Positions 1-64,000 of a DNA stretch of 64,000 bases are shown one piece after another. Both the position numbers and the translations under genes were made by a program. The stretch is from Verrucomicrobiota bacterium (GTDB lineage: Bacteria > Verrucomicrobiota > Verrucomicrobiia > Limisphaerales > UBA9464): the NCBI GenBank assembly GCA_017309115.1, contig JAFLEF010000041.1, positions 1-64,000 on the forward strand, read 5' to 3'. The notes under the pieces are model-generated. The model saw only the letters and a list, made by a program, of their open reading frames with translations, ran no database searches and was not told the origin of the DNA. The first letter of the stretch is position 1, and each line of letters begins with the position of its first letter.

Positions 1-126
1 AGCTCGAGCCGAGCGCTCCAGTCCCGCCACCTGCGGGTGACTCACCAACTGGAGAGCCGGATGCGGGAGATCCGCACGTCCGGTTCGGAGGGAGGGGTGG
101 GGTCAATCCCCCATCCCTACCTCTAT
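1..126 (+). mobile_element. 3' end of a group II intron (domains V and VI), cut by the window edge
   Basis: Positions 54-86 fold as the catalytic domain V hairpin of group II introns: GAGCCGGATGCGGG, then GAGA, then TCCGCACGTCCGGTTC, the family's hallmark helix with its bulge and tetraloop. Positions about 90-118 form a second GC-rich hairpin compatible with domain VI, and the intron probably ends near the CTCTAT at 121-126. The reverse-transcriptase/maturase ORF and the ribozyme 5' domains would lie to the left, outside the window. The exact 3' splice site is inferred. Confidence 0.82.
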
Positions 127-136
127 CTACTTCCGA

Positions 137-153
137 CCTCTCAGCTCTCAGTT
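137..153 (-). repeat. Short AGCTGAG-type heptamer array
   Basis: Read on the minus strand this is ACTGAGAGCTGAGAGGTCGG. It is a two-unit heptamer run ending in the GAGAGGTCGGA motif that closes the longer arrays elsewhere in the window. It starts 6 bases after the stop of the adjoining minus-strand gene and lies between that gene and the intron end. Confidence 0.6.
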
Positions 154-158
154 GGCCT

Positions 159-2606
159 TCACCAGCGGACCACAAGTTTACCGCTTTCAATCGAAATGCT
201 CTTCAATTCCTGAATCGGGGTGATGGTTAGGAAGCCTTGGGTGCCATCGGCGGGTAGGTCGGCCGTGATCACGCGGTTGGCTTCGTCCACGACCAGATTC
301 GTCAGCGGAGCTCCCCCGAATCCGGCGGGCGGAATTCCGGAGACCTGCAAGGTTGGGACCGTGATGCGGACGTCATCGATCAGGAACGTTCCGGTCTGAG
401 CGGAACTCTCGACTGTCCCTTCCCAGCCTTGAACCAAGATTCGCCAGCCAACGAGGTTCCCGACATCCACCGACGACGTGTCCCCGAAGTCGGCGAGGCG
501 GGCTTCGACGGTGACCCACTCGTCGGAAGTCACGATGGACGCATTGCGGACATGGTGGATGGCACCGCCATTGGCATCGTAAAAGGACAGCCAAACCGCT
601 GTTCCGGCATCGGCCAGCAGCGCCAGGCTGGCATCGCCCTTGAAGCGGAACGAAGCCACGGCGTTGGTGGGGAACGAGAAGGGCGTCACGGCGCTGGAGC
701 GGACACTTCCCCAAGGGTATTGGCCCGGGGCGAAGTTGATGCCCAATTCCAGCGCCTTGCTGCCCTGCGCGGCCGGCGAGGCCAAGGAAGCCGTCGTGGT
801 CGTGGTCGCCGGGCTGTTGACGTAAGAGTAGAACGAGCGGAGTGCGGCCGCGTCGGTGTAGTTTTCGAAATCGTCGATGAGCACCCGGGCAGCCGAAGGG
901 GCGGGGAACTCGACCAACGGAACATTCCGCACCTGCAGGTCATCCAAGGTCAGCGTGGCCACATACTCTTCGATGGCGGCTTGGCTGCCGTATTGGAAGA
1001 AGGCGAATCGGTTGATCTGATTCAGATTCGGCAGGGCCACGGAGTTCCAAGGTTTCTCGAGGGTGCCGGCCGCGAAGTTGAAGATCTTCCAGTCGCCGGT
1101 TGTGGGTACTTCCGCGCCCCAGCGACCGAAGTTGCCTTCGGTGTCGTAGGCGTAGAGGTACAGATTGCGGAAGTCGCCGGCGGTGAACGCCGGATCGCCT
1201 TTGAGGCGGAAGGTCAGATACAGGCCGGTCCCGATGGCGATGGGTTGCGCCAGGGTTGGTCCGGAAACCGATTCCGTGGCCCATTCACCGGAGGCAAAGG
1301 TGAACTCGATCTTGAGCGCATTGGTTCCGAGCGATCGTGGAGCAACTTCCGGTGTCAGGCTGAGAACGGAACGGAGACTGCCCGTCCAAGCCGCGAGCAA
1401 CTCTTCTTCCAGGGAGTATTCAAAGCCCTCGATCAGGCGCTCTTGGATGGGAGCCGGATCCGTGAAGGGGCTGTTCCCGATGCGAATTTCGTCCAGATAG
1501 ATCGTGGCGGAGTAGGCGGGAATTGCCTTCTCGCTGCCGTATTGGAAGAACGCGAACTTCACCAAGTTCCCTAAATTGGGGAGCGCCGGTGAATCCCAAG
1601 GTTTCTCAATGGTGTTGGCGGCGAAGTTTAGAATCTGCCAATCGCCGGTGGTGGGAACGGGGGCTCCCCAGCGGCCGAAGTTGCCGCTGGCGTCGTAGGC
1701 GTAGAGGTAGAGGTTGCGGAAGTCCGCCGCCGCAAAGGCAGGATCACCCTTCACCCGGAAGCTGATGTATTGGCCGGGAGCAACCGACACCGGGGAACTC
1801 AGTTGCGGTCCGGTGACGGTTTCGGTGGCGAATTCAAGGGAGGTGAAGTTGAAGACTACGCGCAGGGCATTGGTTCCGACCGAGGCAGTTGCCACGGCAT
1901 CGCTGAGTTGAAGTTGGGCACCGCTGCTGCCCTTCCAGGCGGCCGTCAGTTCCGAATTCCCGGCGTAATCGAACGTTTCGACCACGGATTCCACGATGGG
2001 TGGCGGTTCCGCCAAAGGCGTGTCGCGCACACTGACTTCGTCCAGAGCAATGGAGGCGGAATAGGCGGCGATCGCCTTTTCGCTGCCATACTGATAGAAC
2101 GCCAATCGAACGATCTGGTTCAGATCAGGCAGGGCGGGGGAGTTCCAGGGCTTCTCAACGGTCGAGGCAACAAAGTTAAACACCTGCCAGGTTCCGGAAG
2201 TGGGTACCGGCGCACCCCAGCGCCCGAAATTTCCATCCACGTCGTAGGCGTAGAGGTAAAGATTGCGGAAGTCCGCAGCCTTGAAGGCAGGATCTCCCTG
2301 AACTCGAAAACTTACGTACTGTTGCGGCTGAATGGCCACCGGGGTTTCCCAAGTTGGTCCGTTCACAAACTCCGTGGTGAAGGCGACGGAGGGAAAGTTG
2401 AAGTCCACCCGCAGGGCCGTGGTGCCCAGGGCCTGGCTCGAAATGCCGTTGGTGGCGCTGACCAACGCGTTGGCACTGCCGGTCCAGGCGATCAGGAGAT
2501 CGTCGGGAGAAGGATACTCAAAATCCTCCAAAGTAGTTTGGGCGTTTAATGCCAAACTGGCGGCCCCCAACAAAGTTCCCAAACCGACGATTCGCTTCAA
2601 GTTCAC
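159..2606 (-). CDS. Secreted protein with three tandem beta-sandwich-like modules
   Basis: Exported protein of unknown function. Residues 1-23 read as a Sec signal peptide (NLKR start, hydrophobic core, ALNA before Gln). The mature chain has three closely similar modules of about 185 residues (about 25-205, 210-395, 400-580). Each shows an opening DFEY or TFDY, FRxKGDPAF, RNLYLYAYD, GNFGRWGA and a closing QYGS plus LDE or LDD strand. A fourth, diverged module (about 590-755) keeps DDFENY and LIDDVRI, followed by a short tail. The pattern resembles carbohydrate-binding or CIA30-like galactose-binding folds, but that is inference. The near-identity of the three modules suggests recent internal duplication. 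No catalytic motif is visible. Confidence 0.85.
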   Translation of the reverse strand: MNLKRIVGLGTLLGAASLALNAQTTLEDFEYPSPDDLLIAWTGSANALVSATNGISSQALGTTALRVDFNFPSVAFTTEFVNGPTWETPVAIQPQQYVSFRVQGDPAFKAADFRNLYLYAYDVDGNFGRWGAPVPTSGTWQVFNFVASTVEKPWNSPALPDLNQIVRLAFYQYGSEKAIAAYSASIALDEVSVRDTPLAEPPPIVESVVETFDYAGNSELTAAWKGSSGAQLQLSDAVATASVGTNALRVVFNFTSLEFATETVTGPQLSSPVSVAPGQYISFRVKGDPAFAAADFRNLYLYAYDASGNFGRWGAPVPTTGDWQILNFAANTIEKPWDSPALPNLGNLVKFAFFQYGSEKAIPAYSATIYLDEIRIGNSPFTDPAPIQERLIEGFEYSLEEELLAAWTGSLRSVLSLTPEVAPRSLGTNALKIEFTFASGEWATESVSGPTLAQPIAIGTGLYLTFRLKGDPAFTAGDFRNLYLYAYDTEGNFGRWGAEVPTTGDWKIFNFAAGTLEKPWNSVALPNLNQINRFAFFQYGSQAAIEEYVATLTLDDLQVRNVPLVEFPAPSAARVLIDDFENYTDAAALRSFYSYVNSPATTTTTASLASPAAQGSKALELGINFAPGQYPWGSVRSSAVTPFSFPTNAVASFRFKGDASLALLADAGTAVWLSFYDANGGAIHHVRNASIVTSDEWVTVEARLADFGDTSSVDVGNLVGWRILVQGWEGTVESSAQTGTFLIDDVRITVPTLQVSGIPPAGFGGAPLTNLVVDEANRVITADLPADGTQGFLTITPIQELKSISIESGKLVVRW

Positions 2607-2734
2607 AAACGTTTCCCTCGCCGATTCGGGCCTGCCTTGTCAAGACGTGCGCCGTTCCCGGGCGCGGGTATCAAGAAACCGAGAGGCCGAACAAAACTGG
2701 TGATGTCAGCGCTTATCGATCGGGTCGACGGCAA

Positions 2735-2790
2735 GGGCCGTCCCCGCGCTTCCGAGCGAAGCGAACGAACGCGGCCATTGCTGGTCAGCG
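2735..2790. repeat. Dispersed repeat family R1, copy 1
   Basis: This copy shares GGCCGTCCCCGCG, the palindromic TTCCGAGCG-AAGCGAA core and the closing GGTCAGCG with copies at 15579, 20998 and 62411. It lacks the 5' GTAGGGATGGACCGCTG part and the 3' extension seen in the longer copies. Confidence 0.7.
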
Positions 2791-2794
2791 CTCC

Positions 2795-2885
2795 GGTAGG
2801 GCGAGGCTCCGCCGAGCCGTTCGTGTCCCGGCGAAAGTACGCGGGGGGAAACCCCACGTATGGCTCCACCGAGCGTCACCCCGAC
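2795..2885. repeat. Dispersed repeat family R2, copy 1 (diverged)
   Basis: GGTAGGGCGAGGCTCCGCC-GAGCCGTTCGTG followed by GGCTCCACCGAGCG matches the two inverted ends of R2 (full copies at 12243, 52929, 53132 and 62261) with a diverged middle. Together with the R1 copy before it, it fills most of the 284-base gap between the two minus-strand genes. Confidence 0.6.
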
Positions 2886-2890
2886 CGACG

Positions 2891-3592
2891 TTACGTGGGC
2901 GGAACTCCAGGGAGATGCCAGTGGGTTCCAAACCGCCAGCGTTCCCGCAGGAGCTCCACCAGATCATTCCAACTGTGTTCCTGCAGGATGGTTTGCAGGA
3001 TTTCGGCGGCCTTCGTCTCCCCGGCGGGCGCCGAATGGAGTACTCGGTGCAGCAAACCGTACTTGAGCTGCAAGGGATGGCCCGCTGGTGGGCGCGTGCC
3101 AGTTCGACACCACTCGAGGACGGTCGCGGTGTCCGCCAACGCCAGGTCGGCTAGGCATTCACTGAACACTTCGGCCCGGGCCGAGTTGTCGAATCCCGGC
3201 GGTCCGAACACTTCGACACACTGACGGAACATGAGTTCCGCGGGATCGGGTTCCGGTTCGGTGAGGTCAGCTTTGAAGAGGACGCTCGTTTCGGAAGTGG
3301 CTGGTGGAGGGTTGGCGGGGTCGGTTGGAGGACGAGCGGATGCGGAAGTCGGATGGGGTGCGGCTGGCACCGTAGACTTCGGGTGCAGGTCCAAGCTGAC
3401 CGAATGGGCGGCGGATTCCCCCGGTCGGCACAGCCGCCAACGGGCGGTTCCCGGGGACGTTCCCTCTTCGTGAACCAAGCCGAGCCTGAGGGTGACGGAA
3501 AGGGTTTCCCACGGGACATTCGGGTGAGTGTCGGTGAGGGCGGCGGCGATTTCTTCGCGCAGGGTTTGAATCGCGGCGGGAACTGGGTTCAC
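2891..3592 (-). CDS. Hypothetical protein, 233 aa
   Basis: Not recognised. The protein opens with a helical, charged segment (residues 1-50). A Pro/Ala-rich linker follows (about 75-105, PAAPHPTSASARPPTDPANP), then a helical acidic-to-basic C-terminal half (about 110-233). There is no signal peptide, membrane span or known catalytic motif. Codon usage and third-position GC match the confident neighbours, which is the main support for a real gene. It sits between a secreted repeat protein and the oppositely oriented OLD-type gene, with no operon partner. A regulatory or adaptor role cannot be argued from the sequence. Confidence 0.6.
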   Translation of the reverse strand: MNPVPAAIQTLREEIAAALTDTHPNVPWETLSVTLRLGLVHEEGTSPGTARWRLCRPGESAAHSVSLDLHPKSTVPAAPHPTSASARPPTDPANPPPATSETSVLFKADLTEPEPDPAELMFRQCVEVFGPPGFDNSARAEVFSECLADLALADTATVLEWCRTGTRPPAGHPLQLKYGLLHRVLHSAPAGETKAAEILQTILQEHSWNDLVELLRERWRFGTHWHLPGVPPT

Positions 3593-3751
3593 AGCAGTAG
3601 CCTGACCGGTTCTTTGGCGAGGAACAATCCTGGGTGTTCCGCCCGACGGTGCCCCACGGTTCGTTTCCGGAAGTGACCTACGTTCGGCAGAGCCATGACC
3701 GGCAAGATTGACGTGCGCGCAACCTCTTCTTCCGGTTAGCTCTTGCTAGCA

Positions 3752-5557
3752 ATGCGGCTGCTACACTTCATCGAAATCGAAAATTTTAAGCGTTTCGGCG
3801 GAATCCAGCGCATCGAGCTGGATCATCCGGCTGTTTTGATTGGGCCGAACAACTGCGGCAAGACCAGCGCTATTCAGGCCATCGCACTCTGGTCGCAGGC
3901 CATCAAGACGTGGTGGGACGCCAAGCAGGAGACCACCGCGAAAGAACGGCCCGCAACGGCTCTAAACCGGTTAGCCATCACTGCAGTCCCGGTGCAAAAG
4001 ACCCGGTACTTTTGGCACAATACCCGAGTTCATTCGGGCAAGGAGAACATCCCCATGTCCATTGCGGTCGGACTTTTTTGGAAGGGGCAAGTGGTGCCGG
4101 TAAAGTTGAAGTTCAGCCATCAGGGTGACGAACTGATCTATTGCGCTCCGGATGAGGCCTCCAGGGCCGACCTCGAGCTCTTGAAACAGGCGGCCGGCAT
4201 CAACGTGGAACTCCTTTATCCGATGTCTGGCTTGATAACGGAAGAGCCGGTTCTGAAGGCTGGGCGGATCAATGTCCTGCTGGGTCAAGGGGAGACGGCT
4301 CAAGTTCTTCGAAATCTTTGCCTGATGGTGGCGCGTGATTCTTCGGGCAGTTGGCGGCGAATCGTGGAGTTGATGCGGCGCCTGTTTTCCGTGGACCTAG
4401 GTCAACCGGAGGAAACGGCCCGAGGTGCGATTGAACTCTATTACGAGCAGCAAGGAGTGAAGCAGAAACTCGACGTGGCCGTAGCAGGGCGCGGGTTTCA
4501 GCAATTGCTCCTCATTTTCGCCTATTTGTACTCGCACCAGGGAAGCGTGCTGCTGATTGACGAGCCCGATGCGCATTTGGAAATCCTGCGTCAAAAGCAG
4601 GTTTACGTACTCCTGCGGGAAATTGCCCACGAAAACAATTCACAGGTGGTCCTGGTCACGCACTCGGAAATCATTTTGGACGAGGCACTGGACCATAATT
4701 TGACCTTGCTGTTGGAAGGCAAGTCAGAGGACTTGGCGGCTAAAGCAGATATTCGCAATGCCCTGAAACACTACGGAGCGGAGCATTACGTCAAGGCAAG
4801 GGAAAGGGGTTATGTTCTCTACGTGGAGGGGAGCACAGACTTAGACATGCTCCGGGCTTTGGCCGCGCGTATCGATCATCCGGTGGCTAAAGTCTGGGAT
4901 GAACGGATCAATGCGTACTACGTGCAGGACAATTTTCCGGAAACGTCAGTCGAGAGCGAGTTGGAGCGAGTGGAAGGCGGTTTTGGCGTTACCCCCAAGA
5001 AGCATTTCCAAAGCCTGCGCGGGCTGATGCCCCACCTGCGCGGCGCGGCAATCCTCGACAACGACGGCAAGGGGCGTTTCGGGAGCAATGAAGGCGGCCT
5101 AAACATGACCTACTGGCGGCGTTATGAAGTGGAGAATTACTTTGTGACGCCCGAGTTGCTGGCTGCCTTCGCAACCGAAGCTTATCAAGACATGGAGTTG
5201 TTCAATGGCCAGCGGCAGGCCATCCAAGAAGTGCTGGATCAATTGATCTTGGAAAAGGTCTTTGATGGTTCGGAAGGTGATTTCCGGATTTATAGGAAGG
5301 CGCAGCCAGAGGTGGCACGCTTGATTTGGGAAACAAAATCCGAACGTCGAAAGCTGAGTGCGTTTGCGGAAGAATTCTTCCGGCGCCTTGCTGAACGGAT
5401 AAGCCTACCAATGCTGTGTCGAAAGGGGGAACTGCATCGGTTGATTGCCAAGGTGGATCCAAATCATATTCCGGCCGAGGTCAGTGAGAAGCTAGACGTG
5501 TTGGAGGCCGTCTTCCAATCTGCTATCCCGCCGGAATCGGAAACCACGGGTGCTTGA
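3752..5557 (+). CDS. OLD-family ATPase/TOPRIM nuclease
   Basis: Member of the overcoming-lysogenization-defect group: an ABC-type ATPase fused to a C-terminal TOPRIM nuclease domain. The ATG at 3752 gives the MRLLHFIEIENFKRFG opening typical of RecF/SMC-like ATPases; an in-frame TTG nine bases earlier is less likely. Walker A is GPNNCGKTS (about residues 31-39), Walker B LLIDEPDAHLE (about 265-275) with the D-loop His after VLVTHS (about 300). The TOPRIM part shows YVLYVEGSTD (about 355-364) and AILDNDGKG (about 432-440), which would supply the metal-binding acidic residues. The gene stands alone, with no UvrD-like partner as in Gabija and no second nuclease. GC is visibly lower than in its neighbours, suggesting acquisition. 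A phage-defence role is plausible but inferred. Confidence 0.88.
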   Translation: MRLLHFIEIENFKRFGGIQRIELDHPAVLIGPNNCGKTSAIQAIALWSQAIKTWWDAKQETTAKERPATALNRLAITAVPVQKTRYFWHNTRVHSGKENIPMSIAVGLFWKGQVVPVKLKFSHQGDELIYCAPDEASRADLELLKQAAGINVELLYPMSGLITEEPVLKAGRINVLLGQGETAQVLRNLCLMVARDSSGSWRRIVELMRRLFSVDLGQPEETARGAIELYYEQQGVKQKLDVAVAGRGFQQLLLIFAYLYSHQGSVLLIDEPDAHLEILRQKQVYVLLREIAHENNSQVVLVTHSEIILDEALDHNLTLLLEGKSEDLAAKADIRNALKHYGAEHYVKARERGYVLYVEGSTDLDMLRALAARIDHPVAKVWDERINAYYVQDNFPETSVESELERVEGGFGVTPKKHFQSLRGLMPHLRGAAILDNDGKGRFGSNEGGLNMTYWRRYEVENYFVTPELLAAFATEAYQDMELFNGQRQAIQEVLDQLILEKVFDGSEGDFRIYRKAQPEVARLIWETKSERRKLSAFAEEFFRRLAERISLPMLCRKGELHRLIAKVDPNHIPAEVSEKLDVLEAVFQSAIPPESETTGA

Positions 5558-5600
5558 TCGCGGCGATCCCTGCGCCGCCCGACTCACGACTCCGGGCGCG

Positions 5601-7898
5601 TTACTTCCGGTTGGCCTTGTCGAAGGCGTCCGCCAGGGCGTTCCAGCTCCCGGCGGAGGGATTGAAGCTTGGACGACTCCGGGCATCGGGCCGGCTGGGT
5701 CCGGCGGGCCGCGGACCGGCCGGAGCCTGACGGGATTCGCGGGCGACGCCGATCTCCGGCTTGGCGCGCATCGACAGGGCGATGCGTTTTCGCGGCAGAT
5801 CCACTTCAGTCACCGTCACGAACACCTTCTGAGCCACTTTGACCACTTCCCCCGGGTCTTTCACGAAGCGGTCGGCCAGTTGGCTGATGTGGACCAATCC
5901 GTCCTGGTGCACACCGATGTCCACAAAAGCACCAAACGCCGTCACGTTGGTGACAATGCCGGGTAGTTTCATTCCCGGCTTGAGATCTTCCATCTTCTCG
6001 ATGCCTTCCTGGAACGAGAAGGCTTCGAACTGCTGCCGGGGATCGCGTCCGGGTTTGGCCAATTCCTCCAGAATGTCCTTCAACGTGGGCAGGCCGACCC
6101 CGTCGGAAACATACTTCTCCGGACGAATCCGGGCCCGGACGGCGCCGTCGCGGAGCAGGTCATCAACCCGACAGCCGAGGTCGCGCGCAATGGTGTCCAC
6201 CAGACCGTACCGCTCCGGATGGACTGCACTGGCATCCAGCGGATGTTCCCCGCCGCGGACCCGGAGGAAGCCGGCGCATTGTTCGAAGGCCTTCGGTCCC
6301 AAGCGCGGCACCTTGAGCAGATCCTTGCGCGATTTGAACGGCCCGTTCTCGTTGCGGAAGGAAACAATGTTGGCGGCCAGGGAAGGGCCCAAACCGGAGA
6401 CGTAGCTCAGCAGCTGTTTGCTGGCGGTGTTGAGTTCCACGCCGACGCGGTTAACGCAGGAGATGACCACGTCGTCGAGACCGCGACGCAGGGCGCTTTC
6501 GTCGACGTCGTGCTGATATTGGCCGACGCCAATGGACTTGGGATCCAGCTTCACCAGTTCCGCCAAGGGATCCATCAGACGGCGACCAATGCTGACGGAT
6601 CCACGAACGGTGAGGTCTTGGTCCGGGAATTCCTCCCGCGCGACTTCGCTGGCGGAGTAGATCGAAGCCCCGCTTTCGTTGACCAACACCACGGGAATGC
6701 TGGCGGGAAGCTTGAGGGCACGAACGAACTGTTCCGTCTCCCGGCTGGCGGTGCCGTTGCCAATGGCGATAGCTTCGATTTCGAAACGGGTGACCAAAGC
6801 GCGCAGGGTATCGGCGGCCTCTCGGATTTGTCCGGAACCGGCGGCCGTGAGATATAGGACGTCGTGGTGCCGGAGTTGTCCCTGGCGATCCAGCACCACC
6901 GTCTTGCAGCCCGTTCGAAAACCCGGATCAAGAGCGAGTACGTTCTTCTGTCCCAGCGGAGCGGCGAGAAGGAGTTCCCTGAGGTTTTCGGCGAATACGC
7001 GGATGGCTTCCGTGTCAGCCCGCTTCTTCGTTTCCAACCGCAATTCGGCTTCGATGGAGAATCCGAGCAACCGCTTATAGCTGTCCACAACGGCCAGTCG
7101 AACCTGTTCCCCGGCGGGAGTTCCGCGCGCCTTGACGAACATCGGCTCAAGCAGATTGAGCGCCTCGTCTTCCGGCGGCGTGATGCGCAGGAACAGGAAG
7201 CCTTCCTCCTCGCCCCGCCGCATGGCCAAGAGCCGGTGACTGGGAACCTTGGCGACGGGTTCGGACCAATCGAAATAGTCCTTGTACTTGGCACCTTCGG
7301 CCTGTTTTTCGGTGATGACCCGTGAGCGGACGACCCCGGAGCTCCAATACAAGTCGCGCAGACGGGACCGGGCCTGGGCGTCGTCGCTAATCCGCTCGGC
7401 CAGAATGTCCCGGGCGCCAGCCAACGCGGCGGTGACATCGGCGACCTGCTTCTCGGCATTCACAAAGGCCGCGGCGGCCTGGAGCGGATCGAGGGTGGCC
7501 TGATGTTCGAAGATCTGATCGGCGAGCGGTTCGAGGCCGGCTTCCTTGGCGATCATGGCGCGCGTCCGGCGTTTGGGCCGGTAGGGGGCGAAGAGATCCT
7601 CAAGCGCCGCAAGAGTGTCGGCCTGAGTGAGGGAGGACTTAAGGCCGTCGGTGAGCAGATTGCGTTCGGTGAGCGACTTCAGGATCGCTTCCCGGCGTTG
7701 CTCGACTTCGACCATTTGCGCGAGCCGATCGCGGATGGTGGTGACAGCGACCTCGTCGAGGCCTCCGGTGGCTTCCTTGCGATAGCGGGCGATGAACGGG
7801 ACGGTGGCTCCTTCAGCGAGCAGTCGGGCGGTGGCGGCCACTTGGGTGGGTGGGGCCTTGAGTTCGGTGGCGATGCGGTTGAGGAAGCGTTCGTTCAT
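5601..7898 (-). CDS. tex: Tex family S1 RNA-binding transcription accessory protein
   Basis: Cytoplasmic nucleic-acid-binding protein of the Tex/YhgF family. Domains in order are an N-terminal helical Tex region (VPFIARYRKEATGGLDE at about 34-50), a YqgF/RNase H-like domain (ALDPGFRTGCK near 320), a helix-hairpin-helix region (GLGPSLAANIVSFR and KVPRLGPKAFEQCAGF, about 500-550) and a C-terminal S1 domain (about 640-715: GIVTNVTAFGAFVDIG, DGLVHISQL). The conserved IGVGQYQHDV is present. A basic, Pro/Arg-rich tail follows the S1 domain. The 765-residue length is normal for the family. It converges on the OLD-type gene, with 43 bases between their stops. Confidence 0.96.
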   Translation of the reverse strand: MNERFLNRIATELKAPPTQVAATARLLAEGATVPFIARYRKEATGGLDEVAVTTIRDRLAQMVEVEQRREAILKSLTERNLLTDGLKSSLTQADTLAALEDLFAPYRPKRRTRAMIAKEAGLEPLADQIFEHQATLDPLQAAAAFVNAEKQVADVTAALAGARDILAERISDDAQARSRLRDLYWSSGVVRSRVITEKQAEGAKYKDYFDWSEPVAKVPSHRLLAMRRGEEEGFLFLRITPPEDEALNLLEPMFVKARGTPAGEQVRLAVVDSYKRLLGFSIEAELRLETKKRADTEAIRVFAENLRELLLAAPLGQKNVLALDPGFRTGCKTVVLDRQGQLRHHDVLYLTAAGSGQIREAADTLRALVTRFEIEAIAIGNGTASRETEQFVRALKLPASIPVVLVNESGASIYSASEVAREEFPDQDLTVRGSVSIGRRLMDPLAELVKLDPKSIGVGQYQHDVDESALRRGLDDVVISCVNRVGVELNTASKQLLSYVSGLGPSLAANIVSFRNENGPFKSRKDLLKVPRLGPKAFEQCAGFLRVRGGEHPLDASAVHPERYGLVDTIARDLGCRVDDLLRDGAVRARIRPEKYVSDGVGLPTLKDILEELAKPGRDPRQQFEAFSFQEGIEKMEDLKPGMKLPGIVTNVTAFGAFVDIGVHQDGLVHISQLADRFVKDPGEVVKVAQKVFVTVTEVDLPRKRIALSMRAKPEIGVARESRQAPAGPRPAGPSRPDARSRPSFNPSAGSWNALADAFDKANRK

Positions 7899-8247
7899 GC
7901 GCGGGCCGCGCTCTTTAGACGGTCTGGCGCCTGAGGCAAGCGTTTCTAGAAACCGAGTTGAGAATTGAGCGGTGAGAGGTGAGGGGAAGGCGCGAAAACA
8001 GGGGATGAATCTGGATAACTGGAAGGGGACGGGAGAGGGGAGAAAGAAGGAGGGGTCGTGAAGCGTTTGGACTGCGGCAGCCTTGAGCCGATTTGGGACA
8101 CGTCGATGGCAGGTGGGCGCCAGTGAACCTCCACGTCCAGCTGCCGGGACGAGAAAGCGGTCGACTCAGAGGGTTGGAGTGATCCGCCGATTGAACACCG
8201 ATTGGCGCAAATTCTTTGGGGGCGACGGCGGTTGCGAGGCCATGCCC
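7899..8247. repeat. Gene-free stretch: diverged heptamers and dispersed repeat R4, copy 1
   Basis: This 349-base gap between tex and xylH holds a diverged heptamer run at about 7954-7985 (AGTTGAGAATTGAG, then GTGAGAGGTGAGG). At about 8057-8180 it holds a diverged copy of repeat family R4 (GTGAAGCGTTTGGACTGCGGCAGCC, with CAGCTGCCGGGACGA and AAGCGGTCG downstream). No reading frame with plausible coding character and no RNA gene was seen. Confidence 0.6.
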
Positions 8248-9420
8248 TTAGCGGCGGCCGAGTTTGACATCCATCCAGACAGCGAAGGCGAGCACAACGC
8301 CGCGAACGATAAACTTTAGCTCCGGCGACACGGCCAACAGCGTCATACCGTTGAGCAGACTGGCCATGATCAAGGCGCCGAACAGCGCTCCGAGAACGGT
8401 GCCTCGTCCGCCTTTGAGACTTGTGCCGCCGATAACGCAGGCGGCGATCGCGTCGAGTTCCATCAGATCGCCCACGGTCGTGGTCGAGGCTCCGGCGTAG
8501 GCGGTGGCCATGAATCCCGTGATGGCCACGATGGACCCCAGCAACGTAAACGCGACGATGACTACTTTCTTCGTGGGAACACCCGACACCACTGCCGCTT
8601 CCTCGTTTCCGCCGATGGCGTACAGATAACGTCCGAAGGGCGTGTGCTGGGTGAGCACATGCACCACCGCCGCCACGGCGCAGAGAATCAGGAAAGCCAG
8701 GGGAACACCCTGGTATTGGTTGCACACCAACACCACCAGCAAGATGGCCTGTCCGGCCACGAACGTCTTCAAATAGGCTTCCTCAAAGGACGGCACGTGG
8801 GCGCCGACAGACTGACGACGCTTCCGGCTGCGGATGGCCAGGACCGCCAGTGCGGCGATTACTCCGGCCGCCAGCGCCAAGCCCACGGTCGGCGGCAGGT
8901 AAAACGTGGTGAGTGCGGAGTACAGATTCTGTTCCCCGCCCCGGACGACCGGAATCGTCGTGCTTTGAATCACCAACCAAAATGCGCCCTTGAAGGCCAG
9001 CATGCCGCCCAGCGTGATGATAAATGCCTGAATCCGGTTCTTCACGATGAACCAACCCATTCCACAGTACAGCGCCACACCTACTGAAAGGCTCAGCGCC
9101 AAGGCAGCCGGCGCCGGCCAGCTGTGTTTGAAGATCAGGACGCTGGCAATGCCACCGAGTAGTCCCGCTCCCGCGCCGACGGACAAATCAGTGTGGCCGG
9201 GTAGCAGCACCAACAAAACCCCGACAGCGAGGGTCGCGGTGACCGACAACTCGATCATCAGCATCGACAAGTTGCGGGGACTCAGGAACGCCGGGGACAA
9301 CACAGCGAACAAGATCCAGATCGCAATCAGCATCGCCGGCATCGTCAGTTCGCGAATGGCCGTGGCTGACAGAGGCGTCCGGGTGGGCGCGGGCGAGGTT
9401 GGGGAAGCGGTGGCGGTCAT
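8248..9420 (-). CDS. xylH: Sugar ABC transporter permease, XylH-like
   Basis: Inner-membrane permease of the ribose/xylose (BPD_transp_2) class, 390 aa with about ten hydrophobic segments. Family landmarks include LPGHTDLSVGAGAGLLG, IQAFIITLGGMLAFKG, NEEAAVVSGVPTKKV and the C-terminal GGTSLKGGRGTVLGALFGALIM. I chose the ATG at 9420 rather than the ORF's upstream start at 9573: the extra 51 residues are Pro-rich and lie inside the coding region of the ATPase gene. It is the last gene of the minus-strand xylF-xylG-xylH order, 34 bases after xylG. The long hydrophilic loop between the two halves (IRSRKRRQSVGAHVPSFEE) fits XylH-type permeases. The substrate is inferred as xylose or a related pentose. 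Confidence 0.9.
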   Translation of the reverse strand: MTATASPTSPAPTRTPLSATAIRELTMPAMLIAIWILFAVLSPAFLSPRNLSMLMIELSVTATLAVGVLLVLLPGHTDLSVGAGAGLLGGIASVLIFKHSWPAPAALALSLSVGVALYCGMGWFIVKNRIQAFIITLGGMLAFKGAFWLVIQSTTIPVVRGGEQNLYSALTTFYLPPTVGLALAAGVIAALAVLAIRSRKRRQSVGAHVPSFEEAYLKTFVAGQAILLVVLVCNQYQGVPLAFLILCAVAAVVHVLTQHTPFGRYLYAIGGNEEAAVVSGVPTKKVVIVAFTLLGSIVAITGFMATAYAGASTTTVGDLMELDAIAACVIGGTSLKGGRGTVLGALFGALIMASLLNGMTLLAVSPELKFIVRGVVLAFAVWMDVKLGRR

Positions 9421-9454
9421 GGGGAAGGGGCGAGCGAAGGAGGGCGGCGGTAGT

Positions 9455-11008
9455 TCAGGGGTTAGTGGGGGCCGAGGGCTTCGAGCGGCCCATGGCGGCG
9501 GCCAGAAGGGATTCTTGATTGAATTCTTCGGGGAGGAAGGTGCCGCCAACCTGACCTTCGTGGAGCATGACAATACGATCGCTCATGCCCATCAGTTCGG
9601 GCAGTTCGCTGGAGACCAGCACGACGGCTTTTCCTTCGGCGGTCAGCCGATTGATGAGTTGGTACACCTCGAGTTTGGCCCCGACATCAATGCCGCGAGT
9701 GGGTTCGTCGAGGAACACGATTCGCGGCTGGGTCATCAGGGCCTTTCCGATGACCACCTTTTGCTGATTTCCGCCGGACAGTCCCCCCACGGGAACGTCG
9801 AGTCCGGGCGCCTTGACTCGCAGGGCATCAAACAGCTTCTGATTCACCTGGGTCTCCCGGGCTTCGTCCACTAGGCCGAGGTGGGTCACCGGCGCGAGTG
9901 ACGAGAGCGAGAGGTTGAACCCGATGGGCTGATCCAAGTGCAGACCGAACCGCTTGCGATCATCGGTCACCATCACCAGTCCGCGCTGGATGGAATCCTG
10001 GGGATCCGGGTTGGGATCGGCTGTTGCCGCCAACTGCACCTCTCCGGCGCGGCGTTCGCCCCAGGCGCCAAACAAGTGCAGCAGCAACTCTGAGCGACCG
10101 GCGCCCATTAGGCCGCCGATTCCGAGGACTTCGCCCGCCCGCACGTCGAAGGATACGTCGCGCAGGCGGGAAGGTGAGCTGGAATCCGGGGCCACCTCCA
10201 GGTTCCGCACCGACAGCAGCGTGTCACCAACCGGGGTGTTTCGATCGCGGGGAAAGAGCTCCTTGATCTCCCGGCCGACCATGTGGCGAATGATGTCCGG
10301 GATTTCCACTGACGCTGTGTCGAAGGTGCTGATGCTCGAGCCATCCCGGAGCACCGTGATGCGATCCGCGATCGCCTTTACTTCGCCCAGCTTGTGCGAG
10401 ATGTAGATGCAGGCGACTCCGGATGCGCGCAGATCGCGGAGGATGCGCAGCAGGATTTCCACCTCGGATTCGGCCAAGGCAGCAGTGGGTTCGTCGAGAA
10501 TCAGAATACGCGACTTCTTACCGAGCGCTTTGACGATCTCGACCAGTTGCTTTTGTCCGACGCCGAGGTCCCGAACCTTGACGTCTGGATCGATCTGGAT
10601 TTGGAACTGAGCCAGCAGGCGGGCGGCCTGCGCATACGACGCGTCCCAATCGATCCAGGGTCCGCGGCGGGGTTCGTTTCCCAGAAAGATGTTTTCTGCG
10701 ACGGACATCTCTTCGACCAGTGCCAGTTCCTGATAGATCACGGCCAAGCCAGCGGCTTCGGCGTCCTTGAGTGTGGTGAATTGGGCAGGCTGACCGTTGA
10801 CCCGAATCTCACCCTCGTAACTGCCGAACGGGTGGATGCCCGAGAGCGTCTTGATGAGCGTGGATTTGCCGGCACCATTCTCGCCGCAAAGGGCGTGAAT
10901 CTCTCCGGGCCGCAGATCGAAGGTCACTTCGTTCAGCGCGATCACTCCGGGGAAGCACTTGGTCAGCTTCCGGGCCTCCAGAACGGGCGCTGAGGTCGCA
11001 GGGTTCAC
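9455..11008 (-). CDS. xylG: Sugar ABC transporter ATP-binding protein, XylG-like
   Basis: Fused double ATPase of a carbohydrate uptake transporter, 517 aa. The first cassette has Walker A GENGAGKST (about residues 40-48), signature LGVGQKQLVEI and Walker B ILILDEPTAAL. The second has the degenerate Walker A GLMGAGRSE, signature LSGGNQQKVVIGKAL and Walker B IVFLDEPTRGID, as is usual in XylG/RbsA/MglA proteins. The start is GTG at 11008. It lies 25 bases after the binding-protein gene and 34 bases before the permease gene, so the three are one operon. It energises import through the membrane dimer of XylH. Confidence 0.94.
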   Translation of the reverse strand: MNPATSAPVLEARKLTKCFPGVIALNEVTFDLRPGEIHALCGENGAGKSTLIKTLSGIHPFGSYEGEIRVNGQPAQFTTLKDAEAAGLAVIYQELALVEEMSVAENIFLGNEPRRGPWIDWDASYAQAARLLAQFQIQIDPDVKVRDLGVGQKQLVEIVKALGKKSRILILDEPTAALAESEVEILLRILRDLRASGVACIYISHKLGEVKAIADRITVLRDGSSISTFDTASVEIPDIIRHMVGREIKELFPRDRNTPVGDTLLSVRNLEVAPDSSSPSRLRDVSFDVRAGEVLGIGGLMGAGRSELLLHLFGAWGERRAGEVQLAATADPNPDPQDSIQRGLVMVTDDRKRFGLHLDQPIGFNLSLSSLAPVTHLGLVDEARETQVNQKLFDALRVKAPGLDVPVGGLSGGNQQKVVIGKALMTQPRIVFLDEPTRGIDVGAKLEVYQLINRLTAEGKAVVLVSSELPELMGMSDRIVMLHEGQVGGTFLPEEFNQESLLAAAMGRSKPSAPTNP

Positions 11009-11033
11009 GCGGGGATCGGTTCCGAATTCCGAG

Positions 11034-12080
11034 TTACTTGAGGTCCTCGGCCTTGTGGAATCCGTCCTTCACCACGGTGTCGGCGAGGTTGGACTTATCC
11101 ACGACGACGACCTCCTCGAGAATGCTGGGCACCTTCTTGAAGCCATTGTCCACCGCGCCATTGGCGATCACGACCTGACGCTTAGCGAGAGCCACCGCGA
11201 CTTCCGCCGCGCGATCCGCCAGTCGGGCGAGCGGCTTGTAAATGGTCATGGCCTGGGTACCGCGCTGGATGCGTTGACAGGCGGCGAGTTCGGCATCCTG
11301 ACCGGTGACCAATACCTTCCCGGCGAGACCTTCCTCGGTGAGCGCCTGGATCGCTCCGCCGGCGGTGCCGTCATTGGACGCCAGGATCGCGTCGATGTTT
11401 CGGCCTTTGGCGGAAATGGCGGCGTTGACGATTTTCTTGGCGTTCTCGGGTTTCCAATCCAGGGCCCAGTCTTCGAACACCACCGTGAGGTCGCCGCGGT
11501 CGATGAGCGGCTGGAGCACGGAGTCCTGACCCGCCTTGAAGAGTAGTGCGTTGTTGTCGGTTTTTGAGCCGTAGATTCGAATCAGGTTGGTTTTGCGCCC
11601 CTTGAGTTGGTTGACCAGGAACTCGGCTTGAAGGACGCCCACTCGGAAGTTGTCGAAGCTGATGTAGAGGGTGATGTCGGCATCGCGAATCAGGCGGTCG
11701 TAGGACAGCACGGGCAGACCGGCCTTCAGAGCAGCGTTGGCGCCTTTGGCCATGGCTTCCCCGTTGTGCGGGACGATGACCATGACATCGACCCCCCGGC
11801 TGATCAGCGCCTCGACGTCCTGCATCTGACGGCTGTCGTCGGAATTGGCGGACTGGACGTAGACTTCGGCGCCGAGTTCGGTGGCCTTGGCGACGAAGCG
11901 ATCGCGGTCACGCTGCCAGCGTTCTTCTTTGAGGGTATCGAGGGAGAGACCGATTCGGACCTTGCCGGTGGGTGCACCGGAGCGGGCCGGGCCGGTCGAC
12001 TCACCCCGGCGCGACAGCACCAGACCAATGAGCACGCTAAAAATGAGTGAGGCTGTGACCAGCAGGACGCGCAGGTTCAT
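11034..12080 (-). CDS. xylF: Periplasmic sugar-binding protein, XylF-like
   Basis: Solute-binding protein (Peripla_BP_4 fold), 348 aa from the ATG at 12080; the longer frame to 12137 adds a non-signal-like 19 residues. It shows IGLSLDTLKEERWQRDRD, VYVQSANSDDSRQMQDVEALISRGVDVMVIVPHN and VLSYDRLIRDADITLYISFDN, which match D-xylose-binding proteins. The N-terminus (MNLRVLLVTASLIFSVLIGLVLSRRGE) is hydrophobic but has no clear cleavage site and no lipobox Cys, so the protein may stay anchored. It is the first gene of the transporter operon. No xylose catabolic gene lies nearby in the window, and the true ligand is unproven. Confidence 0.9.
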   Translation of the reverse strand: MNLRVLLVTASLIFSVLIGLVLSRRGESTGPARSGAPTGKVRIGLSLDTLKEERWQRDRDRFVAKATELGAEVYVQSANSDDSRQMQDVEALISRGVDVMVIVPHNGEAMAKGANAALKAGLPVLSYDRLIRDADITLYISFDNFRVGVLQAEFLVNQLKGRKTNLIRIYGSKTDNNALLFKAGQDSVLQPLIDRGDLTVVFEDWALDWKPENAKKIVNAAISAKGRNIDAILASNDGTAGGAIQALTEEGLAGKVLVTGQDAELAACQRIQRGTQAMTIYKPLARLADRAAEVAVALAKRQVVIANGAVDNGFKKVPSILEEVVVVDKSNLADTVVKDGFHKAEDLK

Positions 12081-12156
12081 ACCGAGTTCGGGAAACCGCG
12101 TCAGTGAACCGTGCAGCTGTCGCCGGGCCAAGCCCAATTGCGTCGCGGGCGACGCG

Positions 12157-12246
12157 GTTGAGAGCTGAGCGGTAAGCGGTAAGCGGTGGGGCGGTAAGGG
12201 GTAAGGGGTAAGGGGTAAGGGGTAAGGGGTAAGGGGTAAGGGGTGG
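12157..12246 (+). repeat. Heptamer array: GGTAAGG x7 preceded by GAGCTGAGC
   Basis: Seven perfect copies of GGTAAGG run from 12193 to 12241, preceded by degenerate units (AGAGCTGAGC, GGTAAGC twice) and followed directly by an R2 repeat. Each unit contains TAA. The array lies between the divergent xylF and phospholipase D-like genes, so here it does not follow a gene end on its stop-bearing strand. Confidence 0.9.
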
Positions 12247-12440
12247 GGCGACGCTCTGCGGAGCCGTTCGTGTGGGGACGGGCGACGCGTGATTCGTTGC
12301 GACGCGAACGGCTCGGTGGAACCTCGCCCTACCGGGCCCGGCGTAGCCGCCGACGGAAGGAGGCGCTGTTCAGCCTTGTGACGCGTTGATTGGGAACTGG
12401 CGCTTGGAGTTTGCCAGACGAGTCAGCGCCTCGTCCCCGC
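12243..12440. repeat. Dispersed repeat R2 with downstream extension, copy 2
   Basis: The R2 core (GGGGCGACGCTCTGCGGAGCC to GGTGGAACCTCGCCCTACCGG, about 100 bases) is followed by GGCGTAGCCGCCGACGGAAGG and a segment ending CAGCGCCTCGTCCCC. The same core plus extension recurs at 52929-53123, giving a roughly 195-base shared block. The remaining bases to 12619 hold no gene that I can support; an in-frame extension of the next ORF into this repeat is an artefact. Confidence 0.85.
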
Positions 12441-12619
12441 GGCGGCTACGTGGGTGGAGGTCATTGGTTGGGACTGGTATTGATCGGGCTCTGGGTGGAC
12501 GTTGGCGGTCGTACCAGGGTTCGTTGCGAACCGAAGTCCATTCAGACCTAGCGGGATTGCCGCAGGGTCGGTATGGGTTCCGTTCGAGTCGTCCCCGACC
12601 CATTTTTCAGGAACATTCC

Positions 12620-13645
12620 ATGTCTGAACGTCAGCTCTTTGTGCTCCCGGATGAATCCGCGAAGCCCTTCGTTGAGGCCATTCAAGCGGCCCAGAAGTCG
12701 CTTCGAATCAAAATGTTTGTGTTCTCGGATCCGGAGTTGCTGAAAGCAGTGATCGCGGCCCATGACCGCGGGGTGAAAGTTCAGGTCATGCTCAATGCGG
12801 CCCGGCGAAGCGGGGAAGATGACAACAAAGCCGTGCGCAAGGCACTGGAGAAGGCCGGAATCCAGGTCCAGGACAGCAATCCCGAGTTTGGCATCACCCA
12901 TGAGAAGTCGATGGTCGTCGACGAGCGGGTTGCCTTTGTGAAGTCACTCAACTGGGCGACAAAGAACCTCACCGAGACGCGTGACTACGCTGTGGCCACG
13001 TCGCATCCCAAGGGCGTTCGGGAAGTGATGGACGGCTTCGATGCCGATTGGCACCGGCAATCCTTTAAACCCGGGCTCAGTGACCACCTGATCTGGTGTC
13101 CCAACGACGGCCGTGAGCGCATTGCCCAGTTTATTGACGAGGCCAAGCATACGCTCTTCGTGCAGAACGAGCGGTACCAGGATCAGGTGATCATTGAGCG
13201 CCTGGTTCGGGCCCGGATTCGGGGCGTGAAGATTCATCTCATGGCTCGACCGCCTCATTGCCTCAAGAAGGAGAAGATTGTCGAAGGCGTGGGCGGCTTG
13301 CGCATTTTGGACGACGTCGGAGTGAAGATTCACAAGCTGAAGCATCTGAAGCTGCACGGGAAGATGCTCCTGCGGGACGATTCGCGGGCAATTGTGGGTT
13401 CGATCAATCTGGCGCCGGGTAGTTTTGATGATCGCCGGGAGTTGGCGATTGAGTTTGGCGACGACGACATGATCGGGCGTCTGCAAAAGATTGCCCGGCA
13501 CGACTGGAAGCATTCGCATCCACTCGATCTTTCCGATGAAGGCCTGTTTGCCGATTTGGAGAAGCACGGCGGAGGCTCGGAGAAGCTGGTACTGCGGGCC
13601 GATCACGCGTACGCGAAGAAGCATCCGTCCAAGCATGCTCAGTAA
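12620..13645 (+). CDS. Phospholipase D-like protein with two HKD motifs
   Basis: Phosphodiesterase-fold protein, 341 aa from the ATG at 12620. The frame opens earlier, but that part lies in repeat DNA. Both half-sites of the phospholipase D superfamily are intact: HEKSMVVD with His94, and HGKMLLRD with His246 followed by GSINLAPGSFDDRREL. No signal peptide or membrane span is visible, so a cytoplasmic protein is likely. The family covers lipases, phosphatidyltransferases such as cardiolipin synthase, and nucleases. The absence of membrane segments makes a typical cardiolipin synthase less likely, and the substrate cannot be read from sequence. It has no clear operon partner. Confidence 0.88.
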   Translation: MSERQLFVLPDESAKPFVEAIQAAQKSLRIKMFVFSDPELLKAVIAAHDRGVKVQVMLNAARRSGEDDNKAVRKALEKAGIQVQDSNPEFGITHEKSMVVDERVAFVKSLNWATKNLTETRDYAVATSHPKGVREVMDGFDADWHRQSFKPGLSDHLIWCPNDGRERIAQFIDEAKHTLFVQNERYQDQVIIERLVRARIRGVKIHLMARPPHCLKKEKIVEGVGGLRILDDVGVKIHKLKHLKLHGKMLLRDDSRAIVGSINLAPGSFDDRRELAIEFGDDDMIGRLQKIARHDWKHSHPLDLSDEGLFADLEKHGGGSEKLVLRADHAYAKKHPSKHAQ

Positions 13646-13759
13646 GCGGCAGAACCGGGCGATGCGGATACTGATGATCGTGGGGGAGGTCGTTCCAAGG
13701 GTGGGAACGGAAGACATTAGCGCTTGCCTTTGACCGTCGTGCGAACGGGAATTCCTGCC

Positions 13760-14890
13760 GTGAGGTTTTGTTTGCGAACATTCGGAGCCGGTTTGGCGGT
13801 AGCGATGCTGGGAGGATTGACAGGCTGTGATCGCCCGGTGTCACCGGCGGCGGTGTCGACTCCACCGCCGGCAGTGACCTCTCCGTTTCAACCGACGGTG
13901 GCGAACACTAATCCGCCTCCGGGGACCCCACCTCGGGGCATGGTTTGGATTCCCGGAGGCGAGTTCTCCATGGGCAGTGAAGATCCGCGCGCAGACATGT
14001 GTGGTGGGCCGGACCCCATGCGCGATGCGCGGCCGATTCACCGGGTTTACGTGGACGGCTTCTTCATGGACGCCACCGAGGTCACCAACGAGGAGTTCGA
14101 ACGTTTCGTGAAGGCCACGGGCTACGTGACTATCGCGGAGCAAACGCCGCGGGCGGAGGATTTCCCCGGGGCACCGCCGGAGAACCTGGTGGCGGGTTCC
14201 ACGGTGTTCACCCCGACCCCAGCGCGCGTGCCGCTGGATGACCATTTTCAGTGGTGGCGGTATCAGAAAGGGGCGAATTGGCGGCATCCGGACGGTCCGG
14301 GCAGTTCCCTCGAGGGCCGGGAGAAGTATCCGGTAATCCACATCGCCTACGACGATGCCGTGGCCTACGCAAAATGGGCGGGCAAACGGCTGCCGACCGA
14401 GGCCGAGTGGGAATTTGCCGCGCGCGGGGGTCGGGCCGGAGAACTCTATTCGTGGGGAAATGACCTCAAGCCAGGCGGCAAGTTCGTCGCCAATATTTTC
14501 GAAGGGGTCTTTCCGGTGGAAGACACGGGGGCAGATGGCTTCGTAGGTCTGGCGCCGGTGGCGCAATTCCCACCGAATCCGTACGGGCTATTCGATATTG
14601 GCGGGAATGTCTGGGAATGGGTTAGTGACTGGTATCGGCCGGACTCCTACCAGCAACGCGTGCTCGCGGGCGGGGTGGCGCGGAATCCGATTGGACCGCT
14701 CACTCCGTATGACCCCGCCGAGCCCCACGAAAAGAAGCGGGTTCATCGGGGCGGATCCTTCCTGTGCACGGATCAGTATTGCACCCGCTATATGGTCGGC
14801 AGTCGGGGTAAGGGCGAGGTGTCGACCGGCAGCAATCACGTTGGCTTTCGTTGCGTGATGACTCCGGAGCAGTATCGGGGGGCGAAGTAG
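13760..14890 (+). CDS. Formylglycine-generating enzyme (sulfatase maturase), lipoprotein-like N-terminus
   Basis: SUMF1/FGE-type enzyme that oxidises the active-site Cys of sulfatases to formylglycine. The GTG at 13760 gives a short basic N-terminus, hydrophobic core and a lipobox-like LTGC; an in-frame TTG at 13724 is the alternative. The catalytic core begins GMVWIPGGEFSMGSEDPRA and contains LPTEAEWEFAARGG, NVWEWVSDWY and the C-terminal RGGSFLCTDQYC. The two Cys (336 and 341 from the GTG) are the copper-binding catalytic pair that separates genuine FGE from catalytically silent relatives. GFRCV closes the domain. A sulfatase with a CSPTR site lies at 60662. Its stop codon TAG shares two bases with the first AGTTGAA heptamer. 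Confidence 0.9.
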   Translation: MRFCLRTFGAGLAVAMLGGLTGCDRPVSPAAVSTPPPAVTSPFQPTVANTNPPPGTPPRGMVWIPGGEFSMGSEDPRADMCGGPDPMRDARPIHRVYVDGFFMDATEVTNEEFERFVKATGYVTIAEQTPRAEDFPGAPPENLVAGSTVFTPTPARVPLDDHFQWWRYQKGANWRHPDGPGSSLEGREKYPVIHIAYDDAVAYAKWAGKRLPTEAEWEFAARGGRAGELYSWGNDLKPGGKFVANIFEGVFPVEDTGADGFVGLAPVAQFPPNPYGLFDIGGNVWEWVSDWYRPDSYQQRVLAGGVARNPIGPLTPYDPAEPHEKKRVHRGGSFLCTDQYCTRYMVGSRGKGEVSTGSNHVGFRCVMTPEQYRGAK

Positions 14891-15021
14891 TTGAAAGTTA
14901 AGAGTTGAGAGGAGCGAAAACCGGTGAACCGGATCTGCATTGTGTCCACAAACCTATCGGCATTTCTAACGTGCTGGACTTCAGGTTTTTTCTCTCAACT
15001 CTCAACCTTCAACTCTCAACC
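14891..15021. repeat. Inverted heptamer arrays between convergent genes, terminator-like
   Basis: AGTTGAA/AGTTAAG/AGTTGAG units start inside the stop codon of the plus-strand gene. CTCTCAACTCTCAACC units at 14994-15021 (AGTTGAG on the minus strand) run into the stop codon of the minus-strand gene. The two runs can pair (AAGAGTTGAGAG with CTCTCAACTCTCAAC), with GAAAACC facing GGTTTTTT. The arrangement could act as a two-way terminator, but that is inference. Confidence 0.7.
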
Positions 15022-15524
15022 GTTTGTGGGTGATTGAGGCGGCGCCACAGAACGAGGAAGGCGCTGGCGAAATCTTGCGGCCGACGGGCGATCCATTCAT
15101 TGACGGCGTCGGGGGCGAACCAGGCGCCGCCGCGCACCTCGGACGGTTGGAGGACGAAGGGACCTTCATGCTCGGCCCGATAAACCCAGCAGAACTCCCA
15201 GCCAGTTTCCGGAGTGGCCTCCAGCTTGAGAACTCGGGGCGGGACGGTGGCGAGTGTGACGCCGAGCTCTTCCGTGATCTCGCGCAGGCAACACGCGTCG
15301 TAGTCTTCACCGGAGTCCAGATGGCCGGAAGACGAGGAGTCCCAGACGCCGGGCCAGTTGTCTTTGGCCAGGGATCGCTGCTGGAGAAACACCTCACCGA
15401 GTCGATTGAAGAGGAGGACATGGACGGCTCGGTGGCGAAGGTTGAGCCGATGCACCTCGCGCCGCGGAGCCTGTCCGATGACTTCATCGCGTTCGTTGAC
15501 CACATCGAAGATTTCTTCCGCCAT
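15009..15524 (-). CDS. NUDIX hydrolase, isopentenyl-diphosphate isomerase-like subgroup
   Basis: Small NUDIX-fold enzyme, 171 aa. A perfect NUDIX box GX5EX7REXXEELGV is present as GHLDSGEDYDACCL-REITEELGV (about residues 66-88), the Mg-binding hydrolase site. The opening EEIFDVVNERDEVIGQAPR and VHVLLFNRLGEVFLQQRS resemble the YfcD/Idi-like branch often annotated as putative isomerases, whose true substrates are mostly unknown. The last codons (V-E-S-stop, GTTGAGAGTTGA) are heptamer-repeat sequence, so the gene end has been captured by an array. It stands alone, converging with the FGE gene. Confidence 0.9.
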   Translation of the reverse strand: MAEEIFDVVNERDEVIGQAPRREVHRLNLRHRAVHVLLFNRLGEVFLQQRSLAKDNWPGVWDSSSSGHLDSGEDYDACCLREITEELGVTLATVPPRVLKLEATPETGWEFCWVYRAEHEGPFVLQPSEVRGGAWFAPDAVNEWIARRPQDFASAFLVLWRRLNHPQTVES

Positions 15525-16045
15525 GCGCGAGGAAACGAATTGTGAGGTCGGTTGGGAAGGGGAAAGGGTGGAGTCGCGGTAGGGATGGACCGCTGGTCCG
15601 TCCCCCCGCTTTCGAGCGGAGCGAAGGAACGCGGATTTTGGTGGTCAGCGTCAACGGCACACCCGCTTCGAAGACAACCCAGGGAAGGGGCTCCCGCGGA
15701 AGACGCGAAGACCGCGCCGGAGGGAACGAATTTGGAAAACATGAAAACAGGATGAGGAATCGTGGGGCGGAAAAGTGGTGTGCGGCCAGGAAGGCGCGGG
15801 GCGTTTGGACTGCGCCGGCCCTCTGGCGCTTTGGGCGCGTGAAGGGAAGGTGGGGTTGAGGGTGACTCGACGCGTCAGCAGTCGGGTCGAAAAGCGGTCG
15901 CGATGCAGGCTTCGCTACCGCACTGCTCCAAAGGCTAAGCGAGGCGTCACCCGATCGTCCCTCGGACCGGTGCTCTGCAATTTTGTTGAATCGCACCCGG
16001 CAGTGACCGCCAATCTGCATTTGTTCGCTGTTTCGTTGTCACGTT
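15525..16045. repeat. Gene-free stretch: dispersed repeats R1 (copy 2) and R4 (copy 2)
   Basis: R1 copy 2 is at 15579-15705 (GTAGGGATGGACCGCTGG, GAGCGGAGCGAAGGAACGCGG, GGTGGTCAGCG, then CTTCGAAGACAACCCAGGGA). R4 copy 2 is at about 15797-15950 (GGCGTTTGGACTGCGCCGGCC, then GTCAGCAGTCGGGTCGAAAAG and GATGCAGGCTTCGCTACCGC). Neither has coding character. The promoter of argA should lie in the last 90 bases, but no convincing -35/-10 pair was recognised. Confidence 0.75.
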
Positions 16046-17335
16046 GTGAAACCCACTGATCTGCGCGGAATTCTCCGTTACATCCCCCGGTTCCGGGAAA
16101 AGGTATTCGTGGTCGCCTTGAATGGCGCCATTGTGACGGATGATAATTTCCCCAACCTGCTGCTCGACCTGGCGGTGCTTCGGTCGCTGAACATTCGCAT
16201 CATTCTGGTGCACGGCGCCGCGGCGCAAATCCAGGCGCTGGGCGTGGAACGTGGGGTGACGCCGTCCAATCTCGACGGAATCGGGGTGACCGACGCCGCC
16301 ACGTTAAGCCTGTCCCTCACCGCGGCCAACCGGTTGACCCACGAGATTCTCGAAGGACTGGCCACCAATGATCTGCGGGCGGTATCCACCAATGCCATTA
16401 TTGCTCATCCCCTCGGGATTCTGGGCGGAGTAGATCATCAGTTCACCGGCAAGGTGGAGCGGGTGGATGTCGAGTTCCTTCAGGCTCTGCTCAGTCAGGG
16501 AATTCTGCCCGTGTTGCCGCCCCTGGGTTTTGACGGGGACGGAAAGACCTACCGGGTCAATTCCGATGCCATCGCTTTCGCCATTGCCGATCAATTGAAG
16601 GCGACCAAGCTGATCTTCCTCACCACTGGTGATGGTCTGACGCGGCAGGGACGACTCCTGCGCCAGGTTCCGGTGAATGATCTGCGCCAACTGCTCAGTC
16701 AGAACCCGAGCGAGTTGCCTCCCGACCTGTTGTCGAAGGCGCGGTTTGCCGTGGCGGCCTGCGAGGCCGGCATTCCGCGGGTGCACATTCTGAACGGGAC
16801 CGTCGACGAGGGATTGCTCGCCGAGGTGTTTTCCAACGAAGGCATTGGAACTCTGATTTATGCCAACGAGTACCAGCAGATTCGCCGAGCCTTGAAGAAG
16901 GACATTCGCAGCCTGCTGCAATTGACCAAGACGTCGGTGGAGTCGCAGGAGCTCGTCAAACGGACCCGGACTGATCTGGAACGTCGTATTGGTGATTACT
17001 ACCTGTTCGAGATCGACCGCAATCCGGTCGCTTGCGTGGCCCTGCATATTTATCCGGAAGAGAACTCCGGTGAGTTGGCCTTCCTTTTCGTTTCCCCGGC
17101 TCATGAGAATCAGGGAATTGGGGGCAAGCTGGTGCAGTTTGTGGAAGCCCGGGCCCGGGAACTGGGACTGGCAACGCTGGTGACGCTGTCGACTCAGGCG
17201 TTCACCTGGTTCCAGAGCAAAGCGGGCTTTCAAGAAGGCACGGTGGCTGATCTCCCGGCAGCGCGGCGGGATCGGTATGACGCCAGCGGCCGGCGCTCGA
17301 AGGTGCTGGTTAAGCGGTTAACCTCGACCGCGTGA
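16046..17335 (+). CDS. argA: Amino-acid N-acetyltransferase (N-acetylglutamate synthase)
   Basis: First enzyme of arginine synthesis: acetyl-CoA plus glutamate gives N-acetylglutamate. The 429-residue chain has the classic ArgA layout. An amino-acid-kinase domain (about 1-285: FVVALNGAIVTDDNF, IILVHGAAAQIQ, YRVNSDAIAFAIADQLKA, KLIFLTTGDG) binds the regulator. It is followed by a GNAT acetyltransferase domain (about 290-425: LAFLFVSPAHENQGIGGKL for the acetyl-CoA loop, WFQSKAGFQEG). The GTG start at 16046 matches the family N-terminus FREKVFVVALNG. It is monocistronic, convergent with the superoxide dismutase gene. No other arg gene is in the window. Arginine feedback through the kinase-like domain is family knowledge. 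Confidence 0.95.
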   Translation: MKPTDLRGILRYIPRFREKVFVVALNGAIVTDDNFPNLLLDLAVLRSLNIRIILVHGAAAQIQALGVERGVTPSNLDGIGVTDAATLSLSLTAANRLTHEILEGLATNDLRAVSTNAIIAHPLGILGGVDHQFTGKVERVDVEFLQALLSQGILPVLPPLGFDGDGKTYRVNSDAIAFAIADQLKATKLIFLTTGDGLTRQGRLLRQVPVNDLRQLLSQNPSELPPDLLSKARFAVAACEAGIPRVHILNGTVDEGLLAEVFSNEGIGTLIYANEYQQIRRALKKDIRSLLQLTKTSVESQELVKRTRTDLERRIGDYYLFEIDRNPVACVALHIYPEENSGELAFLFVSPAHENQGIGGKLVQFVEARARELGLATLVTLSTQAFTWFQSKAGFQEGTVADLPAARRDRYDASGRRSKVLVKRLTSTA

Positions 17336-17385
17336 GGTTAGTCTGCGGCGGCCCCTTCGACCTTCTCTTCCTCTGGGGATCCGGA

Positions 17386-17424
17386 AACAAAAACGGCGCC
17401 TGAATCCGGAGAGTCAGACGCCGC
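17386..17424 (-). terminator. Rho-independent terminator of the superoxide dismutase gene
   Basis: On the minus strand, a 9-bp stem (GGCGTCTGA with TCAGGCGCC, one mismatch) closes a loop of about 10 bases and is followed by GTTTTTGTTT. It lies 23 bases past the dismutase stop codon. Confidence 0.75.
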
Positions 17425-17446
17425 AGGCGAATTTGTGGGAGACCGG

Positions 17447-18172
17447 TTAGGCGGTCAGTTTCTCGAAGCGATCTTCCAGGTAGGGCCAGTTGATTACGCT
17501 CATGCAGGCCTGGACGTATTCGTTTCGGCGATTCTGGTACTTCAGGTAATAGGCGTGCTCCCAGACATCGAGGCCGAAGAGGGGTTTGTTGCCGTTCGCC
17601 AGCGGCGTGTCCTGGTTCGGCGTCGTCTCCAGCACAATATCATTGTTCTTGTTGACGCTCAGCCAGACCCAACCGCTGCCGAACACGCTCAACGCCTTGG
17701 TCAGAAATTCCTGTTTACCGGTATCCTCATCCGGGAACAGCCGACCAAGAGCTTCCATCAGGGGTCCTTCGCTGAGGGGGGCGCTGTCTTTCTTGAGCGT
17801 CTTCCAAAACAACGTGTGATTGTAGTCGCCGCCGGCGTTGTTGCGGACTGCGGTGCGGACCTTCTCGGGAACCTTGTCGAGATTGGAGACCAGCTGCTCG
17901 ACGGTCATTTTCTGGAGTTCCGGATAGTCGGCCACCGCCTTGTTGAGATTGTTGACGTAGGCGGCGTGGTGCTTGGTGTAGTGGATCTCCATGGTGCGCG
18001 CGTCGATGAAGGGTTCGAGTGCGTCATAAGCGTAGCCCAGGGGCGGCAGCTTGAACGGACCGGTGGGGGCGGCAGCCTGGGCGAGCGCGCGGGTGAGGCT
18101 GGTGCTGATGAACAGGGTGGTGCCGGCAAGGAACGTGGTTCGCAGGGCCTGGCGACGGGTGAGCAGATTCAT
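17447..18172 (-). CDS. sodA: Exported superoxide dismutase, Mn/Fe family, with Tat-like signal
   Basis: Converts superoxide to peroxide and oxygen. The start at 18172 gives MNLLTRRQALRTTFLAG, a twin-arginine-like signal ending near ALAQA, so the enzyme probably acts in the periplasm. The mature part begins FKLPPLGYAYDALEPFID, the usual dismutase opening. Metal ligands are all visible: His64 (MEIHYTKHH), His118 (YNHTLFW), Asp201 and His205 (DVWEHAYY). Gln186 in TPNQDTPL favours the Mn-type active site. The upstream extension of the frame (to 18781) overlaps lepB antisense and is not coding. It converges with argA and is divergent from lepB, with 126 bases between their starts. Confidence 0.93.
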   Translation of the reverse strand: MNLLTRRQALRTTFLAGTTLFISTSLTRALAQAAAPTGPFKLPPLGYAYDALEPFIDARTMEIHYTKHHAAYVNNLNKAVADYPELQKMTVEQLVSNLDKVPEKVRTAVRNNAGGDYNHTLFWKTLKKDSAPLSEGPLMEALGRLFPDEDTGKQEFLTKALSVFGSGWVWLSVNKNNDIVLETTPNQDTPLANGNKPLFGLDVWEHAYYLKYQNRRNEYVQACMSVINWPYLEDRFEKLTA

Positions 18173-18298
18173 GAAGAATATGGCTGAAGTTGCTGTGCGT
18201 CGGAGACACTTGTCTGTGAATCGACGGCGCGCAAGGCGGCGAAATTGGGGATTTGGCGGATGGCCCGATCCCGCTAGAGTGGCCTCGACACGACCTGC

Positions 18299-18832
18299 AT
18301 GAATTCCTCGGATGTGGCTGGACCGGTACCGTGGTGGCGAGTGGCTGCCGTTGGACGCAATCCCCGGGTGACGATCGTCCGCATGGCCGTGCTGGTCGTT
18401 CTCACTTTTTTGGCGTTCCGGTACCTCTTTGTCCCAGTCCGGGTCACCGGAATCAGCATGAGCCCGTTCTACAAGGACGGAGAACGCCGTTGGATCAGCC
18501 CGGCTCTGACCACGGTGGGGGGCCTGAACCGGGGTGACGTTGTGGCGATCCAGACCAGTGGACGGCAGGTGATGTATCTCAAGCGAGTCCTCGGTCTTCC
18601 GGGCGAGAAAATTCGCATCGCCAAAGGGGATGTGTACGTGAATGGCGAGCGTATTGAGGAACCGTACATCCTGAACCGGTCGCCGTCGTGGAATTGGCCG
18701 ACCAACGGCAGCGAACGTCTGTTGGGGCCGGAGGAGTTTTTCGTGGTGGGCGACAACCGAGCCATGCCGCTGGAAAACCATTACTTCGGTGTGGCCGACC
18801 GAAAACGCATCTTGGGAAAGGTGGTCCGATGA
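18299..18832 (+). CDS. lepB: Signal peptidase I
   Basis: Membrane-bound serine protease that removes signal peptides from exported proteins, 177 aa. There is one N-terminal membrane span (about residues 27-46, RMAVLVVLTFLAFRYLF). The catalytic Ser53 sits in GISMSPFY and the general base Lys95 in YLKRVLGLPGEK, with box E as VVGDNR. The length is at the short end for the family, with a single span. The stop overlaps the start of the next gene (ATGA at 18829-18832), so the two are translationally coupled. With many secreted proteins in the window, the host has heavy Sec/Tat traffic. Confidence 0.93.
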   Translation: MNSSDVAGPVPWWRVAAVGRNPRVTIVRMAVLVVLTFLAFRYLFVPVRVTGISMSPFYKDGERRWISPALTTVGGLNRGDVVAIQTSGRQVMYLKRVLGLPGEKIRIAKGDVYVNGERIEEPYILNRSPSWNWPTNGSERLLGPEEFFVVGDNRAMPLENHYFGVADRKRILGKVVR

Positions 18833-19341
18833 ATCGCTGGTTCTGGGGAGTCGCTGGGTTGATCGTCGCGGGGTTAGTGTTCTGGCAGCGGGATGCCCTG
18901 TTTCCCGGAGAAGCCGGCCGGGTGACGGCGGTGCTCAATCAAATTGCCAAGGACGTTTCGTTTGGCCCGGGGGAGGGAAATGTAGGGGCGATCCGCCGGG
19001 TCTCGAGTGTGGTGGATCGGTTCGCCCCGAATGTCTCCATCCAGTTGGAGGTGCTGGGTGTGGGGGAATTTCAGCTAACCGGACGCGACGAGATCCAGCA
19101 GCGTCTGTTGGCCGTTCGCCGCGCTCTCAAGAGGCTGGACCTCAAGTTCCACGACATCATCGTGACCGTTGCGGACGACCGGCAGACGGCGGATGTGCAT
19201 CTGACGGCCACGGCCGACGCTGAGGGTGAGGGGCGCAATGCCGGCGGATTCGAAGCCCTGGAGTTTGACTTCAAAATGAGCAAACCGGAAGGCCGTTGGC
19301 GGATCGATCAGATTACGACCGTGCCCACGCTCAAGCAGTAA
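18829..19341 (+). CDS. Membrane-anchored protein with an NTF2-like domain, coupled to lepB
   Basis: Protein of 170 aa with unknown function. MNRWFWGVAGLIVAGLVFW is a single N-terminal membrane anchor or signal segment. The rest (about 30-170) alternates helices and strands in the order seen in SnoaL/NTF2-like folds, ending with RWRIDQITTVPTL, a typical last strand. The start at 18829 uses the ATGA overlap with the signal peptidase gene, so coupled translation is likely. No catalytic residues could be assigned. The pairing suggests an extracytoplasmic role linked to export, but this is only context. Confidence 0.75.
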   Translation: MNRWFWGVAGLIVAGLVFWQRDALFPGEAGRVTAVLNQIAKDVSFGPGEGNVGAIRRVSSVVDRFAPNVSIQLEVLGVGEFQLTGRDEIQQRLLAVRRALKRLDLKFHDIIVTVADDRQTADVHLTATADAEGEGRNAGGFEALEFDFKMSKPEGRWRIDQITTVPTLKQ

Positions 19342-19352
19342 CAGGTCTCGGG

Positions 19353-20618
19353 TTAGGCCGGCTGACTGACGGGCTTGGGATATTCGACCCGACCGACGAG
19401 GCGATTCCACGCTAGCCAACCGGTCGCCAAGGCCAACAGCGAACAGGTGAGGTAGGGCCAGGCCGGATGCTGATCGAAGAACGCTCCGGCGAACAATGGA
19501 CCGAGAATACGGGCGAGGCTGCCGGCGCTTTGGACCACCCCCAGAGTGGTGCCGCGTTCGTGGTCGGGGGAGAGGAGCGACACCAGTCCAAACAAGGGCG
19601 GACGCGTCAGGCCGGAGCCGATGGCGATGAGACCAATGAAGAACAGCACCAGCCACCAGGTGTGGCCTGCCGGGGAGTTTAGGGTGGACCACGTCAGAGC
19701 ACCCCGTCCGGTTAGCCAGGGCATCGGGGCCAGTCCGCAGGCGAAGACGATCAGACTGAGGGCAATCAAGCGGGGTTCGCCCAGTCGTTTCACCAACCTT
19801 CCGATCGGCCCGGCCTGAACGAAGGCACCAATGATTCCGGCGAACGAAAAGAGTACGGCATTGGCGTTGTGTGCGGCGGAACCTTCCAATTGGAAATTGC
19901 GGGTGATCAGGAGACCCAGGGTGGTTTCGAAACAGGTGAACCCAAAGGTGGCCAGGAAGAAGACCGCGACCAGGAAGCCGACGGTGGGCTGCCGCAGCAC
20001 GTGCCCCAGGTTCTGCCAGCGACTGCGGGAGACCGGGGGCTGGGTGCCGGGCTTCCAGCTTTCCGGCAGACGTGCCAAGGCGATGATGAAGTTAAGGGCA
20101 CAGATTGCCGAGGCGATCAGGCCTGGACCCACTTCGCCAAACAACGATTGCCCGAGGACCGCCAGCGCCGGCCCAATGATGAATCCCAGACCAAAGGCCA
20201 TACCGATGAGACCCATCCGTTTCGAGCGGTCTTCCGGCGGGGTGATGTCGGCGATGTAGGCCTGAGCGACGGTGATGTTCGCCCCACAGATTCCGGCGAA
20301 GACGCGGGACGCCAGGATGAGTCCCAGGGCCCAGGAGCCCGACAACGTGGAGGCGAAGGCGAAGAGGGCGTAACTGACAACATTACCGCCAATACTGATC
20401 AGCAGAACGGGTCGGCGGCCCACTCGGTCGGACCAAGCGCCCCAGATCGGGGCGAAGAGAAACTGCATGGCCGAATAGCTGGCCATCAGCCCACCCACCA
20501 TCAGTCCAGACGCACCGAAGCTGTGGGCATAGGTGGGCAACAGCGGCAACACGATGCCGAAGCCCACCAGGTCCACAAAGACCGTCAAAAAGATCGCCAA
20601 GAGCGACGGTTTCTTCAT
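19353..20618 (-). CDS. Major facilitator superfamily exporter, TetA/DHA1-like
   Basis: Inner-membrane transporter with about 12 hydrophobic segments, 421 aa from the ATG at 20618. The upstream part of the frame is repeat DNA. Landmarks of drug:proton antiporters of the DHA1 class are present: LVGFGIVLPLLPTYA in helix 1, the loop 2-3 motif GAWSDRVGRRPVLLIS, and GANITVAQAYIADITPPEDRSKR, which matches the TetA-type helix 4-5 region. The second half has a matching LGEPRLIAL loop. Such proteins export tetracyclines, other drugs or metabolites; the substrate cannot be assigned here, and no TetR-type regulator is adjacent. It is convergent with the lepB pair, 11 bases between stops. Confidence 0.9.
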   Translation of the reverse strand: MKKPSLLAIFLTVFVDLVGFGIVLPLLPTYAHSFGASGLMVGGLMASYSAMQFLFAPIWGAWSDRVGRRPVLLISIGGNVVSYALFAFASTLSGSWALGLILASRVFAGICGANITVAQAYIADITPPEDRSKRMGLIGMAFGLGFIIGPALAVLGQSLFGEVGPGLIASAICALNFIIALARLPESWKPGTQPPVSRSRWQNLGHVLRQPTVGFLVAVFFLATFGFTCFETTLGLLITRNFQLEGSAAHNANAVLFSFAGIIGAFVQAGPIGRLVKRLGEPRLIALSLIVFACGLAPMPWLTGRGALTWSTLNSPAGHTWWLVLFFIGLIAIGSGLTRPPLFGLVSLLSPDHERGTTLGVVQSAGSLARILGPLFAGAFFDQHPAWPYLTCSLLALATGWLAWNRLVGRVEYPKPVSQPA

Positions 20619-20670
20619 TCGCGCGGAGAAGCTGAGAGGCAAAGCGGGAAGCGGCAAGCGGCAAGGAAGC

Positions 20671-20930
20671 GCGAAGCGTTTGGACTGCGCCAGCCCTCTG
20701 GCGCCTTGGGGCGCGTGGAGGGCGGTTGGGGGGATAATACTCGCCGGGGAGCGCTGGCGTCTCGCCGGCGTGTTTTTCACTCTCACGCCTCCACTTCCCT
20801 CTTCTTCCACTGGCCGGCGAGACGTCAGCGCTCCCAGTGTGATTCGACGCCCCAGCAGCCGGGACGAAAGGCGGTAGCTATGCAGGCTTCGCTGCCGCAA
20901 GGCTGCCTCGTGGGACCACGCTCCTCCGAT
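20671..20930. repeat. Repeat R4 (copy 3) interrupted by a MITE-like inverted repeat (R5)
   Basis: R4 starts at 20671 (GCGAAGCGTTTGGACTGCGCC) and resumes at about 20838 (GATTCGACGCCCCAGCAGCC, then GATGCAGGCTTCGCTGCC-like sequence), matching the uninterrupted copy at 15797. Between them, 20747-20769 and 20813-20835 are 23-base inverted arms with one mismatch around a roughly 43-base centre. This is the layout of a non-autonomous inverted-repeat element inserted into R4. A truncated second R5 copy lies at 25245. Confidence 0.75.
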
Positions 20931-20997
20931 TTCGACCGCTCAGCTGGGTGGAGGATGGGAGAGGGTTTATCCGCAGATTCTTTGCAGGCTGTGAGCG

Positions 20998-21126
20998 GTA
21001 GGGATGGACCGCTGGGCCGTCCCCGCGATCCCGAGCGGAGCGAAGGGACGCGGATCTTGGTGGTCTGCGTGGTGCGGAAACTCGCTTCGAAGACAACCCA
21101 GGGAAGGGGCTCCCGCGGAGCGTCGC
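20998..21126. repeat. Dispersed repeat R1, copy 3
   Basis: This is a long copy, including GTAGGGATGGACCGCTGGGC, CCGAGCGGAGCGAAGG, TTGGTGGTCTGCG and the extension CTTCGAAGACAACCCAGGGA. It is closest to the copy at 15579, with which it shares about 125 bases. Confidence 0.8.
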
Positions 21127-21142
21127 CCTGCCTTTTGGGAAA

Positions 21143-21262
21143 GCTGAGAGCTGAGAGCTGAGAGCTGAGAGGTCGGAGGGGGAAAGCCGGGCGAGGCTTC
21201 GTCCAAGCCGTTCTGGGCCCTTATTCTCCGGTCTCTCAACCCTCAACTTTCAACTCTCAACT
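21143..21262. repeat. Opposed heptamer arrays upstream of the SRP RNA
   Basis: AGCTGAG units (about four, 21143-21174) end in GAGAGGTCGGA. An opposed TCTCAACCCTCAACTTTCAAC run lies at 21231-21262. The two could pair into a long hairpin with a GC-rich centre. The surrounding stretch from 20619 to 21329 (711 bases) contains only repeats and the presumed promoter of the SRP RNA; no gene is supported. Confidence 0.75.
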
Positions 21263-21329
21263 GATTCGACGCACAAAAACTGTGACTCCTCGCTTGCTCC
21301 CGGGCGGCCAGAAATCCAGATTCGCGGCG

Positions 21330-21418
21330 CCAGGGCCCATGGAACGCGGACTTACGAACCCCGCCAGGGCCGGAAGGCAGCAACGGTAGTTTGCTCCCGT
21401 CTGCCGTGGTCACCCTGG
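21330..21418 (+). ncRNA. ffs: Bacterial signal recognition particle RNA (4.5S type)
   Basis: The conserved SRP domain IV core is present: CCAGGGCCGGAAGGCAGCA (from about 21364) with the GGAA tetraloop and the asymmetric AGCA loop. The ends pair: CCAGGGCCCATGG at the 5' side with CCGTGGTCACCCTGG at the 3' side. This gives a hairpin of about 89 nt, the short 4.5S form without an Alu domain. It lies directly upstream of dnaX, a known gene order. The ends are inferred from pairing and may be off by several bases. Confidence 0.9.
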
Positions 21419-21534
21419 TTCTCCTCTCCTTTCCCGCGCTTTTTGGTTTTCGGTTTCGGATTTTCGATCTCCAATCGGCTCCCCGTTCCGCAAATGCTTC
21501 GGCTCGGGGTCATCGAACTTCGAATTCTGCTCTC

Positions 21535-23451
21535 GTGTCCTACCAGGTCATCGCCCGAAAATACCGTCCGCAGCGCTTCGAAGACGTGGTCGGGCAGGAG
21601 CACGTCACCACGACTCTGATGAATGCCATCCGGTCGGGCCGGATTGCACATGGCTACCTCTTCTGCGGACCCCGCGGCACCGGCAAGACCACGCTAGCGC
21701 GCATCTTCGCCAAGGCACTCAACGCGACCGGCGGACCCCGGGTGGATTTCTCCGACGACGATCCGCGGGTGAAAGAAATCACTGAAGGTCGATCGCTGGA
21801 CGTCTTGGAGATCGACGGGGCATCCAACAATGGCGTGGAACAGGTCCGCGAACTTCGGGACACCGCCCGCTTCGCACCCGCTTCCGGCAAGTACAAGCTC
21901 TACATCATCGACGAGGTCCACATGCTCTCGACGGCAGCGTTCAATGCGCTGCTGAAAACCCTCGAGGAACCGCCGGCTCACGTGAAGTTCATCTTCGCGA
22001 CCACCGATCCGGAAAAAGTCCTGCCGACCATCCTCAGCCGATGTCAGCGGTTTGACCTGCGCCGGATTCCGACGCCGCTGATTGTGGAGCATTTGGGACG
22101 CATCGCCCAACAGGAGCAGGTCGAACTGGATGACGCCGCCCTGCACGCGATTGCCCGCGGTGCCGACGGTGGCATGCGCGATGCCCAGTCGACGTTGGAT
22201 CAGCTCATCAGCTTCTGCGGAACCCGGATCGTGGAGAGCGATGTCCTGTCGATGTTCGGACTGGCCTCGCGGGGCCAACTGTTATCGTTGGCGGAAGCCG
22301 TCTTGAAGGGCGATGCCGCCACGGCACTGCGTCTCTTGGATGAACTGGCTCGAGGGGGCAAAGACCTGGGCCGATTGCTGGGTGATGTTCTTTCCCATTT
22401 CCGGAACCTGCTCTTGATGGAACTTAGTGGGGGCGACCGCCGATTAGTGGAGGTCACCGACGCCGAGTGGACCGCCTTGCAGGAGCAGGCTCGGCAGGTG
22501 GACGCCACCGCGCTGGGCCGGGTTTTGGAGGTGCTCTCGATGGCCGAGGGACGTCTCCGCGAAGCCCCATCCAAGCGAATCTTTCTCGAAGTCACCTTGC
22601 TCAAGGCCATTGATGCGCGGAACGCGGTCAGCCTCGACGCTGTGCTCAAGCAGCTGAAAGCACTTCGGGAAGGCGAAGGCAAGGCGGCCCCGCTGACGGC
22701 GTTCAAGCCACCAGCGTCATCCACTCCCTCGCCACCCCCCGCGCCCGCGAAGGAAATGCCGGCCGCGGCCGTGGCCCCGAGTCCGTTGCCCCCGGCACCA
22801 GCAGCTCCGAAGGCCGCTGTTCCGCCCCCGTCGCCGGTGACACCTCCCTCTGTGCCCGCGCCGACGCCCGTTGTTGCTCCCAGCGTGCCTCCCGTTGGCA
22901 ACCCGGTGGTGACACCTCCGGTCCATCCCGCATCGCCGATGGCTCCCCAGGCCCCCTCGGCTCCCGCGGCCCCGATCGCTCCCGGACTGGTTCCCGTGGG
23001 CACGGCGGCGGAACTTTGGTCCACCTTGTATGCGTCTCTGGAGCGGAGCGAACGAATGCTCTGGACCTTGCTGACTGGTTCGGTGGGGCAGTCGTGGACG
23101 AATCTCACCCTGACGGTCGCCTGTTCGCCGGACGCTTTGGAACTGGCCAGTAGCGGCAAGTCGGCCGCGTTGTTGAAGTCGAAGTTGAAGGAACTGGTTC
23201 CGGGCGACGTCAGCCTGAAGTTTGTCCCCGGCGACATTGCGGGGCCGGTGATCGATCTCGCCGCGCCGGTCGCGCCGTCCCGTCCCCGACCGTCGTCAGC
23301 TCCTGCCAAGCCTGGCGAACAACCCAAGGCCCCCAAATCGGAACCGATCAAACTGAACAAGGACGAATTCCTGGCCGATCCGCTGATTCAAGCGGCTATG
23401 GGGGTGTTCCGGGCGCAGTTGATCGAAGTGCGCGGACCCAGCGAGGCGTAG
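21535..23451 (+). CDS. dnaX: DNA polymerase III subunits gamma/tau
   Basis: Clamp-loader ATPase of the replisome, 638 aa from the GTG at 21535; the frame continues upstream through the SRP RNA but this is not coding. The family opening VSYQVIARKYRPQRFEDVVGQ follows the start directly. Walker A is GPRGTGKTT, Walker B IIDEVHML, sensor 1 FATTDPEKV, and the arginine finger region SRCQRF. The usual zinc-binding Cys cluster between Walker A and B is absent and replaced by TGGPRVDFSDDDP. Domain III ends near residue 370. A Pro/Ala-rich linker (about 385-485) leads to a tau-like C-terminal domain. It is followed 87 bases later by ebfC, the standard gene order. Confidence 0.95.
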   Translation: MSYQVIARKYRPQRFEDVVGQEHVTTTLMNAIRSGRIAHGYLFCGPRGTGKTTLARIFAKALNATGGPRVDFSDDDPRVKEITEGRSLDVLEIDGASNNGVEQVRELRDTARFAPASGKYKLYIIDEVHMLSTAAFNALLKTLEEPPAHVKFIFATTDPEKVLPTILSRCQRFDLRRIPTPLIVEHLGRIAQQEQVELDDAALHAIARGADGGMRDAQSTLDQLISFCGTRIVESDVLSMFGLASRGQLLSLAEAVLKGDAATALRLLDELARGGKDLGRLLGDVLSHFRNLLLMELSGGDRRLVEVTDAEWTALQEQARQVDATALGRVLEVLSMAEGRLREAPSKRIFLEVTLLKAIDARNAVSLDAVLKQLKALREGEGKAAPLTAFKPPASSTPSPPPAPAKEMPAAAVAPSPLPPAPAAPKAAVPPPSPVTPPSVPAPTPVVAPSVPPVGNPVVTPPVHPASPMAPQAPSAPAAPIAPGLVPVGTAAELWSTLYASLERSERMLWTLLTGSVGQSWTNLTLTVACSPDALELASSGKSAALLKSKLKELVPGDVSLKFVPGDIAGPVIDLAAPVAPSRPRPSSAPAKPGEQPKAPKSEPIKLNKDEFLADPLIQAAMGVFRAQLIEVRGPSEA

Positions 23452-23538
23452 CGAGTTCGTTTGAGCGGGTGATTTCCCAATTCTTGTTTCCCGGACGACT
23501 TCGAAGACTCTAGGCTCTCGCAACAACAAGTTACTTCC

Positions 23539-23850
23539 ATGTCCAGTATCGGAAAATTGATGAAGCAGGCGACGCGCATGCAGCAGCAGATGGAGCGCGT
23601 CCAACAGGAATTGGCCAACAAAACGGTCGAAGGCGTGGCCGGCGGCGGAACCGTCAAGGTCGTGGCCCGCTGCGATCAGTCTCTGGTGTCGATCAAGATC
23701 GCTCCCGAAGCGGTGAATCCCAGTGATGTCGCCTTTCTGGAAGACCTGATCCTGACCGCCACCAACCAGGCGCTCGCGGCTGCCAAGGAAACCGCCAACA
23801 AAGAGATGGGCTCGGTCACCCAAGGAATGAGCATTCCCGGACTGATCTGA
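23539..23850 (+). CDS. ebfC: YbaB/EbfC nucleoid-associated protein
   Basis: Small DNA-binding protein of 103 aa that associates with the nucleoid as a dimer. The N-terminal helix MSSIGKLMKQATRMQQQMER and the central GGTVKVVARCDQSLVSIKIAPEAVNPSDV are family hallmarks. The length is normal. It follows dnaX in the classic ffs-dnaX-ybaB block; recR, often next, is absent here, and the block ends at a strong hairpin terminator. Its cellular role is poorly defined in any species; association with DNA repair genes is by neighbourhood. Confidence 0.95.
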   Translation: MSSIGKLMKQATRMQQQMERVQQELANKTVEGVAGGGTVKVVARCDQSLVSIKIAPEAVNPSDVAFLEDLILTATNQALAAAKETANKEMGSVTQGMSIPGLI

Positions 23851-23875
23851 CCCGAGTCTGACTCCTGAAAACAGC

Positions 23876-23910
23876 AAGAGGGCGGAGATCTGGTGGATCT
23901 CCGCCCTCTT
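23876..23910. terminator. Bidirectional terminator between ebfC and the aminopeptidase gene
   Basis: A perfect 15-bp stem (AAGAGGGCGGAGATC with its complement) has a 5-base loop, TGGTG. T residues close the plus strand and the matching run on the other strand comes from CAAGAG. It lies between two convergent genes, 25 bases after each stop. Confidence 0.9.
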
Positions 23911-23934
23911 TCGTTGCCGGGATACCAACTCCGG

Positions 23935-25044
23935 TCAGCGCAGCTTCTCCGGATTCAACCCTTGGAGATCCTTGGGCAGGAATTTGCCGTCCTTCCGAAT
24001 GAGTTCGCCGTCGAACCAGACCTCGCCGCCGCCCCATTCCGGACGCTGGATCAGGACCATGTCCCAGTGCACCGCGGACCGGTTGCCGTTGTCGCAGTCC
24101 TCATAGGCCTGGCCCGGGGTGAAGTGCAGGGACCCCGCGATCTTCTCGTCGAACAGGATGTCGCACATCGGATTTTGAATGTGCGGATGAAAGCCCAGAC
24201 TGAATTCGCCGATGTAGCGGGCCCCGGCGTCCGTATCCAGAATCTCGTTGAGGCGTTGCTCGTTGGAGCCGGTGGCCTTCACGATTTTGCCGTTGGCGAA
24301 CTCGAGTCGGATGTTCTCAAACTTGGTTCCCGAGTAAATCGTGGGCGTGTTGAACTGGATGGTGCCGTTGACCGAAGTCTTGATCGGGCAGGAGAAGACT
24401 TCGCCGTCGGGAATGTTGCGCAATCCTTCGCAGGGACGCGCGCCAATGCCTTTGATGCTGAAGCGCAGGTCAGTGCCGGGGGATTTCAAGTGGACCTGAT
24501 CGGCCTTCTGCATGCGCTTGGTCAGGGGCACCATGGCCTTCGCCATTTTGCGGTAATCCATGGTGCACACATCGAAATAGAAATCTTCGAACGCCTCGGT
24601 GCTCATGTTGGCAGCCTGGGCCATGGAAGGCGTGGGCCAGCGCAGGACGCACCACTTGGTTTTGTTGACCCGGAAGTCGAGGACCGGCCGGAGCAGTTTG
24701 GCATACAGTTGCAGTCGGTCGGAGGGCACGTCGCTGGATTCGCTGGCGTTGTGGGCGCCTCGGATCGCGACGTAAGCGTGCATCTTCTTCATCCGTCCGA
24801 GCTCGATATCGCGCACCAATTTCGCGTGGGTCTCGTCGGTTTCCCGCTGCATCTCGCGGATCAGCTTGCTGTGGCGGGCTTCGACAATCGGAGTGGCTCC
24901 GGCCGCGCGGCAGGCGCGAATGAGGGCCACGCCCATTTCGTCGGGCACATCGACCAGATCGAGGAGGATGTTTTCGCCTTTCTTGAGGTCGCAGGAATAG
25001 TTGGCGAGCAGTTCGGCCAACTGGTTATAGCGGGAGTCTTTCAT
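23935..25044 (-). CDS. Aminopeptidase, M29 family
   Basis: Metallo-aminopeptidase of the thermophilic aminopeptidase T/AmpS family, 369 aa, cytoplasmic. The N-terminal domain (YNQLAELLANYSCDLKKGENILLD) is followed by a C-terminal metal domain. Here conserved acidic and His residues are seen: NIPDGEVFSCP, RYIGEFSLGFHPHIQ, and the HFTPGQAYEDC..RSAVHWDMVL block. Together these supply the Glu, His and Asp ligands for two metal ions. Residue spacing and length fit the family. The gene is monocistronic, convergent with ebfC across a strong terminator. The role is probably peptide turnover. Confidence 0.92.
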   Translation of the reverse strand: MKDSRYNQLAELLANYSCDLKKGENILLDLVDVPDEMGVALIRACRAAGATPIVEARHSKLIREMQRETDETHAKLVRDIELGRMKKMHAYVAIRGAHNASESSDVPSDRLQLYAKLLRPVLDFRVNKTKWCVLRWPTPSMAQAANMSTEAFEDFYFDVCTMDYRKMAKAMVPLTKRMQKADQVHLKSPGTDLRFSIKGIGARPCEGLRNIPDGEVFSCPIKTSVNGTIQFNTPTIYSGTKFENIRLEFANGKIVKATGSNEQRLNEILDTDAGARYIGEFSLGFHPHIQNPMCDILFDEKIAGSLHFTPGQAYEDCDNGNRSAVHWDMVLIQRPEWGGGEVWFDGELIRKDGKFLPKDLQGLNPEKLR

Positions 25045-25394
25045 GTCCGTAGCGGCGGGAAATCAACCACACCGCGCCGTCCGCACCCAGCGGAAAGGGG
25101 ACGCCGCAGGAAGGGGCTAACGCGGGAGAAGGCGGCAGAACCCGAGACTGTCCTGGGGAAGGGGCAGGGGAAGGGAATCTCCAGTCAGAGGACGCGGAGA
25201 TCGCGGAGGGGGAAATCTGCTCGGCGGCAAGCCCCGAGCCGCCTGGGAGCGCTGGCGTCTCGCCGGCGTGTTTTTCACCCTCACGCCAGTGAATTATCCG
25301 GGCTAGCTCGCTTCCCGCTTAGCTTCCTCCCTCTCTGGCATCCGAAATTGACCCGAGGCCGCAACGCGCGTTGACTCTCCACAACACCATTTCC
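25045..25394. repeat. Gene-free stretch containing a truncated R5 element (25245-25287)
   Basis: GGGAGCGCTGGCGTCTCGCC continuing through GGCGTGTTTTTCACCCTCACG is identical, apart from one base, to the left arm and centre start of the R5 element at 20747. The right arm is missing. The remainder of the 350-base gap is purine-rich repeat-like DNA with no gene. It separates two divergent genes, so both promoters should lie here. Confidence 0.65.
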
Positions 25395-28031
25395 ATGCGG
25401 ATCTCGTCTCATCTCTCCCGCTGGGCACTCGGGTTGGCCCTCTGGACCTTCCCGCTCGCTGCGGGGGAACCACCGGTGTCGCGGGCGTTTCTCGAGCGTC
25501 ACTGCGTGGAGTGCCATGACGCCGAGACTCAGAAAGGAGGGCTCGATCTAACGTCCCTGAACTTTGAGCCGAAAAACGCCACGAACTTCTCCCGATGGGT
25601 GACGGTTTTCGACCGCGTTTCGCTGGGGGAAATGCCTCCGGCGAAGAAGCCACGGCCCGAAACGCGGGAACAGGCCGGGTTCCTGATGGATCTGAACGCT
25701 GGCCTCGATTCCGCGGACCGCGAGCGAATTGAGCGGGAAGGCCGGGCCACGCAGCGTCGGCTCAATCGGTACGAGTACGAGAATTCCCTGCGGCAGATCC
25801 TGCAGATTCCCTGGCTTCAGGTGCGCGACGCCTTGCCGGAGGACGGCGAGGCCTATCGTTTCAACAAAGTGGGAGGCGCCCTCGACATGTCGCACGTGCA
25901 GTTGGCTCGGTATCTTGGGGCGGCGGACACGGCGCTGCGGCAAGCGATGGCCCCCCAGGCCCAGCGGCCGCCGGTCACGATCCGACGCTACTACACCCGG
26001 GATCAGCGGAGTTGGACCGGCCCGATGAAGTTCTCCGAGTTCAACACCGCCCCGGAACGCGCCACCTTTCCCGTGCTGGGCTTCGAAGGTCAGCCGGAAG
26101 TCCGGGCGGACCGCGCGCCGATCACGGTCGGCACCAACGATCCCGTTGGTCGCGAATTGGAGGGCATGGGCGTCGTCGCCAGTGCTTACGAGCCGATCGA
26201 ACCCAAGTGGAATGAATTCCGGGCGCCGGTGGCCGGACGCTACAAACTTCGCTTCAACGCCTACACGGTTTGGGTCGGACCCGGTCAGAGTAATCGCTGG
26301 TACATTCCGAACCTGGACGTGATCTCCCGCGGTCGCCGCGACGAACCGGTCAGCATCACGGCGGAAACTCCCCCGCGACTGTTGCGGCACCTCGGCGATT
26401 TTGACGTTACGCCGGAGCCGACGGTGCACGAACTGGACGTTCACCTGCTCGCGGGCGAGATGATTCGGCCGGATGCCGGACGTCTCTTCCGGTCCCGACC
26501 GGGTCCAGGCCGCTGGCAGAATCCGCTGGCTGAACCCGACGGGCAGCCCGGGGTGGTGTTCCGCTGGTTGGAAGTGGAAGGGCCATTCTTCGACGATTGG
26601 CCGCCCGCGGGACATCGGCTCCTCTTCGGTACCCTGCCGTTGCAAGATCGGCCACGTCCGGCCGGTACCCCCACGGGGACGGAGACAGAAAACGCCCGTC
26701 GCCGGCGCTTTGTGCCTCCGCCGGGAGTGGTCGTGATTTCGAGTCAACCGGACGCAGACGCCGAACGCTTGATCCGGGGATTCCTCCGCACCGTCTACCG
26801 TCGACCGTTTGACGAAGACGCGGAGGTAAAACGATTCCTGGGGGTTTATGCGGCCGCGCTTAAGCGGGGCAACGACTTCACTGACGCGTTGCTGGCGGCG
26901 TACACCGGGGTGTTGTGTTCGCCCGAATTTCTCGTGCTGCGGGAAAAGCCCGGTCGACTGGATGATGCCGCCTTGGCGACGCGGTTGTCGTACTTCCTGT
27001 GGAACTCGGCGCCGGATCTCGAGCTTCGGGCGCTGGAGGAGCGAGGCGAACTGCATCGGCCGGAAGTGCTCCGGGCTCAGTCCCAGCGGATGCTAGACGA
27101 TCCCCGGTCCCGGCAAATGGTGGAGGCCTTCCTCGATTACTGGCTGGATTTGCGCAAACTGGCGGCCACCGCTCCGGACGCTGAGTTGTACTCCGACTAC
27201 TACCTGGACGACCTGCTGGAGGAATCGATGCGCGAAGAGCCCATCGCGTTCTTTCAGGAGTTGGTGCGAGCCGACCTGCCCGCGCGAACCTTGGCGCAGT
27301 CGGACTTTGCCTTTCTGAATGAGCGGTTGGCGGCGCACTACGGATTGCCGCCCGTCTCCGGGATCGCCCTGCGGCGGACAGTTCTGCCCGCAGACACTGT
27401 GCGCGGGGGGATAATGACTCAGGCGGCGGTGCTGAAGGTCACGGCGAATGGCACCACCACTTCGCCGGTGGTGCGTGGCGCTTGGGTCATGGAGCGAATA
27501 CTCGGACGCAAACCACCGCTGCCGCCACCGAGCGTACCGGCGCTGGAACCCGACATTCGCGGCGCCACCACCATCCGGCAGCAGTTGGAGAAACATCGAA
27601 CCCAGGAAAGCTGTCGGGCGTGCCATGCCCGAATTGATCCGCCCGGCTTTGCCCTCGAGAACTTCGACGTTATGGGCGGCTGGCGGGACCGCTATCGTTC
27701 CGAAGCAGACGGCGAACTGGTGGTGGGAATTGCCAAGAGCGGTCAGAAGTTCACCCACCGTTGGGCGCAGCCGGTGGACGCCCAGGGAGAGCTCCCGGGT
27801 GCCGGAACGTTCCGTGATATCCGCGACTTCAAGCAGCTGTTGTTGGCCGACGAACGGCAGATTGCCCGAAACTTGGCGTCCCAATTGACCGTGTTTGCTA
27901 CCGGAGCCCCGGTGGGATTTGCCGATCGGCAGGATCTGGAGGCCATCCTCGACCGAAGCCGGATCAGCCAGTACGGAGTTCGCACCCTCATTTTGGAACT
28001 CATCCAGAGCCGCTTGTTTCTCGAGAAATAA
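25395..28031 (+). CDS. PVC-type cytochrome-containing protein (PSCyt1, DUF1587/1595/1592/1588/1585)
   Basis: Large exported protein of 878 aa typical of planctomycetes and verrucomicrobia. The ATG at 25395 precedes a signal peptide (MRISSHLSRWALGLALWTF). A c-type haem motif CVECH sits near residue 34 and a second Cys/His site, CRACHARIDPPGFALENFD, near 745. Blocks follow the known order: DUF1587 (RRLNRYEYENSLRQIL), DUF1595 (FLRTVYRRPFDEDAE), DUF1592 (LATRLSYFLWNSAPD), DUF1588 (YGLPPVSGIALRRTVLP, GRKPPLPPPSVP) and DUF1585 (IARNLASQLTVFATG). A 290-residue segment between DUF1587 and DUF1595 looks like a carbohydrate-binding or beta-sandwich insert. It is paired with the DUF1552 gene 54 bases downstream. 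Function is unknown; an electron-transfer role in polysaccharide breakdown is only inferred. Confidence 0.94.
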   Translation: MRISSHLSRWALGLALWTFPLAAGEPPVSRAFLERHCVECHDAETQKGGLDLTSLNFEPKNATNFSRWVTVFDRVSLGEMPPAKKPRPETREQAGFLMDLNAGLDSADRERIEREGRATQRRLNRYEYENSLRQILQIPWLQVRDALPEDGEAYRFNKVGGALDMSHVQLARYLGAADTALRQAMAPQAQRPPVTIRRYYTRDQRSWTGPMKFSEFNTAPERATFPVLGFEGQPEVRADRAPITVGTNDPVGRELEGMGVVASAYEPIEPKWNEFRAPVAGRYKLRFNAYTVWVGPGQSNRWYIPNLDVISRGRRDEPVSITAETPPRLLRHLGDFDVTPEPTVHELDVHLLAGEMIRPDAGRLFRSRPGPGRWQNPLAEPDGQPGVVFRWLEVEGPFFDDWPPAGHRLLFGTLPLQDRPRPAGTPTGTETENARRRRFVPPPGVVVISSQPDADAERLIRGFLRTVYRRPFDEDAEVKRFLGVYAAALKRGNDFTDALLAAYTGVLCSPEFLVLREKPGRLDDAALATRLSYFLWNSAPDLELRALEERGELHRPEVLRAQSQRMLDDPRSRQMVEAFLDYWLDLRKLAATAPDAELYSDYYLDDLLEESMREEPIAFFQELVRADLPARTLAQSDFAFLNERLAAHYGLPPVSGIALRRTVLPADTVRGGIMTQAAVLKVTANGTTTSPVVRGAWVMERILGRKPPLPPPSVPALEPDIRGATTIRQQLEKHRTQESCRACHARIDPPGFALENFDVMGGWRDRYRSEADGELVVGIAKSGQKFTHRWAQPVDAQGELPGAGTFRDIRDFKQLLLADERQIARNLASQLTVFATGAPVGFADRQDLEAILDRSRISQYGVRTLILELIQSRLFLEK

Positions 28032-28085
28032 TCAGTCGTCAGCCGTGCTCTCGATCGCTATTCAAGTACCGGAACATTCCCCGTC

Positions 28086-29414
28086 ATGAAGGCCCCGCAT
28101 ATTTCCACCCGGCCGTCGTTGTCCCGGCGGCAGTTTCTGCGCGGCACCGGAGTGCTGCTGTCGCTCCCGTGGCTCGATGCCATGACCCCGGCCTTTGCCG
28201 ATGTGGTGGCCCCACCCGCCAACCTGAATCCAGGCGGGAAACCACGCCGCTTCCTGGGCATTTGCAACAACTTGGGTCTTCTCCCGGAGCACTTCTTTCC
28301 GACGGGTACCGGTCGCGATTACCTGGCGTCGCCGTATCTGGAGTTGCTGCGGGAGCATCGGAATGACTTCACCGTGTTCAGCGGCGTGTGGCATCCGGAG
28401 GTCGATGGCGGGCATCCGGCTGACAACTGCTTTCTCACCGCGGCGCCGCATCCGGGCAGCGCGGGATTCCGCAACACCATCTCCCTTGACCAATACCTGG
28501 CCGAACGGATCGGGCATCTGACCCGGTTTCCCTCACTGACCTTGGGCGTGAATGTCCAGCAGGGTATCCGCTCGCTGTCCTGGACCGGTTCTGGCGCTTT
28601 GATTCCCTGTGAAGAGAAGTCCTCCGTGGTGTTTTCCCGGCTTTTTCTGAAGGGGACTCCGGCCGAGACGGAGGCCCAGGTCCGCCGGCTTGAGACAGGT
28701 CAAAGCATTCTGGATGCGGTGTCGGGACAACTAAAGTCTCTCGAAGGTTCCGTCGGCCCGCGGGATCGGGACCGGCTCGATCAGTATGTCACCAGTGTTC
28801 GGGAACTGGAGCAACGGATGCAGATGTCGCGCGAATGGGAGGATCGCCCCAAGCCCACGGTCACTGCCTCCGCGCCGTTGGATCCCGAAAGCCCCAAGGC
28901 GTACATGGATAAGGTCAAACTGATGTACGATCTGGCGCGTTTGGCGTTCGAGACTGATTCCACCCGCTCCATTTCGCTGCTGCTCGATGGGGTGAACTCC
29001 CCGGCGATAGAGTTTGGTGAGGTCAAGACCTCGGACGGATACCACAACCTTTCCCACCACGGAAAATCGAAGGAGAAACTGGCCCAGCTCCGAACGATTG
29101 ATGAGTGGCACATGAAGTTGCTGGCAGACTTGTTCAGTCAGTTGAAGGCCATTCGAGAAGACGGCGAGCCGTTGCTGGACCGAACCTCAATTCTGTATGG
29201 GTCCAATTTGGGGAATGCCAACACGCATGTGACCACCAACCTCCCGGTCGTCTTTGCGGGCGGAGGATTCCGTCATGGCCAGCATCTGGCGTTCGACACG
29301 CAGCACAATTACCCGCTGCCGAATCTGTTCGTTTCCACCTTGCAGCGAATGGGCCTGGAGACGAATCGGTTTGCGACTTCGACGGGAACGATGCGCGGCT
29401 TGGAGTGGGTTTAG
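28086..29414 (+). CDS. DUF1552 family protein with Tat signal
   Basis: Exported protein of 442 aa, unknown function. The N-terminus carries [18 protein letters not shown], a twin-arginine signal matching S/T-R-R-x-F-L-K. The mature part has family landmarks [51 protein letters not shown] and [17 protein letters not shown]. The fold is related to the DUF1501/alkaline-phosphatase-like group. It follows the DUF1592-type gene at 54 bases, the standard pair in this phylum, so the two products probably work together at the cell surface. The stop TAG is followed at once by TTGAG, so the stop overlaps an AGTTGAG unit. Confidence 0.94.
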
Positions 29415-29450
29415 TTGAGACGGGCGGGTAAGGGGTAAGGGGTAAGGGCG
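29410..29450 (+). repeat. Heptamer run after the DUF1552 gene: one AGTTGAG plus GGTAAGG x3
   Basis: An AGTTGAG unit overlaps the TAG stop codon, followed by GGTAAGGGGTAAGGGGTAAGG. This is the only place where both heptamer types follow the same gene. The TAA-bearing strand is the sense strand of the gene. The rest of the gap to 29705 holds no recognised feature. Confidence 0.8.
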
Positions 29451-29705
29451 GAGAAGTTGATTCGGTTGGGCTCAGGGTGTTCGGGGGGCGTTTGGGAATT
29501 TATACCCCGCGTGGGAAATCGGCAGAAGGTCTGCCGAACTCCATAGTTTCCGGTCTTTTTCCTGTTTTCCTGTGTTCCAGATTAGTCTCGCTCCGGTTTG
29601 TGCCGAATTTGTTTGCGCGTGGGTTAAAAAATAACAACTGTAAACAACATGAACCCGATTCAAATGGTGGTGCCATTGTTTGCAGGATTAATTCAGTTTG
29701 GGGAG

Positions 29706-30899
29706 ATGGTGAATCTACGACGTCGCCGGTTTCCCGTCGGTCTCGTGGGAGTGCTGGCGGGCTTGGTGGCGGGCTTGGGGTCGGTTCTCGGAGCGACTTA
29801 CACCATCACCAACCTCGGAACGTTGGGCGGCAACGGGAGCATCGCGTTTGGGATCAATGCCGAGGGGACGGTCGTGGGAGGATCGTTGCCGGCGGGTGGT
29901 TTGCCGGATGAGGCGTTTCGCTATCAGGATGGAGTGATGACCGGACTAGGGACGCTCCCCGGCGCCACCACCAGTTGGGCGTTGGGAATTAATAAGGAAG
30001 GTGTCATCGTGGGTCACTCCTACTTTCCGGAGTTCCAAGCCTTCATATTCCAAGCCTTTCGTTACAGCGGGAATTCGATGGTCAATTTGGGGACGTTGGG
30101 AGGGAGGGGCAGTTCGGCTTTCGGTCTCAATGATGCGGGTTGGATCGTGGGTTCCTCGGAACTGGAATCAGGTGAGACCCGGGCATTTCTCTATCGGGAT
30201 GGTGTAATGACCAATCTCGGGACCTTGGGAGGCGACTTCAGCAGTGCCTACAGCATCAGCGCCAGTGGAGTGGTGGTTGGCGAATCCCGCAATGCGGAGG
30301 GGTTACAGCGGGCGTTCCGTTTCGATGGAACCCTCCTGGATCTGGGCACATTGGGTGGGCCTCGCAGCGCCGCCTACGGAATCAACGCCTCCAACGTCAT
30401 CGTCGGCGGAGCGAGCTTGGCGAGCGGATCATTCCACGCCTTTCGTTACGATGGGGCTCTCCACGATCTTGGAACCTTGGGCGGCTCCGTAAGCGCTGCG
30501 AACGCCATCAACTCGGCCGGGGTGATTGTGGGGAATTCTACCCTTCCGGGTGGGATGATCCGACACGCCTTCATTTACGACGGAGTTCTGCGCGATCTGA
30601 ACGACCTGATTCCGCCGGGAAGCGGGTGGATCCTGAACACAGCCACTGGCATCAATGAGCGGGGGCAGATTGTCGGGCAGGGTGAGATCAATGGCCAACT
30701 CCGCGGATTCCTGCTTACGCCCAACCTCGTCGTTCGGTACACCGTCAGACCCGACGGATCGCTTGAAATCACTTCGGATGGCTTCCTGTATGAGTCCGCC
30801 ACCCTCTCGGGTATTTACATTGGCTTGGGAGTGAAGTCGGTGATCGTTGCCCCAGGTGCCATTGCGGGTAGTCGGTTTTATCAGGCTCGGGAGTCTTAA
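29706..30899 (+). CDS. Exported HAF-repeat protein
   Basis: Extracellular repeat protein of the HAF family, 397 aa from the ATG at 29706. An earlier ATG at 29649 adds 19 residues before the signal. VNLRRRRFPVGLVGVLAG is a Sec signal with a strongly basic start. At least six repeats of about 50-55 residues follow the pattern LGTLGG...GIN..G.IVG, for example NLGTLGGNGSIAFGINAEG and NLGTLGGRGSSAFGLNDAG. A seventh, altered copy (LNDLIPPGSGWILNTATGIN) closes the array. Repeats of this kind form beta-propeller-like or solenoid surfaces in secreted proteins; no enzymatic motif is visible. No operon partner is evident. Confidence 0.9.
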   Translation: MVNLRRRRFPVGLVGVLAGLVAGLGSVLGATYTITNLGTLGGNGSIAFGINAEGTVVGGSLPAGGLPDEAFRYQDGVMTGLGTLPGATTSWALGINKEGVIVGHSYFPEFQAFIFQAFRYSGNSMVNLGTLGGRGSSAFGLNDAGWIVGSSELESGETRAFLYRDGVMTNLGTLGGDFSSAYSISASGVVVGESRNAEGLQRAFRFDGTLLDLGTLGGPRSAAYGINASNVIVGGASLASGSFHAFRYDGALHDLGTLGGSVSAANAINSAGVIVGNSTLPGGMIRHAFIYDGVLRDLNDLIPPGSGWILNTATGINERGQIVGQGEINGQLRGFLLTPNLVVRYTVRPDGSLEITSDGFLYESATLSGIYIGLGVKSVIVAPGAIAGSRFYQARES

Positions 30900-30990
30900 G
30901 CCGAATCTGGCCTGTGGGCGAAGGCCGCCCTGGTTTCGCGGCCCAAACTTTCGCGTGCTCGTTCGAGAACTTTGTTCCAAGTTTCGGCAC

Positions 30991-31473
30991 ATGAACTTCG
31001 GAGCGATGTACCGCTGGGGAAGTCCGATCTGGCTCTTGAGTTTCCTCGGCTTGGTTTTTTTGGCGGTCGGCGTGGGGTGCAAACGCACGCCGACCCACAC
31101 GAATGACGAGGCAGAGATCCGCGCAGTCCTGCAGGAACAGGTGGCGGCGTGGAATCGGGCCGACCTGACGGCCTTCATGGAAGGCTATGCGAAGCTGGAC
31201 ACGACCCGGTTCGGCTCGGGCGGTAATTTCGTGACGGGCTGGAAACCGGTGTACGACCGGTATCGGAAGAAGTACACCAACGCGGCGGCCATGGGGCACT
31301 TGGTTTTCTTTGACGTGAAGGTGGACCAGATCAATGCCGATACCGCGATGGTGTACGGGTTCTGGCGGTTGGATAAGATTGCCGGCAACCCGGGAGGAGT
31401 CTTCTCCCTGCTGTTTCGGTTGCGACCGGAAGGGTGGCGCATCGTGCATGATCACACCTCGGCCGCGCCTTGA
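30991..31473 (+). CDS. Lipoprotein with SnoaL/NTF2-like domain
   Basis: Predicted lipoprotein of 160 aa. The ATG at 30991 is followed by a hydrophobic stretch ending LAVGVGC, a lipobox. A second ATG at 31006 is also possible. The mature domain opens DEAEIRAVLQEQVAAWNRADLTAFMEGY and ends FRLRPEGWRIVHDHTS, the first helix and last strand of DUF4440/SnoaL-like folds. This small cone-shaped fold binds ligands or acts as an enzyme in different settings. The role here is unknown. It lies 36 bases before a small membrane protein gene, perhaps in the same transcript. Confidence 0.85.
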   Translation: MNFGAMYRWGSPIWLLSFLGLVFLAVGVGCKRTPTHTNDEAEIRAVLQEQVAAWNRADLTAFMEGYAKLDTTRFGSGGNFVTGWKPVYDRYRKKYTNAAAMGHLVFFDVKVDQINADTAMVYGFWRLDKIAGNPGGVFSLLFRLRPEGWRIVHDHTSAAP

Positions 31474-31509
31474 GCGTCAGCCAGACGAGAACGACTCATT
31501 CCTATTCCC

Positions 31510-31944
31510 ATGAATCCGCACTCCCTCTCCGATCCGTTGCCCGAATCCGCAGCGACTCGGCCGGAAGCAGTTAACTCGTCCGTCGAGGGAATGAAGTGGG
31601 CGCGGCGACTGACCTGGATTCTGGCGGCGTATCCGCTGGGATGGTTGGGGTTGTTTTATTCCTTCGTTTTGCGCGCGCGCGCGACGTTGGGGTTTTGGCC
31701 GACACCCTATCGGCCAGACCCCAAAGATTTGGGATTCACGCTGCATCATCTGGCGATCGATCTAACCATGGTGGCCTTGCCGGTGGCGGTTCTGAGTGTT
31801 CTCGCACTGGTGCTGCTGATGCCCCGGGCTTCCGACGGACGGAGGAATTGGGGGGCGTTGGTCTCGGTCATCGCCTTGGTGGGATTGGTGGTCGCGCTGG
31901 GCCGGATCGATCCGGGAAACTACTTCGAGTGGTTTGCGGATTAA
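31510..31944 (+). CDS. Small membrane protein, 144 aa
   Basis: Not recognised. Three hydrophobic segments are visible, at about residues 33-53 (LTWILAAYPLGWLGLFYSFVL), 82-106 (IDLTMVALPVAVLSVLALVLL) and 116-134 (ALVSVIALVGLVVALG), with a short hydrophilic N-terminus. It follows the lipoprotein gene by 36 bases. Its stop codon overlaps that of the convergent Lgt-like gene: both use the shared TTAA at 31941-31944. Coding character is good, but no function can be proposed. Confidence 0.75.
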   Translation: MNPHSLSDPLPESAATRPEAVNSSVEGMKWARRLTWILAAYPLGWLGLFYSFVLRARATLGFWPTPYRPDPKDLGFTLHHLAIDLTMVALPVAVLSVLALVLLMPRASDGRRNWGALVSVIALVGLVVALGRIDPGNYFEWFAD

Positions 31945-32675
31945 TCCATCCGGGCTGGCTGCGAGGTGCGGTGGGACTCGCGTTCACGTTGGACGAATCG
32001 GAGGGAACCGAAGATCACTAGACTCAGCGCCAGGAGGGAATATCCGCTGAGGGGACCGACCAGGCGTGGGGTGTCGCGAAAGGCTTCGTGAAACAGCCGA
32101 AAGAGGCCGTAGGCGATGAGGTAGAGATGGAACAAGTTTCCAGGGAATTTCCGGGCCTTCCGCAGGGCGGCCAAGACCACCAGGGCGATGAGGTTGAAGG
32201 CGAACTCCAGCGGAACCGAGGGCCAGCGCGGGAGTCCGTGTTCATCGCGTACCGTCCACCACGTCGAAGTTTCACAAACGCGACCCAGACAACAACCGTT
32301 GAGCCAGCAACCCAATCGGCCCAGGGCGATTCCAGCGGGGACAATCAGAGCGAACCAGTCGCCGGTCGGTTGGCGATAGCCCAGGGCTCGCTTAAACAGT
32401 TCCACCGAAACATAGCCGCCGAGTAGGGCTCCCAGAATCGACTTGCCGGTGGCGAGACGTCGCAGGAAATCCGGTTGCCCGAAATCCCGCCATCCTTCGG
32501 CTAGGACGTACGCCAGCTTGGCGCCCACGAACGCCCCCAACAGCGCGCCCAGCCAAAGGGCGAACATTCGCGAGTCTCGTCGCGCGCGCCGAATCCAGAA
32601 GAGTCCGCTGAGGGCGAGTCCGCCGACCAGCAGCACCGTGTACCAGGAGGTCGAGGACGCTGGAGCGGGAATCAT
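31941..32675 (-). CDS. Lgt-like prolipoprotein diacylglyceryl transferase paralogue
   Basis: Multi-pass membrane protein of 244 aa with the Lgt layout: GKSILGALLGGYVSVEL, GDWFALIVPAGIALGRLGCWLNGCCLGR, PSVPLEFAFNL and LYLIAYGLFRLFHEAFRD. The signature differs from classic Lgt: the GRxGNFxNxE segment reads GRLGCWLNGCCLG, and the HGG containing the essential His of E. coli Lgt reads LLGG. It may therefore be one of the Lgt-like paralogues seen in several phyla rather than the housekeeping enzyme. The ATG at 32675 is chosen because the upstream 34 residues are not membrane-protein-like. Convergent with the preceding gene, sharing four bases. Confidence 0.82.
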   Translation of the reverse strand: MIPAPASSTSWYTVLLVGGLALSGLFWIRRARRDSRMFALWLGALLGAFVGAKLAYVLAEGWRDFGQPDFLRRLATGKSILGALLGGYVSVELFKRALGYRQPTGDWFALIVPAGIALGRLGCWLNGCCLGRVCETSTWWTVRDEHGLPRWPSVPLEFAFNLIALVVLAALRKARKFPGNLFHLYLIAYGLFRLFHEAFRDTPRLVGPLSGYSLLALSLVIFGSLRFVQRERESHRTSQPARMD

Positions 32676-32704
32676 GGGGCGATCAGTCCCAGTTTCCGAG
32701 TGCG

Positions 32705-33061
32705 TTAGTGAAAATTGAAGCGGGGATTGCTGACGGCGCAGCCAGCCGCGGCCACGCTTTCGGCAGCCACGAGGCAAACCACAATCAGGGCAACGGACAG
32801 CAAAGTCTTGGTCGCCGTGGTTCGGCCCAGTCGAACTCCCAACACGATTCCCGCTACCACGGCTCCTGCGGGAGCGAACAGCAGGGCGCCGATCGCGGCG
32901 GCGTCGGCGTTCCCGGTGAGTCCAAATAAGCCCGGAAGGAGGATCAGTCCGCCCGCCACATAGAAGGGCCAGGGAGACCGAGCGGGATGTTCCGGCTCAG
33001 GCGGCGGAGGCGAAGACGGCTCCGGAGCGGGCGATGGAAGTGGCGACGAAGACGGGTCCAT
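32705..33061 (-). CDS. Small membrane protein with Pro-rich N-terminus, 118 aa
   Basis: Not recognised. The first 30 residues are Pro/Ser/Glu-rich (SSPLPSPAPEPSSPPPPEPE). Three hydrophobic segments follow: FYVAGGLILLPGLFGLTG, AIGALLFAPAGAVVAGIVLG and TLLSVALIVVCLVAAES. It lies 29 bases upstream of the Lgt-like gene on the same strand, so the two may be cotranscribed. The pattern is common in verrucomicrobial and planctomycetal small membrane proteins and carries no functional hint. Confidence 0.7.
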   Translation of the reverse strand: MDPSSSPLPSPAPEPSSPPPPEPEHPARSPWPFYVAGGLILLPGLFGLTGNADAAAIGALLFAPAGAVVAGIVLGVRLGRTTATKTLLSVALIVVCLVAAESVAAAGCAVSNPRFNFH

Positions 33062-33223
33062 GGCGGGAGTTCACGAACAGTTCACCGGGAATCGGCCGGG
33101 CGGGCAATCGCCAATGCGGCGATGATGCGTCGGGTAGCGGCACTTCTCCGAGTGTCGGTTCAGTAGCGTCGGTGACCGTCGGGATCTCGACGTGTCCGGC
33201 GGGTTTTGCGAGGATGCGGAAAC

Positions 33224-34144
33224 ATGAGGCTTCGCAACGGGGAACGATCTGGATTCGGCGGAATGGTCACGCTCTGGCTCGTCCTGACCTGGTCGCTCGC
33301 GGCGGCGCCGATTCGCGTGGTGGTGTGGGATGAACAGCAGCCCCAGCAGCGGTTGGCGTACACCAACTGGTTGGGGAATCAGATTGCCGAAGCCCTCAAG
33401 TCACGTCCTGGACTGACGGTGACGTCGGTTCGCCAGAACGATCCGGAACAGGGTCTGTCGGCCGCCGCGTTGGACGCGTGTGATGTGCTGATTTGGTGGG
33501 GGCATGTCCGGCAGGGGGAGATCAGTGCCGAGAAGGCGCAGGACATTGTTCGCCGCATTCAGACGGGTCAGCTGTCGTTGATTGCGCTGCATTCGGCCCA
33601 CTGGTCCGCCCCGTTCATGGAAGCGATGAATCAGCGGGCGCGGGAAGATGCGATCAACGCCCTGCCCCTACCGGAACGGACGGGCGTCGTGCTGCAGGAG
33701 ACGAACTTGTTCGCGAATCTTCGCACACCGCCGAAGTACACCGAGCGGCTGACTCCGGCGGCGTTGTATCGGAAGCCTTGGACCGGCCCGGTGCAGATTG
33801 AACTCGTTCTGCCCAACTGCTGTTTTCCGGGATATCGACCGGATGCCATGCCCAGTCGCGTGACGGTTCTGTTACCGGATCATCCCATCGCGCGCGGCTT
33901 GCCGCCGCAGTTCGTGATTGAGCAGACCGAAATGTACAACGAGCCCTTTCACGTGCCGCCACCGGATCAGGTCGTGTTGGAGGAACGGTGGGCGAACGGA
34001 GAGTGGTTCCGCAGTGGCAGCGTGTGGAATCTGGGAAAGGGCCGGGTGTTCTATTTTCGTCCGGGTCACGAAATGTATCCGGTCTTTCTGAATCCCACGG
34101 TGATTCAGGTGCTCGAGAATGCGGTGCGCTGGATGGGGGAATGA
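33224..34144 (+). CDS. ThuA-domain protein, exported
   Basis: Member of the ThuA/trehalose-utilisation family, a class I glutamine amidotransferase-like fold, 306 aa from the ATG at 33224; the frame's earlier TTG is unlikely. A signal segment MVTLWLVLTWSLAAAP precedes the domain. Landmarks are IRVVVWDEQQPQQR, DVLIWWGHVRQGEIS, LIALHSAHWSAPF and the C-terminal GRVFYFRPGHEMYP followed by a helix ending RWMGE. ThuA proteins of this type are frequent in planctomycetes and verrucomicrobia, linked to sugar metabolism. It precedes the membrane-fused synthase gene by 42 bases, a possible but unproven operon. Confidence 0.9.
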   Translation: MRLRNGERSGFGGMVTLWLVLTWSLAAAPIRVVVWDEQQPQQRLAYTNWLGNQIAEALKSRPGLTVTSVRQNDPEQGLSAAALDACDVLIWWGHVRQGEISAEKAQDIVRRIQTGQLSLIALHSAHWSAPFMEAMNQRAREDAINALPLPERTGVVLQETNLFANLRTPPKYTERLTPAALYRKPWTGPVQIELVLPNCCFPGYRPDAMPSRVTVLLPDHPIARGLPPQFVIEQTEMYNEPFHVPPPDQVVLEERWANGEWFRSGSVWNLGKGRVFYFRPGHEMYPVFLNPTVIQVLENAVRWMGE

Positions 34145-34186
34145 CGGCGGAGGGCGATGCCTTCGCGGGCATGGTATCGATCCAGA

Positions 34187-36727
34187 ATGAACGTCCGCTC
34201 CTTCAACTGGATTCTCCACGGACTGTGCGCCGCTTCGGGGGCGTCGGGGTTGGGATTGCAGCTGACCTGGACGCGTCAGTTAGCGTTGGGATTGGGACAT
34301 GAACTGCCCAGCACTTGGGCCGTAATGACGGCTTTCTTTCTCGGATTGGCCTTGGGGGCAGCGGTGTTGGGGGAATGGATTCGACGAAGTTCCCAGCCGT
34401 TGCGGTGGGCGGCGGCACTGGAACTGATGATCGGCGCTTGGGCGGTCCTGAGCACGCTGATGGGGCCGGGACTGAATGAGCTGGCCCGGCAGGGAATGGG
34501 ATTGGATCCGTCGCCGGTACGGCAATGGAGCGTCACTTTGGCGGTCGCCTTGGTTGGATTGCTCCCGGCCACGACGGCCATGGGAGCCACGTTGGCGGCC
34601 TGGGAGCGCGCCTTGGCTCAGCGGTCTGGACCCAACGCATGGATTGCGGGGCTGTATGCCGCGAATACCGGGGGTGCGGTTCTGGGCGTTCTGCTGACTG
34701 TGGGCGTGCTGCACCCGAACTGGGGATTGCGGGCGACCGCGTGGGGCTGCGCGGCGGTTAACGGCGTTTGCGCGATGGTTCTGCTGGGACTGGGTCGCGC
34801 CGGGCGATGGGCGGTTTCCCCAGTGCCGCAAACGGGTGCCGAGACGGGAGTGGGGATGAAGCGACTTCTGTGGCTGCGTCTGGCGGTGGGGGGCGCCTTG
34901 GGATTGGGCTTCGAGGTGTGGACCGTGCGGTTGCTGAATCTCGTTCTGGAAGGAACGGTGTACACCTACGCCACCGTGCTGGTGGTGTGGTTGCTGGGAA
35001 CGGCGGTGGGCGGAGCCCTGGCTCGGAGTCGGATCCGCACTTGGTGGGCGCTGCTGACGCTGCCGCTGACGTTGCTGGGAGCGGGGTGGACCATGGCGGT
35101 CAGTCCGGGCGTGTTTGAGGCGTTGCGGCAACAATGGGGTGATTCCGGCTGGGCAGTGGTGGGTGCCGAAGGCCTCGTGGTGGCCGTGATTGTGGGGCCG
35201 TCCACGGTGTTGATGGGCCTTCTGTTCTGTCGTTGGATGGAGGACGCGGTGCGGGCCGGCAGTGGGGTCGGAGCGGCGCTGGCGTGGAACACGGTCGGGG
35301 CGGGACTGGCTCCGGTGCTGGTGGGCGTGGTGGTGTTTCCGTGGTTGGGCGGCAAGGGAACTCTGCTGATCCTGGCCTTCGGATATGGAGCGTTGCTGGC
35401 GCCTCGGTGGCGGACGCTGGGAGTTTCAGTTGGGACCGTCGCCGTGTTGGGGATGTTCCTGCCTACGCTCCATCTGCTGAACGTGCCTCCGCGAACTCGG
35501 CTGGTGGAATTTCGCGAAGGATCGCTGGATTCCGTAGCGGTGTGGGAACAACTCGGCTCCAACGTGGTTCTGACCGTCAACAATCGCTTCGTGATGGGGG
35601 GCACTGCTTCGGCCGTGGCGGCCGCTCGGCATTCCTATTTGCCGCTCCTACTTCATCCGGAACCGCGGCGGGCTTTGTTTCTGGGTCTGGGCACGGGCAT
35701 TTCCTTTGCTGCCTTGGGAGCTCAGCCAGGCCTGACGGCCGAAGCGGTGGAACTCGTTCCCGACATCGTAGCGATTCAGTCCCGCTTCGCACCGCACAAT
35801 CAATTATCCTCGGGCTTGCGGGTGAAGGTGGGTGACGCCCGCCGCTGGGTTCGCACGACGTCCGAGACCTACGATGTAGTGATTGCCGACTTGTTTCATC
35901 CAGGGCGGGACGGCGCCGGAGCGCTGTACACGGTGGAACATTTCGCCGCGCTGCGCGAGGTGCTGCGGGAACGGGGAATCGTCTGCCAATGGCTACCGTT
36001 GTATCAGCTCGATGAACCCACCTTGCGCAGCATTGTGGACGCCTTTCTGGCGGTGTTTCCCGACGCTCAAGCGTTTCTGCTCCGACCCAATATTGACACG
36101 CCGGTCTTGGGTTTAGTGGGTGGGAAGGAGCCCTTGCGGTGGGGCGTTGATTGGTGGGAACGGCGCATGGCCAACGCCCCTCTAGCGGAGCGACTGAAGG
36201 CTGCGGGACTGACCCGCAGTGAGAATTTGTTCGGACTCTGGGTGGCGGGAGCGGATGAGTTGCGGGCCTTTGCGGCGGGGGCCACTCGCAACACCGACGA
36301 CCGGCCCGCGGTGATGTATTCCGCCCCCACAGCCACGTGGCAACGAACGGGTTCGCCCGGCGCGGATTTGGTTCGGTTGCTGACCGGTTTCGCGGAGGCG
36401 GGGACAAGTTTTCCGATGGCGAGTTCCGACGCCGCGAATCGCGCGTGGGTGGAACGAGTGTCCGACTATCGAAGGGCCCGGGATGAGTTTCTGCGCGGTT
36501 TGGTGGCGGAAGATGATGGGAAACCGGAGGTCGCCGAGCAGCACTTTCTGGCCAGTGCCCGGGCGAGTGGGGTGTTCACCTCCGGCTATTCTCGATTGGT
36601 GACGCGAGCGATGTCCCTGGCCCGGGAGCGTCCGGAAGAGGCCCGCCGGTTGCTGGAGGCCCTGAAGGAGGCCCGACCGGAACAGCCACTGGCGGCGGAG
36701 TTGTTGCGGCGGTTGGGGGAGCGGTGA
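34187..36727 (+). CDS. Fused membrane protein/spermidine synthase-like protein
   Basis: Large protein of 846 aa. The first half (about 1-440) has roughly a dozen hydrophobic segments and the opening GLCAASGASGLGLQLTWTRQLALGLG, which is typical of polytopic spermidine-synthase fusions. The second half (about 450-690) is a Rossmann methyltransferase/aminopropyltransferase fold with ALFLGLGTGISFAALGA, ARRWVRTTSETYDVVIADLF and CQWLPLYQLDEPTLR. A C-terminal helical tail resembles TPR packing. The aminopropyltransferase acidic residues are only partly visible, so polyamine synthesis is uncertain. Two ATGs (34157, 34187) are possible; the second matches the family start. Confidence 0.9.
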   Translation: MNVRSFNWILHGLCAASGASGLGLQLTWTRQLALGLGHELPSTWAVMTAFFLGLALGAAVLGEWIRRSSQPLRWAAALELMIGAWAVLSTLMGPGLNELARQGMGLDPSPVRQWSVTLAVALVGLLPATTAMGATLAAWERALAQRSGPNAWIAGLYAANTGGAVLGVLLTVGVLHPNWGLRATAWGCAAVNGVCAMVLLGLGRAGRWAVSPVPQTGAETGVGMKRLLWLRLAVGGALGLGFEVWTVRLLNLVLEGTVYTYATVLVVWLLGTAVGGALARSRIRTWWALLTLPLTLLGAGWTMAVSPGVFEALRQQWGDSGWAVVGAEGLVVAVIVGPSTVLMGLLFCRWMEDAVRAGSGVGAALAWNTVGAGLAPVLVGVVVFPWLGGKGTLLILAFGYGALLAPRWRTLGVSVGTVAVLGMFLPTLHLLNVPPRTRLVEFREGSLDSVAVWEQLGSNVVLTVNNRFVMGGTASAVAAARHSYLPLLLHPEPRRALFLGLGTGISFAALGAQPGLTAEAVELVPDIVAIQSRFAPHNQLSSGLRVKVGDARRWVRTTSETYDVVIADLFHPGRDGAGALYTVEHFAALREVLRERGIVCQWLPLYQLDEPTLRSIVDAFLAVFPDAQAFLLRPNIDTPVLGLVGGKEPLRWGVDWWERRMANAPLAERLKAAGLTRSENLFGLWVAGADELRAFAAGATRNTDDRPAVMYSAPTATWQRTGSPGADLVRLLTGFAEAGTSFPMASSDAANRAWVERVSDYRRARDEFLRGLVAEDDGKPEVAEQHFLASARASGVFTSGYSRLVTRAMSLARERPEEARRLLEALKEARPEQPLAAELLRRLGER

Positions 36728-36751
36728 GGGGCGGGGAAGCTGAGTTGCTGC

Positions 36752-37585
36752 TCACTTTCCCGTTGGCAGGGCTCGCGCTAGGGGCGTCAAGGCCCAGGCG
36801 GGATCCGTGAGGCTGCGGAGCAGGGGTAGAGCGCCATCGGTTACTTCCAGCAGGCATGCGGTGTCCGGCAACTCGGGGTAACGTAAGGCCATGCCGGCAC
36901 ACCGTTCCTTCAAAGCGTCGAAGTTGTTGTCATCGGCGCGAACAAAGGCTTTCGGAACTTGATTCGGGCTCACCCAGATCCATTCGGGTTGGCGACTTCG
37001 ACCCACGGCGGCGCGAAAGATCGGATAACCCTGATCGTCAGCACCCAGATTCTCGAACTCCAATTGGAGGGTGGCCGAGAGCCGACCAACGAGTTCCTCC
37101 AAGCCCTTGGGTGCGGGCAGGGTGAACTGACCTTCCTCCACCGGTATGACAAGGAGTCGGAGGTATTCGGCAAAACTCGACGCCACGAGCGTCTGGGTGT
37201 CGCTCTCCAGGTCGATGTGAGTGATGGAAGGGGTCTCGGAGTGACCGCGATAGTCGAAACACAGGTGCCAATGGCCATCGCCGTCGAAAGGAATGAGCCC
37301 TTCGAGCGGGAAACTGACTTCGTCCTGAACCTCCGACCAATCCGGCCGGTACAGCGACGGGTATTGGGGCCCGATTCCTGAGATGACGTCGTGACTGTGG
37401 CCCGGAAGTCGCCTCCTCAGGTAGCCCCCATTTTGTTCTCGCAACACCTCGAGGTATTCCGCTGGCAGACGGTGGCCCAGGAGTTCCTCGATCTGCTGTC
37501 GCGCCGACTCCGTCAGGGTTGGCTGTACGTGGGGAAGGTAGGCAGGAACCGCCCAGATCGAAGCGGAAGCAGGGAGCTCGGCCAT
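36752..37585 (-). CDS. SUKH (SMI1/KNR4) domain protein
   Basis: SUKH-superfamily protein of 277 aa. The ATG at 37585 is preferred to an in-frame TTG at 37591. The SUKH core is at about residues 20-150: LTESARQQIEELLGHRLPAEYLEVLREQNGGYL, then GLIPFDGDGHWHLCFDYRG and SFAEYLRLL. The second half (about 155-277) may be a further divergent domain (QPEWIWVSPNQVPKAF). SUKH proteins are often immunity proteins against nucleic-acid-targeting toxins, or cytosolic regulators; no polymorphic toxin is adjacent. It is convergent with the fused synthase and upstream of glnB on the same strand, but 42 bases after its stop. Confidence 0.85.
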   Translation of the reverse strand: MAELPASASIWAVPAYLPHVQPTLTESARQQIEELLGHRLPAEYLEVLREQNGGYLRRRLPGHSHDVISGIGPQYPSLYRPDWSEVQDEVSFPLEGLIPFDGDGHWHLCFDYRGHSETPSITHIDLESDTQTLVASSFAEYLRLLVIPVEEGQFTLPAPKGLEELVGRLSATLQLEFENLGADDQGYPIFRAAVGRSRQPEWIWVSPNQVPKAFVRADDNNFDALKERCAGMALRYPELPDTACLLEVTDGALPLLRSLTDPAWALTPLARALPTGK

Positions 37586-37627
37586 GACCAAGGCAGGGCG
37601 TGGGTGATGGGTTGACCCAGCGCCGGT

Positions 37628-38008
<381 letters not shown>

Positions 38009-38140
38009 TCAATGCAATAGCGGGGGCGAGAAACCGGTGGTGCTGAATTTCGGACAGAACCGACGTCATCCTCCCCTCCCGACGCAGTTCGTGGTTCTTC
38101 GTGCTCCGCCGACCCTTCCTGGCTACTGTGGGCCGACGGA

Positions 38141-39226
38141 ATGACGGAGGTGCCCCGAAATATTGTCCTGCTGAAAGGCCACAGTGCTGGCGTGGGCGAC
38201 TTGTTGCGGAGTTCCGCGGCCTGGCGGGCCTTGCATGACCGCTATCCGGGAGTGCGGTTGCATTTGGCGTTTCTGACCCAGGAGCCTGGATACTCGTCGG
38301 AGGAATTCATCAGCCGGCACCATTTGCTCCAGTCCTTCCACGTATTTCCGAAATGGTCGGATGGCTGGGCGGGGTGGCGGCGGGCCACGGACTGGTTTAC
38401 GGGCGTGGTTCGGCAAACCCAAGCCGATTGGGTCATTGATTTCGAAACCAACGGGGTGAGGACCTCTTTGCTCACCTGGCTGGTTCGCCGGCGGTGCGGA
38501 GTAATTACGCTTGGGGTGGCGGAAGTACCGGGCCGGGGAGTGTTTTATCAGCGAACCGCTCCGAGTCGGGCCCAGTATGCCCGGCGCAATGGTCTCACGC
38601 TGCCCTTGAACTACGCCGAACGGGATTTCGTGGCATTGGCAGGCCTCGGTGTGGCGCGGGAAGGCCGCCCGATCGAATTGCAGGAGACTCCGGAGGCGGT
38701 GGCTCTGCGGAAATCCCTGCGCGAGCGCTGGGGAATCCCGGCCGGAGTGCCCTTGGTTGGGTTGAATCTGGGCTGTGGCACCCCGGGCGCCCTCGATCGG
38801 CGGCCGGATCTGGCCCTGTCCCGGGCATTGTTGGCGTGGCTCCAGCAAACCCAGCGGTGCGCCGTGGTGCTGTCGGGAGCGCCATTTGAGCGCGCAGTGA
38901 ACGAAGAGTTGCTGGCCGGATACACGCCTCCCGCCGAACTGCCGGTGGTGAACACGGCGGGACACACTCGTCTGATCGAGTTGGCGGGACTGATCCGCGC
39001 CTGCGACCTCTATATCTCCGCAGATTCCGGCCCGTATCACCTGGCGGTCGCCTTGCGGGTGCCGACCGTGGTGGTGATCAACTTCGTCAATACCGAGGCC
39101 GAACATCCTCATCCGTGGGTGAGAACGGTTCTGGCACCGAGCCTCACAGAGCTTTCCCGGGCGCAGGCGGCCGTGCAGGATCTGCGCCTCGCGTATCCGT
39201 GGTCGAAAGGGTCAGCTTCGAAATGA
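38141..39226 (+). CDS. Glycosyltransferase family 9 (heptosyltransferase-like)
   Basis: GT9 protein of 361 aa, of the kind that adds heptose or other sugars to the LPS core using ADP-heptose. Landmarks are NIVLLKGHSAGVGDLLRSSAAWRAL at the N-terminus (a variant of the GDxLL/T motif), VPLVGLNLGCGTPGALDRRP in the nucleotide-binding region, and LAGLIRACDLYISADSGPYHLAVAL, the GT9 D-S/T-G-P-x-H signature. It overlaps the msbA-like gene by ATGA at 39223-39226, so the two are translationally coupled. It belongs to the envelope cluster at 38-43 kb. Confidence 0.93.
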   Translation: MTEVPRNIVLLKGHSAGVGDLLRSSAAWRALHDRYPGVRLHLAFLTQEPGYSSEEFISRHHLLQSFHVFPKWSDGWAGWRRATDWFTGVVRQTQADWVIDFETNGVRTSLLTWLVRRRCGVITLGVAEVPGRGVFYQRTAPSRAQYARRNGLTLPLNYAERDFVALAGLGVAREGRPIELQETPEAVALRKSLRERWGIPAGVPLVGLNLGCGTPGALDRRPDLALSRALLAWLQQTQRCAVVLSGAPFERAVNEELLAGYTPPAELPVVNTAGHTRLIELAGLIRACDLYISADSGPYHLAVALRVPTVVVINFVNTEAEHPHPWVRTVLAPSLTELSRAQAAVQDLRLAYPWSKGSASK

Positions 39227-41067
39227 ATTCATTCTGGAACCGTCTGGCGGAGATGCTGTGGCCGCAGCGGACCCGCCTGGCGATCGGCGTGGTCGCCGGT
39301 CTGGTTTTTGCCGCCAGCAATGCCTTGTTGATGATGGCGGTGAAGCTGACCTGCGACCTGTTGTTTGCGTCCCCGTCCACGGGACCGGTGGTCAAGGTGC
39401 ACTCGCAGTTGCAGGCAATCTGGCCGGGCTTGGAGGCCGGACTCACTGCCTGGCTGCGCAGCGAGTCTACGGGACTGCGGTTGGCCCTGATCGGCACGAT
39501 TCCGTTTGCGATGTTGCTCCGGTTGGCGGGTTCCTACGGGAATTTCTATTACCTTGCCCGGGCGGCGAACCAGGCGGTTCACGAACTGCGCGTCCAGATC
39601 TTCGATCATTTGCTGAAATTGCCCGTCGGCTATTTCACCTCGGCGCGAACGGGTGATTTGATTTCCCGAATCGTCAGCGACACGGAGGCCCTGAAGGCCG
39701 TGGTGCAATCGTCACTCGCCACGGTGGTCAAGGAACCCGCCTCCATCGTCGCGCTCCTGGGTTACCTCGCCTTCGTGCAGCCGCGGCTCACGCTGATTTC
39801 CCTCGTGGTGTTTCCGCTGTGCGTCCTGCCCGTGGTTATTTTCGGACGTAAGGTGCGCAAAGCGGCGCGGGCAGCGTCCTTGGGAATGGCCCAGCTGTCC
39901 GACACCATGCAGGAAGCGTTCACCGGACAGCGCGTGCTCAAGGCCTACAACCTGGAGCCGGAGTTTAGCCGCCGCTTTGCCGGGGTGTCGTCGAACATTG
40001 TTCATCAGTTGATGAAGTCCGTTCGGGGTAACGAAATTCCCTCGGTCATGGTCGAGTTCTCCGCGGCGATTGGCGTGTCCCTGGTGTTTCTGTTTGTTCT
40101 TCGCAACAACCGAGCCGGGATCACGATGACTTCCGGAGACTTCTTCTCGTTCATTGGATCGATCTTCCTGCTGTATCAGCCGATCAAGAACCTCAGCCGG
40201 TTTTACGGACAGATTCAGCAGGCGCGCGCGGCGAGTGATCGGGTGAGCGAGATTTTGGGCACGCCGCCGGACATTGCGGATCCCGCGCAGCCCCGGCCGG
40301 TGGTGGCTGCTGGATCGACGGTCGAGTTTGACCGGGTGTCCTTCAGTTACGGCGATCGGCCGGCGGTGTCGGACGTCTCGTTGACGATTCCGCCGGGTCA
40401 CATGGTGGCCTTGGTGGGCGCTAGCGGGTCGGGCAAGACCACGCTGACCAGTTTGCTCCTGCGATTCTATGATCCCCAGCAGGGTGCGGTTCGAATTGGT
40501 GGGATCGATCTCCGCGAAGTGCGGGTTCATGAGTTGCGCGAGCAGATGGCCGTGGTGACGCAGGAGACCATTCTGTTCAACGACACCCTGCGGGCGAACA
40601 TCCGTCTGGGCCGTCCGTCGGCGACGGATGCCGAGGTGGAGGCCGCGGCGAAGGCGGCGCAGGCGCATGAATTCATTCTGGCGAAGCCGGGCGGCTACGA
40701 CTTTGTGATTGGCGAACGCGGCGGCAGTTTGAGCGGGGGACAGCGCCAGCGAATGGCCATTGCCCGGGCCATTCTGCGGAATGCGCCGATCCTGGTGCTC
40801 GACGAAGCGACCAGTGCTCTCGACACGGAGAGCGAGCGGGCGGTTCAGGTGGCGTTGGATACCCTGATGAAGGGGCGGACCACGCTGTGCATCGCGCATC
40901 GGCTGTCGACCATTCAGCACGCCGACTCAATTGTGGTGATGGAGCAGGGCCGCATTGTGGAGCAGGGGCATCACGACGAATTGCTGGCCCGCAACGGTCT
41001 CTACGCGCGGCTTCATGCCCTGCAATTCCGCACAGTGGCGGAAGTGGCGGAATCAGTGCCGGCTTAA
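39223..41067 (+). CDS. msbA: Lipid A/lipid export ABC transporter, MsbA-like
   Basis: Half-transporter with fused membrane and ATPase domains, 614 aa from the ATG at 39223, which overlaps the GT9 stop by ATGA. The earlier frame start lies inside the GT9 gene. Six membrane segments occupy about residues 1-320 (MMAVKLTCDLLFAS, YLARAANQAVHELRVQIFDHLL, GDLISRIVSDTEALK). The ATPase has Walker A GASGSGKTT, Q-loop VVTQETILFN, signature SLSGGQRQRMAIARAIL, Walker B ILVLDEATSALD and His in IAHRLSTIQ. This type flips lipid A-core. Context with GT9 and GT2 genes supports lipopolysaccharide export. Its last 15 bases overlap the convergent GT9 gene. Confidence 0.95.
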   Translation: MNSFWNRLAEMLWPQRTRLAIGVVAGLVFAASNALLMMAVKLTCDLLFASPSTGPVVKVHSQLQAIWPGLEAGLTAWLRSESTGLRLALIGTIPFAMLLRLAGSYGNFYYLARAANQAVHELRVQIFDHLLKLPVGYFTSARTGDLISRIVSDTEALKAVVQSSLATVVKEPASIVALLGYLAFVQPRLTLISLVVFPLCVLPVVIFGRKVRKAARAASLGMAQLSDTMQEAFTGQRVLKAYNLEPEFSRRFAGVSSNIVHQLMKSVRGNEIPSVMVEFSAAIGVSLVFLFVLRNNRAGITMTSGDFFSFIGSIFLLYQPIKNLSRFYGQIQQARAASDRVSEILGTPPDIADPAQPRPVVAAGSTVEFDRVSFSYGDRPAVSDVSLTIPPGHMVALVGASGSGKTTLTSLLLRFYDPQQGAVRIGGIDLREVRVHELREQMAVVTQETILFNDTLRANIRLGRPSATDAEVEAAAKAAQAHEFILAKPGGYDFVIGERGGSLSGGQRQRMAIARAILRNAPILVLDEATSALDTESERAVQVALDTLMKGRTTLCIAHRLSTIQHADSIVVMEQGRIVEQGHHDELLARNGLYARLHALQFRTVAEVAESVPA

Positions 41068-42117
41068 CACCTGCTGAACGCGTCGGACTAGGGTATCGGC
41101 AGAAATGCGGCCCAGGCAATTGGCGCGCTGGCCGGCCAGGCAATCGGGCTGAGTCTGCCGGATGCAGGCGCATTCGACCACTTCTTGGGTGTGACCGCTG
41201 CCGGGCGGTTGCCATTCCTGACGACCCTCGTACTCCCGGTACGCTGTGACGGTCGGGGTTCCGAGGGCACCGGCCAGATGGGTCACCCCCGAGTCGGCAC
41301 CCACATGCACCGCGCACCCCTGCAACAGGGCGGCGAGTCGGGGCAGCGGAAGACGGTCGGGCACGACCCGGAACTGCGCACTGGAAAAGGATTGGGCCAA
41401 CGCTTCCAGTCGCTGACGTTCGCGCGGCGAACCGTCCCCGGTGGCAATCAGGCATCGTCCGGTGGCCGCGGCCAGTTTGGGAATGAACTCCTGCCAGTTC
41501 TCCAGCGGCCACTCCTTTTGCGGCGAACTGGCGTTGGGCGAGAGGTGAATGGCGGGGGTGTCGACAAACGTTCGGGCCCAATTGAGGGCGTCGGGCGGCA
41601 GGCGCAGGTCGAATCGGGTGGGTTCCAGGGTGAAGCCGGCCGCCACCAGCATTTGCCGGCGTTGTTCGTACACGGGCAGTTCCCGGGAACGCTGGGGAAT
41701 CCAGTGTTGGACCAGCCAGGGATTGTAGAAGTGTTTGCGTCCGCTGTTGTGCGCCAGCGTGTGGCGGGCGCCGCAGAGGGCGGTGACGTAAACCGGCCGG
41801 TCGCCTCCGCTAAAGCTTAGGGCGACATCGAAACGTTCCCGGCGGAGGGCGCGCAGGATGTCCAGGTGCTTCCACCAGGGAGGACTGGGATTGCTGAGCG
41901 GATACGCCCAAGCCTGATCCACGCACGGCACCATCCGGAGCACTTCGCTGCCGACCGTTGCCGACAGGGTGTGCAGCTCTGCTTGGGGGTAGTTGCGTTT
42001 GAGCTCCCAGCAAGCCGGGATCAGATGCACCGAATCGCCCAGGAACCCGAGGTCGACCACGAGGATCTTGCGGGCTCCCCGGGTTCGTTCGGCAAAGGTC
42101 GGATCCGGCGTCGGCAC
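41053..42117 (-). CDS. Glycosyltransferase family 9, second copy
   Basis: GT9 protein of 354 aa, closer to classic heptosyltransferases than the copy at 38141. The N-terminus KILVVDLGFLGDSVHLIPACWELKR matches the GDxx(H/L) motif, and AVHVGADSGVTHLAGALGTPTV is the D-S-G-x-T-H signature. Conserved HLSPNASSPQKEWPLENWQEF also fits ADP-heptose transferases. Its 3' end overlaps msbA by 15 bases in a convergent arrangement. It completes a small LPS-core set with the other GT9 and the GT2 gene. Acceptor specificity cannot be read. Confidence 0.93.
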   Translation of the reverse strand: MPTPDPTFAERTRGARKILVVDLGFLGDSVHLIPACWELKRNYPQAELHTLSATVGSEVLRMVPCVDQAWAYPLSNPSPPWWKHLDILRALRRERFDVALSFSGGDRPVYVTALCGARHTLAHNSGRKHFYNPWLVQHWIPQRSRELPVYEQRRQMLVAAGFTLEPTRFDLRLPPDALNWARTFVDTPAIHLSPNASSPQKEWPLENWQEFIPKLAAATGRCLIATGDGSPRERQRLEALAQSFSSAQFRVVPDRLPLPRLAALLQGCAVHVGADSGVTHLAGALGTPTVTAYREYEGRQEWQPPGSGHTQEVVECACIRQTQPDCLAGQRANCLGRISADTLVRRVQQVLSRH

Positions 42118-42284
42118 AGACCGAAGGAAACTCCAGACCGGCGTGCAAGACGAGCGGAGGTTTTGGCGTGTCGGGACTTGGGCTCCGGATTAGCCTTCGC
42201 TCCGTGAACGCTTGTTGTGATTCGCTCCGTCCGTTGCGTGCCGTAACCGGTCGTGGGACTTTTCTTGAGAAGGAGTCCCGCTAG

Positions 42285-43067
42285 GTGTCCCCTCGGCTTC
42301 CTCTATCTGTTTGCCTGATCTCCGGCGCCGAAGCGGCCCGGATTGGCCGTGCTTTGGAAAGCGTGGCGGAGTTGGCGTCGGAGATCATTGTGGTGCTGAA
42401 CCAGGAGGTGCAGGACGGCACTGAAGAGATTTGCCGAAAGTGGGGTGCCCAAGTGTATCGGGAACCATGGAAGGGCCACATTGCGCAGAAGAATTCCGCC
42501 GCCGCCAAAGCCACCCAGCCTTGGGTGTTGGGATTGGATGCCGATGAGGCAGTTTCGCCGGGGCTGCAGGCCGAGTTGATGAACCTTCTCCGAAACCCGG
42601 AGTCAGCGGCGGCCTGTTCGGCGTACGCCTTCCCCCGACTTTCGTTCTTTCTGGGTCGCTGGATTCGGCACGGCGACTGGTATCCCGACCGCAAGGTCCG
42701 GTTGTGGCAACGAGGACGGGCTCGGTGGGCGGGAATCGATCCACATGACTTCGTTCAGGTGGACGGCGCGGTGGGCCGGTTGCGGGGCGATCTGCTGCAT
42801 TACAGCAATCCGACCATGGGATCGTACGTGCAGAAACTGCCGTACTTCGCGGACCTGTATCTTCAGCAGCAGTTGGCGGCGGGGGCTCGTTGGTCGGCGC
42901 CAGTGGCGGTGGTGCGTTCTGTTTGGCGATTCTTTCGGGCCTACGTGTTTCGGTTGGGGTTTCTTGATGGCTATCCGGGATTCTTCATTGCCGCCACCAC
43001 GGCGTATGGGGCCTTGGTGCGTCACACCCGCTTGTATGAGCATCAGCAGGGGACGAAGGAAAGCTGA
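42285..43067 (+). CDS. Glycosyltransferase family 2, WaaE/KdtX-like
   Basis: GT-A fold transferase of 260 aa, of the kind adding glucose or another sugar to the LPS inner core. The GTG at 42285 follows GAGAAGGAG at a normal distance. The N-terminus LSVCLISGAEAARIGRALESV is the first Rossmann strand and helix; LGLDADEAVSPGLQAEL holds the DxD-type metal site; LYHYSNPTMGSYVQKLPYFADLY-like sequence and the C-terminal RLGFLDGYPGFFIA are WaaE/KdtX hallmarks. The last codon and stop (AGC TGA) are the first part of an AGCTGAG heptamer, so the gene end is set by the repeat. Confidence 0.9.
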   Translation: MSPRLPLSVCLISGAEAARIGRALESVAELASEIIVVLNQEVQDGTEEICRKWGAQVYREPWKGHIAQKNSAAAKATQPWVLGLDADEAVSPGLQAELMNLLRNPESAAACSAYAFPRLSFFLGRWIRHGDWYPDRKVRLWQRGRARWAGIDPHDFVQVDGAVGRLRGDLLHYSNPTMGSYVQKLPYFADLYLQQQLAAGARWSAPVAVVRSVWRFFRAYVFRLGFLDGYPGFFIAATTAYGALVRHTRLYEHQQGTKES

Positions 43068-43145
43068 GAGCTGAGAGTTGAGAGCTGAGAGTTGAGAGGT
43101 CGGAATGGAAAGGAGGGTGGGGCGACGCACTGCGGAGCCGTCACT
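43061..43145 (+). repeat. Heptamer array at the GT2 stop, followed by a truncated R2 repeat
   Basis: AGCTGAG/AGCTGAG/AGTTGAG/AGCTGAG/AGTTGAG units begin inside the stop codon and close with GAGAGGTCGGA. At about 43114 the first 32 bases of R2 follow (GGGTGGGGCGACGCACTGCG), truncated before the DUF1501 stop codon. Confidence 0.85.
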
Positions 43146-43161
43146 GGGCCCGAAAAGCGGG

Positions 43162-44520
43162 TCATCCCATGAAGCCGAGATCGGAAAGAGCAAGGGCTCC
43201 GAAATTGCCGAGGTTGGGGAAGATGGTTGGCAAATCGGCTTCCGAGACCCCCAGCCATTTCGCCAGCGTGGCTCCGTACTGTTCGGTGGAGGTCGTTGGA
43301 ATCAGGACTCCGCGGGACCCGCAATCGTCAGGTCCCTGCAAGGCGAGGTTCGGGAACGTGCCATAGACGTCGCCGCCTTGGACGGCGCCGCCGATGATCA
43401 GATGATGGTTGCCCCAGCCATGATCCGTGCCGGAACCGCTGGGCTGAAGGGATCGTCCGAAGTCCGACAAGGTGAAGCTGGTCACGCGATCGGCGACCCC
43501 CAGTTCCTGGGTGGACTGGTAGAAAGCCGCCACGGCTTCCGATACCTGCCGCAGCAGATCCCAATGTTGCCAGCTCTGAGACCCGTGCGTGTCGAATCCT
43601 CCCAGGGAACAGAAGAACACCTGCCGGCTCATGCCGGTGGATTGGCGCAGCGCAATGATCTTTGCCACTTGCTTCAACTGATTCCCCAGGCTGGTGCCGG
43701 GAAACACGGTGTTGACGGTGGCGGTGTTTCCCCGGAGCAGTGCGTTGAGCTCGAGAGCGTCCTTGCGGACTTGATTGGCGGACTGGATCAGCGCCAGACC
43801 GCTGTCGAATTCCAGTAGTTGCTGAAGACCCGTCAGCCGAGCCTGAGCGGCGGATTGAGGCCAGAGATTCAGGCCGCTGACATCGAGGTCGAATCCCGGC
43901 AGCAGACTGGCCGATTGCACGATTTTTCCGGTGCAGAACAGTGACTGGCCATTGGTGGAGATGCTGGCCGGGAAGGTCGACGATCCGTTGAGCGCGTGGA
44001 GCGCGTCCGCGGCTCGAGCGCCCCAGCCGGTTCCGCCGGAAGTGGACGGATAGCCGCTCTGCATCTGCTGGATCTGATCGGAATGCGAGAAGAGGTTGGT
44101 GGGGACCGGGGCTAGATTATTGAGAAACTGCTGCCGATTGATGGGGCCGACCAGCATGCCGGTATTGGCGAGGACGGCGAGGTGACCCTGGGCCCAGAGC
44201 GGATGTAGGGCGGCCAGACCGGGGTTGAGTCCGAAGGGCGTTCCGCTGGGCGTTTCCACGGGTAGTAGGGCGCCGTTGTTGTCGGGCAGCGCCATGTTGC
44301 CGCGACCGGCGTGATAGGCGTCGAATTCGGCCTGGGTCAGGGGCACGATGGTGTTGTGTCCGTCATTTCCGCCGACCAGAAAGATGCACACCAGGGCCTT
44401 GTAATCCGGGCTCGACTGGGCGAGGGCGTTCATCCGGCCCAAACGCGAAAGCAAGGCGGTGGCGCCAAGTCCGCAAAGCAGGGACCGGCGACTGAAACGA
44501 GGGTGAGTCAGGGGATTCAT
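43162..44520 (-). CDS. DUF1501 family protein with Tat-like signal
   Basis: Exported protein of 452 aa of the DUF1501 group, which has an alkaline-phosphatase/sulfatase-like fold of unknown activity. The N-terminus RFSRRSLLCGLGATALLSRLG is a twin-arginine-type signal. Landmarks are YKALVCIFLVGGNDGHNTIVPL, LAVLANTGMLVGPINRQQF, LGGFDTHGSQSWQHWDLLRQV, SDFGRSLQPSGSGTDHGWGNHH and a closing GVSEADLPTIFPNLGNF. It is the partner of the DUF1800 gene 25 bases upstream on the same strand, the standard two-gene unit in this phylum. Substrate unknown. Confidence 0.94.
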   Translation of the reverse strand: MNPLTHPRFSRRSLLCGLGATALLSRLGRMNALAQSSPDYKALVCIFLVGGNDGHNTIVPLTQAEFDAYHAGRGNMALPDNNGALLPVETPSGTPFGLNPGLAALHPLWAQGHLAVLANTGMLVGPINRQQFLNNLAPVPTNLFSHSDQIQQMQSGYPSTSGGTGWGARAADALHALNGSSTFPASISTNGQSLFCTGKIVQSASLLPGFDLDVSGLNLWPQSAAQARLTGLQQLLEFDSGLALIQSANQVRKDALELNALLRGNTATVNTVFPGTSLGNQLKQVAKIIALRQSTGMSRQVFFCSLGGFDTHGSQSWQHWDLLRQVSEAVAAFYQSTQELGVADRVTSFTLSDFGRSLQPSGSGTDHGWGNHHLIIGGAVQGGDVYGTFPNLALQGPDDCGSRGVLIPTTSTEQYGATLAKWLGVSEADLPTIFPNLGNFGALALSDLGFMG

Positions 44521-44545
44521 GGGAGAAGGGAAATTGGCAGTTGGA

Positions 44546-47317
44546 TTAGTATTGGACGGCGTACTGTCCGCTGAGGGCGGTTAGATAAAGTACGGTTTCG
44601 ATGCGGGTTTTGGCGTCATATCCCGGGGCAGCGGCATTGATCAGGACGGTCTTCATTTCGGCTGACATGCGACCGTAGAGCAGACGTTGGTTCACCTCTT
44701 CCACCAGGGCCGGAAGGTTGCTGCCGTAAGGTTGGAAGGGGGTCAGATCGAGGGTGAAATCGCCGCCCGAATTGCCGAGCAGATGATGGAAGAAATTACC
44801 CCGCAGAGTGGCTTCCGTGGGTGTGTAGATCTGGAACTCGGGACCGAACAGGGAACTCTTGGGAACCCGGTACAGCGGAGAGAACCAACTGAAGACTGAA
44901 GGTGGGTTGAGGGGGGATTGGGCGAAATAGCTGAACAGATAGGTGAGTTGTTGGGTGCTATTGAATTGGCCGTTGAGCGCTCGGAGGAACCCAGCGACTT
45001 GCAGAATCGGCTCCTTGAGTCGTCCGGAGTGGACGGTGGGTGTGTCGTTTCGGGCTTCGGGATCTGTCAGAATGGCCGTGATGACCGCCGGCAAATCGCC
45101 ATCGGTTTGTTGAAACACCGTAGAGACCCGTTCGATGTAATCGCGGCTGGGATTGCTGAGGACCAGACTGCGGATGAGACGAGTGGCGATGAACGGCGCG
45201 GTGTTGGGATGATTCATCAGAATCTCCAAAACACTCTCCAGATCCTGTTCGACGGTTTGTCCGGCAGGGATTGAGACGCCCAGGAGTGTCTTGCTGCCGA
45301 AGTCGTGATTGTTCGGCCGCGCTTCCATGGGGGCGCCGTGGTACTCGTTGTTGACGTCGTGGGGAGTGGCGCCGGGGGCAGTGGCATAGGTCCAACCGGT
45401 AAGCGCCCTGGAGAGCTCTGCGACATCGGCCTGGGTGTAGGCGGGAAGCGCGTTGGTTTGGGAATCGAGCAGTTGGCTCCCGTCCAGGTCGAGTTGCCAG
45501 AGTCCGATAGTGAAGAGTTGGAGCAGTTCGCGGGGATAGTTCTCGTTGGCACCTCCGCCGAGGCCGGGCTTGAGGGAATTCGCGAGATCCAGGTACTTGC
45601 CCATCGACGAAGTTTTGGTGACGTCCCGAAGCAAATCCCGGTAGTTGCCAAAGGCGTGCTGACGCAGTGCTTTCAGCCAAGGGAGCATTTCATCGGCGTA
45701 AACCAGTTTGCTGGCGGACGTGACTACGATTTGGCTCAGCGCGTAGATTACCCGTTGGCGGAGTTGGTCTGGGGCCGTCGTGTAGTTGTGGAGCATCCAG
45801 CGCTGCAGATCCTGCACGGAATTGCCGGCGGGCACGGGGAACGCCGTGGCCGAAAGTGCGAACTGAGCCTGCAACCAGGCGGGAATGCCCTGTTGCTGGA
45901 CCTGGGCCAGGGACGTCGGCGTGGGGCCAAAGGAGGCTTGTTCGAGAAAACGGGCTGCGCTCAGGGAAATCAGAACCGGCGGTGGAGGAGCAATCAGAGT
46001 GAGGATGGCTGAAGCGGTTCCACTGGGGTTGGCAACAGAAGTGGCGGTGACGGTAACGTTGCTTCCAGCGGGCAACGAAATGGGTGCGGTGTAGAGTCCG
46101 GACGAACTCACCGTTCCTACCGTGGGGTTGCCTCCGCTGATTCCGTTGACTGACCAGATCACCGCGGTGTTGGGACTGCCGGTGACCGTGGCGGCCAACG
46201 CTTGGGTGCCTCCGAGTGGGACTGACGCGGTGGTCGGGACGACGGCGACGGAGATCGGTGGCGGGGGCGCGATCAGAGTCACGGTGGCCTGGGCAAAGAC
46301 GAGTGGATTGGCCACCGAGGTTGCCCGAAGGGACACGGGATTGGCGACGGGGAGAGCGGCGGGTGCCGTGTAGTGACCGGCGGGGGAAATGAGGCCCAGA
46401 GTGGCATTTCCGCCGGTTACTCCGTTGACCGTCCAAGTAACCGCCAGATTGGTGCTACCCGCTACCGTGGCGGTGAATCCCTGACTCGCCCCGAGGGGCA
46501 GGGAGAGGCTGGTGGGCGTCAAGTTCACGGTGACTGGAGCACCACTGATCGTCACGGAAACGGAGTTCCCCGTGACTGCTCCAGGTGCGGGTTGGCGAAC
46601 AGCGATTTGGATTGTGCCAGGAGCGGCCGCGGCACCAACGGCGGTCAGCTTGGTGGGGGAGAAGTAGGTGGTGGGGAGATCCGCTCCGTTGGCGGTGACG
46701 ACGGAGTCCGGAGCGAAGTTGCTACCGTTCAAGCTGACTTCGAAGTTCCCGACCTGAAGAGTGCCGCCACCCACTTTGGAAACGCTCCAGAGCCAGGGAT
46801 ATTTGCGAGTCACCTTCAGCGAAGTGGCGGCCCAGGCTTGGGAGTAGGCGGTGCTTTGCGCTCGGATGGTGACGGTCGAGGGCGTGGGAGCGACGGAGGG
46901 GGCTTGGTAGAGTCCGCCGGGACTGATGGTGCCCACCGTGCTATTGCCCCCGGGGATGTCATTCACCAGCCAGGTGACGGTGTTGGGACTGAGCGGCACG
47001 TAGGCGCCGAACTGGCGGGAACTGGCCACGTCCACCGTGGTGTCCCGCGGCCAGAGATCAATGCCGCCGGCCGATTGCGCCTTCAACGGGGCGGAACCCA
47101 GCAGGCAGCCGACGAGAAGGATCAGAAGTGTTCCGGGGCGAATCAATCCATAGGCCAACAGTCCCAAGGCGCGTTCCCGATTGGCTTCCGGGCTGGGATC
47201 CGCCTCCAGCGGCTTGCAAAGAGGTCGCGGGGCATCGGGCGTGCGGGCACGGTTGGGCGTTGGAGGATTCCGGGGGATAGGTCGTGCCTGGAGGAAAGGA
47301 GGACGAACAGAGATCAT
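44546..47317 (-). CDS. DUF1800 protein with N-terminal Ig-like modules
   Basis: Exported protein of 923 aa. A hydrophobic stretch at about 60-81 (LIRPGTLLILLVGCLLG) ends near LKAQ and is the likely signal; the first 50 residues may be untranslated or a long n-region, with an alternative TTG near residue 54. About 85-460 holds several Ig-like or BIG-type modules with repeated GGNxTVGxISPxGxYxAP patterns (GGNSTVGTISPGGLYQAP, GGNATLGLISPAGHYTAP, GGNPTVGTVSSSGLYTAP). The DUF1800 domain (about 465-920) shows AARFLEQASFGPTPTSL, GGGANENYPRELLQLFTIGL and NNHDFGSKTLLG. It is transcribed with the DUF1501 gene, divergent from the sensor kinase. Confidence 0.92.
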   Translation of the reverse strand: MISVRPPFLQARPIPRNPPTPNRARTPDAPRPLCKPLEADPSPEANRERALGLLAYGLIRPGTLLILLVGCLLGSAPLKAQSAGGIDLWPRDTTVDVASSRQFGAYVPLSPNTVTWLVNDIPGGNSTVGTISPGGLYQAPSVAPTPSTVTIRAQSTAYSQAWAATSLKVTRKYPWLWSVSKVGGGTLQVGNFEVSLNGSNFAPDSVVTANGADLPTTYFSPTKLTAVGAAAAPGTIQIAVRQPAPGAVTGNSVSVTISGAPVTVNLTPTSLSLPLGASQGFTATVAGSTNLAVTWTVNGVTGGNATLGLISPAGHYTAPAALPVANPVSLRATSVANPLVFAQATVTLIAPPPPISVAVVPTTASVPLGGTQALAATVTGSPNTAVIWSVNGISGGNPTVGTVSSSGLYTAPISLPAGSNVTVTATSVANPSGTASAILTLIAPPPPVLISLSAARFLEQASFGPTPTSLAQVQQQGIPAWLQAQFALSATAFPVPAGNSVQDLQRWMLHNYTTAPDQLRQRVIYALSQIVVTSASKLVYADEMLPWLKALRQHAFGNYRDLLRDVTKTSSMGKYLDLANSLKPGLGGGANENYPRELLQLFTIGLWQLDLDGSQLLDSQTNALPAYTQADVAELSRALTGWTYATAPGATPHDVNNEYHGAPMEARPNNHDFGSKTLLGVSIPAGQTVEQDLESVLEILMNHPNTAPFIATRLIRSLVLSNPSRDYIERVSTVFQQTDGDLPAVITAILTDPEARNDTPTVHSGRLKEPILQVAGFLRALNGQFNSTQQLTYLFSYFAQSPLNPPSVFSWFSPLYRVPKSSLFGPEFQIYTPTEATLRGNFFHHLLGNSGGDFTLDLTPFQPYGSNLPALVEEVNQRLLYGRMSAEMKTVLINAAAPGYDAKTRIETVLYLTALSGQYAVQY

Positions 47318-47421
47318 GGGAACGTAGACTTGAGCTTGGGTCGAACTCGAAAGCCGCCGGCTCGGGCCGGTCTGACTTGGTTGTTCGGCTTGGTTGTACG
47401 GGGTGGGCCGCCGACTCGGCC

Positions 47422-50400
47422 ATGCGACTTTGGTCGATACCGAGGTCGACTTTGGTGGTATTGGCGAAACTCCGGCCGACCCGTATCAACCGGGGTATCC
47501 AAAACCGCCACTTCCACTGTTGCCTTATTTTCGTCGGGATATTGGCCGGCTGGGTTTGGTCCAGTTACGGGGCAAAGGCGGATACTGTCCGGCCCACCAA
47601 CGCCCGTCAGATTTTGGATCTGGGTCTGGAAGCTGTGGCGAAGAGTCCCCAAACGGTCTCCTTTTCGGGAATTGTGACCTGCCCGTTGGGAGGTGTTCCT
47701 TGGATTTACGTTCAGGACGAGACTGCGGGGATGCTCGTGTTGTACACCAATCGCGGTTCCGTATTCCGGGCGGGTCAGCGGGTCGACATCGTTGGGACGA
47801 CTTACGCCGGACAATTCGCGGTGCATGTGGTGGGGGCGGATGTGCGGGTTCGGGGGGAAGGATCGTTGCCGGAACCCAAGGTGGCCGAGGCGCGGCGTCT
47901 CGCGGCAGGGGAAGACTTTGGGCATTGGGTTCGGCTGACGGGTCGCGTGGTTGATGTCTATCGGGTCGGAAACACGGCTGTTCTGCGGGTGAACTCCGGA
48001 AGGCACCGGTTCTCGGTTCATGGCCCCACCCGCGAGTTTGGGGCGATCCCGGCACCGGACACGATACCGTTGGAATGGCTGGATGCCCGAATTGAGGTGA
48101 GTGGGATTTGTTGGACGGAAGTGGACGCGTCGAACCGCCCTTATCAGTTCCGCATCCACACCCCGGAGGCGCGCTGGGTGCGAATTCTGGAGCCAGGAAA
48201 TGCCGATCTCTTCGATCGCGAGACGGTGGCAATTGATCAGGTTCAGGCGGGCCATCCTCCTGAACTTCCCCGCGTCAAAGTGCGGGGTACGGTGACTCAT
48301 TTCATTCCGGGAGAACGGGTGTTTTTGCGAGATGCCACCGGATCGCTTCGCGCCCGGGTGATCCCGGAACTGGGGCGCTCCGATGCCGGGCAATTTTTTC
48401 GCCGACGCGATCATCTCGTCCCGCTTCGTCCGGGTGACGTGGTGGAGGTCGTGGGACATGGTGTGGCCGCGGGTCCCAGTACCAATCTGATGGACGCGGA
48501 GTATCGGCGCGTGGGTGGGGACACTTCCCCGATGCCGGTGGCGGTGGCGGTGGCGGCGTTTCGGGCCGGGGTTCATGACAATCAACTCGTGACTCTGACC
48601 GCTCGATTGGTGGATCGGCGCCCGTTGGTTTGGGGGGATCAGGTCGAGGACGTGCTTTGGCTTTCAGATGGCGAAGGGACCTTCCCAGCCTCGTTACGCA
48701 CCAAACCTGGTTCCGCGTTTGGCCGGTTCGCGACCAATTCGTTGCTACAGGTGACTGGAGTTTGTTTGATGAGCGTAGGTGAGGACGGTGCCTATTCGAC
48801 ACCGACCCTCCTCTTGCGGTCGGCGGAGGATGTGAGCCTTGCCCGAGAACCGCTTCCATGGGAGCGACTGCCGCCGGGGCGAATTTTGCTGGTTTCGGGA
48901 GTTCTGGGCATGGCGGCGGTAGGCTGGATTGGTGTGTTGCGTCGGCAGGTTCAGCAGCGCGAGGTCGCCGAGGAACGGGCCCGGCGCGGGGAAATTGCCA
49001 CCCGCACGATGAGCGCCTTCGCAACGTCACTACTGGCCCGCAACTCGGAAGAGGAAATCCTGTGGGACCTCGCGCAAAATTGCGTTTCGCGACTCGGGTT
49101 CACGGACTGCGTAATCTACCTCCTGGACGAACGAAAAGGGGTCCTGACCCAGAACGCGGCGTTTGGACCCAAGAATCCCGGCGGCCGCGAAATTCGGGAT
49201 CCGATCGCTTTGCCGTTAGGGCGGGGAATTGTGGGCAGCGTCGCCGCGACAGGTCGGCCGGAGCTGATCAAAGATACGCGGGGAGACCAGCGCTACATTG
49301 TAGATGACGAACGACGATTGTCCGAACTGGCGGTACCCATTGTCGCGGACGGCCGGGTGTTGGGCGTCATTGATTCCGAGCATCCGCAGGCGGGGTTCTT
49401 CACGGAAGACCACCTGGAAGTGCTGACCTCGATTGCGTCCCTCTGCGCGAACAAGCTGGTGCGGGTCCGGGCCGAGACCCGGTTGCGGGAACTAAACCTC
49501 GAGCTGGAACAGCGAATCGAGGACCGCACCCAGGAACTCGTGATCATCAATCAGCAGATGCGGGGCGAGATCAACGAGCGGGCGCGGGCGGAACAGGTGC
49601 AGAAGGCGCTTTTCGAAATCTCCGAGGCGGTTCACGCCGTGGCTGACCTGCCCAGTTTGTACGCCCGATTACACGCGATCATCGGCACCCTGATGCGGGC
49701 GGATAATTTCTACATTGCCCTGCTCGATGAAGCGACTGGTCTGGTGAGTTTTCCCTACCATCGGGATTTGGTGGATCCGCCGCCCAAGCCCCGACAGCGC
49801 GGCCGCGGCATGACGGAGTATGTTCTTCGTACCGGACGCTCGTCCCTGGCGGACCTGCATGAAATTCAGCGCCTGAAGGAGGCCGGGGAATATCAACAGA
49901 GTGGCCATCCCTCGGCGATCTGGTTGGGTGTTCCGCTGACTGTGGCAGGTCGGACGTTTGGGGTCATGGCCGTGCAGGATCAGAAGGATCCCGGGGCGTT
50001 TGGACCGGAGGAGAAACGAATTCTGGAATTCGTGGCCGGACAAACGGCGCTGGCGATTGAGCGAAAGCGCCGGGCGGAGGATTTGGTGCGAGCTTTGGGA
50101 CGCGAACGGGAGTTGAGCGAGTTAAAGGGGCGGTTTGTTTCCCTGGTGTCCCATGAATTCCGGACTCCGCTGGGCATTATCCTCAGCTCGGCCGAGATCC
50201 TCGACGCGTATTTGCACCGCATGACGCCCGAGGAACGGCAGGAAAATGTGAATGACATCCTCCAGGCAACCCGCCACATGGCCCGTCTGGTGGAAAATGT
50301 GCTGCTCCTGGGCCGCGGTGAAGCGGGGCGGCTCACCTGTCAGCCGGAGGCGGCGGATCTCGAGAGTGCCTGCCGCCGGTTTGTGGAAGATGTGTCGGCT

Positions 50401-50853
50401 GCGACCCACCATCGGTGTCCGCTCCAGTTGATCTTGCCCCCAGTGATTGGCCCGGCCCGATTCGATGAAGGGATTTTGCGCCACATCTTCACCAACCTGC
50501 TGGACAACGCAGTGAAATACTCTCCAGCGGGAACGCCGGTGGAATTCCTTGTGGAAGCGCGACCGCCGTGGGCAGTTCTGACGGTGCGGGACTCCGGGCG
50601 GGGAATTCCCGAGGCGGACCGACCGCAGTTGTTCCAGGCCTTTCACCGGGGTTCCAATGTGGGGAACGTTCCCGGATCCGGGCTGGGCTTGGTCATTGTC
50701 AAATACTGCGTCCAGCTTCAGGGCGGTCGGGTCGAGCTGACCAGCGCGCCTGGGACGGGTACTTGCGCCACAGTCTTCTTGCCGATTCTGGGTCCACTGA
50801 TGTCACCCGGAATGGACCCGGAACTGGCGGGGACGGTGGAAGGCGTTTCTTGA
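47422..50853 (+). CDS. Membrane histidine kinase with OB-like sensor and two GAF domains
   Basis: Sensor kinase of 1143 aa from the ATG at 47422; the frame's GTG at 47284 overlaps the divergent DUF1800 gene. An extracytoplasmic part (about 50-480) shows two OB-fold-like repeats (VSFSGIVTCPLGGVPWIYVQ, VKVRGTVTHFIPGERVFLRD) found in verrucomicrobial kinases. A membrane span (ILLVSGVLGMAAVGWIGVL, about 488-506) is followed by GAF domain 1 (to about 690), a coiled coil (LNLELEQRIEDRTQEL) and GAF domain 2 (about 735-890). The HisKA box is FVSLVSHEFRTPLG with His911, N-box FTNLLDNAVKYSP, G-boxes DSGRGIPEAD and GSGLGLVIVKY. The response regulator starts one base after the stop. Confidence 0.93.
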   Translation: MRLWSIPRSTLVVLAKLRPTRINRGIQNRHFHCCLIFVGILAGWVWSSYGAKADTVRPTNARQILDLGLEAVAKSPQTVSFSGIVTCPLGGVPWIYVQDETAGMLVLYTNRGSVFRAGQRVDIVGTTYAGQFAVHVVGADVRVRGEGSLPEPKVAEARRLAAGEDFGHWVRLTGRVVDVYRVGNTAVLRVNSGRHRFSVHGPTREFGAIPAPDTIPLEWLDARIEVSGICWTEVDASNRPYQFRIHTPEARWVRILEPGNADLFDRETVAIDQVQAGHPPELPRVKVRGTVTHFIPGERVFLRDATGSLRARVIPELGRSDAGQFFRRRDHLVPLRPGDVVEVVGHGVAAGPSTNLMDAEYRRVGGDTSPMPVAVAVAAFRAGVHDNQLVTLTARLVDRRPLVWGDQVEDVLWLSDGEGTFPASLRTKPGSAFGRFATNSLLQVTGVCLMSVGEDGAYSTPTLLLRSAEDVSLAREPLPWERLPPGRILLVSGVLGMAAVGWIGVLRRQVQQREVAEERARRGEIATRTMSAFATSLLARNSEEEILWDLAQNCVSRLGFTDCVIYLLDERKGVLTQNAAFGPKNPGGREIRDPIALPLGRGIVGSVAATGRPELIKDTRGDQRYIVDDERRLSELAVPIVADGRVLGVIDSEHPQAGFFTEDHLEVLTSIASLCANKLVRVRAETRLRELNLELEQRIEDRTQELVIINQQMRGEINERARAEQVQKALFEISEAVHAVADLPSLYARLHAIIGTLMRADNFYIALLDEATGLVSFPYHRDLVDPPPKPRQRGRGMTEYVLRTGRSSLADLHEIQRLKEAGEYQQSGHPSAIWLGVPLTVAGRTFGVMAVQDQKDPGAFGPEEKRILEFVAGQTALAIERKRRAEDLVRALGRERELSELKGRFVSLVSHEFRTPLGIILSSAEILDAYLHRMTPEERQENVNDILQATRHMARLVENVLLLGRGEAGRLTCQPEAADLESACRRFVEDVSAATHHRCPLQLILPPVIGPARFDEGILRHIFTNLLDNAVKYSPAGTPVEFLVEARPPWAVLTVRDSGRGIPEADRPQLFQAFHRGSNVGNVPGSGLGLVIVKYCVQLQGGRVELTSAPGTGTCATVFLPILGPLMSPGMDPELAGTVEGVS

Positions 50854-51231
50854 ATGAACATTCCTGTTTCCATGAACACCATTCTGCTGATTGAAGATCA
50901 GCCCACGATGCGCCGAAAAACGGCGACCATTTTGCGCATGGAGGGCTACGCGGTTTTGGAAGCTGAGGGTGCTGCTGCGGGATCGAAGCTGGCGGCGGAA
51001 GAGCTGCCGGACGTCGTCCTGTGCGACATCATGTTGCCCGATGGGGACGGCTACGAGGTATTGCGGGGATTGCGGAAGGATCCGGCCACCGCGACGACTC
51101 CGTTCATCTTTCTGACGGCCCGGGGCGGCAAGGTGGATATTCGCGCGGGAATGAATTTGGGAGCGGACGACTACTTGGTGAAACCGGTGCTGCGGTTGGA
51201 TCTGTTTTGGGAAATCGGGAGGCGACGGTGA
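50854..51231 (+). CDS. Response regulator receiver domain, truncated from a LuxR-type regulator
   Basis: CheY-like receiver of 125 aa, cotranscribed with the upstream histidine kinase (start directly after its TGA; an alternative ATG is at 50872). Asp15, the phospho-acceptor Asp58 (VLCDIMLPDGDGYEVL), Thr88 (FLTA) and Lys110 (YLVKP) are all present. It stops at RRR without an output domain. In the +1 frame, the sequence over and after its end encodes the last helices of a LuxR/GerE-type DNA-binding domain, so the original protein was probably a full regulator that lost the middle of its HTH by deletion and frameshift. It may work as a single-domain regulator now. Confidence 0.88.
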   Translation: MNIPVSMNTILLIEDQPTMRRKTATILRMEGYAVLEAEGAAAGSKLAAEELPDVVLCDIMLPDGDGYEVLRGLRKDPATATTPFIFLTARGGKVDIRAGMNLGADDYLVKPVLRLDLFWEIGRRR

Positions 51232-51338
51232 AGAAGTTGGCCGGACTGGTATTCGACAAGCTCGGGGTCGGCAGCCGGACGGCGGCGGCGTTGCGGGCCG
51301 TGGAGGTGTTGTCGGTGAAGCAGTTAAGGGACGGCTGA
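51207..51338 (+). pseudogene. Remnant of a LuxR-type HTH, frameshifted from the receiver
   Basis: In the frame starting at 51207 the translation reads LGNREATVKKLAGLVFDKLG then VGSRTAAALRAVEVL. This matches the recognition helix and last helix of GerE-type domains, where NREIAxxLxISEATVKKHxxxIFxKLGVxxRTAAALRALEVL is usual. Here the residues between NRE and ATVKK are missing and the frame is shifted relative to the receiver (50854-51231), which ends in this stretch. It may be expressed as a 36-aa product from GTG 51228, but a decayed tail is more likely. Confidence 0.72.
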
Positions 51339-51451
51339 GGGGGTTCGATGAGGCGAGTTCTCATGAAGCCGGTGGTGTCATTTCGCAGCGGACCCGTGAA
51401 GCCCGAAGGAATAGCTCCGTGGAGCGTCGCCCCGGCGGGCTTTGGTGCTTG

Positions 51452-51485
51452 CAGGCTTCTCGTCTGTTTCGACGAGCCAAGCCTG
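51452..51485 (+). other. Predicted RNA hairpin in the porin leader
   Basis: CAGGCTT-CTCGTC and GACGAG-CC-AAGCCTG form a stem of about 13 bp with a 2-base bulge and a TGTTTC loop. It lies 160 bases before the porin start and is not followed by a T-run, so it is not a simple terminator. It could be a leader structure or an sRNA part. The 308-base gap from 51339 to 51646 holds no gene; the promoter was not recognised. Confidence 0.5.
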
Positions 51486-51646
51486 GCGCTTGGGAAAGAC
51501 CTCATCAAATGGCCCCAAACTCCAAGAATTCTGTTGTCTGTGTGGAAGGGCGTTTTCTAAGCTCCAGCCCGAACCGCTCTTTTGGGCGGGGCCTGGCTTC
51601 GTGCCAGTCCATGTACTCACCAAAACAACATTGCAGGAGGAACAGC

Positions 51647-52816
51647 ATGAAGTTTAACAAATTGACAGTCGGGCTACTCGCCACTGGCGTTGTCAGCCTC
51701 GGGTCCGTCGCTATGGCGGATGAAAGCCCCATCTCGTCGCTGGTCAGCGGGACGACGATCGGCGGTGCGGTCGATACTTCCGGACAGTGGAAAACGGGTT
51801 CTGGAAGCACGATGGCCAACCGGTTCATCAATACCGCTCCGGATCACTACAACGGCATCAACCTGGAATTCTTCGAATTCCGCATTGAGAAGCCCCTCGA
51901 CGAAGGTCAGTGGAGCGCCGGCTACAAGGCCGAAATGTGGTTCGGCCAGGACGCGAATGCGTTGCCCGGTAGCCTGAGCGAAGGCGTCGCGGTCAAGCAG
52001 GCGTATGTGGCCTTGCGCGCGCCGATCGGTAACGGACTCGACTTCAAGATTGGTCAGTTCGACCCGATCATCGGTTACGAAGTGGCCTCAAGCTATGCCA
52101 ACCCGAACTTCTCCCGCGCCATGGGGTTCTGGATCGAACCCTACTCCCACACGGGTGCCCTGGCGTCCTATCAGGTGACGGAATGGCTCGGTGTGGTGGG
52201 CGGCGTTGCTGACACCGCGTTCGGTGTGATGAACACCAAGCAGCCTTGGTCGTGGGCGCCGGGAACTCCGGCCACGACGGGCAATCCGAAGGGCGACGGC
52301 ATCCTGACCTATATGGGTGCGCTGAGCCTTAAGGCCCCGGAAAGCTGGGGTTGGTTGGCCGGTTCTTCCCTCTACGGCGGTATCGTGGACGGCGGTCTGT
52401 CAGGCTCCACCGACTCCGTGAACTACTACGTCGGGTTGTCGATGCCGACTCCGATCAAGGAAGTCACCGTGGGCGCGGCCTGGGATTACATCTCGGACGG
52501 CTACGGCGAAGGCTCCTGGGGTCAGGCGATCGCAGGCTACATCTCCTGGCAGATCACCGAGAAGCTCAAGGCCACCAGCCGTGTTGAGTTTGCGAACTCC
52601 AATACGCAGATCTGGATCACCCCGGTGGACGATCCGTCCTATCAAGGCGGCGCGGAAGAGATCTTCGCGGTCACTGCGACCCTCGACTACGCGCTGTGGG
52701 CGAACGTGGTGTCCCGTATCGAAATGATCTGGGATCACGACCTCAAAGGCAACGAGGCCTTCAATCAGAGCAACAACGCGATCCTCTTGGTCGCGGAAAT
52801 TGCCTACAAGTTCTAA
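51647..52816 (+). CDS. Outer-membrane beta-barrel porin
   Basis: Outer-membrane protein of 389 aa. The ATG at 51647 follows GCAGGAGGAACAGC, a strong ribosome site, and the frame's earlier start is not used. MKFNKLTVGLLATGVVSLG ends in a cleavage site near AMADE. The mature chain alternates amphipathic beta strands (FFEFRIEKPLDEGQWSAGYK, AYVALRAPIGNGLDFKIGQF, YYVGLSMPTPIKEVTVGAAW) and ends in a C-terminal Phe after ILLVAEIAYK, the typical barrel signature. It resembles BBP2-like porins of Bacteroidetes and Verrucomicrobia. It is monocistronic with a very strong terminator, suggesting high expression. Confidence 0.9.
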   Translation: MKFNKLTVGLLATGVVSLGSVAMADESPISSLVSGTTIGGAVDTSGQWKTGSGSTMANRFINTAPDHYNGINLEFFEFRIEKPLDEGQWSAGYKAEMWFGQDANALPGSLSEGVAVKQAYVALRAPIGNGLDFKIGQFDPIIGYEVASSYANPNFSRAMGFWIEPYSHTGALASYQVTEWLGVVGGVADTAFGVMNTKQPWSWAPGTPATTGNPKGDGILTYMGALSLKAPESWGWLAGSSLYGGIVDGGLSGSTDSVNYYVGLSMPTPIKEVTVGAAWDYISDGYGEGSWGQAIAGYISWQITEKLKATSRVEFANSNTQIWITPVDDPSYQGGAEEIFAVTATLDYALWANVVSRIEMIWDHDLKGNEAFNQSNNAILLVAEIAYKF

Positions 52817-52834
52817 GCGAACGGGTAGATACCA

Positions 52835-52866
52835 AACCCCTTCCGGTTCGCCGGAAGGGGTTTTTT
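52835..52866 (+). terminator. Rho-independent terminator of the porin gene
   Basis: A perfect 12-bp stem AACCCCTTCCGG/CCGGAAGGGGTT closes a TTCG tetraloop, followed by TTTTTT. It lies 18 bases after the stop codon. Confidence 0.95.
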
Positions 52867-52878
52867 GCTGCCGGGGGG

Positions 52879-53278
52879 AAAGCTGAGAGCTGAGAGCTGA
52901 GAGCTGAGAGGTCGGAAGGGGAAGATTGGGTAGGGCGACGCTCCGCGGAGCCGTCCGTAGGTGGACTGGTCATGCGTCATTCGCCGGGTCGCGAACGGCT
53001 CGGTGGAACCTCGCCCCACCGGACGGCGTAGCCGCCGACGGAAGGGGGCGCCGTTCAGTCTCATGATGCGTTGATCGGAAAGTGACGCGTGAAGTCGACC
53101 AATCGAATCAGCGCCTCGTCCCCTCGGCTACGGTAGGGCGACGCTCCGCGGAGCCGTCCGTGGGTGGACTGGTCACGCGTCATTCGTCGGGCCGCGAACG
53201 GCTCGGTGGAACCTCGCCCCACCGCTTACTGCTTACCGTCTTTACCTCTCAGCTCTCAGCTCTCAGCTCTCAGCTTCT
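52879..53278. repeat. Repeat module: heptamer arrays flanking R2 copies 4 and 5
   Basis: AGCTGAG x4 plus GAGAGGTCGGA (52879-52914) opens the module, followed by R2 with extension (52929-53123, matching 12243-12440) and a second, core-only R2 (53132-53222). TCTCAGC x4 (53244-53278, AGCTGAG on the minus strand) closes it and runs into the stop codon of the minus-strand methyltransferase. No gene lies inside. It separates convergent genes. Confidence 0.88.
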
Positions 53279-54424
53279 CTCCCCCCGCGGCCGGAACAGG
53301 TAATGGCTGACCTGCCATTCGTTGCCCTGGCGATAACCCCATAGCTCGGCACAGGCCAGATAGAAGACGCGCCAGTACACCCACCACTTGGTTTCCTGAC
53401 CAGCGCCGTAGGTGGCTCGGAAAATCTCGCGGATCTCCGGTTCGTGGGCGTCCATGTTCTGCAACCAGTGTTCGGCGGTCTGCTGATAGTGCCGTCCGTT
53501 TACCGCCCAGTGGTTCACCAGGGTGACATCCTTCTGGAAGTACAGCAGAAGATCGTCGCTGGGCATGATGCCTCCGGTGAAGAAGTAGCGGGCCATCCAG
53601 TCGGAGGCGTCTCGGGCCACGAAATGGTAGGCATACTCCCGATGCGTGAAGATGTGCACAAAAAGCCGACCGTCGGGCTTCAGCCACCGGGCGATGTTTC
53701 CGAGCAATCGCTCGTAGTTCTTCATGTGCTCGAACATCTCCACCGACACCACGCGGTCGAATCGGCCACAGCAGAGTCCCTCCGGTTGGCCCGATCCCGG
53801 GGGCGGCTCGAATCGGTTCATGTCGCAGGTGATGATCTCGATATTAGCCAATCCGCGGCGGGCGGCTTCGGCGAGGATGAACTCCCGTTGGGTCCGGGAA
53901 TTGGAGACTCCCGTGAAGCGTGAGCGGGGAAAATGCTCGGCCATCCACAGGGTGAGCGAACCCCAGCCGCAGCCGAGTTCCAGCACCTCCTGACCGTCGG
54001 CCAGTTCCGCCCGTTTGGCCGTCAGTTCGAGCATTCGTTCCTCGGCCTCCGCGAGAGTCTCCTGACCGGTCGGGTACAGGCAGGAGCTGTACTTGAGGCG
54101 GGGGCCGAGGCAGAGCTGATAAAATCGCGTGGGCACCTCGTAGTGCTGTTCGTTGGCGGCGCCGGTCTCGATGGCGATGGGTGAGGCGCGCAGTTCCTCC
54201 ACGAGTTTTTGGAAGTGCTCGCGTTGGGCTTCGGTGTCGCCGCGGTCTTCTTCGCGGAGTCGCTCCCGAAGTAGCCGGCGAATGCCGAACCGCAGGATCG
54301 AATCGGGAAAGACATCCTGAATCAGCCAGCGATCGAGCAGGCTGGGCTGGTCCACTTGGGTTCCGACCCGGGGCGCCGGGGCGCTGGAAATGATCGGAGC
54401 GGTCAGGGTGGTGGCAGAATTCAT
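53270..54424 (-). CDS. CFA-synthase-like SAM methyltransferase (second copy)
   Basis: Class I methyltransferase of the cyclopropane-synthase/mycolic-acid-methyltransferase group, 384 aa. It contains the SAM motif [20 protein letters not shown] (about residues 145-164), [15 protein letters not shown] and SHYLFRPR at its end. The sequence is nearer to the phosphoethanolamine/coclaurine-type branch ([20 protein letters not shown]) than to the copy at 55599, so the two are not recent duplicates. It starts within the ATGA overlap with the DUF1295 gene upstream. Its final codon and stop (AGC TGA) come from the AGCTGAG heptamer. Cytoplasmic, acting on membrane lipids by inference. Confidence 0.9.
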
Positions 54425-55254
54425 GGGGCGGGGAGGGATTTCTTGAACCAGGGAAAGAAGGCGCTGGTGGTGCGCTGATACTCGCGGTAGGCGTCGCCCT
54501 TGGATTTAACCGAGAGCTCCTCGGTCATGGGGATGCCGGTGACATTCACCAGAAAGTGCCACATCAGCAGCGGCGACAGCAGGCCTATCCAGCCGAAGGG
54601 CGAGTTCCAGGCGAAGAGCGCAAAGGCCACCCAGATGAGCCACTCGAAAAAGTAGTTCGGATGGCGGGACCAATACCAAAGACCCACCTGGCAGACCTGA
54701 CCGCGGTTGGCAGGATCACGCCGAAATCGGGCGAGTTGACGATCCGCAATGGACTCGCCCATCAGGGCGATGATCCAAAGGGTCAGTCCGGCCCACTCCG
54801 CCCAACGGAGCCCGAGCGGACCGGGGCCGGGCGGATGGGGGTTGAGGCACACCACGAGGAAGGGCAGCGAGAGCACCACCTGCAGCACGCCTTGGAGCTG
54901 AAAGAAGCCGAACATTTTTTGGGGCGTTCGCTCCCCCCATTCCTCGCGCAGTCGGGCGTAGCGGACGTCTTCGACCGGATGATGGCTCATGACTCGGACC
55001 CACAGATGCGAGGCCAGGCGCAGACTCCACACCAGAACCATGATGGTGAGTACATCGTCCCGCAGACTACCGGGATTTCCCCGGAGCCGGGCGGACACGG
55101 CAAAGAACAGCAGCGCGATGCCCGAGAATCCGGCGGACCAGACGATGTCGACGATGCCGAAGTTCCGCAGTCGCTGGGCCACGACGAAGGTGAGCGTCAT
55201 TTCGAGAACAACGAACGCGAATGCCGCCGCGAGAAGGAACACGAGATCGAGCAT
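54421..55254 (-). CDS. DUF1295 membrane protein (steroid 5-alpha-reductase-like)
   Basis: Polytopic protein of 277 aa of the DUF1295/3-oxo-5-alpha-steroid 4-dehydrogenase C-terminal group. It has seven or more hydrophobic segments, [16 protein letters not shown], and the C-terminal [20 protein letters not shown] plus [20 protein letters not shown], which is the NAD(P)H-binding signature region; RHPNYFFEW matches the family HPNY motif. Such enzymes reduce double bonds of lipids. It starts 6 bases after the small membrane gene and its stop overlaps the start of the second methyltransferase by ATGA. The role is probably lipid tailoring within this operon. Confidence 0.9.
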
Positions 55255-55260
55255 GAGGCG

Positions 55261-55602
55261 TCAAGTTTGGGCGGACTTCCGCAGCAGCAGCTGTTCCCAC
55301 GAGGCATTTCGCGGAAGCCGAAAGAGCCGGATGAGGACGTAGAGCGCCATCGCGATGTTGCCGAGCAAAAGAATCGCCACGAGCCAGGCCAGTCGGGAGA
55401 TCCAGGTGGGTTGCAGATAAGCGACCCAGAGCCAGAACGTCAGAAAGCCGAAGTACGCGTCGAAGAGCGTGGCGATGAACCAGGGATGGCCGAGCACGGC
55501 TTGGGGAATTTCCCAGAGCGCCACGTGGGACGAAGCCCAGCTGGTGACTGCCAACATGGACACCAGCACCACCGAGAAGAAGAGGCGCAACCCGAGGATC
55601 AT
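55261..55602 (-). CDS. Small membrane protein, DUF1475/DUF2834-like
   Basis: Membrane protein of 113 aa with three hydrophobic segments: LRLFFSVVLVSMLAVTSWAS, LFDAYFGFLTFWLWVAYL and LAWLVAILLLGNIAMALYVL. The middle and last segments resemble the small DUF1475/DUF2834-type proteins encoded near CFA-like genes, but the family match is tentative. Its start overlaps the CFA synthase stop by ATGA (55599-55602), and it ends 6 bases before DUF1295. Coupling makes it a firm member of the operon; it may be a partner subunit or lipid-channel element. Confidence 0.78.
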   Translation of the reverse strand: MILGLRLFFSVVLVSMLAVTSWASSHVALWEIPQAVLGHPWFIATLFDAYFGFLTFWLWVAYLQPTWISRLAWLVAILLLGNIAMALYVLIRLFRLPRNASWEQLLLRKSAQT

Positions 55603-56909
55603 GATTCAGGGGAGACTGCTTGTCCGGGGCGCGCCCAGGTAGCTTGGACCACGCTGATGTTGCGCCAGGCGAAGGCGGCCTCGCAGTAGGCGAGGTAGTA
55701 GTTCCAGGTGCGGATGAACCGTTCGTCGAAGCCTTGTTGCCGCACCGCTTCGAGCTGGCCGTTGAAGCGTTCCCGCCATTCGCGGAGCGTCCGGGCATAG
55801 TCCAGACCGAGATCATGCAGATCGTGCAGCCACAGATTTCCGGTGCGCTGAACCACTTCACCGACGCGGTTCATCGAGAGCAGTAGGGATCCAGGGAAGA
55901 TGTGCTTCTGAATCCAATCCACACCTCGGCGCAGTTCCGCGTGGCGCTGGTCGGGACAGGTGATGAATTGGGCGGCGAATCGTCCGTGTCGGGGCAGGAG
56001 CGAGTGAATCTTAGCGAAGTAGGTTTCCAGGTATTCGTCCCCGACCGCCTCGAGCATTTCGATACTGCCGATCTTGTCGAACTGCCCGGTGAGTTGCCGG
56101 TAATCCCGCAGTTCTACCCGCGCCCGATCCGCATACCCGCCGCGCTGAAACCGGTCGGTGCAGTAGCGAGCTTGTTCCTCGGAAAGCGTGACCGTGGTGA
56201 CCCGGCAGCCGTAGCGCGTGACGGCGTGTTCCGTGAAGCCGCCCCAACCGGAACCGATTTCCAGCAGATGATCGGTGGGCTTGAGTTGGAGCTGACGGCA
56301 CAGGCGGTCGTACTTGGCGGATTGAGCCGCTGCCAGAGACTGATCGGGCGCTTCAAACAGGGCGGCCGAGTAAGTCATCGTGGGGTCCAGCCAGAGGGAG
56401 TAGAACGAATTACCGAGATCGTAGTGGGCCTGGATATTGGACCGGGAACCCGCGAGGGAGTTGCGGTTCAGCCGATGGCGCACGCGATTCCACAGGCTCA
56501 TCAGGTTCAGATGCCAGTGGCGGGCCTGCGAACCCGACATGGACGGAGCGTGTTCGACGTTGGCGCAGAACCAACCAATCAGGGCGAACAGGTCGGGAGA
56601 ATCCCAGTCGCCGTCCTGGTAGGCTTCGCCGAACCCGACGTCACCGTGGAGCACGCCCCGGGGAAAGAACTGGAAGCGGCGGATGTGCAGTTCCGCCTCC
56701 GGGCCCGCTTCGCCGTGGCCGAAAATTCTCGTCTGGCCGTCCGGCAACCGAACCGTCAGCCGTCCCCGGGTCATGGGTTCGAAGGATTGCAACACCAGCC
56801 GCTGGCAAAGGCGCTGGGTCCACGTGGCGCTGGAGCTAACGGAATCGAGTTCGGCGTCGGCGACGGTCGACGTGGCAAACGCGAGGGGATTGGATTCGAG
56901 GTCGTTCAC
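55599..56909 (-). CDS. Cyclopropane-fatty-acyl-phospholipid synthase family
   Basis: SAM-dependent enzyme of the CFA synthase family, 436 aa from the GTG at 56909; the frame extends upstream into the beta-propeller gene, which is not coding for this protein. An N-terminal SCP2-like region (about 25-130: GRLTVRLPDGQTRIFGHGEA) is followed by the SAM domain: SNIQAHYDLGNSFYSLWLDP, LLEIGSGWGGFTEHA, FDKIGSIEMLEAVGDEYLE. These match enzymes that add methylene bridges to unsaturated acyl chains of membrane lipids. It starts 14 bases after the stop of the beta-propeller gene. Confidence 0.95.
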   Translation of the reverse strand: MNDLESNPLAFATSTVADAELDSVSSSATWTQRLCQRLVLQSFEPMTRGRLTVRLPDGQTRIFGHGEAGPEAELHIRRFQFFPRGVLHGDVGFGEAYQDGDWDSPDLFALIGWFCANVEHAPSMSGSQARHWHLNLMSLWNRVRHRLNRNSLAGSRSNIQAHYDLGNSFYSLWLDPTMTYSAALFEAPDQSLAAAQSAKYDRLCRQLQLKPTDHLLEIGSGWGGFTEHAVTRYGCRVTTVTLSEEQARYCTDRFQRGGYADRARVELRDYRQLTGQFDKIGSIEMLEAVGDEYLETYFAKIHSLLPRHGRFAAQFITCPDQRHAELRRGVDWIQKHIFPGSLLLSMNRVGEVVQRTGNLWLHDLHDLGLDYARTLREWRERFNGQLEAVRQQGFDERFIRTWNYYLAYCEAAFAWRNISVVQATWARPGQAVSPES

Positions 56910-56923
56910 AAGTGGCAGGTCCG

Positions 56924-58156
56924 TTACAGAGTTCGCGCGCCGGCGGGCGAGAGATCCAGGCAGATCAAGTCGCCTTTGGCATTGCGCAGATAGAGTCGTT
57001 GGTTGGCCAAGACCGGGGAGGTCCAGCATTTGCCGCCGATGGGGTGGGTTCGGGCGAGCGGGATGAACTTCTCCGGGGTCGCGCGGACTACGGTCACCTC
57101 GCCTTTGTCGCTCAGAACAATCAGTCGATCTCCGGAGGCGATGAGAGAACCCTGTCCAAAGCCCTTCTCACCCCACCGCACGGTCCCGGTCTTGAGGTCC
57201 AAGCACCGCAATTCCTGGTCGGCGTTTTTGTAGGCGGCGGTTTCGTGGCCGTACAGATGCCCATCGATCAGGACTGCCGTGCCCGTAAAGGTGGACAGGT
57301 TCTTATTCTTCCAAACCCGGCGGGCGCCTTGGGACGAAACTTCCAACAGTTCGCCGCCGTCGTCGCCGGAGCTGATGAAGACTTGATTGCCCTGGACGAT
57401 GGGATCGGAGCAATGCGTTCGGTAACCCTGGCCGAAGCTGGACGACCAGAGCGTGGCGCCGGAGGTGGGATTTACCGCCACCAGAGCTTCCGACATGAAA
57501 AAGAGGGCGGCAGGTTGACCGTCGAGATCGAGCAGGACCGGAGCGGCAAAGCTCATGTCCTTCTTCTTTCCGGAATTCCAAAGAACCTTGCCAGTAGCGG
57601 GAGCCAGGGCCACGCCATGGGGGCCGTAATTGATCAGCAGGGTCTGATCGTTGAACCACACCGGCGCCCCCGAGACTCCCCAATCCGACAACGGCGCGCC
57701 CACCTCCTTCTTGAGGCTGGTGTGCCACTTCACGTCTCCGGAGGCAGTGTCCAAGGCGTAGATTTCGCCGGTCTTGCTGGCCGTAAACACCTGATTGCCC
57801 ACCACCAGAGGCGTGGAGTTGGGGCCTCCCTCGTACATTTTGTTGCCCAACGGCTGAGGGTACGAATAGGTCCAGAGCGTCTTCCCCGTCTCGGCGGAAA
57901 GGCAGGACACGACGTCCGAGCCCTCCCGGTGTCCCAACGTAAACACTCGCCCGTCGGCGACGACCACGGACGAGAACCCGACTCCTACCTCGGCTTTCCA
58001 GGACGTTTTGGGGCCTTCGGCTGGCCAATCGTGACTCCAGGTGGTTTCAGGGGTTATGCCGTTTCGATTGGGTCCCCGCCAGGACGGCCAATCAGCGGCC
58101 TGAAGGATCAGGGGGAAGAGCAGCAGGGCGGGTATCAACCAGCGTGAAGGTCTCAT
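56924..58156 (-). CDS. Exported PQQ-like beta-propeller protein
   Basis: Protein of 410 aa with a signal peptide (MRPSRWLIPALLLFPLILQ) then WPSWRGPNRNGI, the standard opening of outer-membrane-assembly/PQQ-binding-like beta-propellers in this phylum. Propeller repeats of about 45 residues follow with G..YALD..TG...W patterns: EIYALDTASGDVKWHTSL, GVALAPATGKVLWNSGKK, LRCLDLKTGTVRWGEK. No quinoprotein catalytic residues are obvious. The start overlaps the DUF1365 stop by ATGA (58153-58156), placing it inside the lipid operon, where its role is unexplained. The earlier part of the ORF overlaps DUF1365 and is ignored. Confidence 0.9.
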   Translation of the reverse strand: MRPSRWLIPALLLFPLILQAADWPSWRGPNRNGITPETTWSHDWPAEGPKTSWKAEVGVGFSSVVVADGRVFTLGHREGSDVVSCLSAETGKTLWTYSYPQPLGNKMYEGGPNSTPLVVGNQVFTASKTGEIYALDTASGDVKWHTSLKKEVGAPLSDWGVSGAPVWFNDQTLLINYGPHGVALAPATGKVLWNSGKKKDMSFAAPVLLDLDGQPAALFFMSEALVAVNPTSGATLWSSSFGQGYRTHCSDPIVQGNQVFISSGDDGGELLEVSSQGARRVWKNKNLSTFTGTAVLIDGHLYGHETAAYKNADQELRCLDLKTGTVRWGEKGFGQGSLIASGDRLIVLSDKGEVTVVRATPEKFIPLARTHPIGGKCWTSPVLANQRLYLRNAKGDLICLDLSPAGARTL

Positions 58157-59049
58157 GGTATCAGGGAGTTCGTCGCTGGCGGTTGATTTGGATTCACAAT
58201 TAGCGGGGCCAGAGAGGCATGGGGCCGGAACACCCCTTGTTGCAGATCGGGACGGTCGGCTTTGCGGTACCAGGGAAGGCGTTTCCACCACAGCCGAAAG
58301 GCCTGCCAATGGATCAGGGTGATGACCCGCAGCGTGACCAGCGGATAGCGGACAGTCAGGCGCAGCAGTTCGGCATCGGTCAGCGGGCGTTGCCGTCCGG
58401 TCAGCGTGCTGACCAGCCACGTTTGGCCGTCGGTAGTGACGTCGTTGATGTGGATCTCCAGTCGCTGATCCGGCCAGCGCAGCGAGAAATCGAAGCAGAT
58501 CTGCAATTCGCTGAAGGGGGAGACGTAGAAGTGTTTGGGGACGGTCTGACGAAACCGGGCGGCCTCGGTCGTGCTCGCGGAGCCTTGGAGTGGAATCAGG
58601 AACGGTTTCAGTTCCCCGAACGTGTTGCCCACTTCGGTGATCGCGCAAAGGGGTTCTCCGCGTTCGGTCTGGCAAAAGTAGAAACTAACCGGGTTGAAGA
58701 TGTATCCGGCGACGCGGGGCAGGGTGATGAGTTGGATTCGCGCGGTCGTGGGGAGTTGGACCCCTTGGGCGGCGAGCCAGGCGGTGACGGAGGCTTTGGT
58801 GGTGGTGCCCGGTTGGGCTGCGGGAAACTGCAAATGATCGCGGTCGCGAAACTCGTAGAGATTGGGCCGGTTTCTGCCGAGTAGTCGGACGGGCAGATGG
58901 TCCAACTCATCCAGATCCACACTGAGCAGGAAGAGGCCGTATTCGAATCGGTGGACCCGGGGCTGGAAACGATGATGCAGAACCCGGCACTCGTATAGGC
59001 ATGAGCGCCGGTGCTGCCTGCTGGCATCCACTTTCTCTGAACGTGTCAT
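58153..59049 (-). CDS. DUF1365 family protein
   Basis: Protein of 298 aa; the ATG at 59049 is chosen because the earlier 40 residues lack family sequence. DUF1365 landmarks are CLYECRVLHHRFQPRVHRFEY, FNPVSFYFC, GNTFGELKPF, VPKHFYVSPFSEL and IHWQAFRLWWKRLPW. DUF1365 is nearly always encoded beside a CFA-like enzyme; the function is unknown but is assumed to be in lipid modification. It is the first gene of the six-gene operon DUF1365, beta-propeller, CFA, small membrane protein, DUF1295, methyltransferase. The promoter must lie in the 370-base gap upstream. Confidence 0.92.
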   Translation of the reverse strand: MTRSEKVDASRQHRRSCLYECRVLHHRFQPRVHRFEYGLFLLSVDLDELDHLPVRLLGRNRPNLYEFRDRDHLQFPAAQPGTTTKASVTAWLAAQGVQLPTTARIQLITLPRVAGYIFNPVSFYFCQTERGEPLCAITEVGNTFGELKPFLIPLQGSASTTEAARFRQTVPKHFYVSPFSELQICFDFSLRWPDQRLEIHINDVTTDGQTWLVSTLTGRQRPLTDAELLRLTVRYPLVTLRVITLIHWQAFRLWWKRLPWYRKADRPDLQQGVFRPHASLAPLIVNPNQPPATNSLIP

Positions 59050-59419
59050 CGAGACTCCCCGCGAACCCTTGGCCCGACGGCAGCCGACTGTGACACCAGT
59101 CTCAAATTTCGCTACTGGGCGGATGGTTCCTGAGAATCGGGGCCCACTTTGCGCCAGATTTGCGGCCAAGGGGACTGCAAATTCCTTTATCTCCGCCGAA
59201 TTCCCCTAAGAGTCCTGCGGTCGAGACGTGATTGGATCTTGATGGACGTTTCTCTCCAGGCAGTCCCGCCGGTGATCTTCGCCAAGTTCGGCAGGCGGGT
59301 GACCGCGCCGTCGACCGGGACGAATTCTCCCCGGACCGCTCCAAAGAAGGTGAAAGTGGCTGGCCTTCATCATTCAATTCCGCATTGTTTCGATCCTTCG
59401 CTGTTGTAAACCAATTCGC
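59050..59419. other. Divergent promoter region, no gene seen
   Basis: A 370-base stretch between the DUF1365 operon and the GspE-like gene. No convincing ORF, RNA gene or repeat family was recognised, and no clear -35/-10 element. It probably carries the divergent promoters of both transcripts. GC dips slightly near 59180-59210. Confidence 0.4.
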
Positions 59420-60640
59420 ATGAGCTCTCAGACCATCCAATTCCTCCAATCCTGCCGGTCCGATGATGAAATCGACACGGTGCGCCTAGTGGACTGCGTC
59501 ATCATTGACGCCGTCCGCTCCGGAGCCTCGGACATTCACATCGAACCGTGGGAGAGCTCTGTCGCGGTCCGGATCCGTCTGAGCGGTGTGCTCAATGAAC
59601 TGGTCCATCTGCCCAGCGATCTGCTGCCCAAAATTGTGGGTCGACTGAAAATCATGGCCAACCTGATCGGCCACGAGACCACCCTGCCGCAGGAAGGTCG
59701 GGCGCCGACGTTCGAGGAAGCCGGTCACGTGGTGCTGCGTATCTCCACCTTTCCGACCATCCGGGGCGAGAAGGTTGTGATCCGAATCTTCGATCCCCGG
59801 GGACGCAGCTTCGATCTGGAGGGATTGGGCATCGAGGAAGACACGCTGGGCGTCTTCAAGGGAATGCTCAGCAAACCGACCGGATTGATCCTTATGACCG
59901 GTCCAACCGGCTCGGGTAAGACCACGGTCATCTACGCGGCGTTGCATCACCTGATTGAACGCGCCGGCCCGAGTATCAGCGTGGCCACGGTCGAAGACCC
60001 GGTGGAGTTCAACCTGCCGCTGATCGCGCAGTCTCAGTGCAATCCCGCCCGGGAGTACACCTATCCCATCGCGCTGCGGTCCCTGATGCGACAGGATCCC
60101 CAGGTCATCATGATTGGTGAGATTCGTGATGCCGAGACGGCCAATATTGCCGTTCAGGCGGGTCTGACCGGTCACTTGGTGCTGAGCACCATTCACGCTG
60201 CCAATACCCCCGGCGTGTTTGCCCGTATGATCAACATGGGCATCGAACCGTTCCTGCTGGCGTCGTCGATCATGGGCATCATGGGAACCCGCTTGGTCCG
60301 CCGAAATTGCCCGGTATGCGCCGAACCCTATCAGCCGGAGGACACCATTCTGCGCAACGTTCCGGAAGCTCTCCGGGATACCGCCCAGTTCATGAAGGGG
60401 GTGGGCTGCGCGGCCTGCGCCCATACCGGATTCAGCGGTCGCGTTTCGGTGACGGAAATGCTGACCGTCAGCGAAAATCTCCGGGACGCGATCCTCCAAA
60501 AGATGCCGACCCGTCAGCTCCAGGAAATCGCTGTGGGGGACGGTTTGCTGACGCTGTGGGATAAGGGACTGCGCCGCGTGATGGCGGGTGAGACGACGCT
60601 GGAAGAAGTCCTTCGCGTCATCGGCATGGAAGGTTTCTAG
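59420..60640 (+). CDS. Type II secretion/type IV pilus ATPase, GspE/PilB-like, short form
   Basis: Hexameric secretion ATPase, 406 aa. It lacks the long N-terminal domain of canonical GspE/PilB (about 500-570 aa); the N2/C-terminal modules are complete. ASDIHIEPWESSVAVRIRLSG opens the N2 domain; Walker A is GPTGSGKTT, the Asp box ATVEDPVEF, Walker B VIMIGEIRD, and the His box is TGHLVLSTIHAANTP. A CPVC...CAAC zinc motif is intact at about 294-332. No pilin, GspF or GspD lies adjacent, so the gene is orphan; it may serve a pilus or secretion system encoded elsewhere. It is followed 21 bases later by the sulfatase gene. Confidence 0.93.
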   Translation: MSSQTIQFLQSCRSDDEIDTVRLVDCVIIDAVRSGASDIHIEPWESSVAVRIRLSGVLNELVHLPSDLLPKIVGRLKIMANLIGHETTLPQEGRAPTFEEAGHVVLRISTFPTIRGEKVVIRIFDPRGRSFDLEGLGIEEDTLGVFKGMLSKPTGLILMTGPTGSGKTTVIYAALHHLIERAGPSISVATVEDPVEFNLPLIAQSQCNPAREYTYPIALRSLMRQDPQVIMIGEIRDAETANIAVQAGLTGHLVLSTIHAANTPGVFARMINMGIEPFLLASSIMGIMGTRLVRRNCPVCAEPYQPEDTILRNVPEALRDTAQFMKGVGCAACAHTGFSGRVSVTEMLTVSENLRDAILQKMPTRQLQEIAVGDGLLTLWDKGLRRVMAGETTLEEVLRVIGMEGF

Positions 60641-60661
60641 GCCGACCTTCGGTTTGTCCGC

Positions 60662-62179
60662 ATGGTTCGGATTTTGCCCCACCTGTACGCCCGGATCTGC
60701 CAGGCGGTGGTTCTGATTGGGGCGTGGTTGGTCGGAAGCATTCCCGTCGAGGCAGCCCTGGCGGGTCGGCGTCCGAACATTGTATTGGTCCTGACGGATG
60801 ATCAGGGCTACGGCGACCTGTCCTGCCATGGGAATCCGCTGTTGCGAACGCCGCATCTGGATCGATTGCATGATGAGGGGGTACGGTTCACGGACTTTCA
60901 CGTCAGTCCGACCTGTTCGCCGACGCGCAGTGCGCTCCTGACTGGGCGTCACGAGTTCCGGAATGGAGTGACCCACACCATTCTGGAGCGGGAGCGACTG
61001 ACCCTGCAGGCGGTCACGCTGGCGCAGGTGCTGCAGTCGGTCGGGTATGCGACCGGCATTTTTGGGAAGTGGCACTTGGGCGATGAGACCGAGTATCAGC
61101 CGGACCGCCGGGGGTTCGAGGAAGTCTTCATTCATGGCGGCGGCGGGATTGGGCAGACTTACCCGGGGTCCTGTGGGGATGCGCCTGGGAACACCTATTT
61201 CAATCCCGCGATCTGGCACAATGGGTCGTTTGTGAAGACCCGGGGCTACTGCACGGATGTCTTCTTCGGGCAGGCCTTGACCTGGATTGAGGCCGTGCAG
61301 GGACGTCGGCCGTTCTTCGCCTACATCGCTTGCAACGCGCCGCATGCGCCCCTGCAGGTTCGGCCCGAGGACGAAGCCCGCTACGCCGGCAAGATCGCGA
61401 ATACCAATGCGGTGAAGTTCCTGGGCATGGTCGCCAACATTGATGACAACGTGGGCCGTTTGCTGGAGCGGCTGGCGATCCTGGGTCGGGATCGGGACAC
61501 CCTGGTGATTTTTCTGACCGACAACGGAGCAGATGGCGGGATCTTGACCGGCTACAATGCCGGGATGCGCGGCAAGAAAGGGACGGCGTATCTGGGCGGA
61601 ACCCGGGCCGCGTCGTTGTGGCGTTGGCCGGGGACATTGGTTCCGGGAGCGAGGTCCAACCTGACCGCGCATCTGGATGTGTTTCCCACGTTGGCCGAGC
61701 TGGCGGGTGCCTCCTCCACGCCGGCGATCCGGGCCCAGGTGGAAGGGCGAAGTCTGGTGCCGCTCCTGGAATCCGGGTCGGCGCCCTGGCCGGATCGGAC
61801 GCTATTCACGCATCTGGGTCGCTGGGCCAAGGGTGCGGATCCGGCGACCACCAAGTATCGCATGGCGGCGGTGCGGACGCCGCGCTGGCATCTGGTTTCG
61901 GCGGACGCGACTAACACCCCGCGTTGGCAGTTGTTCGACGTGTCCGGCGATCCCGGGGAGACCACCGACGTGGCGGCGGCAAATCCGGACGTGATGCGGG
62001 AACTGACCCAGGCGTTTGAGGCTTGGTGGGTTTCGGTGCAGAGCGGGTTAGTGAACGAGACCGTTCGGGGACCGCAGCTCAATCCCTTCAAGGAGCGATA
62101 CTGGCGTCAGTTTGGTGGTGGGCCGACGGAGCAGGAGAAACGGTTGATGGATCCCGAGCTGTCGCCGGTGGGGCGGTGA
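60662..62179 (+). CDS. Secreted sulfatase, formylglycine (S1) type
   Basis: Hydrolyses sulfate esters, probably from sulfated polysaccharides. The signal peptide is in residues 1-34 (ICQAVVLIGAWLVGSIPVEA). The family opening RPNIVLVLTDDQGYGDLSCHG supplies the metal-binding Asp46 and Asp47. The active-site motif is CSPTRSALLTGR, with Cys85 to be converted to formylglycine by the enzyme at 13760. KWHLG and the metal site TDNGADGG are present. At 505 aa it is a normal S1 sulfatase. It lies 21 bases after the secretion ATPase, though co-function is unproven. Confidence 0.95.
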   Translation: MVRILPHLYARICQAVVLIGAWLVGSIPVEAALAGRRPNIVLVLTDDQGYGDLSCHGNPLLRTPHLDRLHDEGVRFTDFHVSPTCSPTRSALLTGRHEFRNGVTHTILERERLTLQAVTLAQVLQSVGYATGIFGKWHLGDETEYQPDRRGFEEVFIHGGGGIGQTYPGSCGDAPGNTYFNPAIWHNGSFVKTRGYCTDVFFGQALTWIEAVQGRRPFFAYIACNAPHAPLQVRPEDEARYAGKIANTNAVKFLGMVANIDDNVGRLLERLAILGRDRDTLVIFLTDNGADGGILTGYNAGMRGKKGTAYLGGTRAASLWRWPGTLVPGARSNLTAHLDVFPTLAELAGASSTPAIRAQVEGRSLVPLLESGSAPWPDRTLFTHLGRWAKGADPATTKYRMAAVRTPRWHLVSADATNTPRWQLFDVSGDPGETTDVAAANPDVMRELTQAFEAWWVSVQSGLVNETVRGPQLNPFKERYWRQFGGGPTEQEKRLMDPELSPVGR

Positions 62180-62187
62180 AGCGGGGA

Positions 62188-62522
62188 GCAAGCTGAGAGC
62201 TGAGAACTGAGAGCTGAGAGCTGAGAGCTGAGAGCTGAGAGGTCGGAAGGGGGAGATTCTGGTGGGGCGACGCTCCGCGGAGCCGTGCGTGGGTGGAGTG
62301 GTGACGCGCGATTCGCCGGGACGCGAACGGCTCGATGGAATCTCGCCCCACCGGGGTGGGGAAAGCTGAGAGCTGAGAGTTGAGAGCTGAGAGGTAAGCG
62401 GGAAAACTCGGTAGGGATGGACCGCTGGGCCGTCCCCGCGTTTCCAAGTGGAGCGAAGGAACGCGGCCTTCGCTGGTCAGCGCCGGACGGACACCCGCCC
62501 AAAGCAAGGAAAGGGGTAGGGT
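62188..62522. repeat. Repeat module: heptamer arrays, R2 copy 6, R1 copy 4
   Basis: AGCTGAG x7, with one ACTGAGA variant, ends in GAGAGGTCGGA (62188-62245). An R2 copy (62261-62355), a second heptamer run (62366-62395) and an R1 copy (62411-62515) follow. The first heptamer array starts nine bases after the sulfatase stop. No coding sequence. Confidence 0.85.
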
Positions 62523-62860
62523 TAGTAGTGCGGGATTCATCCCGTCCCCCCGGCGCCGATTTACCCCCAGGGGCCGCCTGAAGGCGGTACTACGAACAAG
62601 GGTAAGGCTAGTAGTGCGGGATTCATCCCGTCCTCCCAGCGCCGACTTACTCCCGGGGGCCGCCTGAAGGCGGGACTACGAACAAGGGTAGGGCTAGTAG
62701 TGCGGGATTCATCCCGTCCCCCAGCGCCGACTTACTCCCAGGGGCCGCCTGAAGGCGGTACTACGAACAAGGGTAGGGTTAGTAGTGCGGGATTCATCCC
62801 GTCCTCCCAGCGCCGACTTACTCCCAGGGGCCGCCTGAAGGCGGTACTACGAACAAGGGG
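62523..62860 (+). repeat. Four-copy tandem repeat of 86 bp with paired hairpins
   Basis: Units begin at 62523, 62609, 62695 and 62780 (spacing 86, 86, 85). Each holds two short hairpins, CGGGATTCATCCCG and CCGCCTGAAGGCGG, and outer GTAGT and ACTAC ends that can pair. The unit therefore folds into a three-way structure typical of REP-like elements. Copies are about 90-95% identical. There is no variable spacer, so it is not a CRISPR array. Confidence 0.92.
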
Positions 62861-63017
62861 CGGACGAGCGGCTCCGCGGAGCGTCTGCCCTACCGGCCTT
62901 TGTCTCTCAACTTTCAACTCTCAACTCTCAACTCAGCCTGGGCAACGATTGGGTAGATTCTGAGGACGGAGGCGACCTCGGACTTTACCCCTGCGAACTT
63001 TGGTCCACTTTGGCCGC
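62861..63017. repeat. R2 fragment and closing heptamer array
   Basis: A partial R2-like sequence (GGCGGACGAGCGGCTCCGCG to CCCTACCGG, to about 62899) is followed by TCTCAACTTTCAACTCTCAAC (62904-62937), the opposite orientation to the array at 62188. Together they bracket the 838-base gene-free stretch. The last 80 bases hold the presumed promoter of the dehydrogenase gene. Confidence 0.6.
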
Positions 63018-64000
63018 ATGCACCGATTCAGAGGCGTTTTCTTGCTCGTTTTGGCGTGGGCCGGGTTGCTGACCCTGGTGGGCCAGGGACCTCTCGTTCG
63101 ACAGCCCAACACCACGCTGCGCATGCCGGTGGTCCCCGGAGCGTTCGGGTACGAATTCATTCCAGCCTTCGATCTCTCCTTCGAAGCTCCGGTGGTCATT
63201 GCGGCTCCCCCGGGTGAGACCAACCGGTTGTTCATCGTGGAACAACGAGGTCGGATCCTGGTGATTACCAACCTGGCAGTGCCCACCACCACAGTCTTTC
63301 TGAACGTTGTCGGCAGTACGGTCTACGGCGGCGAACAAGGGCTCCTGGGCCTGGCGTTCCACCCCGACTACGCGCGCAACGGCCGGTTCTTCGTGTTCCG
63401 CACCACAATGGCGCGCACGGGTTCGCAAACGGCCAACCGCTTGCACAATCGCCTTTCGGAGTACCGGGTCTCGCCCACCAATCCCAATCAGGCCAGTCCC
63501 ACCGAACGAATCCTGTTCCAGCAATCCGATGACGCGGGCAATCACAACGGCGGTGACCTGCATTTCGGCCTGGATGGCTATCTGTACGTCGCGGTAGGCG
63601 ATGAAGGAAATGCCAATGACTCGCTGAACAACAGTCAGACGCTGACCAAGGATTTGTTCGCGGGCATCCTGCGGCTGGATGTCGATCAGCGGCCCGGGTC
63701 CCTGGAGCCTAATCCGCATCCGGCCGTGGTGGCGGGCAGTTATCGGATCCCCGCCGACAATCCGTATGTCGGCGCGACGAATTTTCTAGGTCGAGCAGTG
63801 AATCCGGCCTTGGTCCGGACCGAGTATTGGTCGGTGGGCTTGCGGAATCCGTGGCGGATGTCCTTTGACCGGGCCACGGGAGAATTGTGGGTGGGCGATG
63901 TGGGCCAGGATGTCTGGGAGTCCGTCTTTATCTCGCGGTCGGGGGCCAATCATGGCTGGGCCTTTCGGGAGGGGAATGCGGCTGGCCCGAAGTCCGGCGC
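63018..64000 (+). CDS. PQQ-dependent sugar dehydrogenase, 3' end beyond window
   Basis: Secreted glucose/sorbosone dehydrogenase-type protein; 327 codons are in the window and the frame runs off the edge. The ATG at 63018 starts a signal peptide (HRFRGVFLLVLAWAGLLTLV). The beta-propeller opens EAPVVIAAPPGETNRLFIVEQ and GRILVITNL. Family motifs GEQGLLGLAFHPDY, NHNGGDLHFGLDGYLYVAVG and LFAGILRLDV are clear; GLRNPWRMSFDR and DVGQDVWESV follow. The catalytic-base His and calcium-site residues of the family lie in these segments. It probably oxidises a periplasmic sugar; this branch often has unknown substrates. Confidence 0.92.
   Translation, partial: MHRFRGVFLLVLAWAGLLTLVGQGPLVRQPNTTLRMPVVPGAFGYEFIPAFDLSFEAPVVIAAPPGETNRLFIVEQRGRILVITNLAVPTTTVFLNVVGSTVYGGEQGLLGLAFHPDYARNGRFFVFRTTMARTGSQTANRLHNRLSEYRVSPTNPNQASPTERILFQQSDDAGNHNGGDLHFGLDGYLYVAVGDEGNANDSLNNSQTLTKDLFAGILRLDVDQRPGSLEPNPHPAVVAGSYRIPADNPYVGATNFLGRAVNPALVRTEYWSVGLRNPWRMSFDRATGELWVGDVGQDVWESVFISRSGANHGWAFREGNAAGPKSG

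Follow-up and report, generated by a model that had tools for sequence, protein, structure and literature searches.

Tandem heptamers located between genes have been described in several distant bacteria, where they have so far been treated in isolation from one another, as quadruplexes, as regulators of translation or as products of slippage. The GGGAATC heptamers of Xanthomonas and the GGGGA(C/T)T heptamers of Nostoc are over-represented between genes (Rehm et al., 2015; PMC4692102). In the account given there, the nearest gene is 5' of the repeat on either strand, the repeats being present on the coding strand 0–50 bp from stop codons (overlaps included) and on the non-coding strand upstream of start codons, and 70 convergent pairs are recorded in X. 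campestris and 75 in X. axonopodis. These heptamers were studied as G-quadruplexes, and in the available portions of that paper REPs are named only as another class of repeats (PMC4692102). The TAACTGA repeats of the Beggiatoaceae are heptamers that stop all three frames, 13 sets of them overlap the stop codon of the upstream gene, and in the forward orientation they are stated to be able to sit only at the ends of ORFs (MacGregor, 2015; PMC4679880). The GTAG REPs, in turn, are palindromes in inverted pairs that carry a GTAG tag (GTGG in most GTAG-20 elements of Opitutus terrae), are found near gene 3' ends and by their termini often provide a TAG stop (PMC3733652). Stop-free heptamers with the placement reported below, and three-frame heptamers that overlap stop codons, are already in print.

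The sequence analyzed here (referred to as the window) is a stretch of 64,000 nucleotides from a Verrucomicrobiota genome, and its repeat features are summarized in Table 1. The first array pattern, AGYTGARAGYTGAR, was matched 25 times in the window and the pattern GGTAAGGGGTAAGG eight times, as against 0.00 expected for each from 100 dinucleotide shuffles; across the whole genome the former has 1,426 matches, compared to at most 21 in the four other genomes of the genus. Genome-scale tests were based upon two samples, which together comprise 2.25 Mb (30% of the genome) and of which sample 2 was held out. A tandem period of 7 was dominant in both, with 84 arrays in sample 1 (83 intergenic) and 76 in the held-out sample (71 intergenic), while each of the other periods from 4 to 12 was seen three times or fewer. 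The genes were called by a home-made caller, whose stops are firm and whose starts are approximate, and several arrays in one element were counted separately, so that the counts are not independent. On their purine-rich strand, the units AGCTGAG, AGTTGAG, AGTTGAA, GGTAAGG, and GGTAAGC contain stops in all three frames and on the complement in none, in accordance with the original prediction. Its statement that every unit contains TGA or TAA holds for the units it quoted, but not for GGGAAGC, GGCAAGC, and GGGAAGG, which are stop-free and also present in this genome (e.g., the array at 20642–20665). The main unit AGCTGAG, having no run of G, does not provide the four G-tracts of a G-quadruplex. 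The GGGTAAG units do contain GGG.

Table 1. Heptamer arrays and associated repeat elements in the window.
Feature	Position	Strand	Remarks
GGTAAGC/GGTAAGG arrays running into REPIN	12168..12244	+	Read away from start of minus-strand gene 11034-12137
REPIN, 92 bp, two inverted GTGG/GTAG REPs	12242..12333	.	Fold -62.2 kcal/mol, z -6.9
AGTTGAA-AGTTAAG-AGTTGAG array (middle unit imperfect)	14889..14911	+	FGE gene TAG, 14888-14890, ends in the AG that opens the array
TIR-bounded MITE-like element, 85-bp class, 84 bp here, carrying AGTTGAG array	14946..15029	-	Edge gives last codons and TGA of NUDIX gene
NUDIX gene end	15009	minus strand	Last codon AGT plus TGA is the array unit
Stop-free array, GGGAAGC/GGCAAGC	20642..20665	+	Reads away from start of minus-strand gene 19353-20618
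AGCTGAG array, left arm of inward-facing pair	21142..21171	+	
AGTTGAG array, right arm of pair with 21142..21171	21235..21262	-	
One AGTTGAG unit, then GGGTAAG x3	29413..29448	+	Unit opens with AG of DUF1552 gene TAG, 29412-29414
AGCTGAG/AGTTGAG array	43062..43098	+	Supplies GT2 gene TGA (AGC TGA at 43067)
GTGG REP	43116..43140	+	Downstream of GT2 array, same strand
AGCTGAG array 3' of porin gene, left edge of composite element	52881..52910	+	
REPIN 1 of composite 3' of porin gene, 92 bp	52929..53020	.	
REPIN 2 of same porin/CFA-like composite, 92 bp	53132..53223	.	
AGCTGAG array, right edge of porin/CFA-like composite	53246..53275	-	Supplies CFA-like gene TGA (AGC TGA at 53270)
AGCTGAG array	62191..62241	+	11 nt past sulfatase stop
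REPIN, 92 bp, downstream of sulfatase array	62261..62352	.	z -3.5
AGCTGAG array, intergenic region of sulfatase array	62364..62393	+	
Second REP type, GGTAGGGATGGACCGCTGGGCCGTCC	62410..62435	+	
AGTTGAG array, right, inward-facing edge	62907..62934	-	

Many of the arrays are found next to REPs. The REP-A consensus, GGTRGGGCGANGYTYCRCNGAGCC, has a GTAG (or GTGG) tag at its 5' end and continues as an imperfect palindrome, and like other REPs it is both abundant and extragenic: the genome contains 591 copies, in comparison to at most six in each of 59 relatives, and in sample 1 all 107 copies with up to three mismatches were outside the called genes (seven of 136 were inside when up to five mismatches were allowed). 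Inverted pairs with a constant short spacer were also observed (57 pairs, with a length of 92 or 93 bp in 52 cases), together with 115 of 229 REP-A copies outside recognised pairs and 12 adjacent pairs that face outward. A REP-A/B was present within 150 bp of 93 of the 153 arrays in sample 1, located downstream on the same strand in 55 cases, upstream on the same strand in three, and on the opposite strand downstream in 20 and upstream in 15. As no REP-A/B (at most three or four mismatches) was found within this distance of the other 60, some of the arrays, but not all, can be assigned to REP elements. Around the REPINs, left-side arrays were mostly on the plus strand (29 vs. 8 on the minus strand) and right-side arrays on the minus strand (22 vs. 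4 on the plus strand).

MITEs are short, TIR-bounded, dispersed elements, and the 85-bp repeat, termed MITE-like here, may share these traits. Its 16 matches were obtained with a pattern into which ends resembling CCACAAAC and GTTTGTGG had been built, and the TIRs are thus present by construction; eight of the matches are 85 bp long, two are exactly 7 bp longer, and one of 118 bp looks spurious. No preference was seen in these matches as to which end is proximal to a gene (6 vs. 8).

The overlap of arrays with the stop codons of five genes (FGE, NUDIX, DUF1552, GT2, and CFA-like) was confirmed by reading each site, and the strand bias near stops that had been predicted from the window extends to both genome samples. 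Within 30 bp of a stop codon, 68 arrays were in the sense and four in the antisense orientation (35:2 in sample 1 and 33:2 in the held-out sample), and of the arrays within 100 bp of a start codon 46 read away from the gene and five toward it (29:0 and 17:5, respectively). Arrays deep within called genes were left out before counting (2/66, 0/33, and 1/54 in one count of the placement), and for the numbers given here those with ambiguous purine content were left out as well, in both samples; the latter filter retained 109 arrays in sample 1, compared to 111 without it (35 sense and 3 antisense near stops). When 99 arrays of sample 1 (1/112 deep within a called gene was left out) were re-placed in 2,000 runs inside their own intergenic regions on a random strand, an average of 7.1 (sd 2.4, maximum 15) came to lie in the sense orientation near a stop, as against 29 observed. 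Further, in all 36 intergenic regions with arrays of both orientations (out of 125 array-bearing regions) the arrays face inward. The purine-rich strand is the sense strand at the 3' end of a gene and the antisense strand at its 5' end; i.e., it reads away from the gene that it abuts, which is a strong bias but not without exception. Three arrays (at 7954, 12193, and 21143) had been set aside in the original prediction as exceptions, and although no gene end precedes them, each of them points away from the start of the gene closest to it and thus falls within this wider rule.

One polarity is common to three unit families (seven unit types, with and without stops), and edges in which a REP comes first behave alike: a REP-A/B that was the first feature at a stop was in the sense orientation in 33 cases and antisense in one. 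Among the stop-free arrays that are flanked by a gene on each side, 8/9 in sample 1 and 1/3 in the held-out sample read away from the nearer gene. As the polarity is alike at gene starts and at REP-first edges, the orientation follows from the arrays being the outer, inward-reading edges of intergenic repeat elements and not from their stop codons. We consider it likely, with a probability of roughly 0.7, that this explanation holds as a whole, with the arrays as the outer borders of short intergenic elements dispersed in the genome, viz. REP/REPIN composites and the 85-bp MITE-like repeat. The purine-rich strand of each edge would read inward, into the element, and the fixed order of units and the lengths of 85 and 92 bp suggest that the heptamers probably spread as parts of such elements and that their number then changed as entire units were gained or lost. 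A Y1/RAYT-type transposase would be the likeliest agent to have moved the REP part. The genome has five matches to Y1_Tnp, of which three also match the RAYT model below the NCBIfam cut-off; neither REP-A nor arrays were present within about 1.5 kb of the Y1 transposase genes in this draft genome, from which a whole unit could be missing, and no RAYT gene was found beside REPs. Among the Y1_Tnp matches, a single REP-B-like site was seen, near L194.

The edges formed by arrays differ from those formed by REPs in how far they extend into genes. Of 85 sense array edges that coincide with a stop or are no more than 30 bp from it, 25 enter the gene and supply its stop codon, whereas none of the 28 edges with a REP first does so (Fisher p = 4e-4; genes of up to 250 bp were excluded). 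The stop follows the array edge by 5–6 nt in eight genes, by 12–13 nt in six, and by 19–20 nt in another six, and therefore all three frames are used. These observations support the view that the heptamer stops matter as tolerance, in that an element edge can end a gene, and the contrast provides a measurable effect of three-frame stops upon where a repeat survives. Since translation that enters from the gene meets a stop in every frame of most edge units, an edge in the last codons of a gene would cost a few residues, and such insertions may survive and give rise to the overlapped stops.

Of the two possibilities offered in the original prediction, that of a microsatellite is supported by the intrusion of array edges as regards the tolerance or capture of gene ends, whereas a translational backstop as the cause of placement or strand is not supported. 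That arrays are kept 3' of genes to halt readthrough in every frame is improbable, although their units stop all frames on the sense strand only, the 25 genes that end within an array use the three frames about equally, and stop-free arrays are seldom near stops (1/15 vs. 61/172 for three-frame-stop arrays). The same polarity is seen at gene starts, where stops are irrelevant, and on this basis, together with the REP-first edges, a backstop was rejected as the cause of the orientation. Arrays are also no commoner among the sense first features at stops (87/121) than among first features reading away at starts (50/62), so a selected backstop is not shown; moreover, the native stop precedes the array in 60 of 85 near-stop cases, and the published stop-free heptamers of Xanthomonas and Nostoc, as described in PMC4692102, are placed alike.

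A function at RNA 3' ends, with inward arrays and REPINs forming long hairpins that terminate transcription or protect convergent mRNAs, also appears unlikely. Three REPINs and the segment 21142–21262, in which both arms of the inward pair fold as a single hairpin (z -3.45), are more stably folded than their shuffles (z -2.7 to -6.9), and arrays in sample 1 are present in 20/67 convergent intergenic regions as compared to 11/132 divergent and 36/289 codirectional ones (array-less regions were counted only if they were at least 100 bp long). However, the two single-sided arrays that were folded showed no gain over shuffles (z +1.09 and +0.38), only a minority of the regions is two-sided, and the porin gene, whose array begins 64 nt past the stop, already has a hairpin-like sequence and a T-run in between. 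A plain microsatellite, in which slippage of the polymerase generates heptamers in situ that are retained where genes tolerate them, is very unlikely, for despite the excess of period 7 in many bacteria (reported from other work in PMC4679880 and PMC4692102), the element lengths that differ by exactly 7 and the many arrays of relatives that lie inside ORFs on the stop-free strand, it is opposed by the order GAGG as the commonest type of AGTTGAR array (12 cases), the 56 exact copies of this 28-mer of fixed unit order, the presence of AGGTC after 45 of 133 AGCTGAG arrays (with AGGTCGGAA in 37 of the 45), and the amplification of REP-A alongside the arrays in this genome.

The homologues from other genomes bear upon the overlapped stops. 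All 33 non-self homologues of the CFA, GT2, and DUF1552 proteins that were fetched end at about the same residue, and none has an array in the interval between 40 nt upstream and 100 nt downstream of its stop, which is in part what the original prediction had named as evidence against it, viz. orthologues with the same ends and no repeat. The homologues retain their upstream but not their downstream neighbours, and for this reason no clean empty site was found via the Tex neighbourhood or the neighbours of CFA, GT2, and DUF1552. Of the arrays read in relatives (N runs excluded), 12/22 fall within long ORFs, themselves unvetted, and in 11 of these cases the purine strand is the antisense one; placement only at element edges is therefore not general in the order. 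The 50 matches to a 14-mer in genome G038 are probably mostly not arrays; there, in the three contigs that were inspected, the 14-mer at either end is part of one repeated stretch that looks like an insertion sequence.

In comparison to the known systems, the arrays share with the heptamers of Rehm et al. (2015; PMC4692102) the period of 7 and the placement rule, with the nearest gene 5' and the coding strand after stops. They differ from the units described there, which are stop-free (we checked that GGGAATC and GGGGAYT have no stop in any frame), in that the main unit here lacks a G-tract and the arrays are found beside REPINs and within a TIR element. The TAACTGA repeats resemble them as heptamers that stop all frames and overlap stops, but those described in PMC4679880 are mostly just upstream of start codons in the forward orientation, the opposite of the rule seen here. 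With GTAG REPs and REP dimers (PMC3733652) and REPINs (PMC3116915), as there described, the elements share the tag, the inverted palindromes, and closeness to 3' ends, but no heptamer edge is described for GTAG REPs in the available text of PMC3733652, where the word "heptamer" has 0 occurrences. Neither a link of heptamers to REP/REPIN and TIR elements nor the intrusion contrast was found in the literature. The common polarity of the unit families and the REP-first edges points to a single cause, the edges of dispersed intergenic elements. We tentatively suggest that a selfish family of elements has evolved, or was sieved into, self-insulating edges with three-frame stops that, unlike plain REP edges, allow occupancy of the last codons of genes, in which case the heptamers of Xanthomonas and Nostoc would likewise mark the edges of this kind of element rather than being independent microsatellites or G-quadruplex regulators.

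The strand and distance pattern of the heptamer arrays is real and striking, and it was replicated in a held-out sample of the source genome (7.53 Mb in 111 contigs, the window opening contig 48). Sample 1 comprised 1,454,002 bp including the window and the held-out sample 800,000 bp from 20 contigs distinct from sample 1; a dicodon model called 1,009 and 501 genes in them, respectively. The distance rules were kept as in sample 1, one purine-content filter was added to both samples, and arrays were oriented by their purine-rich strand. The Tex protein of the window has its four best homologues in Verrucomicrobia MAGs (79–86% identity).

Sample 1 contained 109 arrays and the held-out sample 105. 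Of those overlapping a stop codon or lying within 30 bp of one, 35 and 33, respectively, were sense to the gene, against 2 antisense in each sample. Around start codons (up to 100 bp), 29 and 17 arrays read away from the gene and 0 and 5 toward it. Where genes flank an array on both sides, the nearer one is on the array's 5′ side in 77 of 97 cases (sample 1) and 70 of 87 (held-out). When 99 sample 1 arrays were placed at random within their own intergenic regions and on a random strand (2,000 runs), sense arrays near stops numbered 7.1 (sd 2.4, maximum 15) as against the 29 observed. Both orientations were present in 36 of 125 array-bearing intergenic regions and faced inward in all 36; an alternative array definition gave 27 of 79 regions, again all inward-facing. 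The five stop overlaps originally described, in the FGE, NUDIX, DUF1552, GT2 and CFA-like genes, are present in the sequence as claimed, that of FGE with one imperfect unit. Three arrays that had been noted as following no gene end (Table) are indeed exceptions to the stop rule, yet they fit the wider polarity, reading away from gene starts.

Table. Coordinates of features in the window, elsewhere in the source genome and in relatives
Sequence	Position	Strand	Feature
Window	52–120	+	Group II intron match (Rfam RF00029) at window edge
Window	7954		Array, exception to stop rule
Window	12193		Array, exception to stop rule
Window	21143		Array, exception to stop rule
Window	21142–21262		Inward-facing array pair; element occupies upstream region of SRP RNA gene
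Window	21328–21423	+	Gene for bacterial small SRP RNA, 66 bp downstream of the array pair
Window	62514–62859		86-bp unit, four tandem copies, between two arrays in one intergenic region
Source genome, contig C1 (L031–L043)	1–216000		None of the listed arrays
Source genome, contig C1	216001–260000		Five arrays inside 40 kb (also L031–L043)
Relative G043, locus L247	534–617		Unlike heptamer
Relative G047, locus L254	292–355		Unlike heptamer
Relative G047, locus L254	1928–2005		Unlike heptamer

A tandem scan (periods 4–12, score ≥14) found 84 arrays of period 7 in sample 1, 83 of them intergenic, and 76 in the held-out sample, 71 of them intergenic, with at most three arrays of any other period in each. 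Tandem 14-mers of the main units were absent from all 100 shuffles. Repeated independent slippage in a plain microsatellite would not be expected to give the 28-mer of four AGTTGAR units in one fixed variant order, which occurs 56 times; 11 of these copies lie on contig C42. Array distribution along contig C1 is likewise uneven (Table).

The heptamer arrays are best read as the edges of intergenic elements, namely REPs, their inverted pairs (REPINs) and an element with terminal inverted repeats (TIR element). The palindrome REP-A (GGTRGGGCGANGYTYCRCNGAGCC) has 591 copies in the source genome, at most six in each of 59 relatives and none in 49 of these. Among 229 REPs, 114 were paired, forming 57 head-to-head pairs, or REPINs, of which 52 measure 92 or 93 bp, and outward-facing neighbour pairs numbered 12; three REPINs folded with z-scores of −2.7, −3.5 and −6.9. 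In sample 1, 93 of 153 arrays had REP-A or REP-B within 150 bp, while for the other 60 neither was recognised within that distance. Among the 93, same-strand REPs lay downstream of the array in 55 cases and upstream in 3, and opposite-strand REPs downstream in 20 and upstream in 15. The TIR element, an 85-bp class with ends CCACAAACC...GGTTTGTGG, contains an AGTTGAG array. Its pattern matched 16 times, with eight matches of 85 bp, two of 92 bp (one extra heptamer) and a seemingly spurious one of 118 bp. In the window its edge provides the NUDIX gene with its final codons and its stop, and at a second site the overlap with a gene end is 29 bp. Whole TIR-element matches showed no polarity (6 vs 8).

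Several results speak against the element-edge reading: the 60 arrays with no REP-A or REP-B recognised nearby, the unpolarised TIR-element matches, the rarity of stop-free arrays near stops and the arrays inside long ORFs of relatives (both below), and a search for a linked transposase, which found none. None of five Y1_Tnp matches adjoins REP-A within about 1.5 kb; of the four that were scored, three fell short of the cut-off of a RAYT model and one exceeded that of IS200. An IS200/IS605-family Y1 transposase gene (locus L193, contig C23 of the source genome) sits amid multiple copies of a different palindrome-rich sequence; this may be a separate TIR-type transposase system.

The original prediction offered a translational backstop, or a repeat that tolerates or captures gene ends. 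Its statement that any three consecutive units stop all three frames holds for the units it quoted, on one strand and in no frame on the other, but not for GGGAAGC, GGCAAGC and GGGAAGG, which stop none; at least the first two occur among the arrays listed for the source genome. The first feature between 25 nt inside and 60 nt past the stop was scored for 1,510 genes. At stops, arrays came first in sense 87 times and antisense 7, REP-A 27 and 1, REP-B 6 and 0, and REP-C 1 and 1; REP-first edges therefore have the same polarity as array edges. At starts, the counts away from and toward the gene were 50 and 5 for arrays, 9 and 5 for REP-A, and 3 and 0 for REP-B. Near stops, 87 of 121 sense first features are arrays, and near starts 50 of 62 away-reading ones, so there is no array excess at stops. 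The three-frame stops are thus not what determines the strand of the element, and a backstop as the reason for placement or strand is not supported.

Gene-end tolerance fared better. For genes longer than 250 bp, 85 sense array edges either intruded into the gene or lay no more than 30 bp from its stop; 25 of them intruded, and none of the 28 REP edges did (Fisher p = 4e-4). On the antisense strand, four arrays and one REP lay within 30 bp of stops, and one REP reached 68 nt into a gene. Stops lie 5–6 nt past the array edge in eight genes, 12–13 in six, 19–20 in six, 1–2 in three and 29 in two, and from this spread all three frames are used. The three-frame stops therefore appear to widen the range of sites at which an element can survive. 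Stop-free arrays were near stops in only 1 of 15 cases vs 61 of 172 for three-frame-stop arrays; the stops could weigh more than this, or stop-free units could sit deeper in elements. Of the stop-free arrays with a gene on either side, 8 of 9 in sample 1 but only 1 of 3 in the held-out sample pointed away from whichever gene was closer.

Orthologue comparison, which had been suggested as a check, shows gene ends shared without the repeat. For CFA-like, GT2 and DUF1552, 11 non-self loci each were fetched out of a larger number of hits; all 33 homologues end 0–18 residues past the aligned core. Between 40 nt ahead of the stop and 100 nt past it, none has a period-7 run or array motif, whereas all three self loci carry one there. 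The NUDIX C-terminus reads ...LNHPQTVES in the window and ...LRERS in a homologue (L118). Upstream neighbours in the homologue loci are often conserved, unlike those downstream, so that no empty site is demonstrable among the loci of these three genes.

In a relative of the same genus (G002), five AGYTGAG arrays occur in four stretches; by eye and unscored, two precede a GGTAGGGACG... palindrome, one a GGTGGGTGC...GCACCCACC palindrome, and two neither. Across 20 stretches from relatives, long, unvetted ORFs contain 12 of the 22 arrays (L241–L254), and in 11 of these the purine strand is antisense, which shows that arrays in relatives are not element edges alone. Such arrays could encode residue repeats, and their antisense placement fits the constraint that the stop-bearing strand cannot lie in a reading frame. 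Other families of the order carry the unlike heptamers TGCGGAG, GGGTCAG and CTGAGAC (Table); the TGCGGAG pair faces inward yet sits inside a long ORF. In relative G038 (contig ends, L236–L240), a repeated sequence, probably an insertion sequence, breaks contigs about 95 bp past the AGTTGAGAGTTGAA 14-mer.

In the open-licence literature, we found no report of heptamer intergenic repeats in Verrucomicrobia or of heptamer arrays tied to REP or REPIN edges, subscription papers being mostly outside the search. The available parts of published accounts describe stop-free heptamers of Xanthomonas and Nostoc with an identical placement rule, stop overlaps and convergent pairs (PMC4692102), a three-frame-stop heptamer of Beggiatoaceae that overlaps 13 stops and is argued to be confined to ORF ends (PMC4679880), and REPs that adjoin gene 3′ ends and supply TAG stops (PMC3733652). 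The array pattern is best read as one of element edges, the three-frame stops being a matter of tolerance. As far as those parts extend, the link to REP and REPIN edges sets the present arrays apart from the published heptamers; they share the placement rule with those of Xanthomonas and Nostoc and the three-frame stop overlap with that of Beggiatoaceae.
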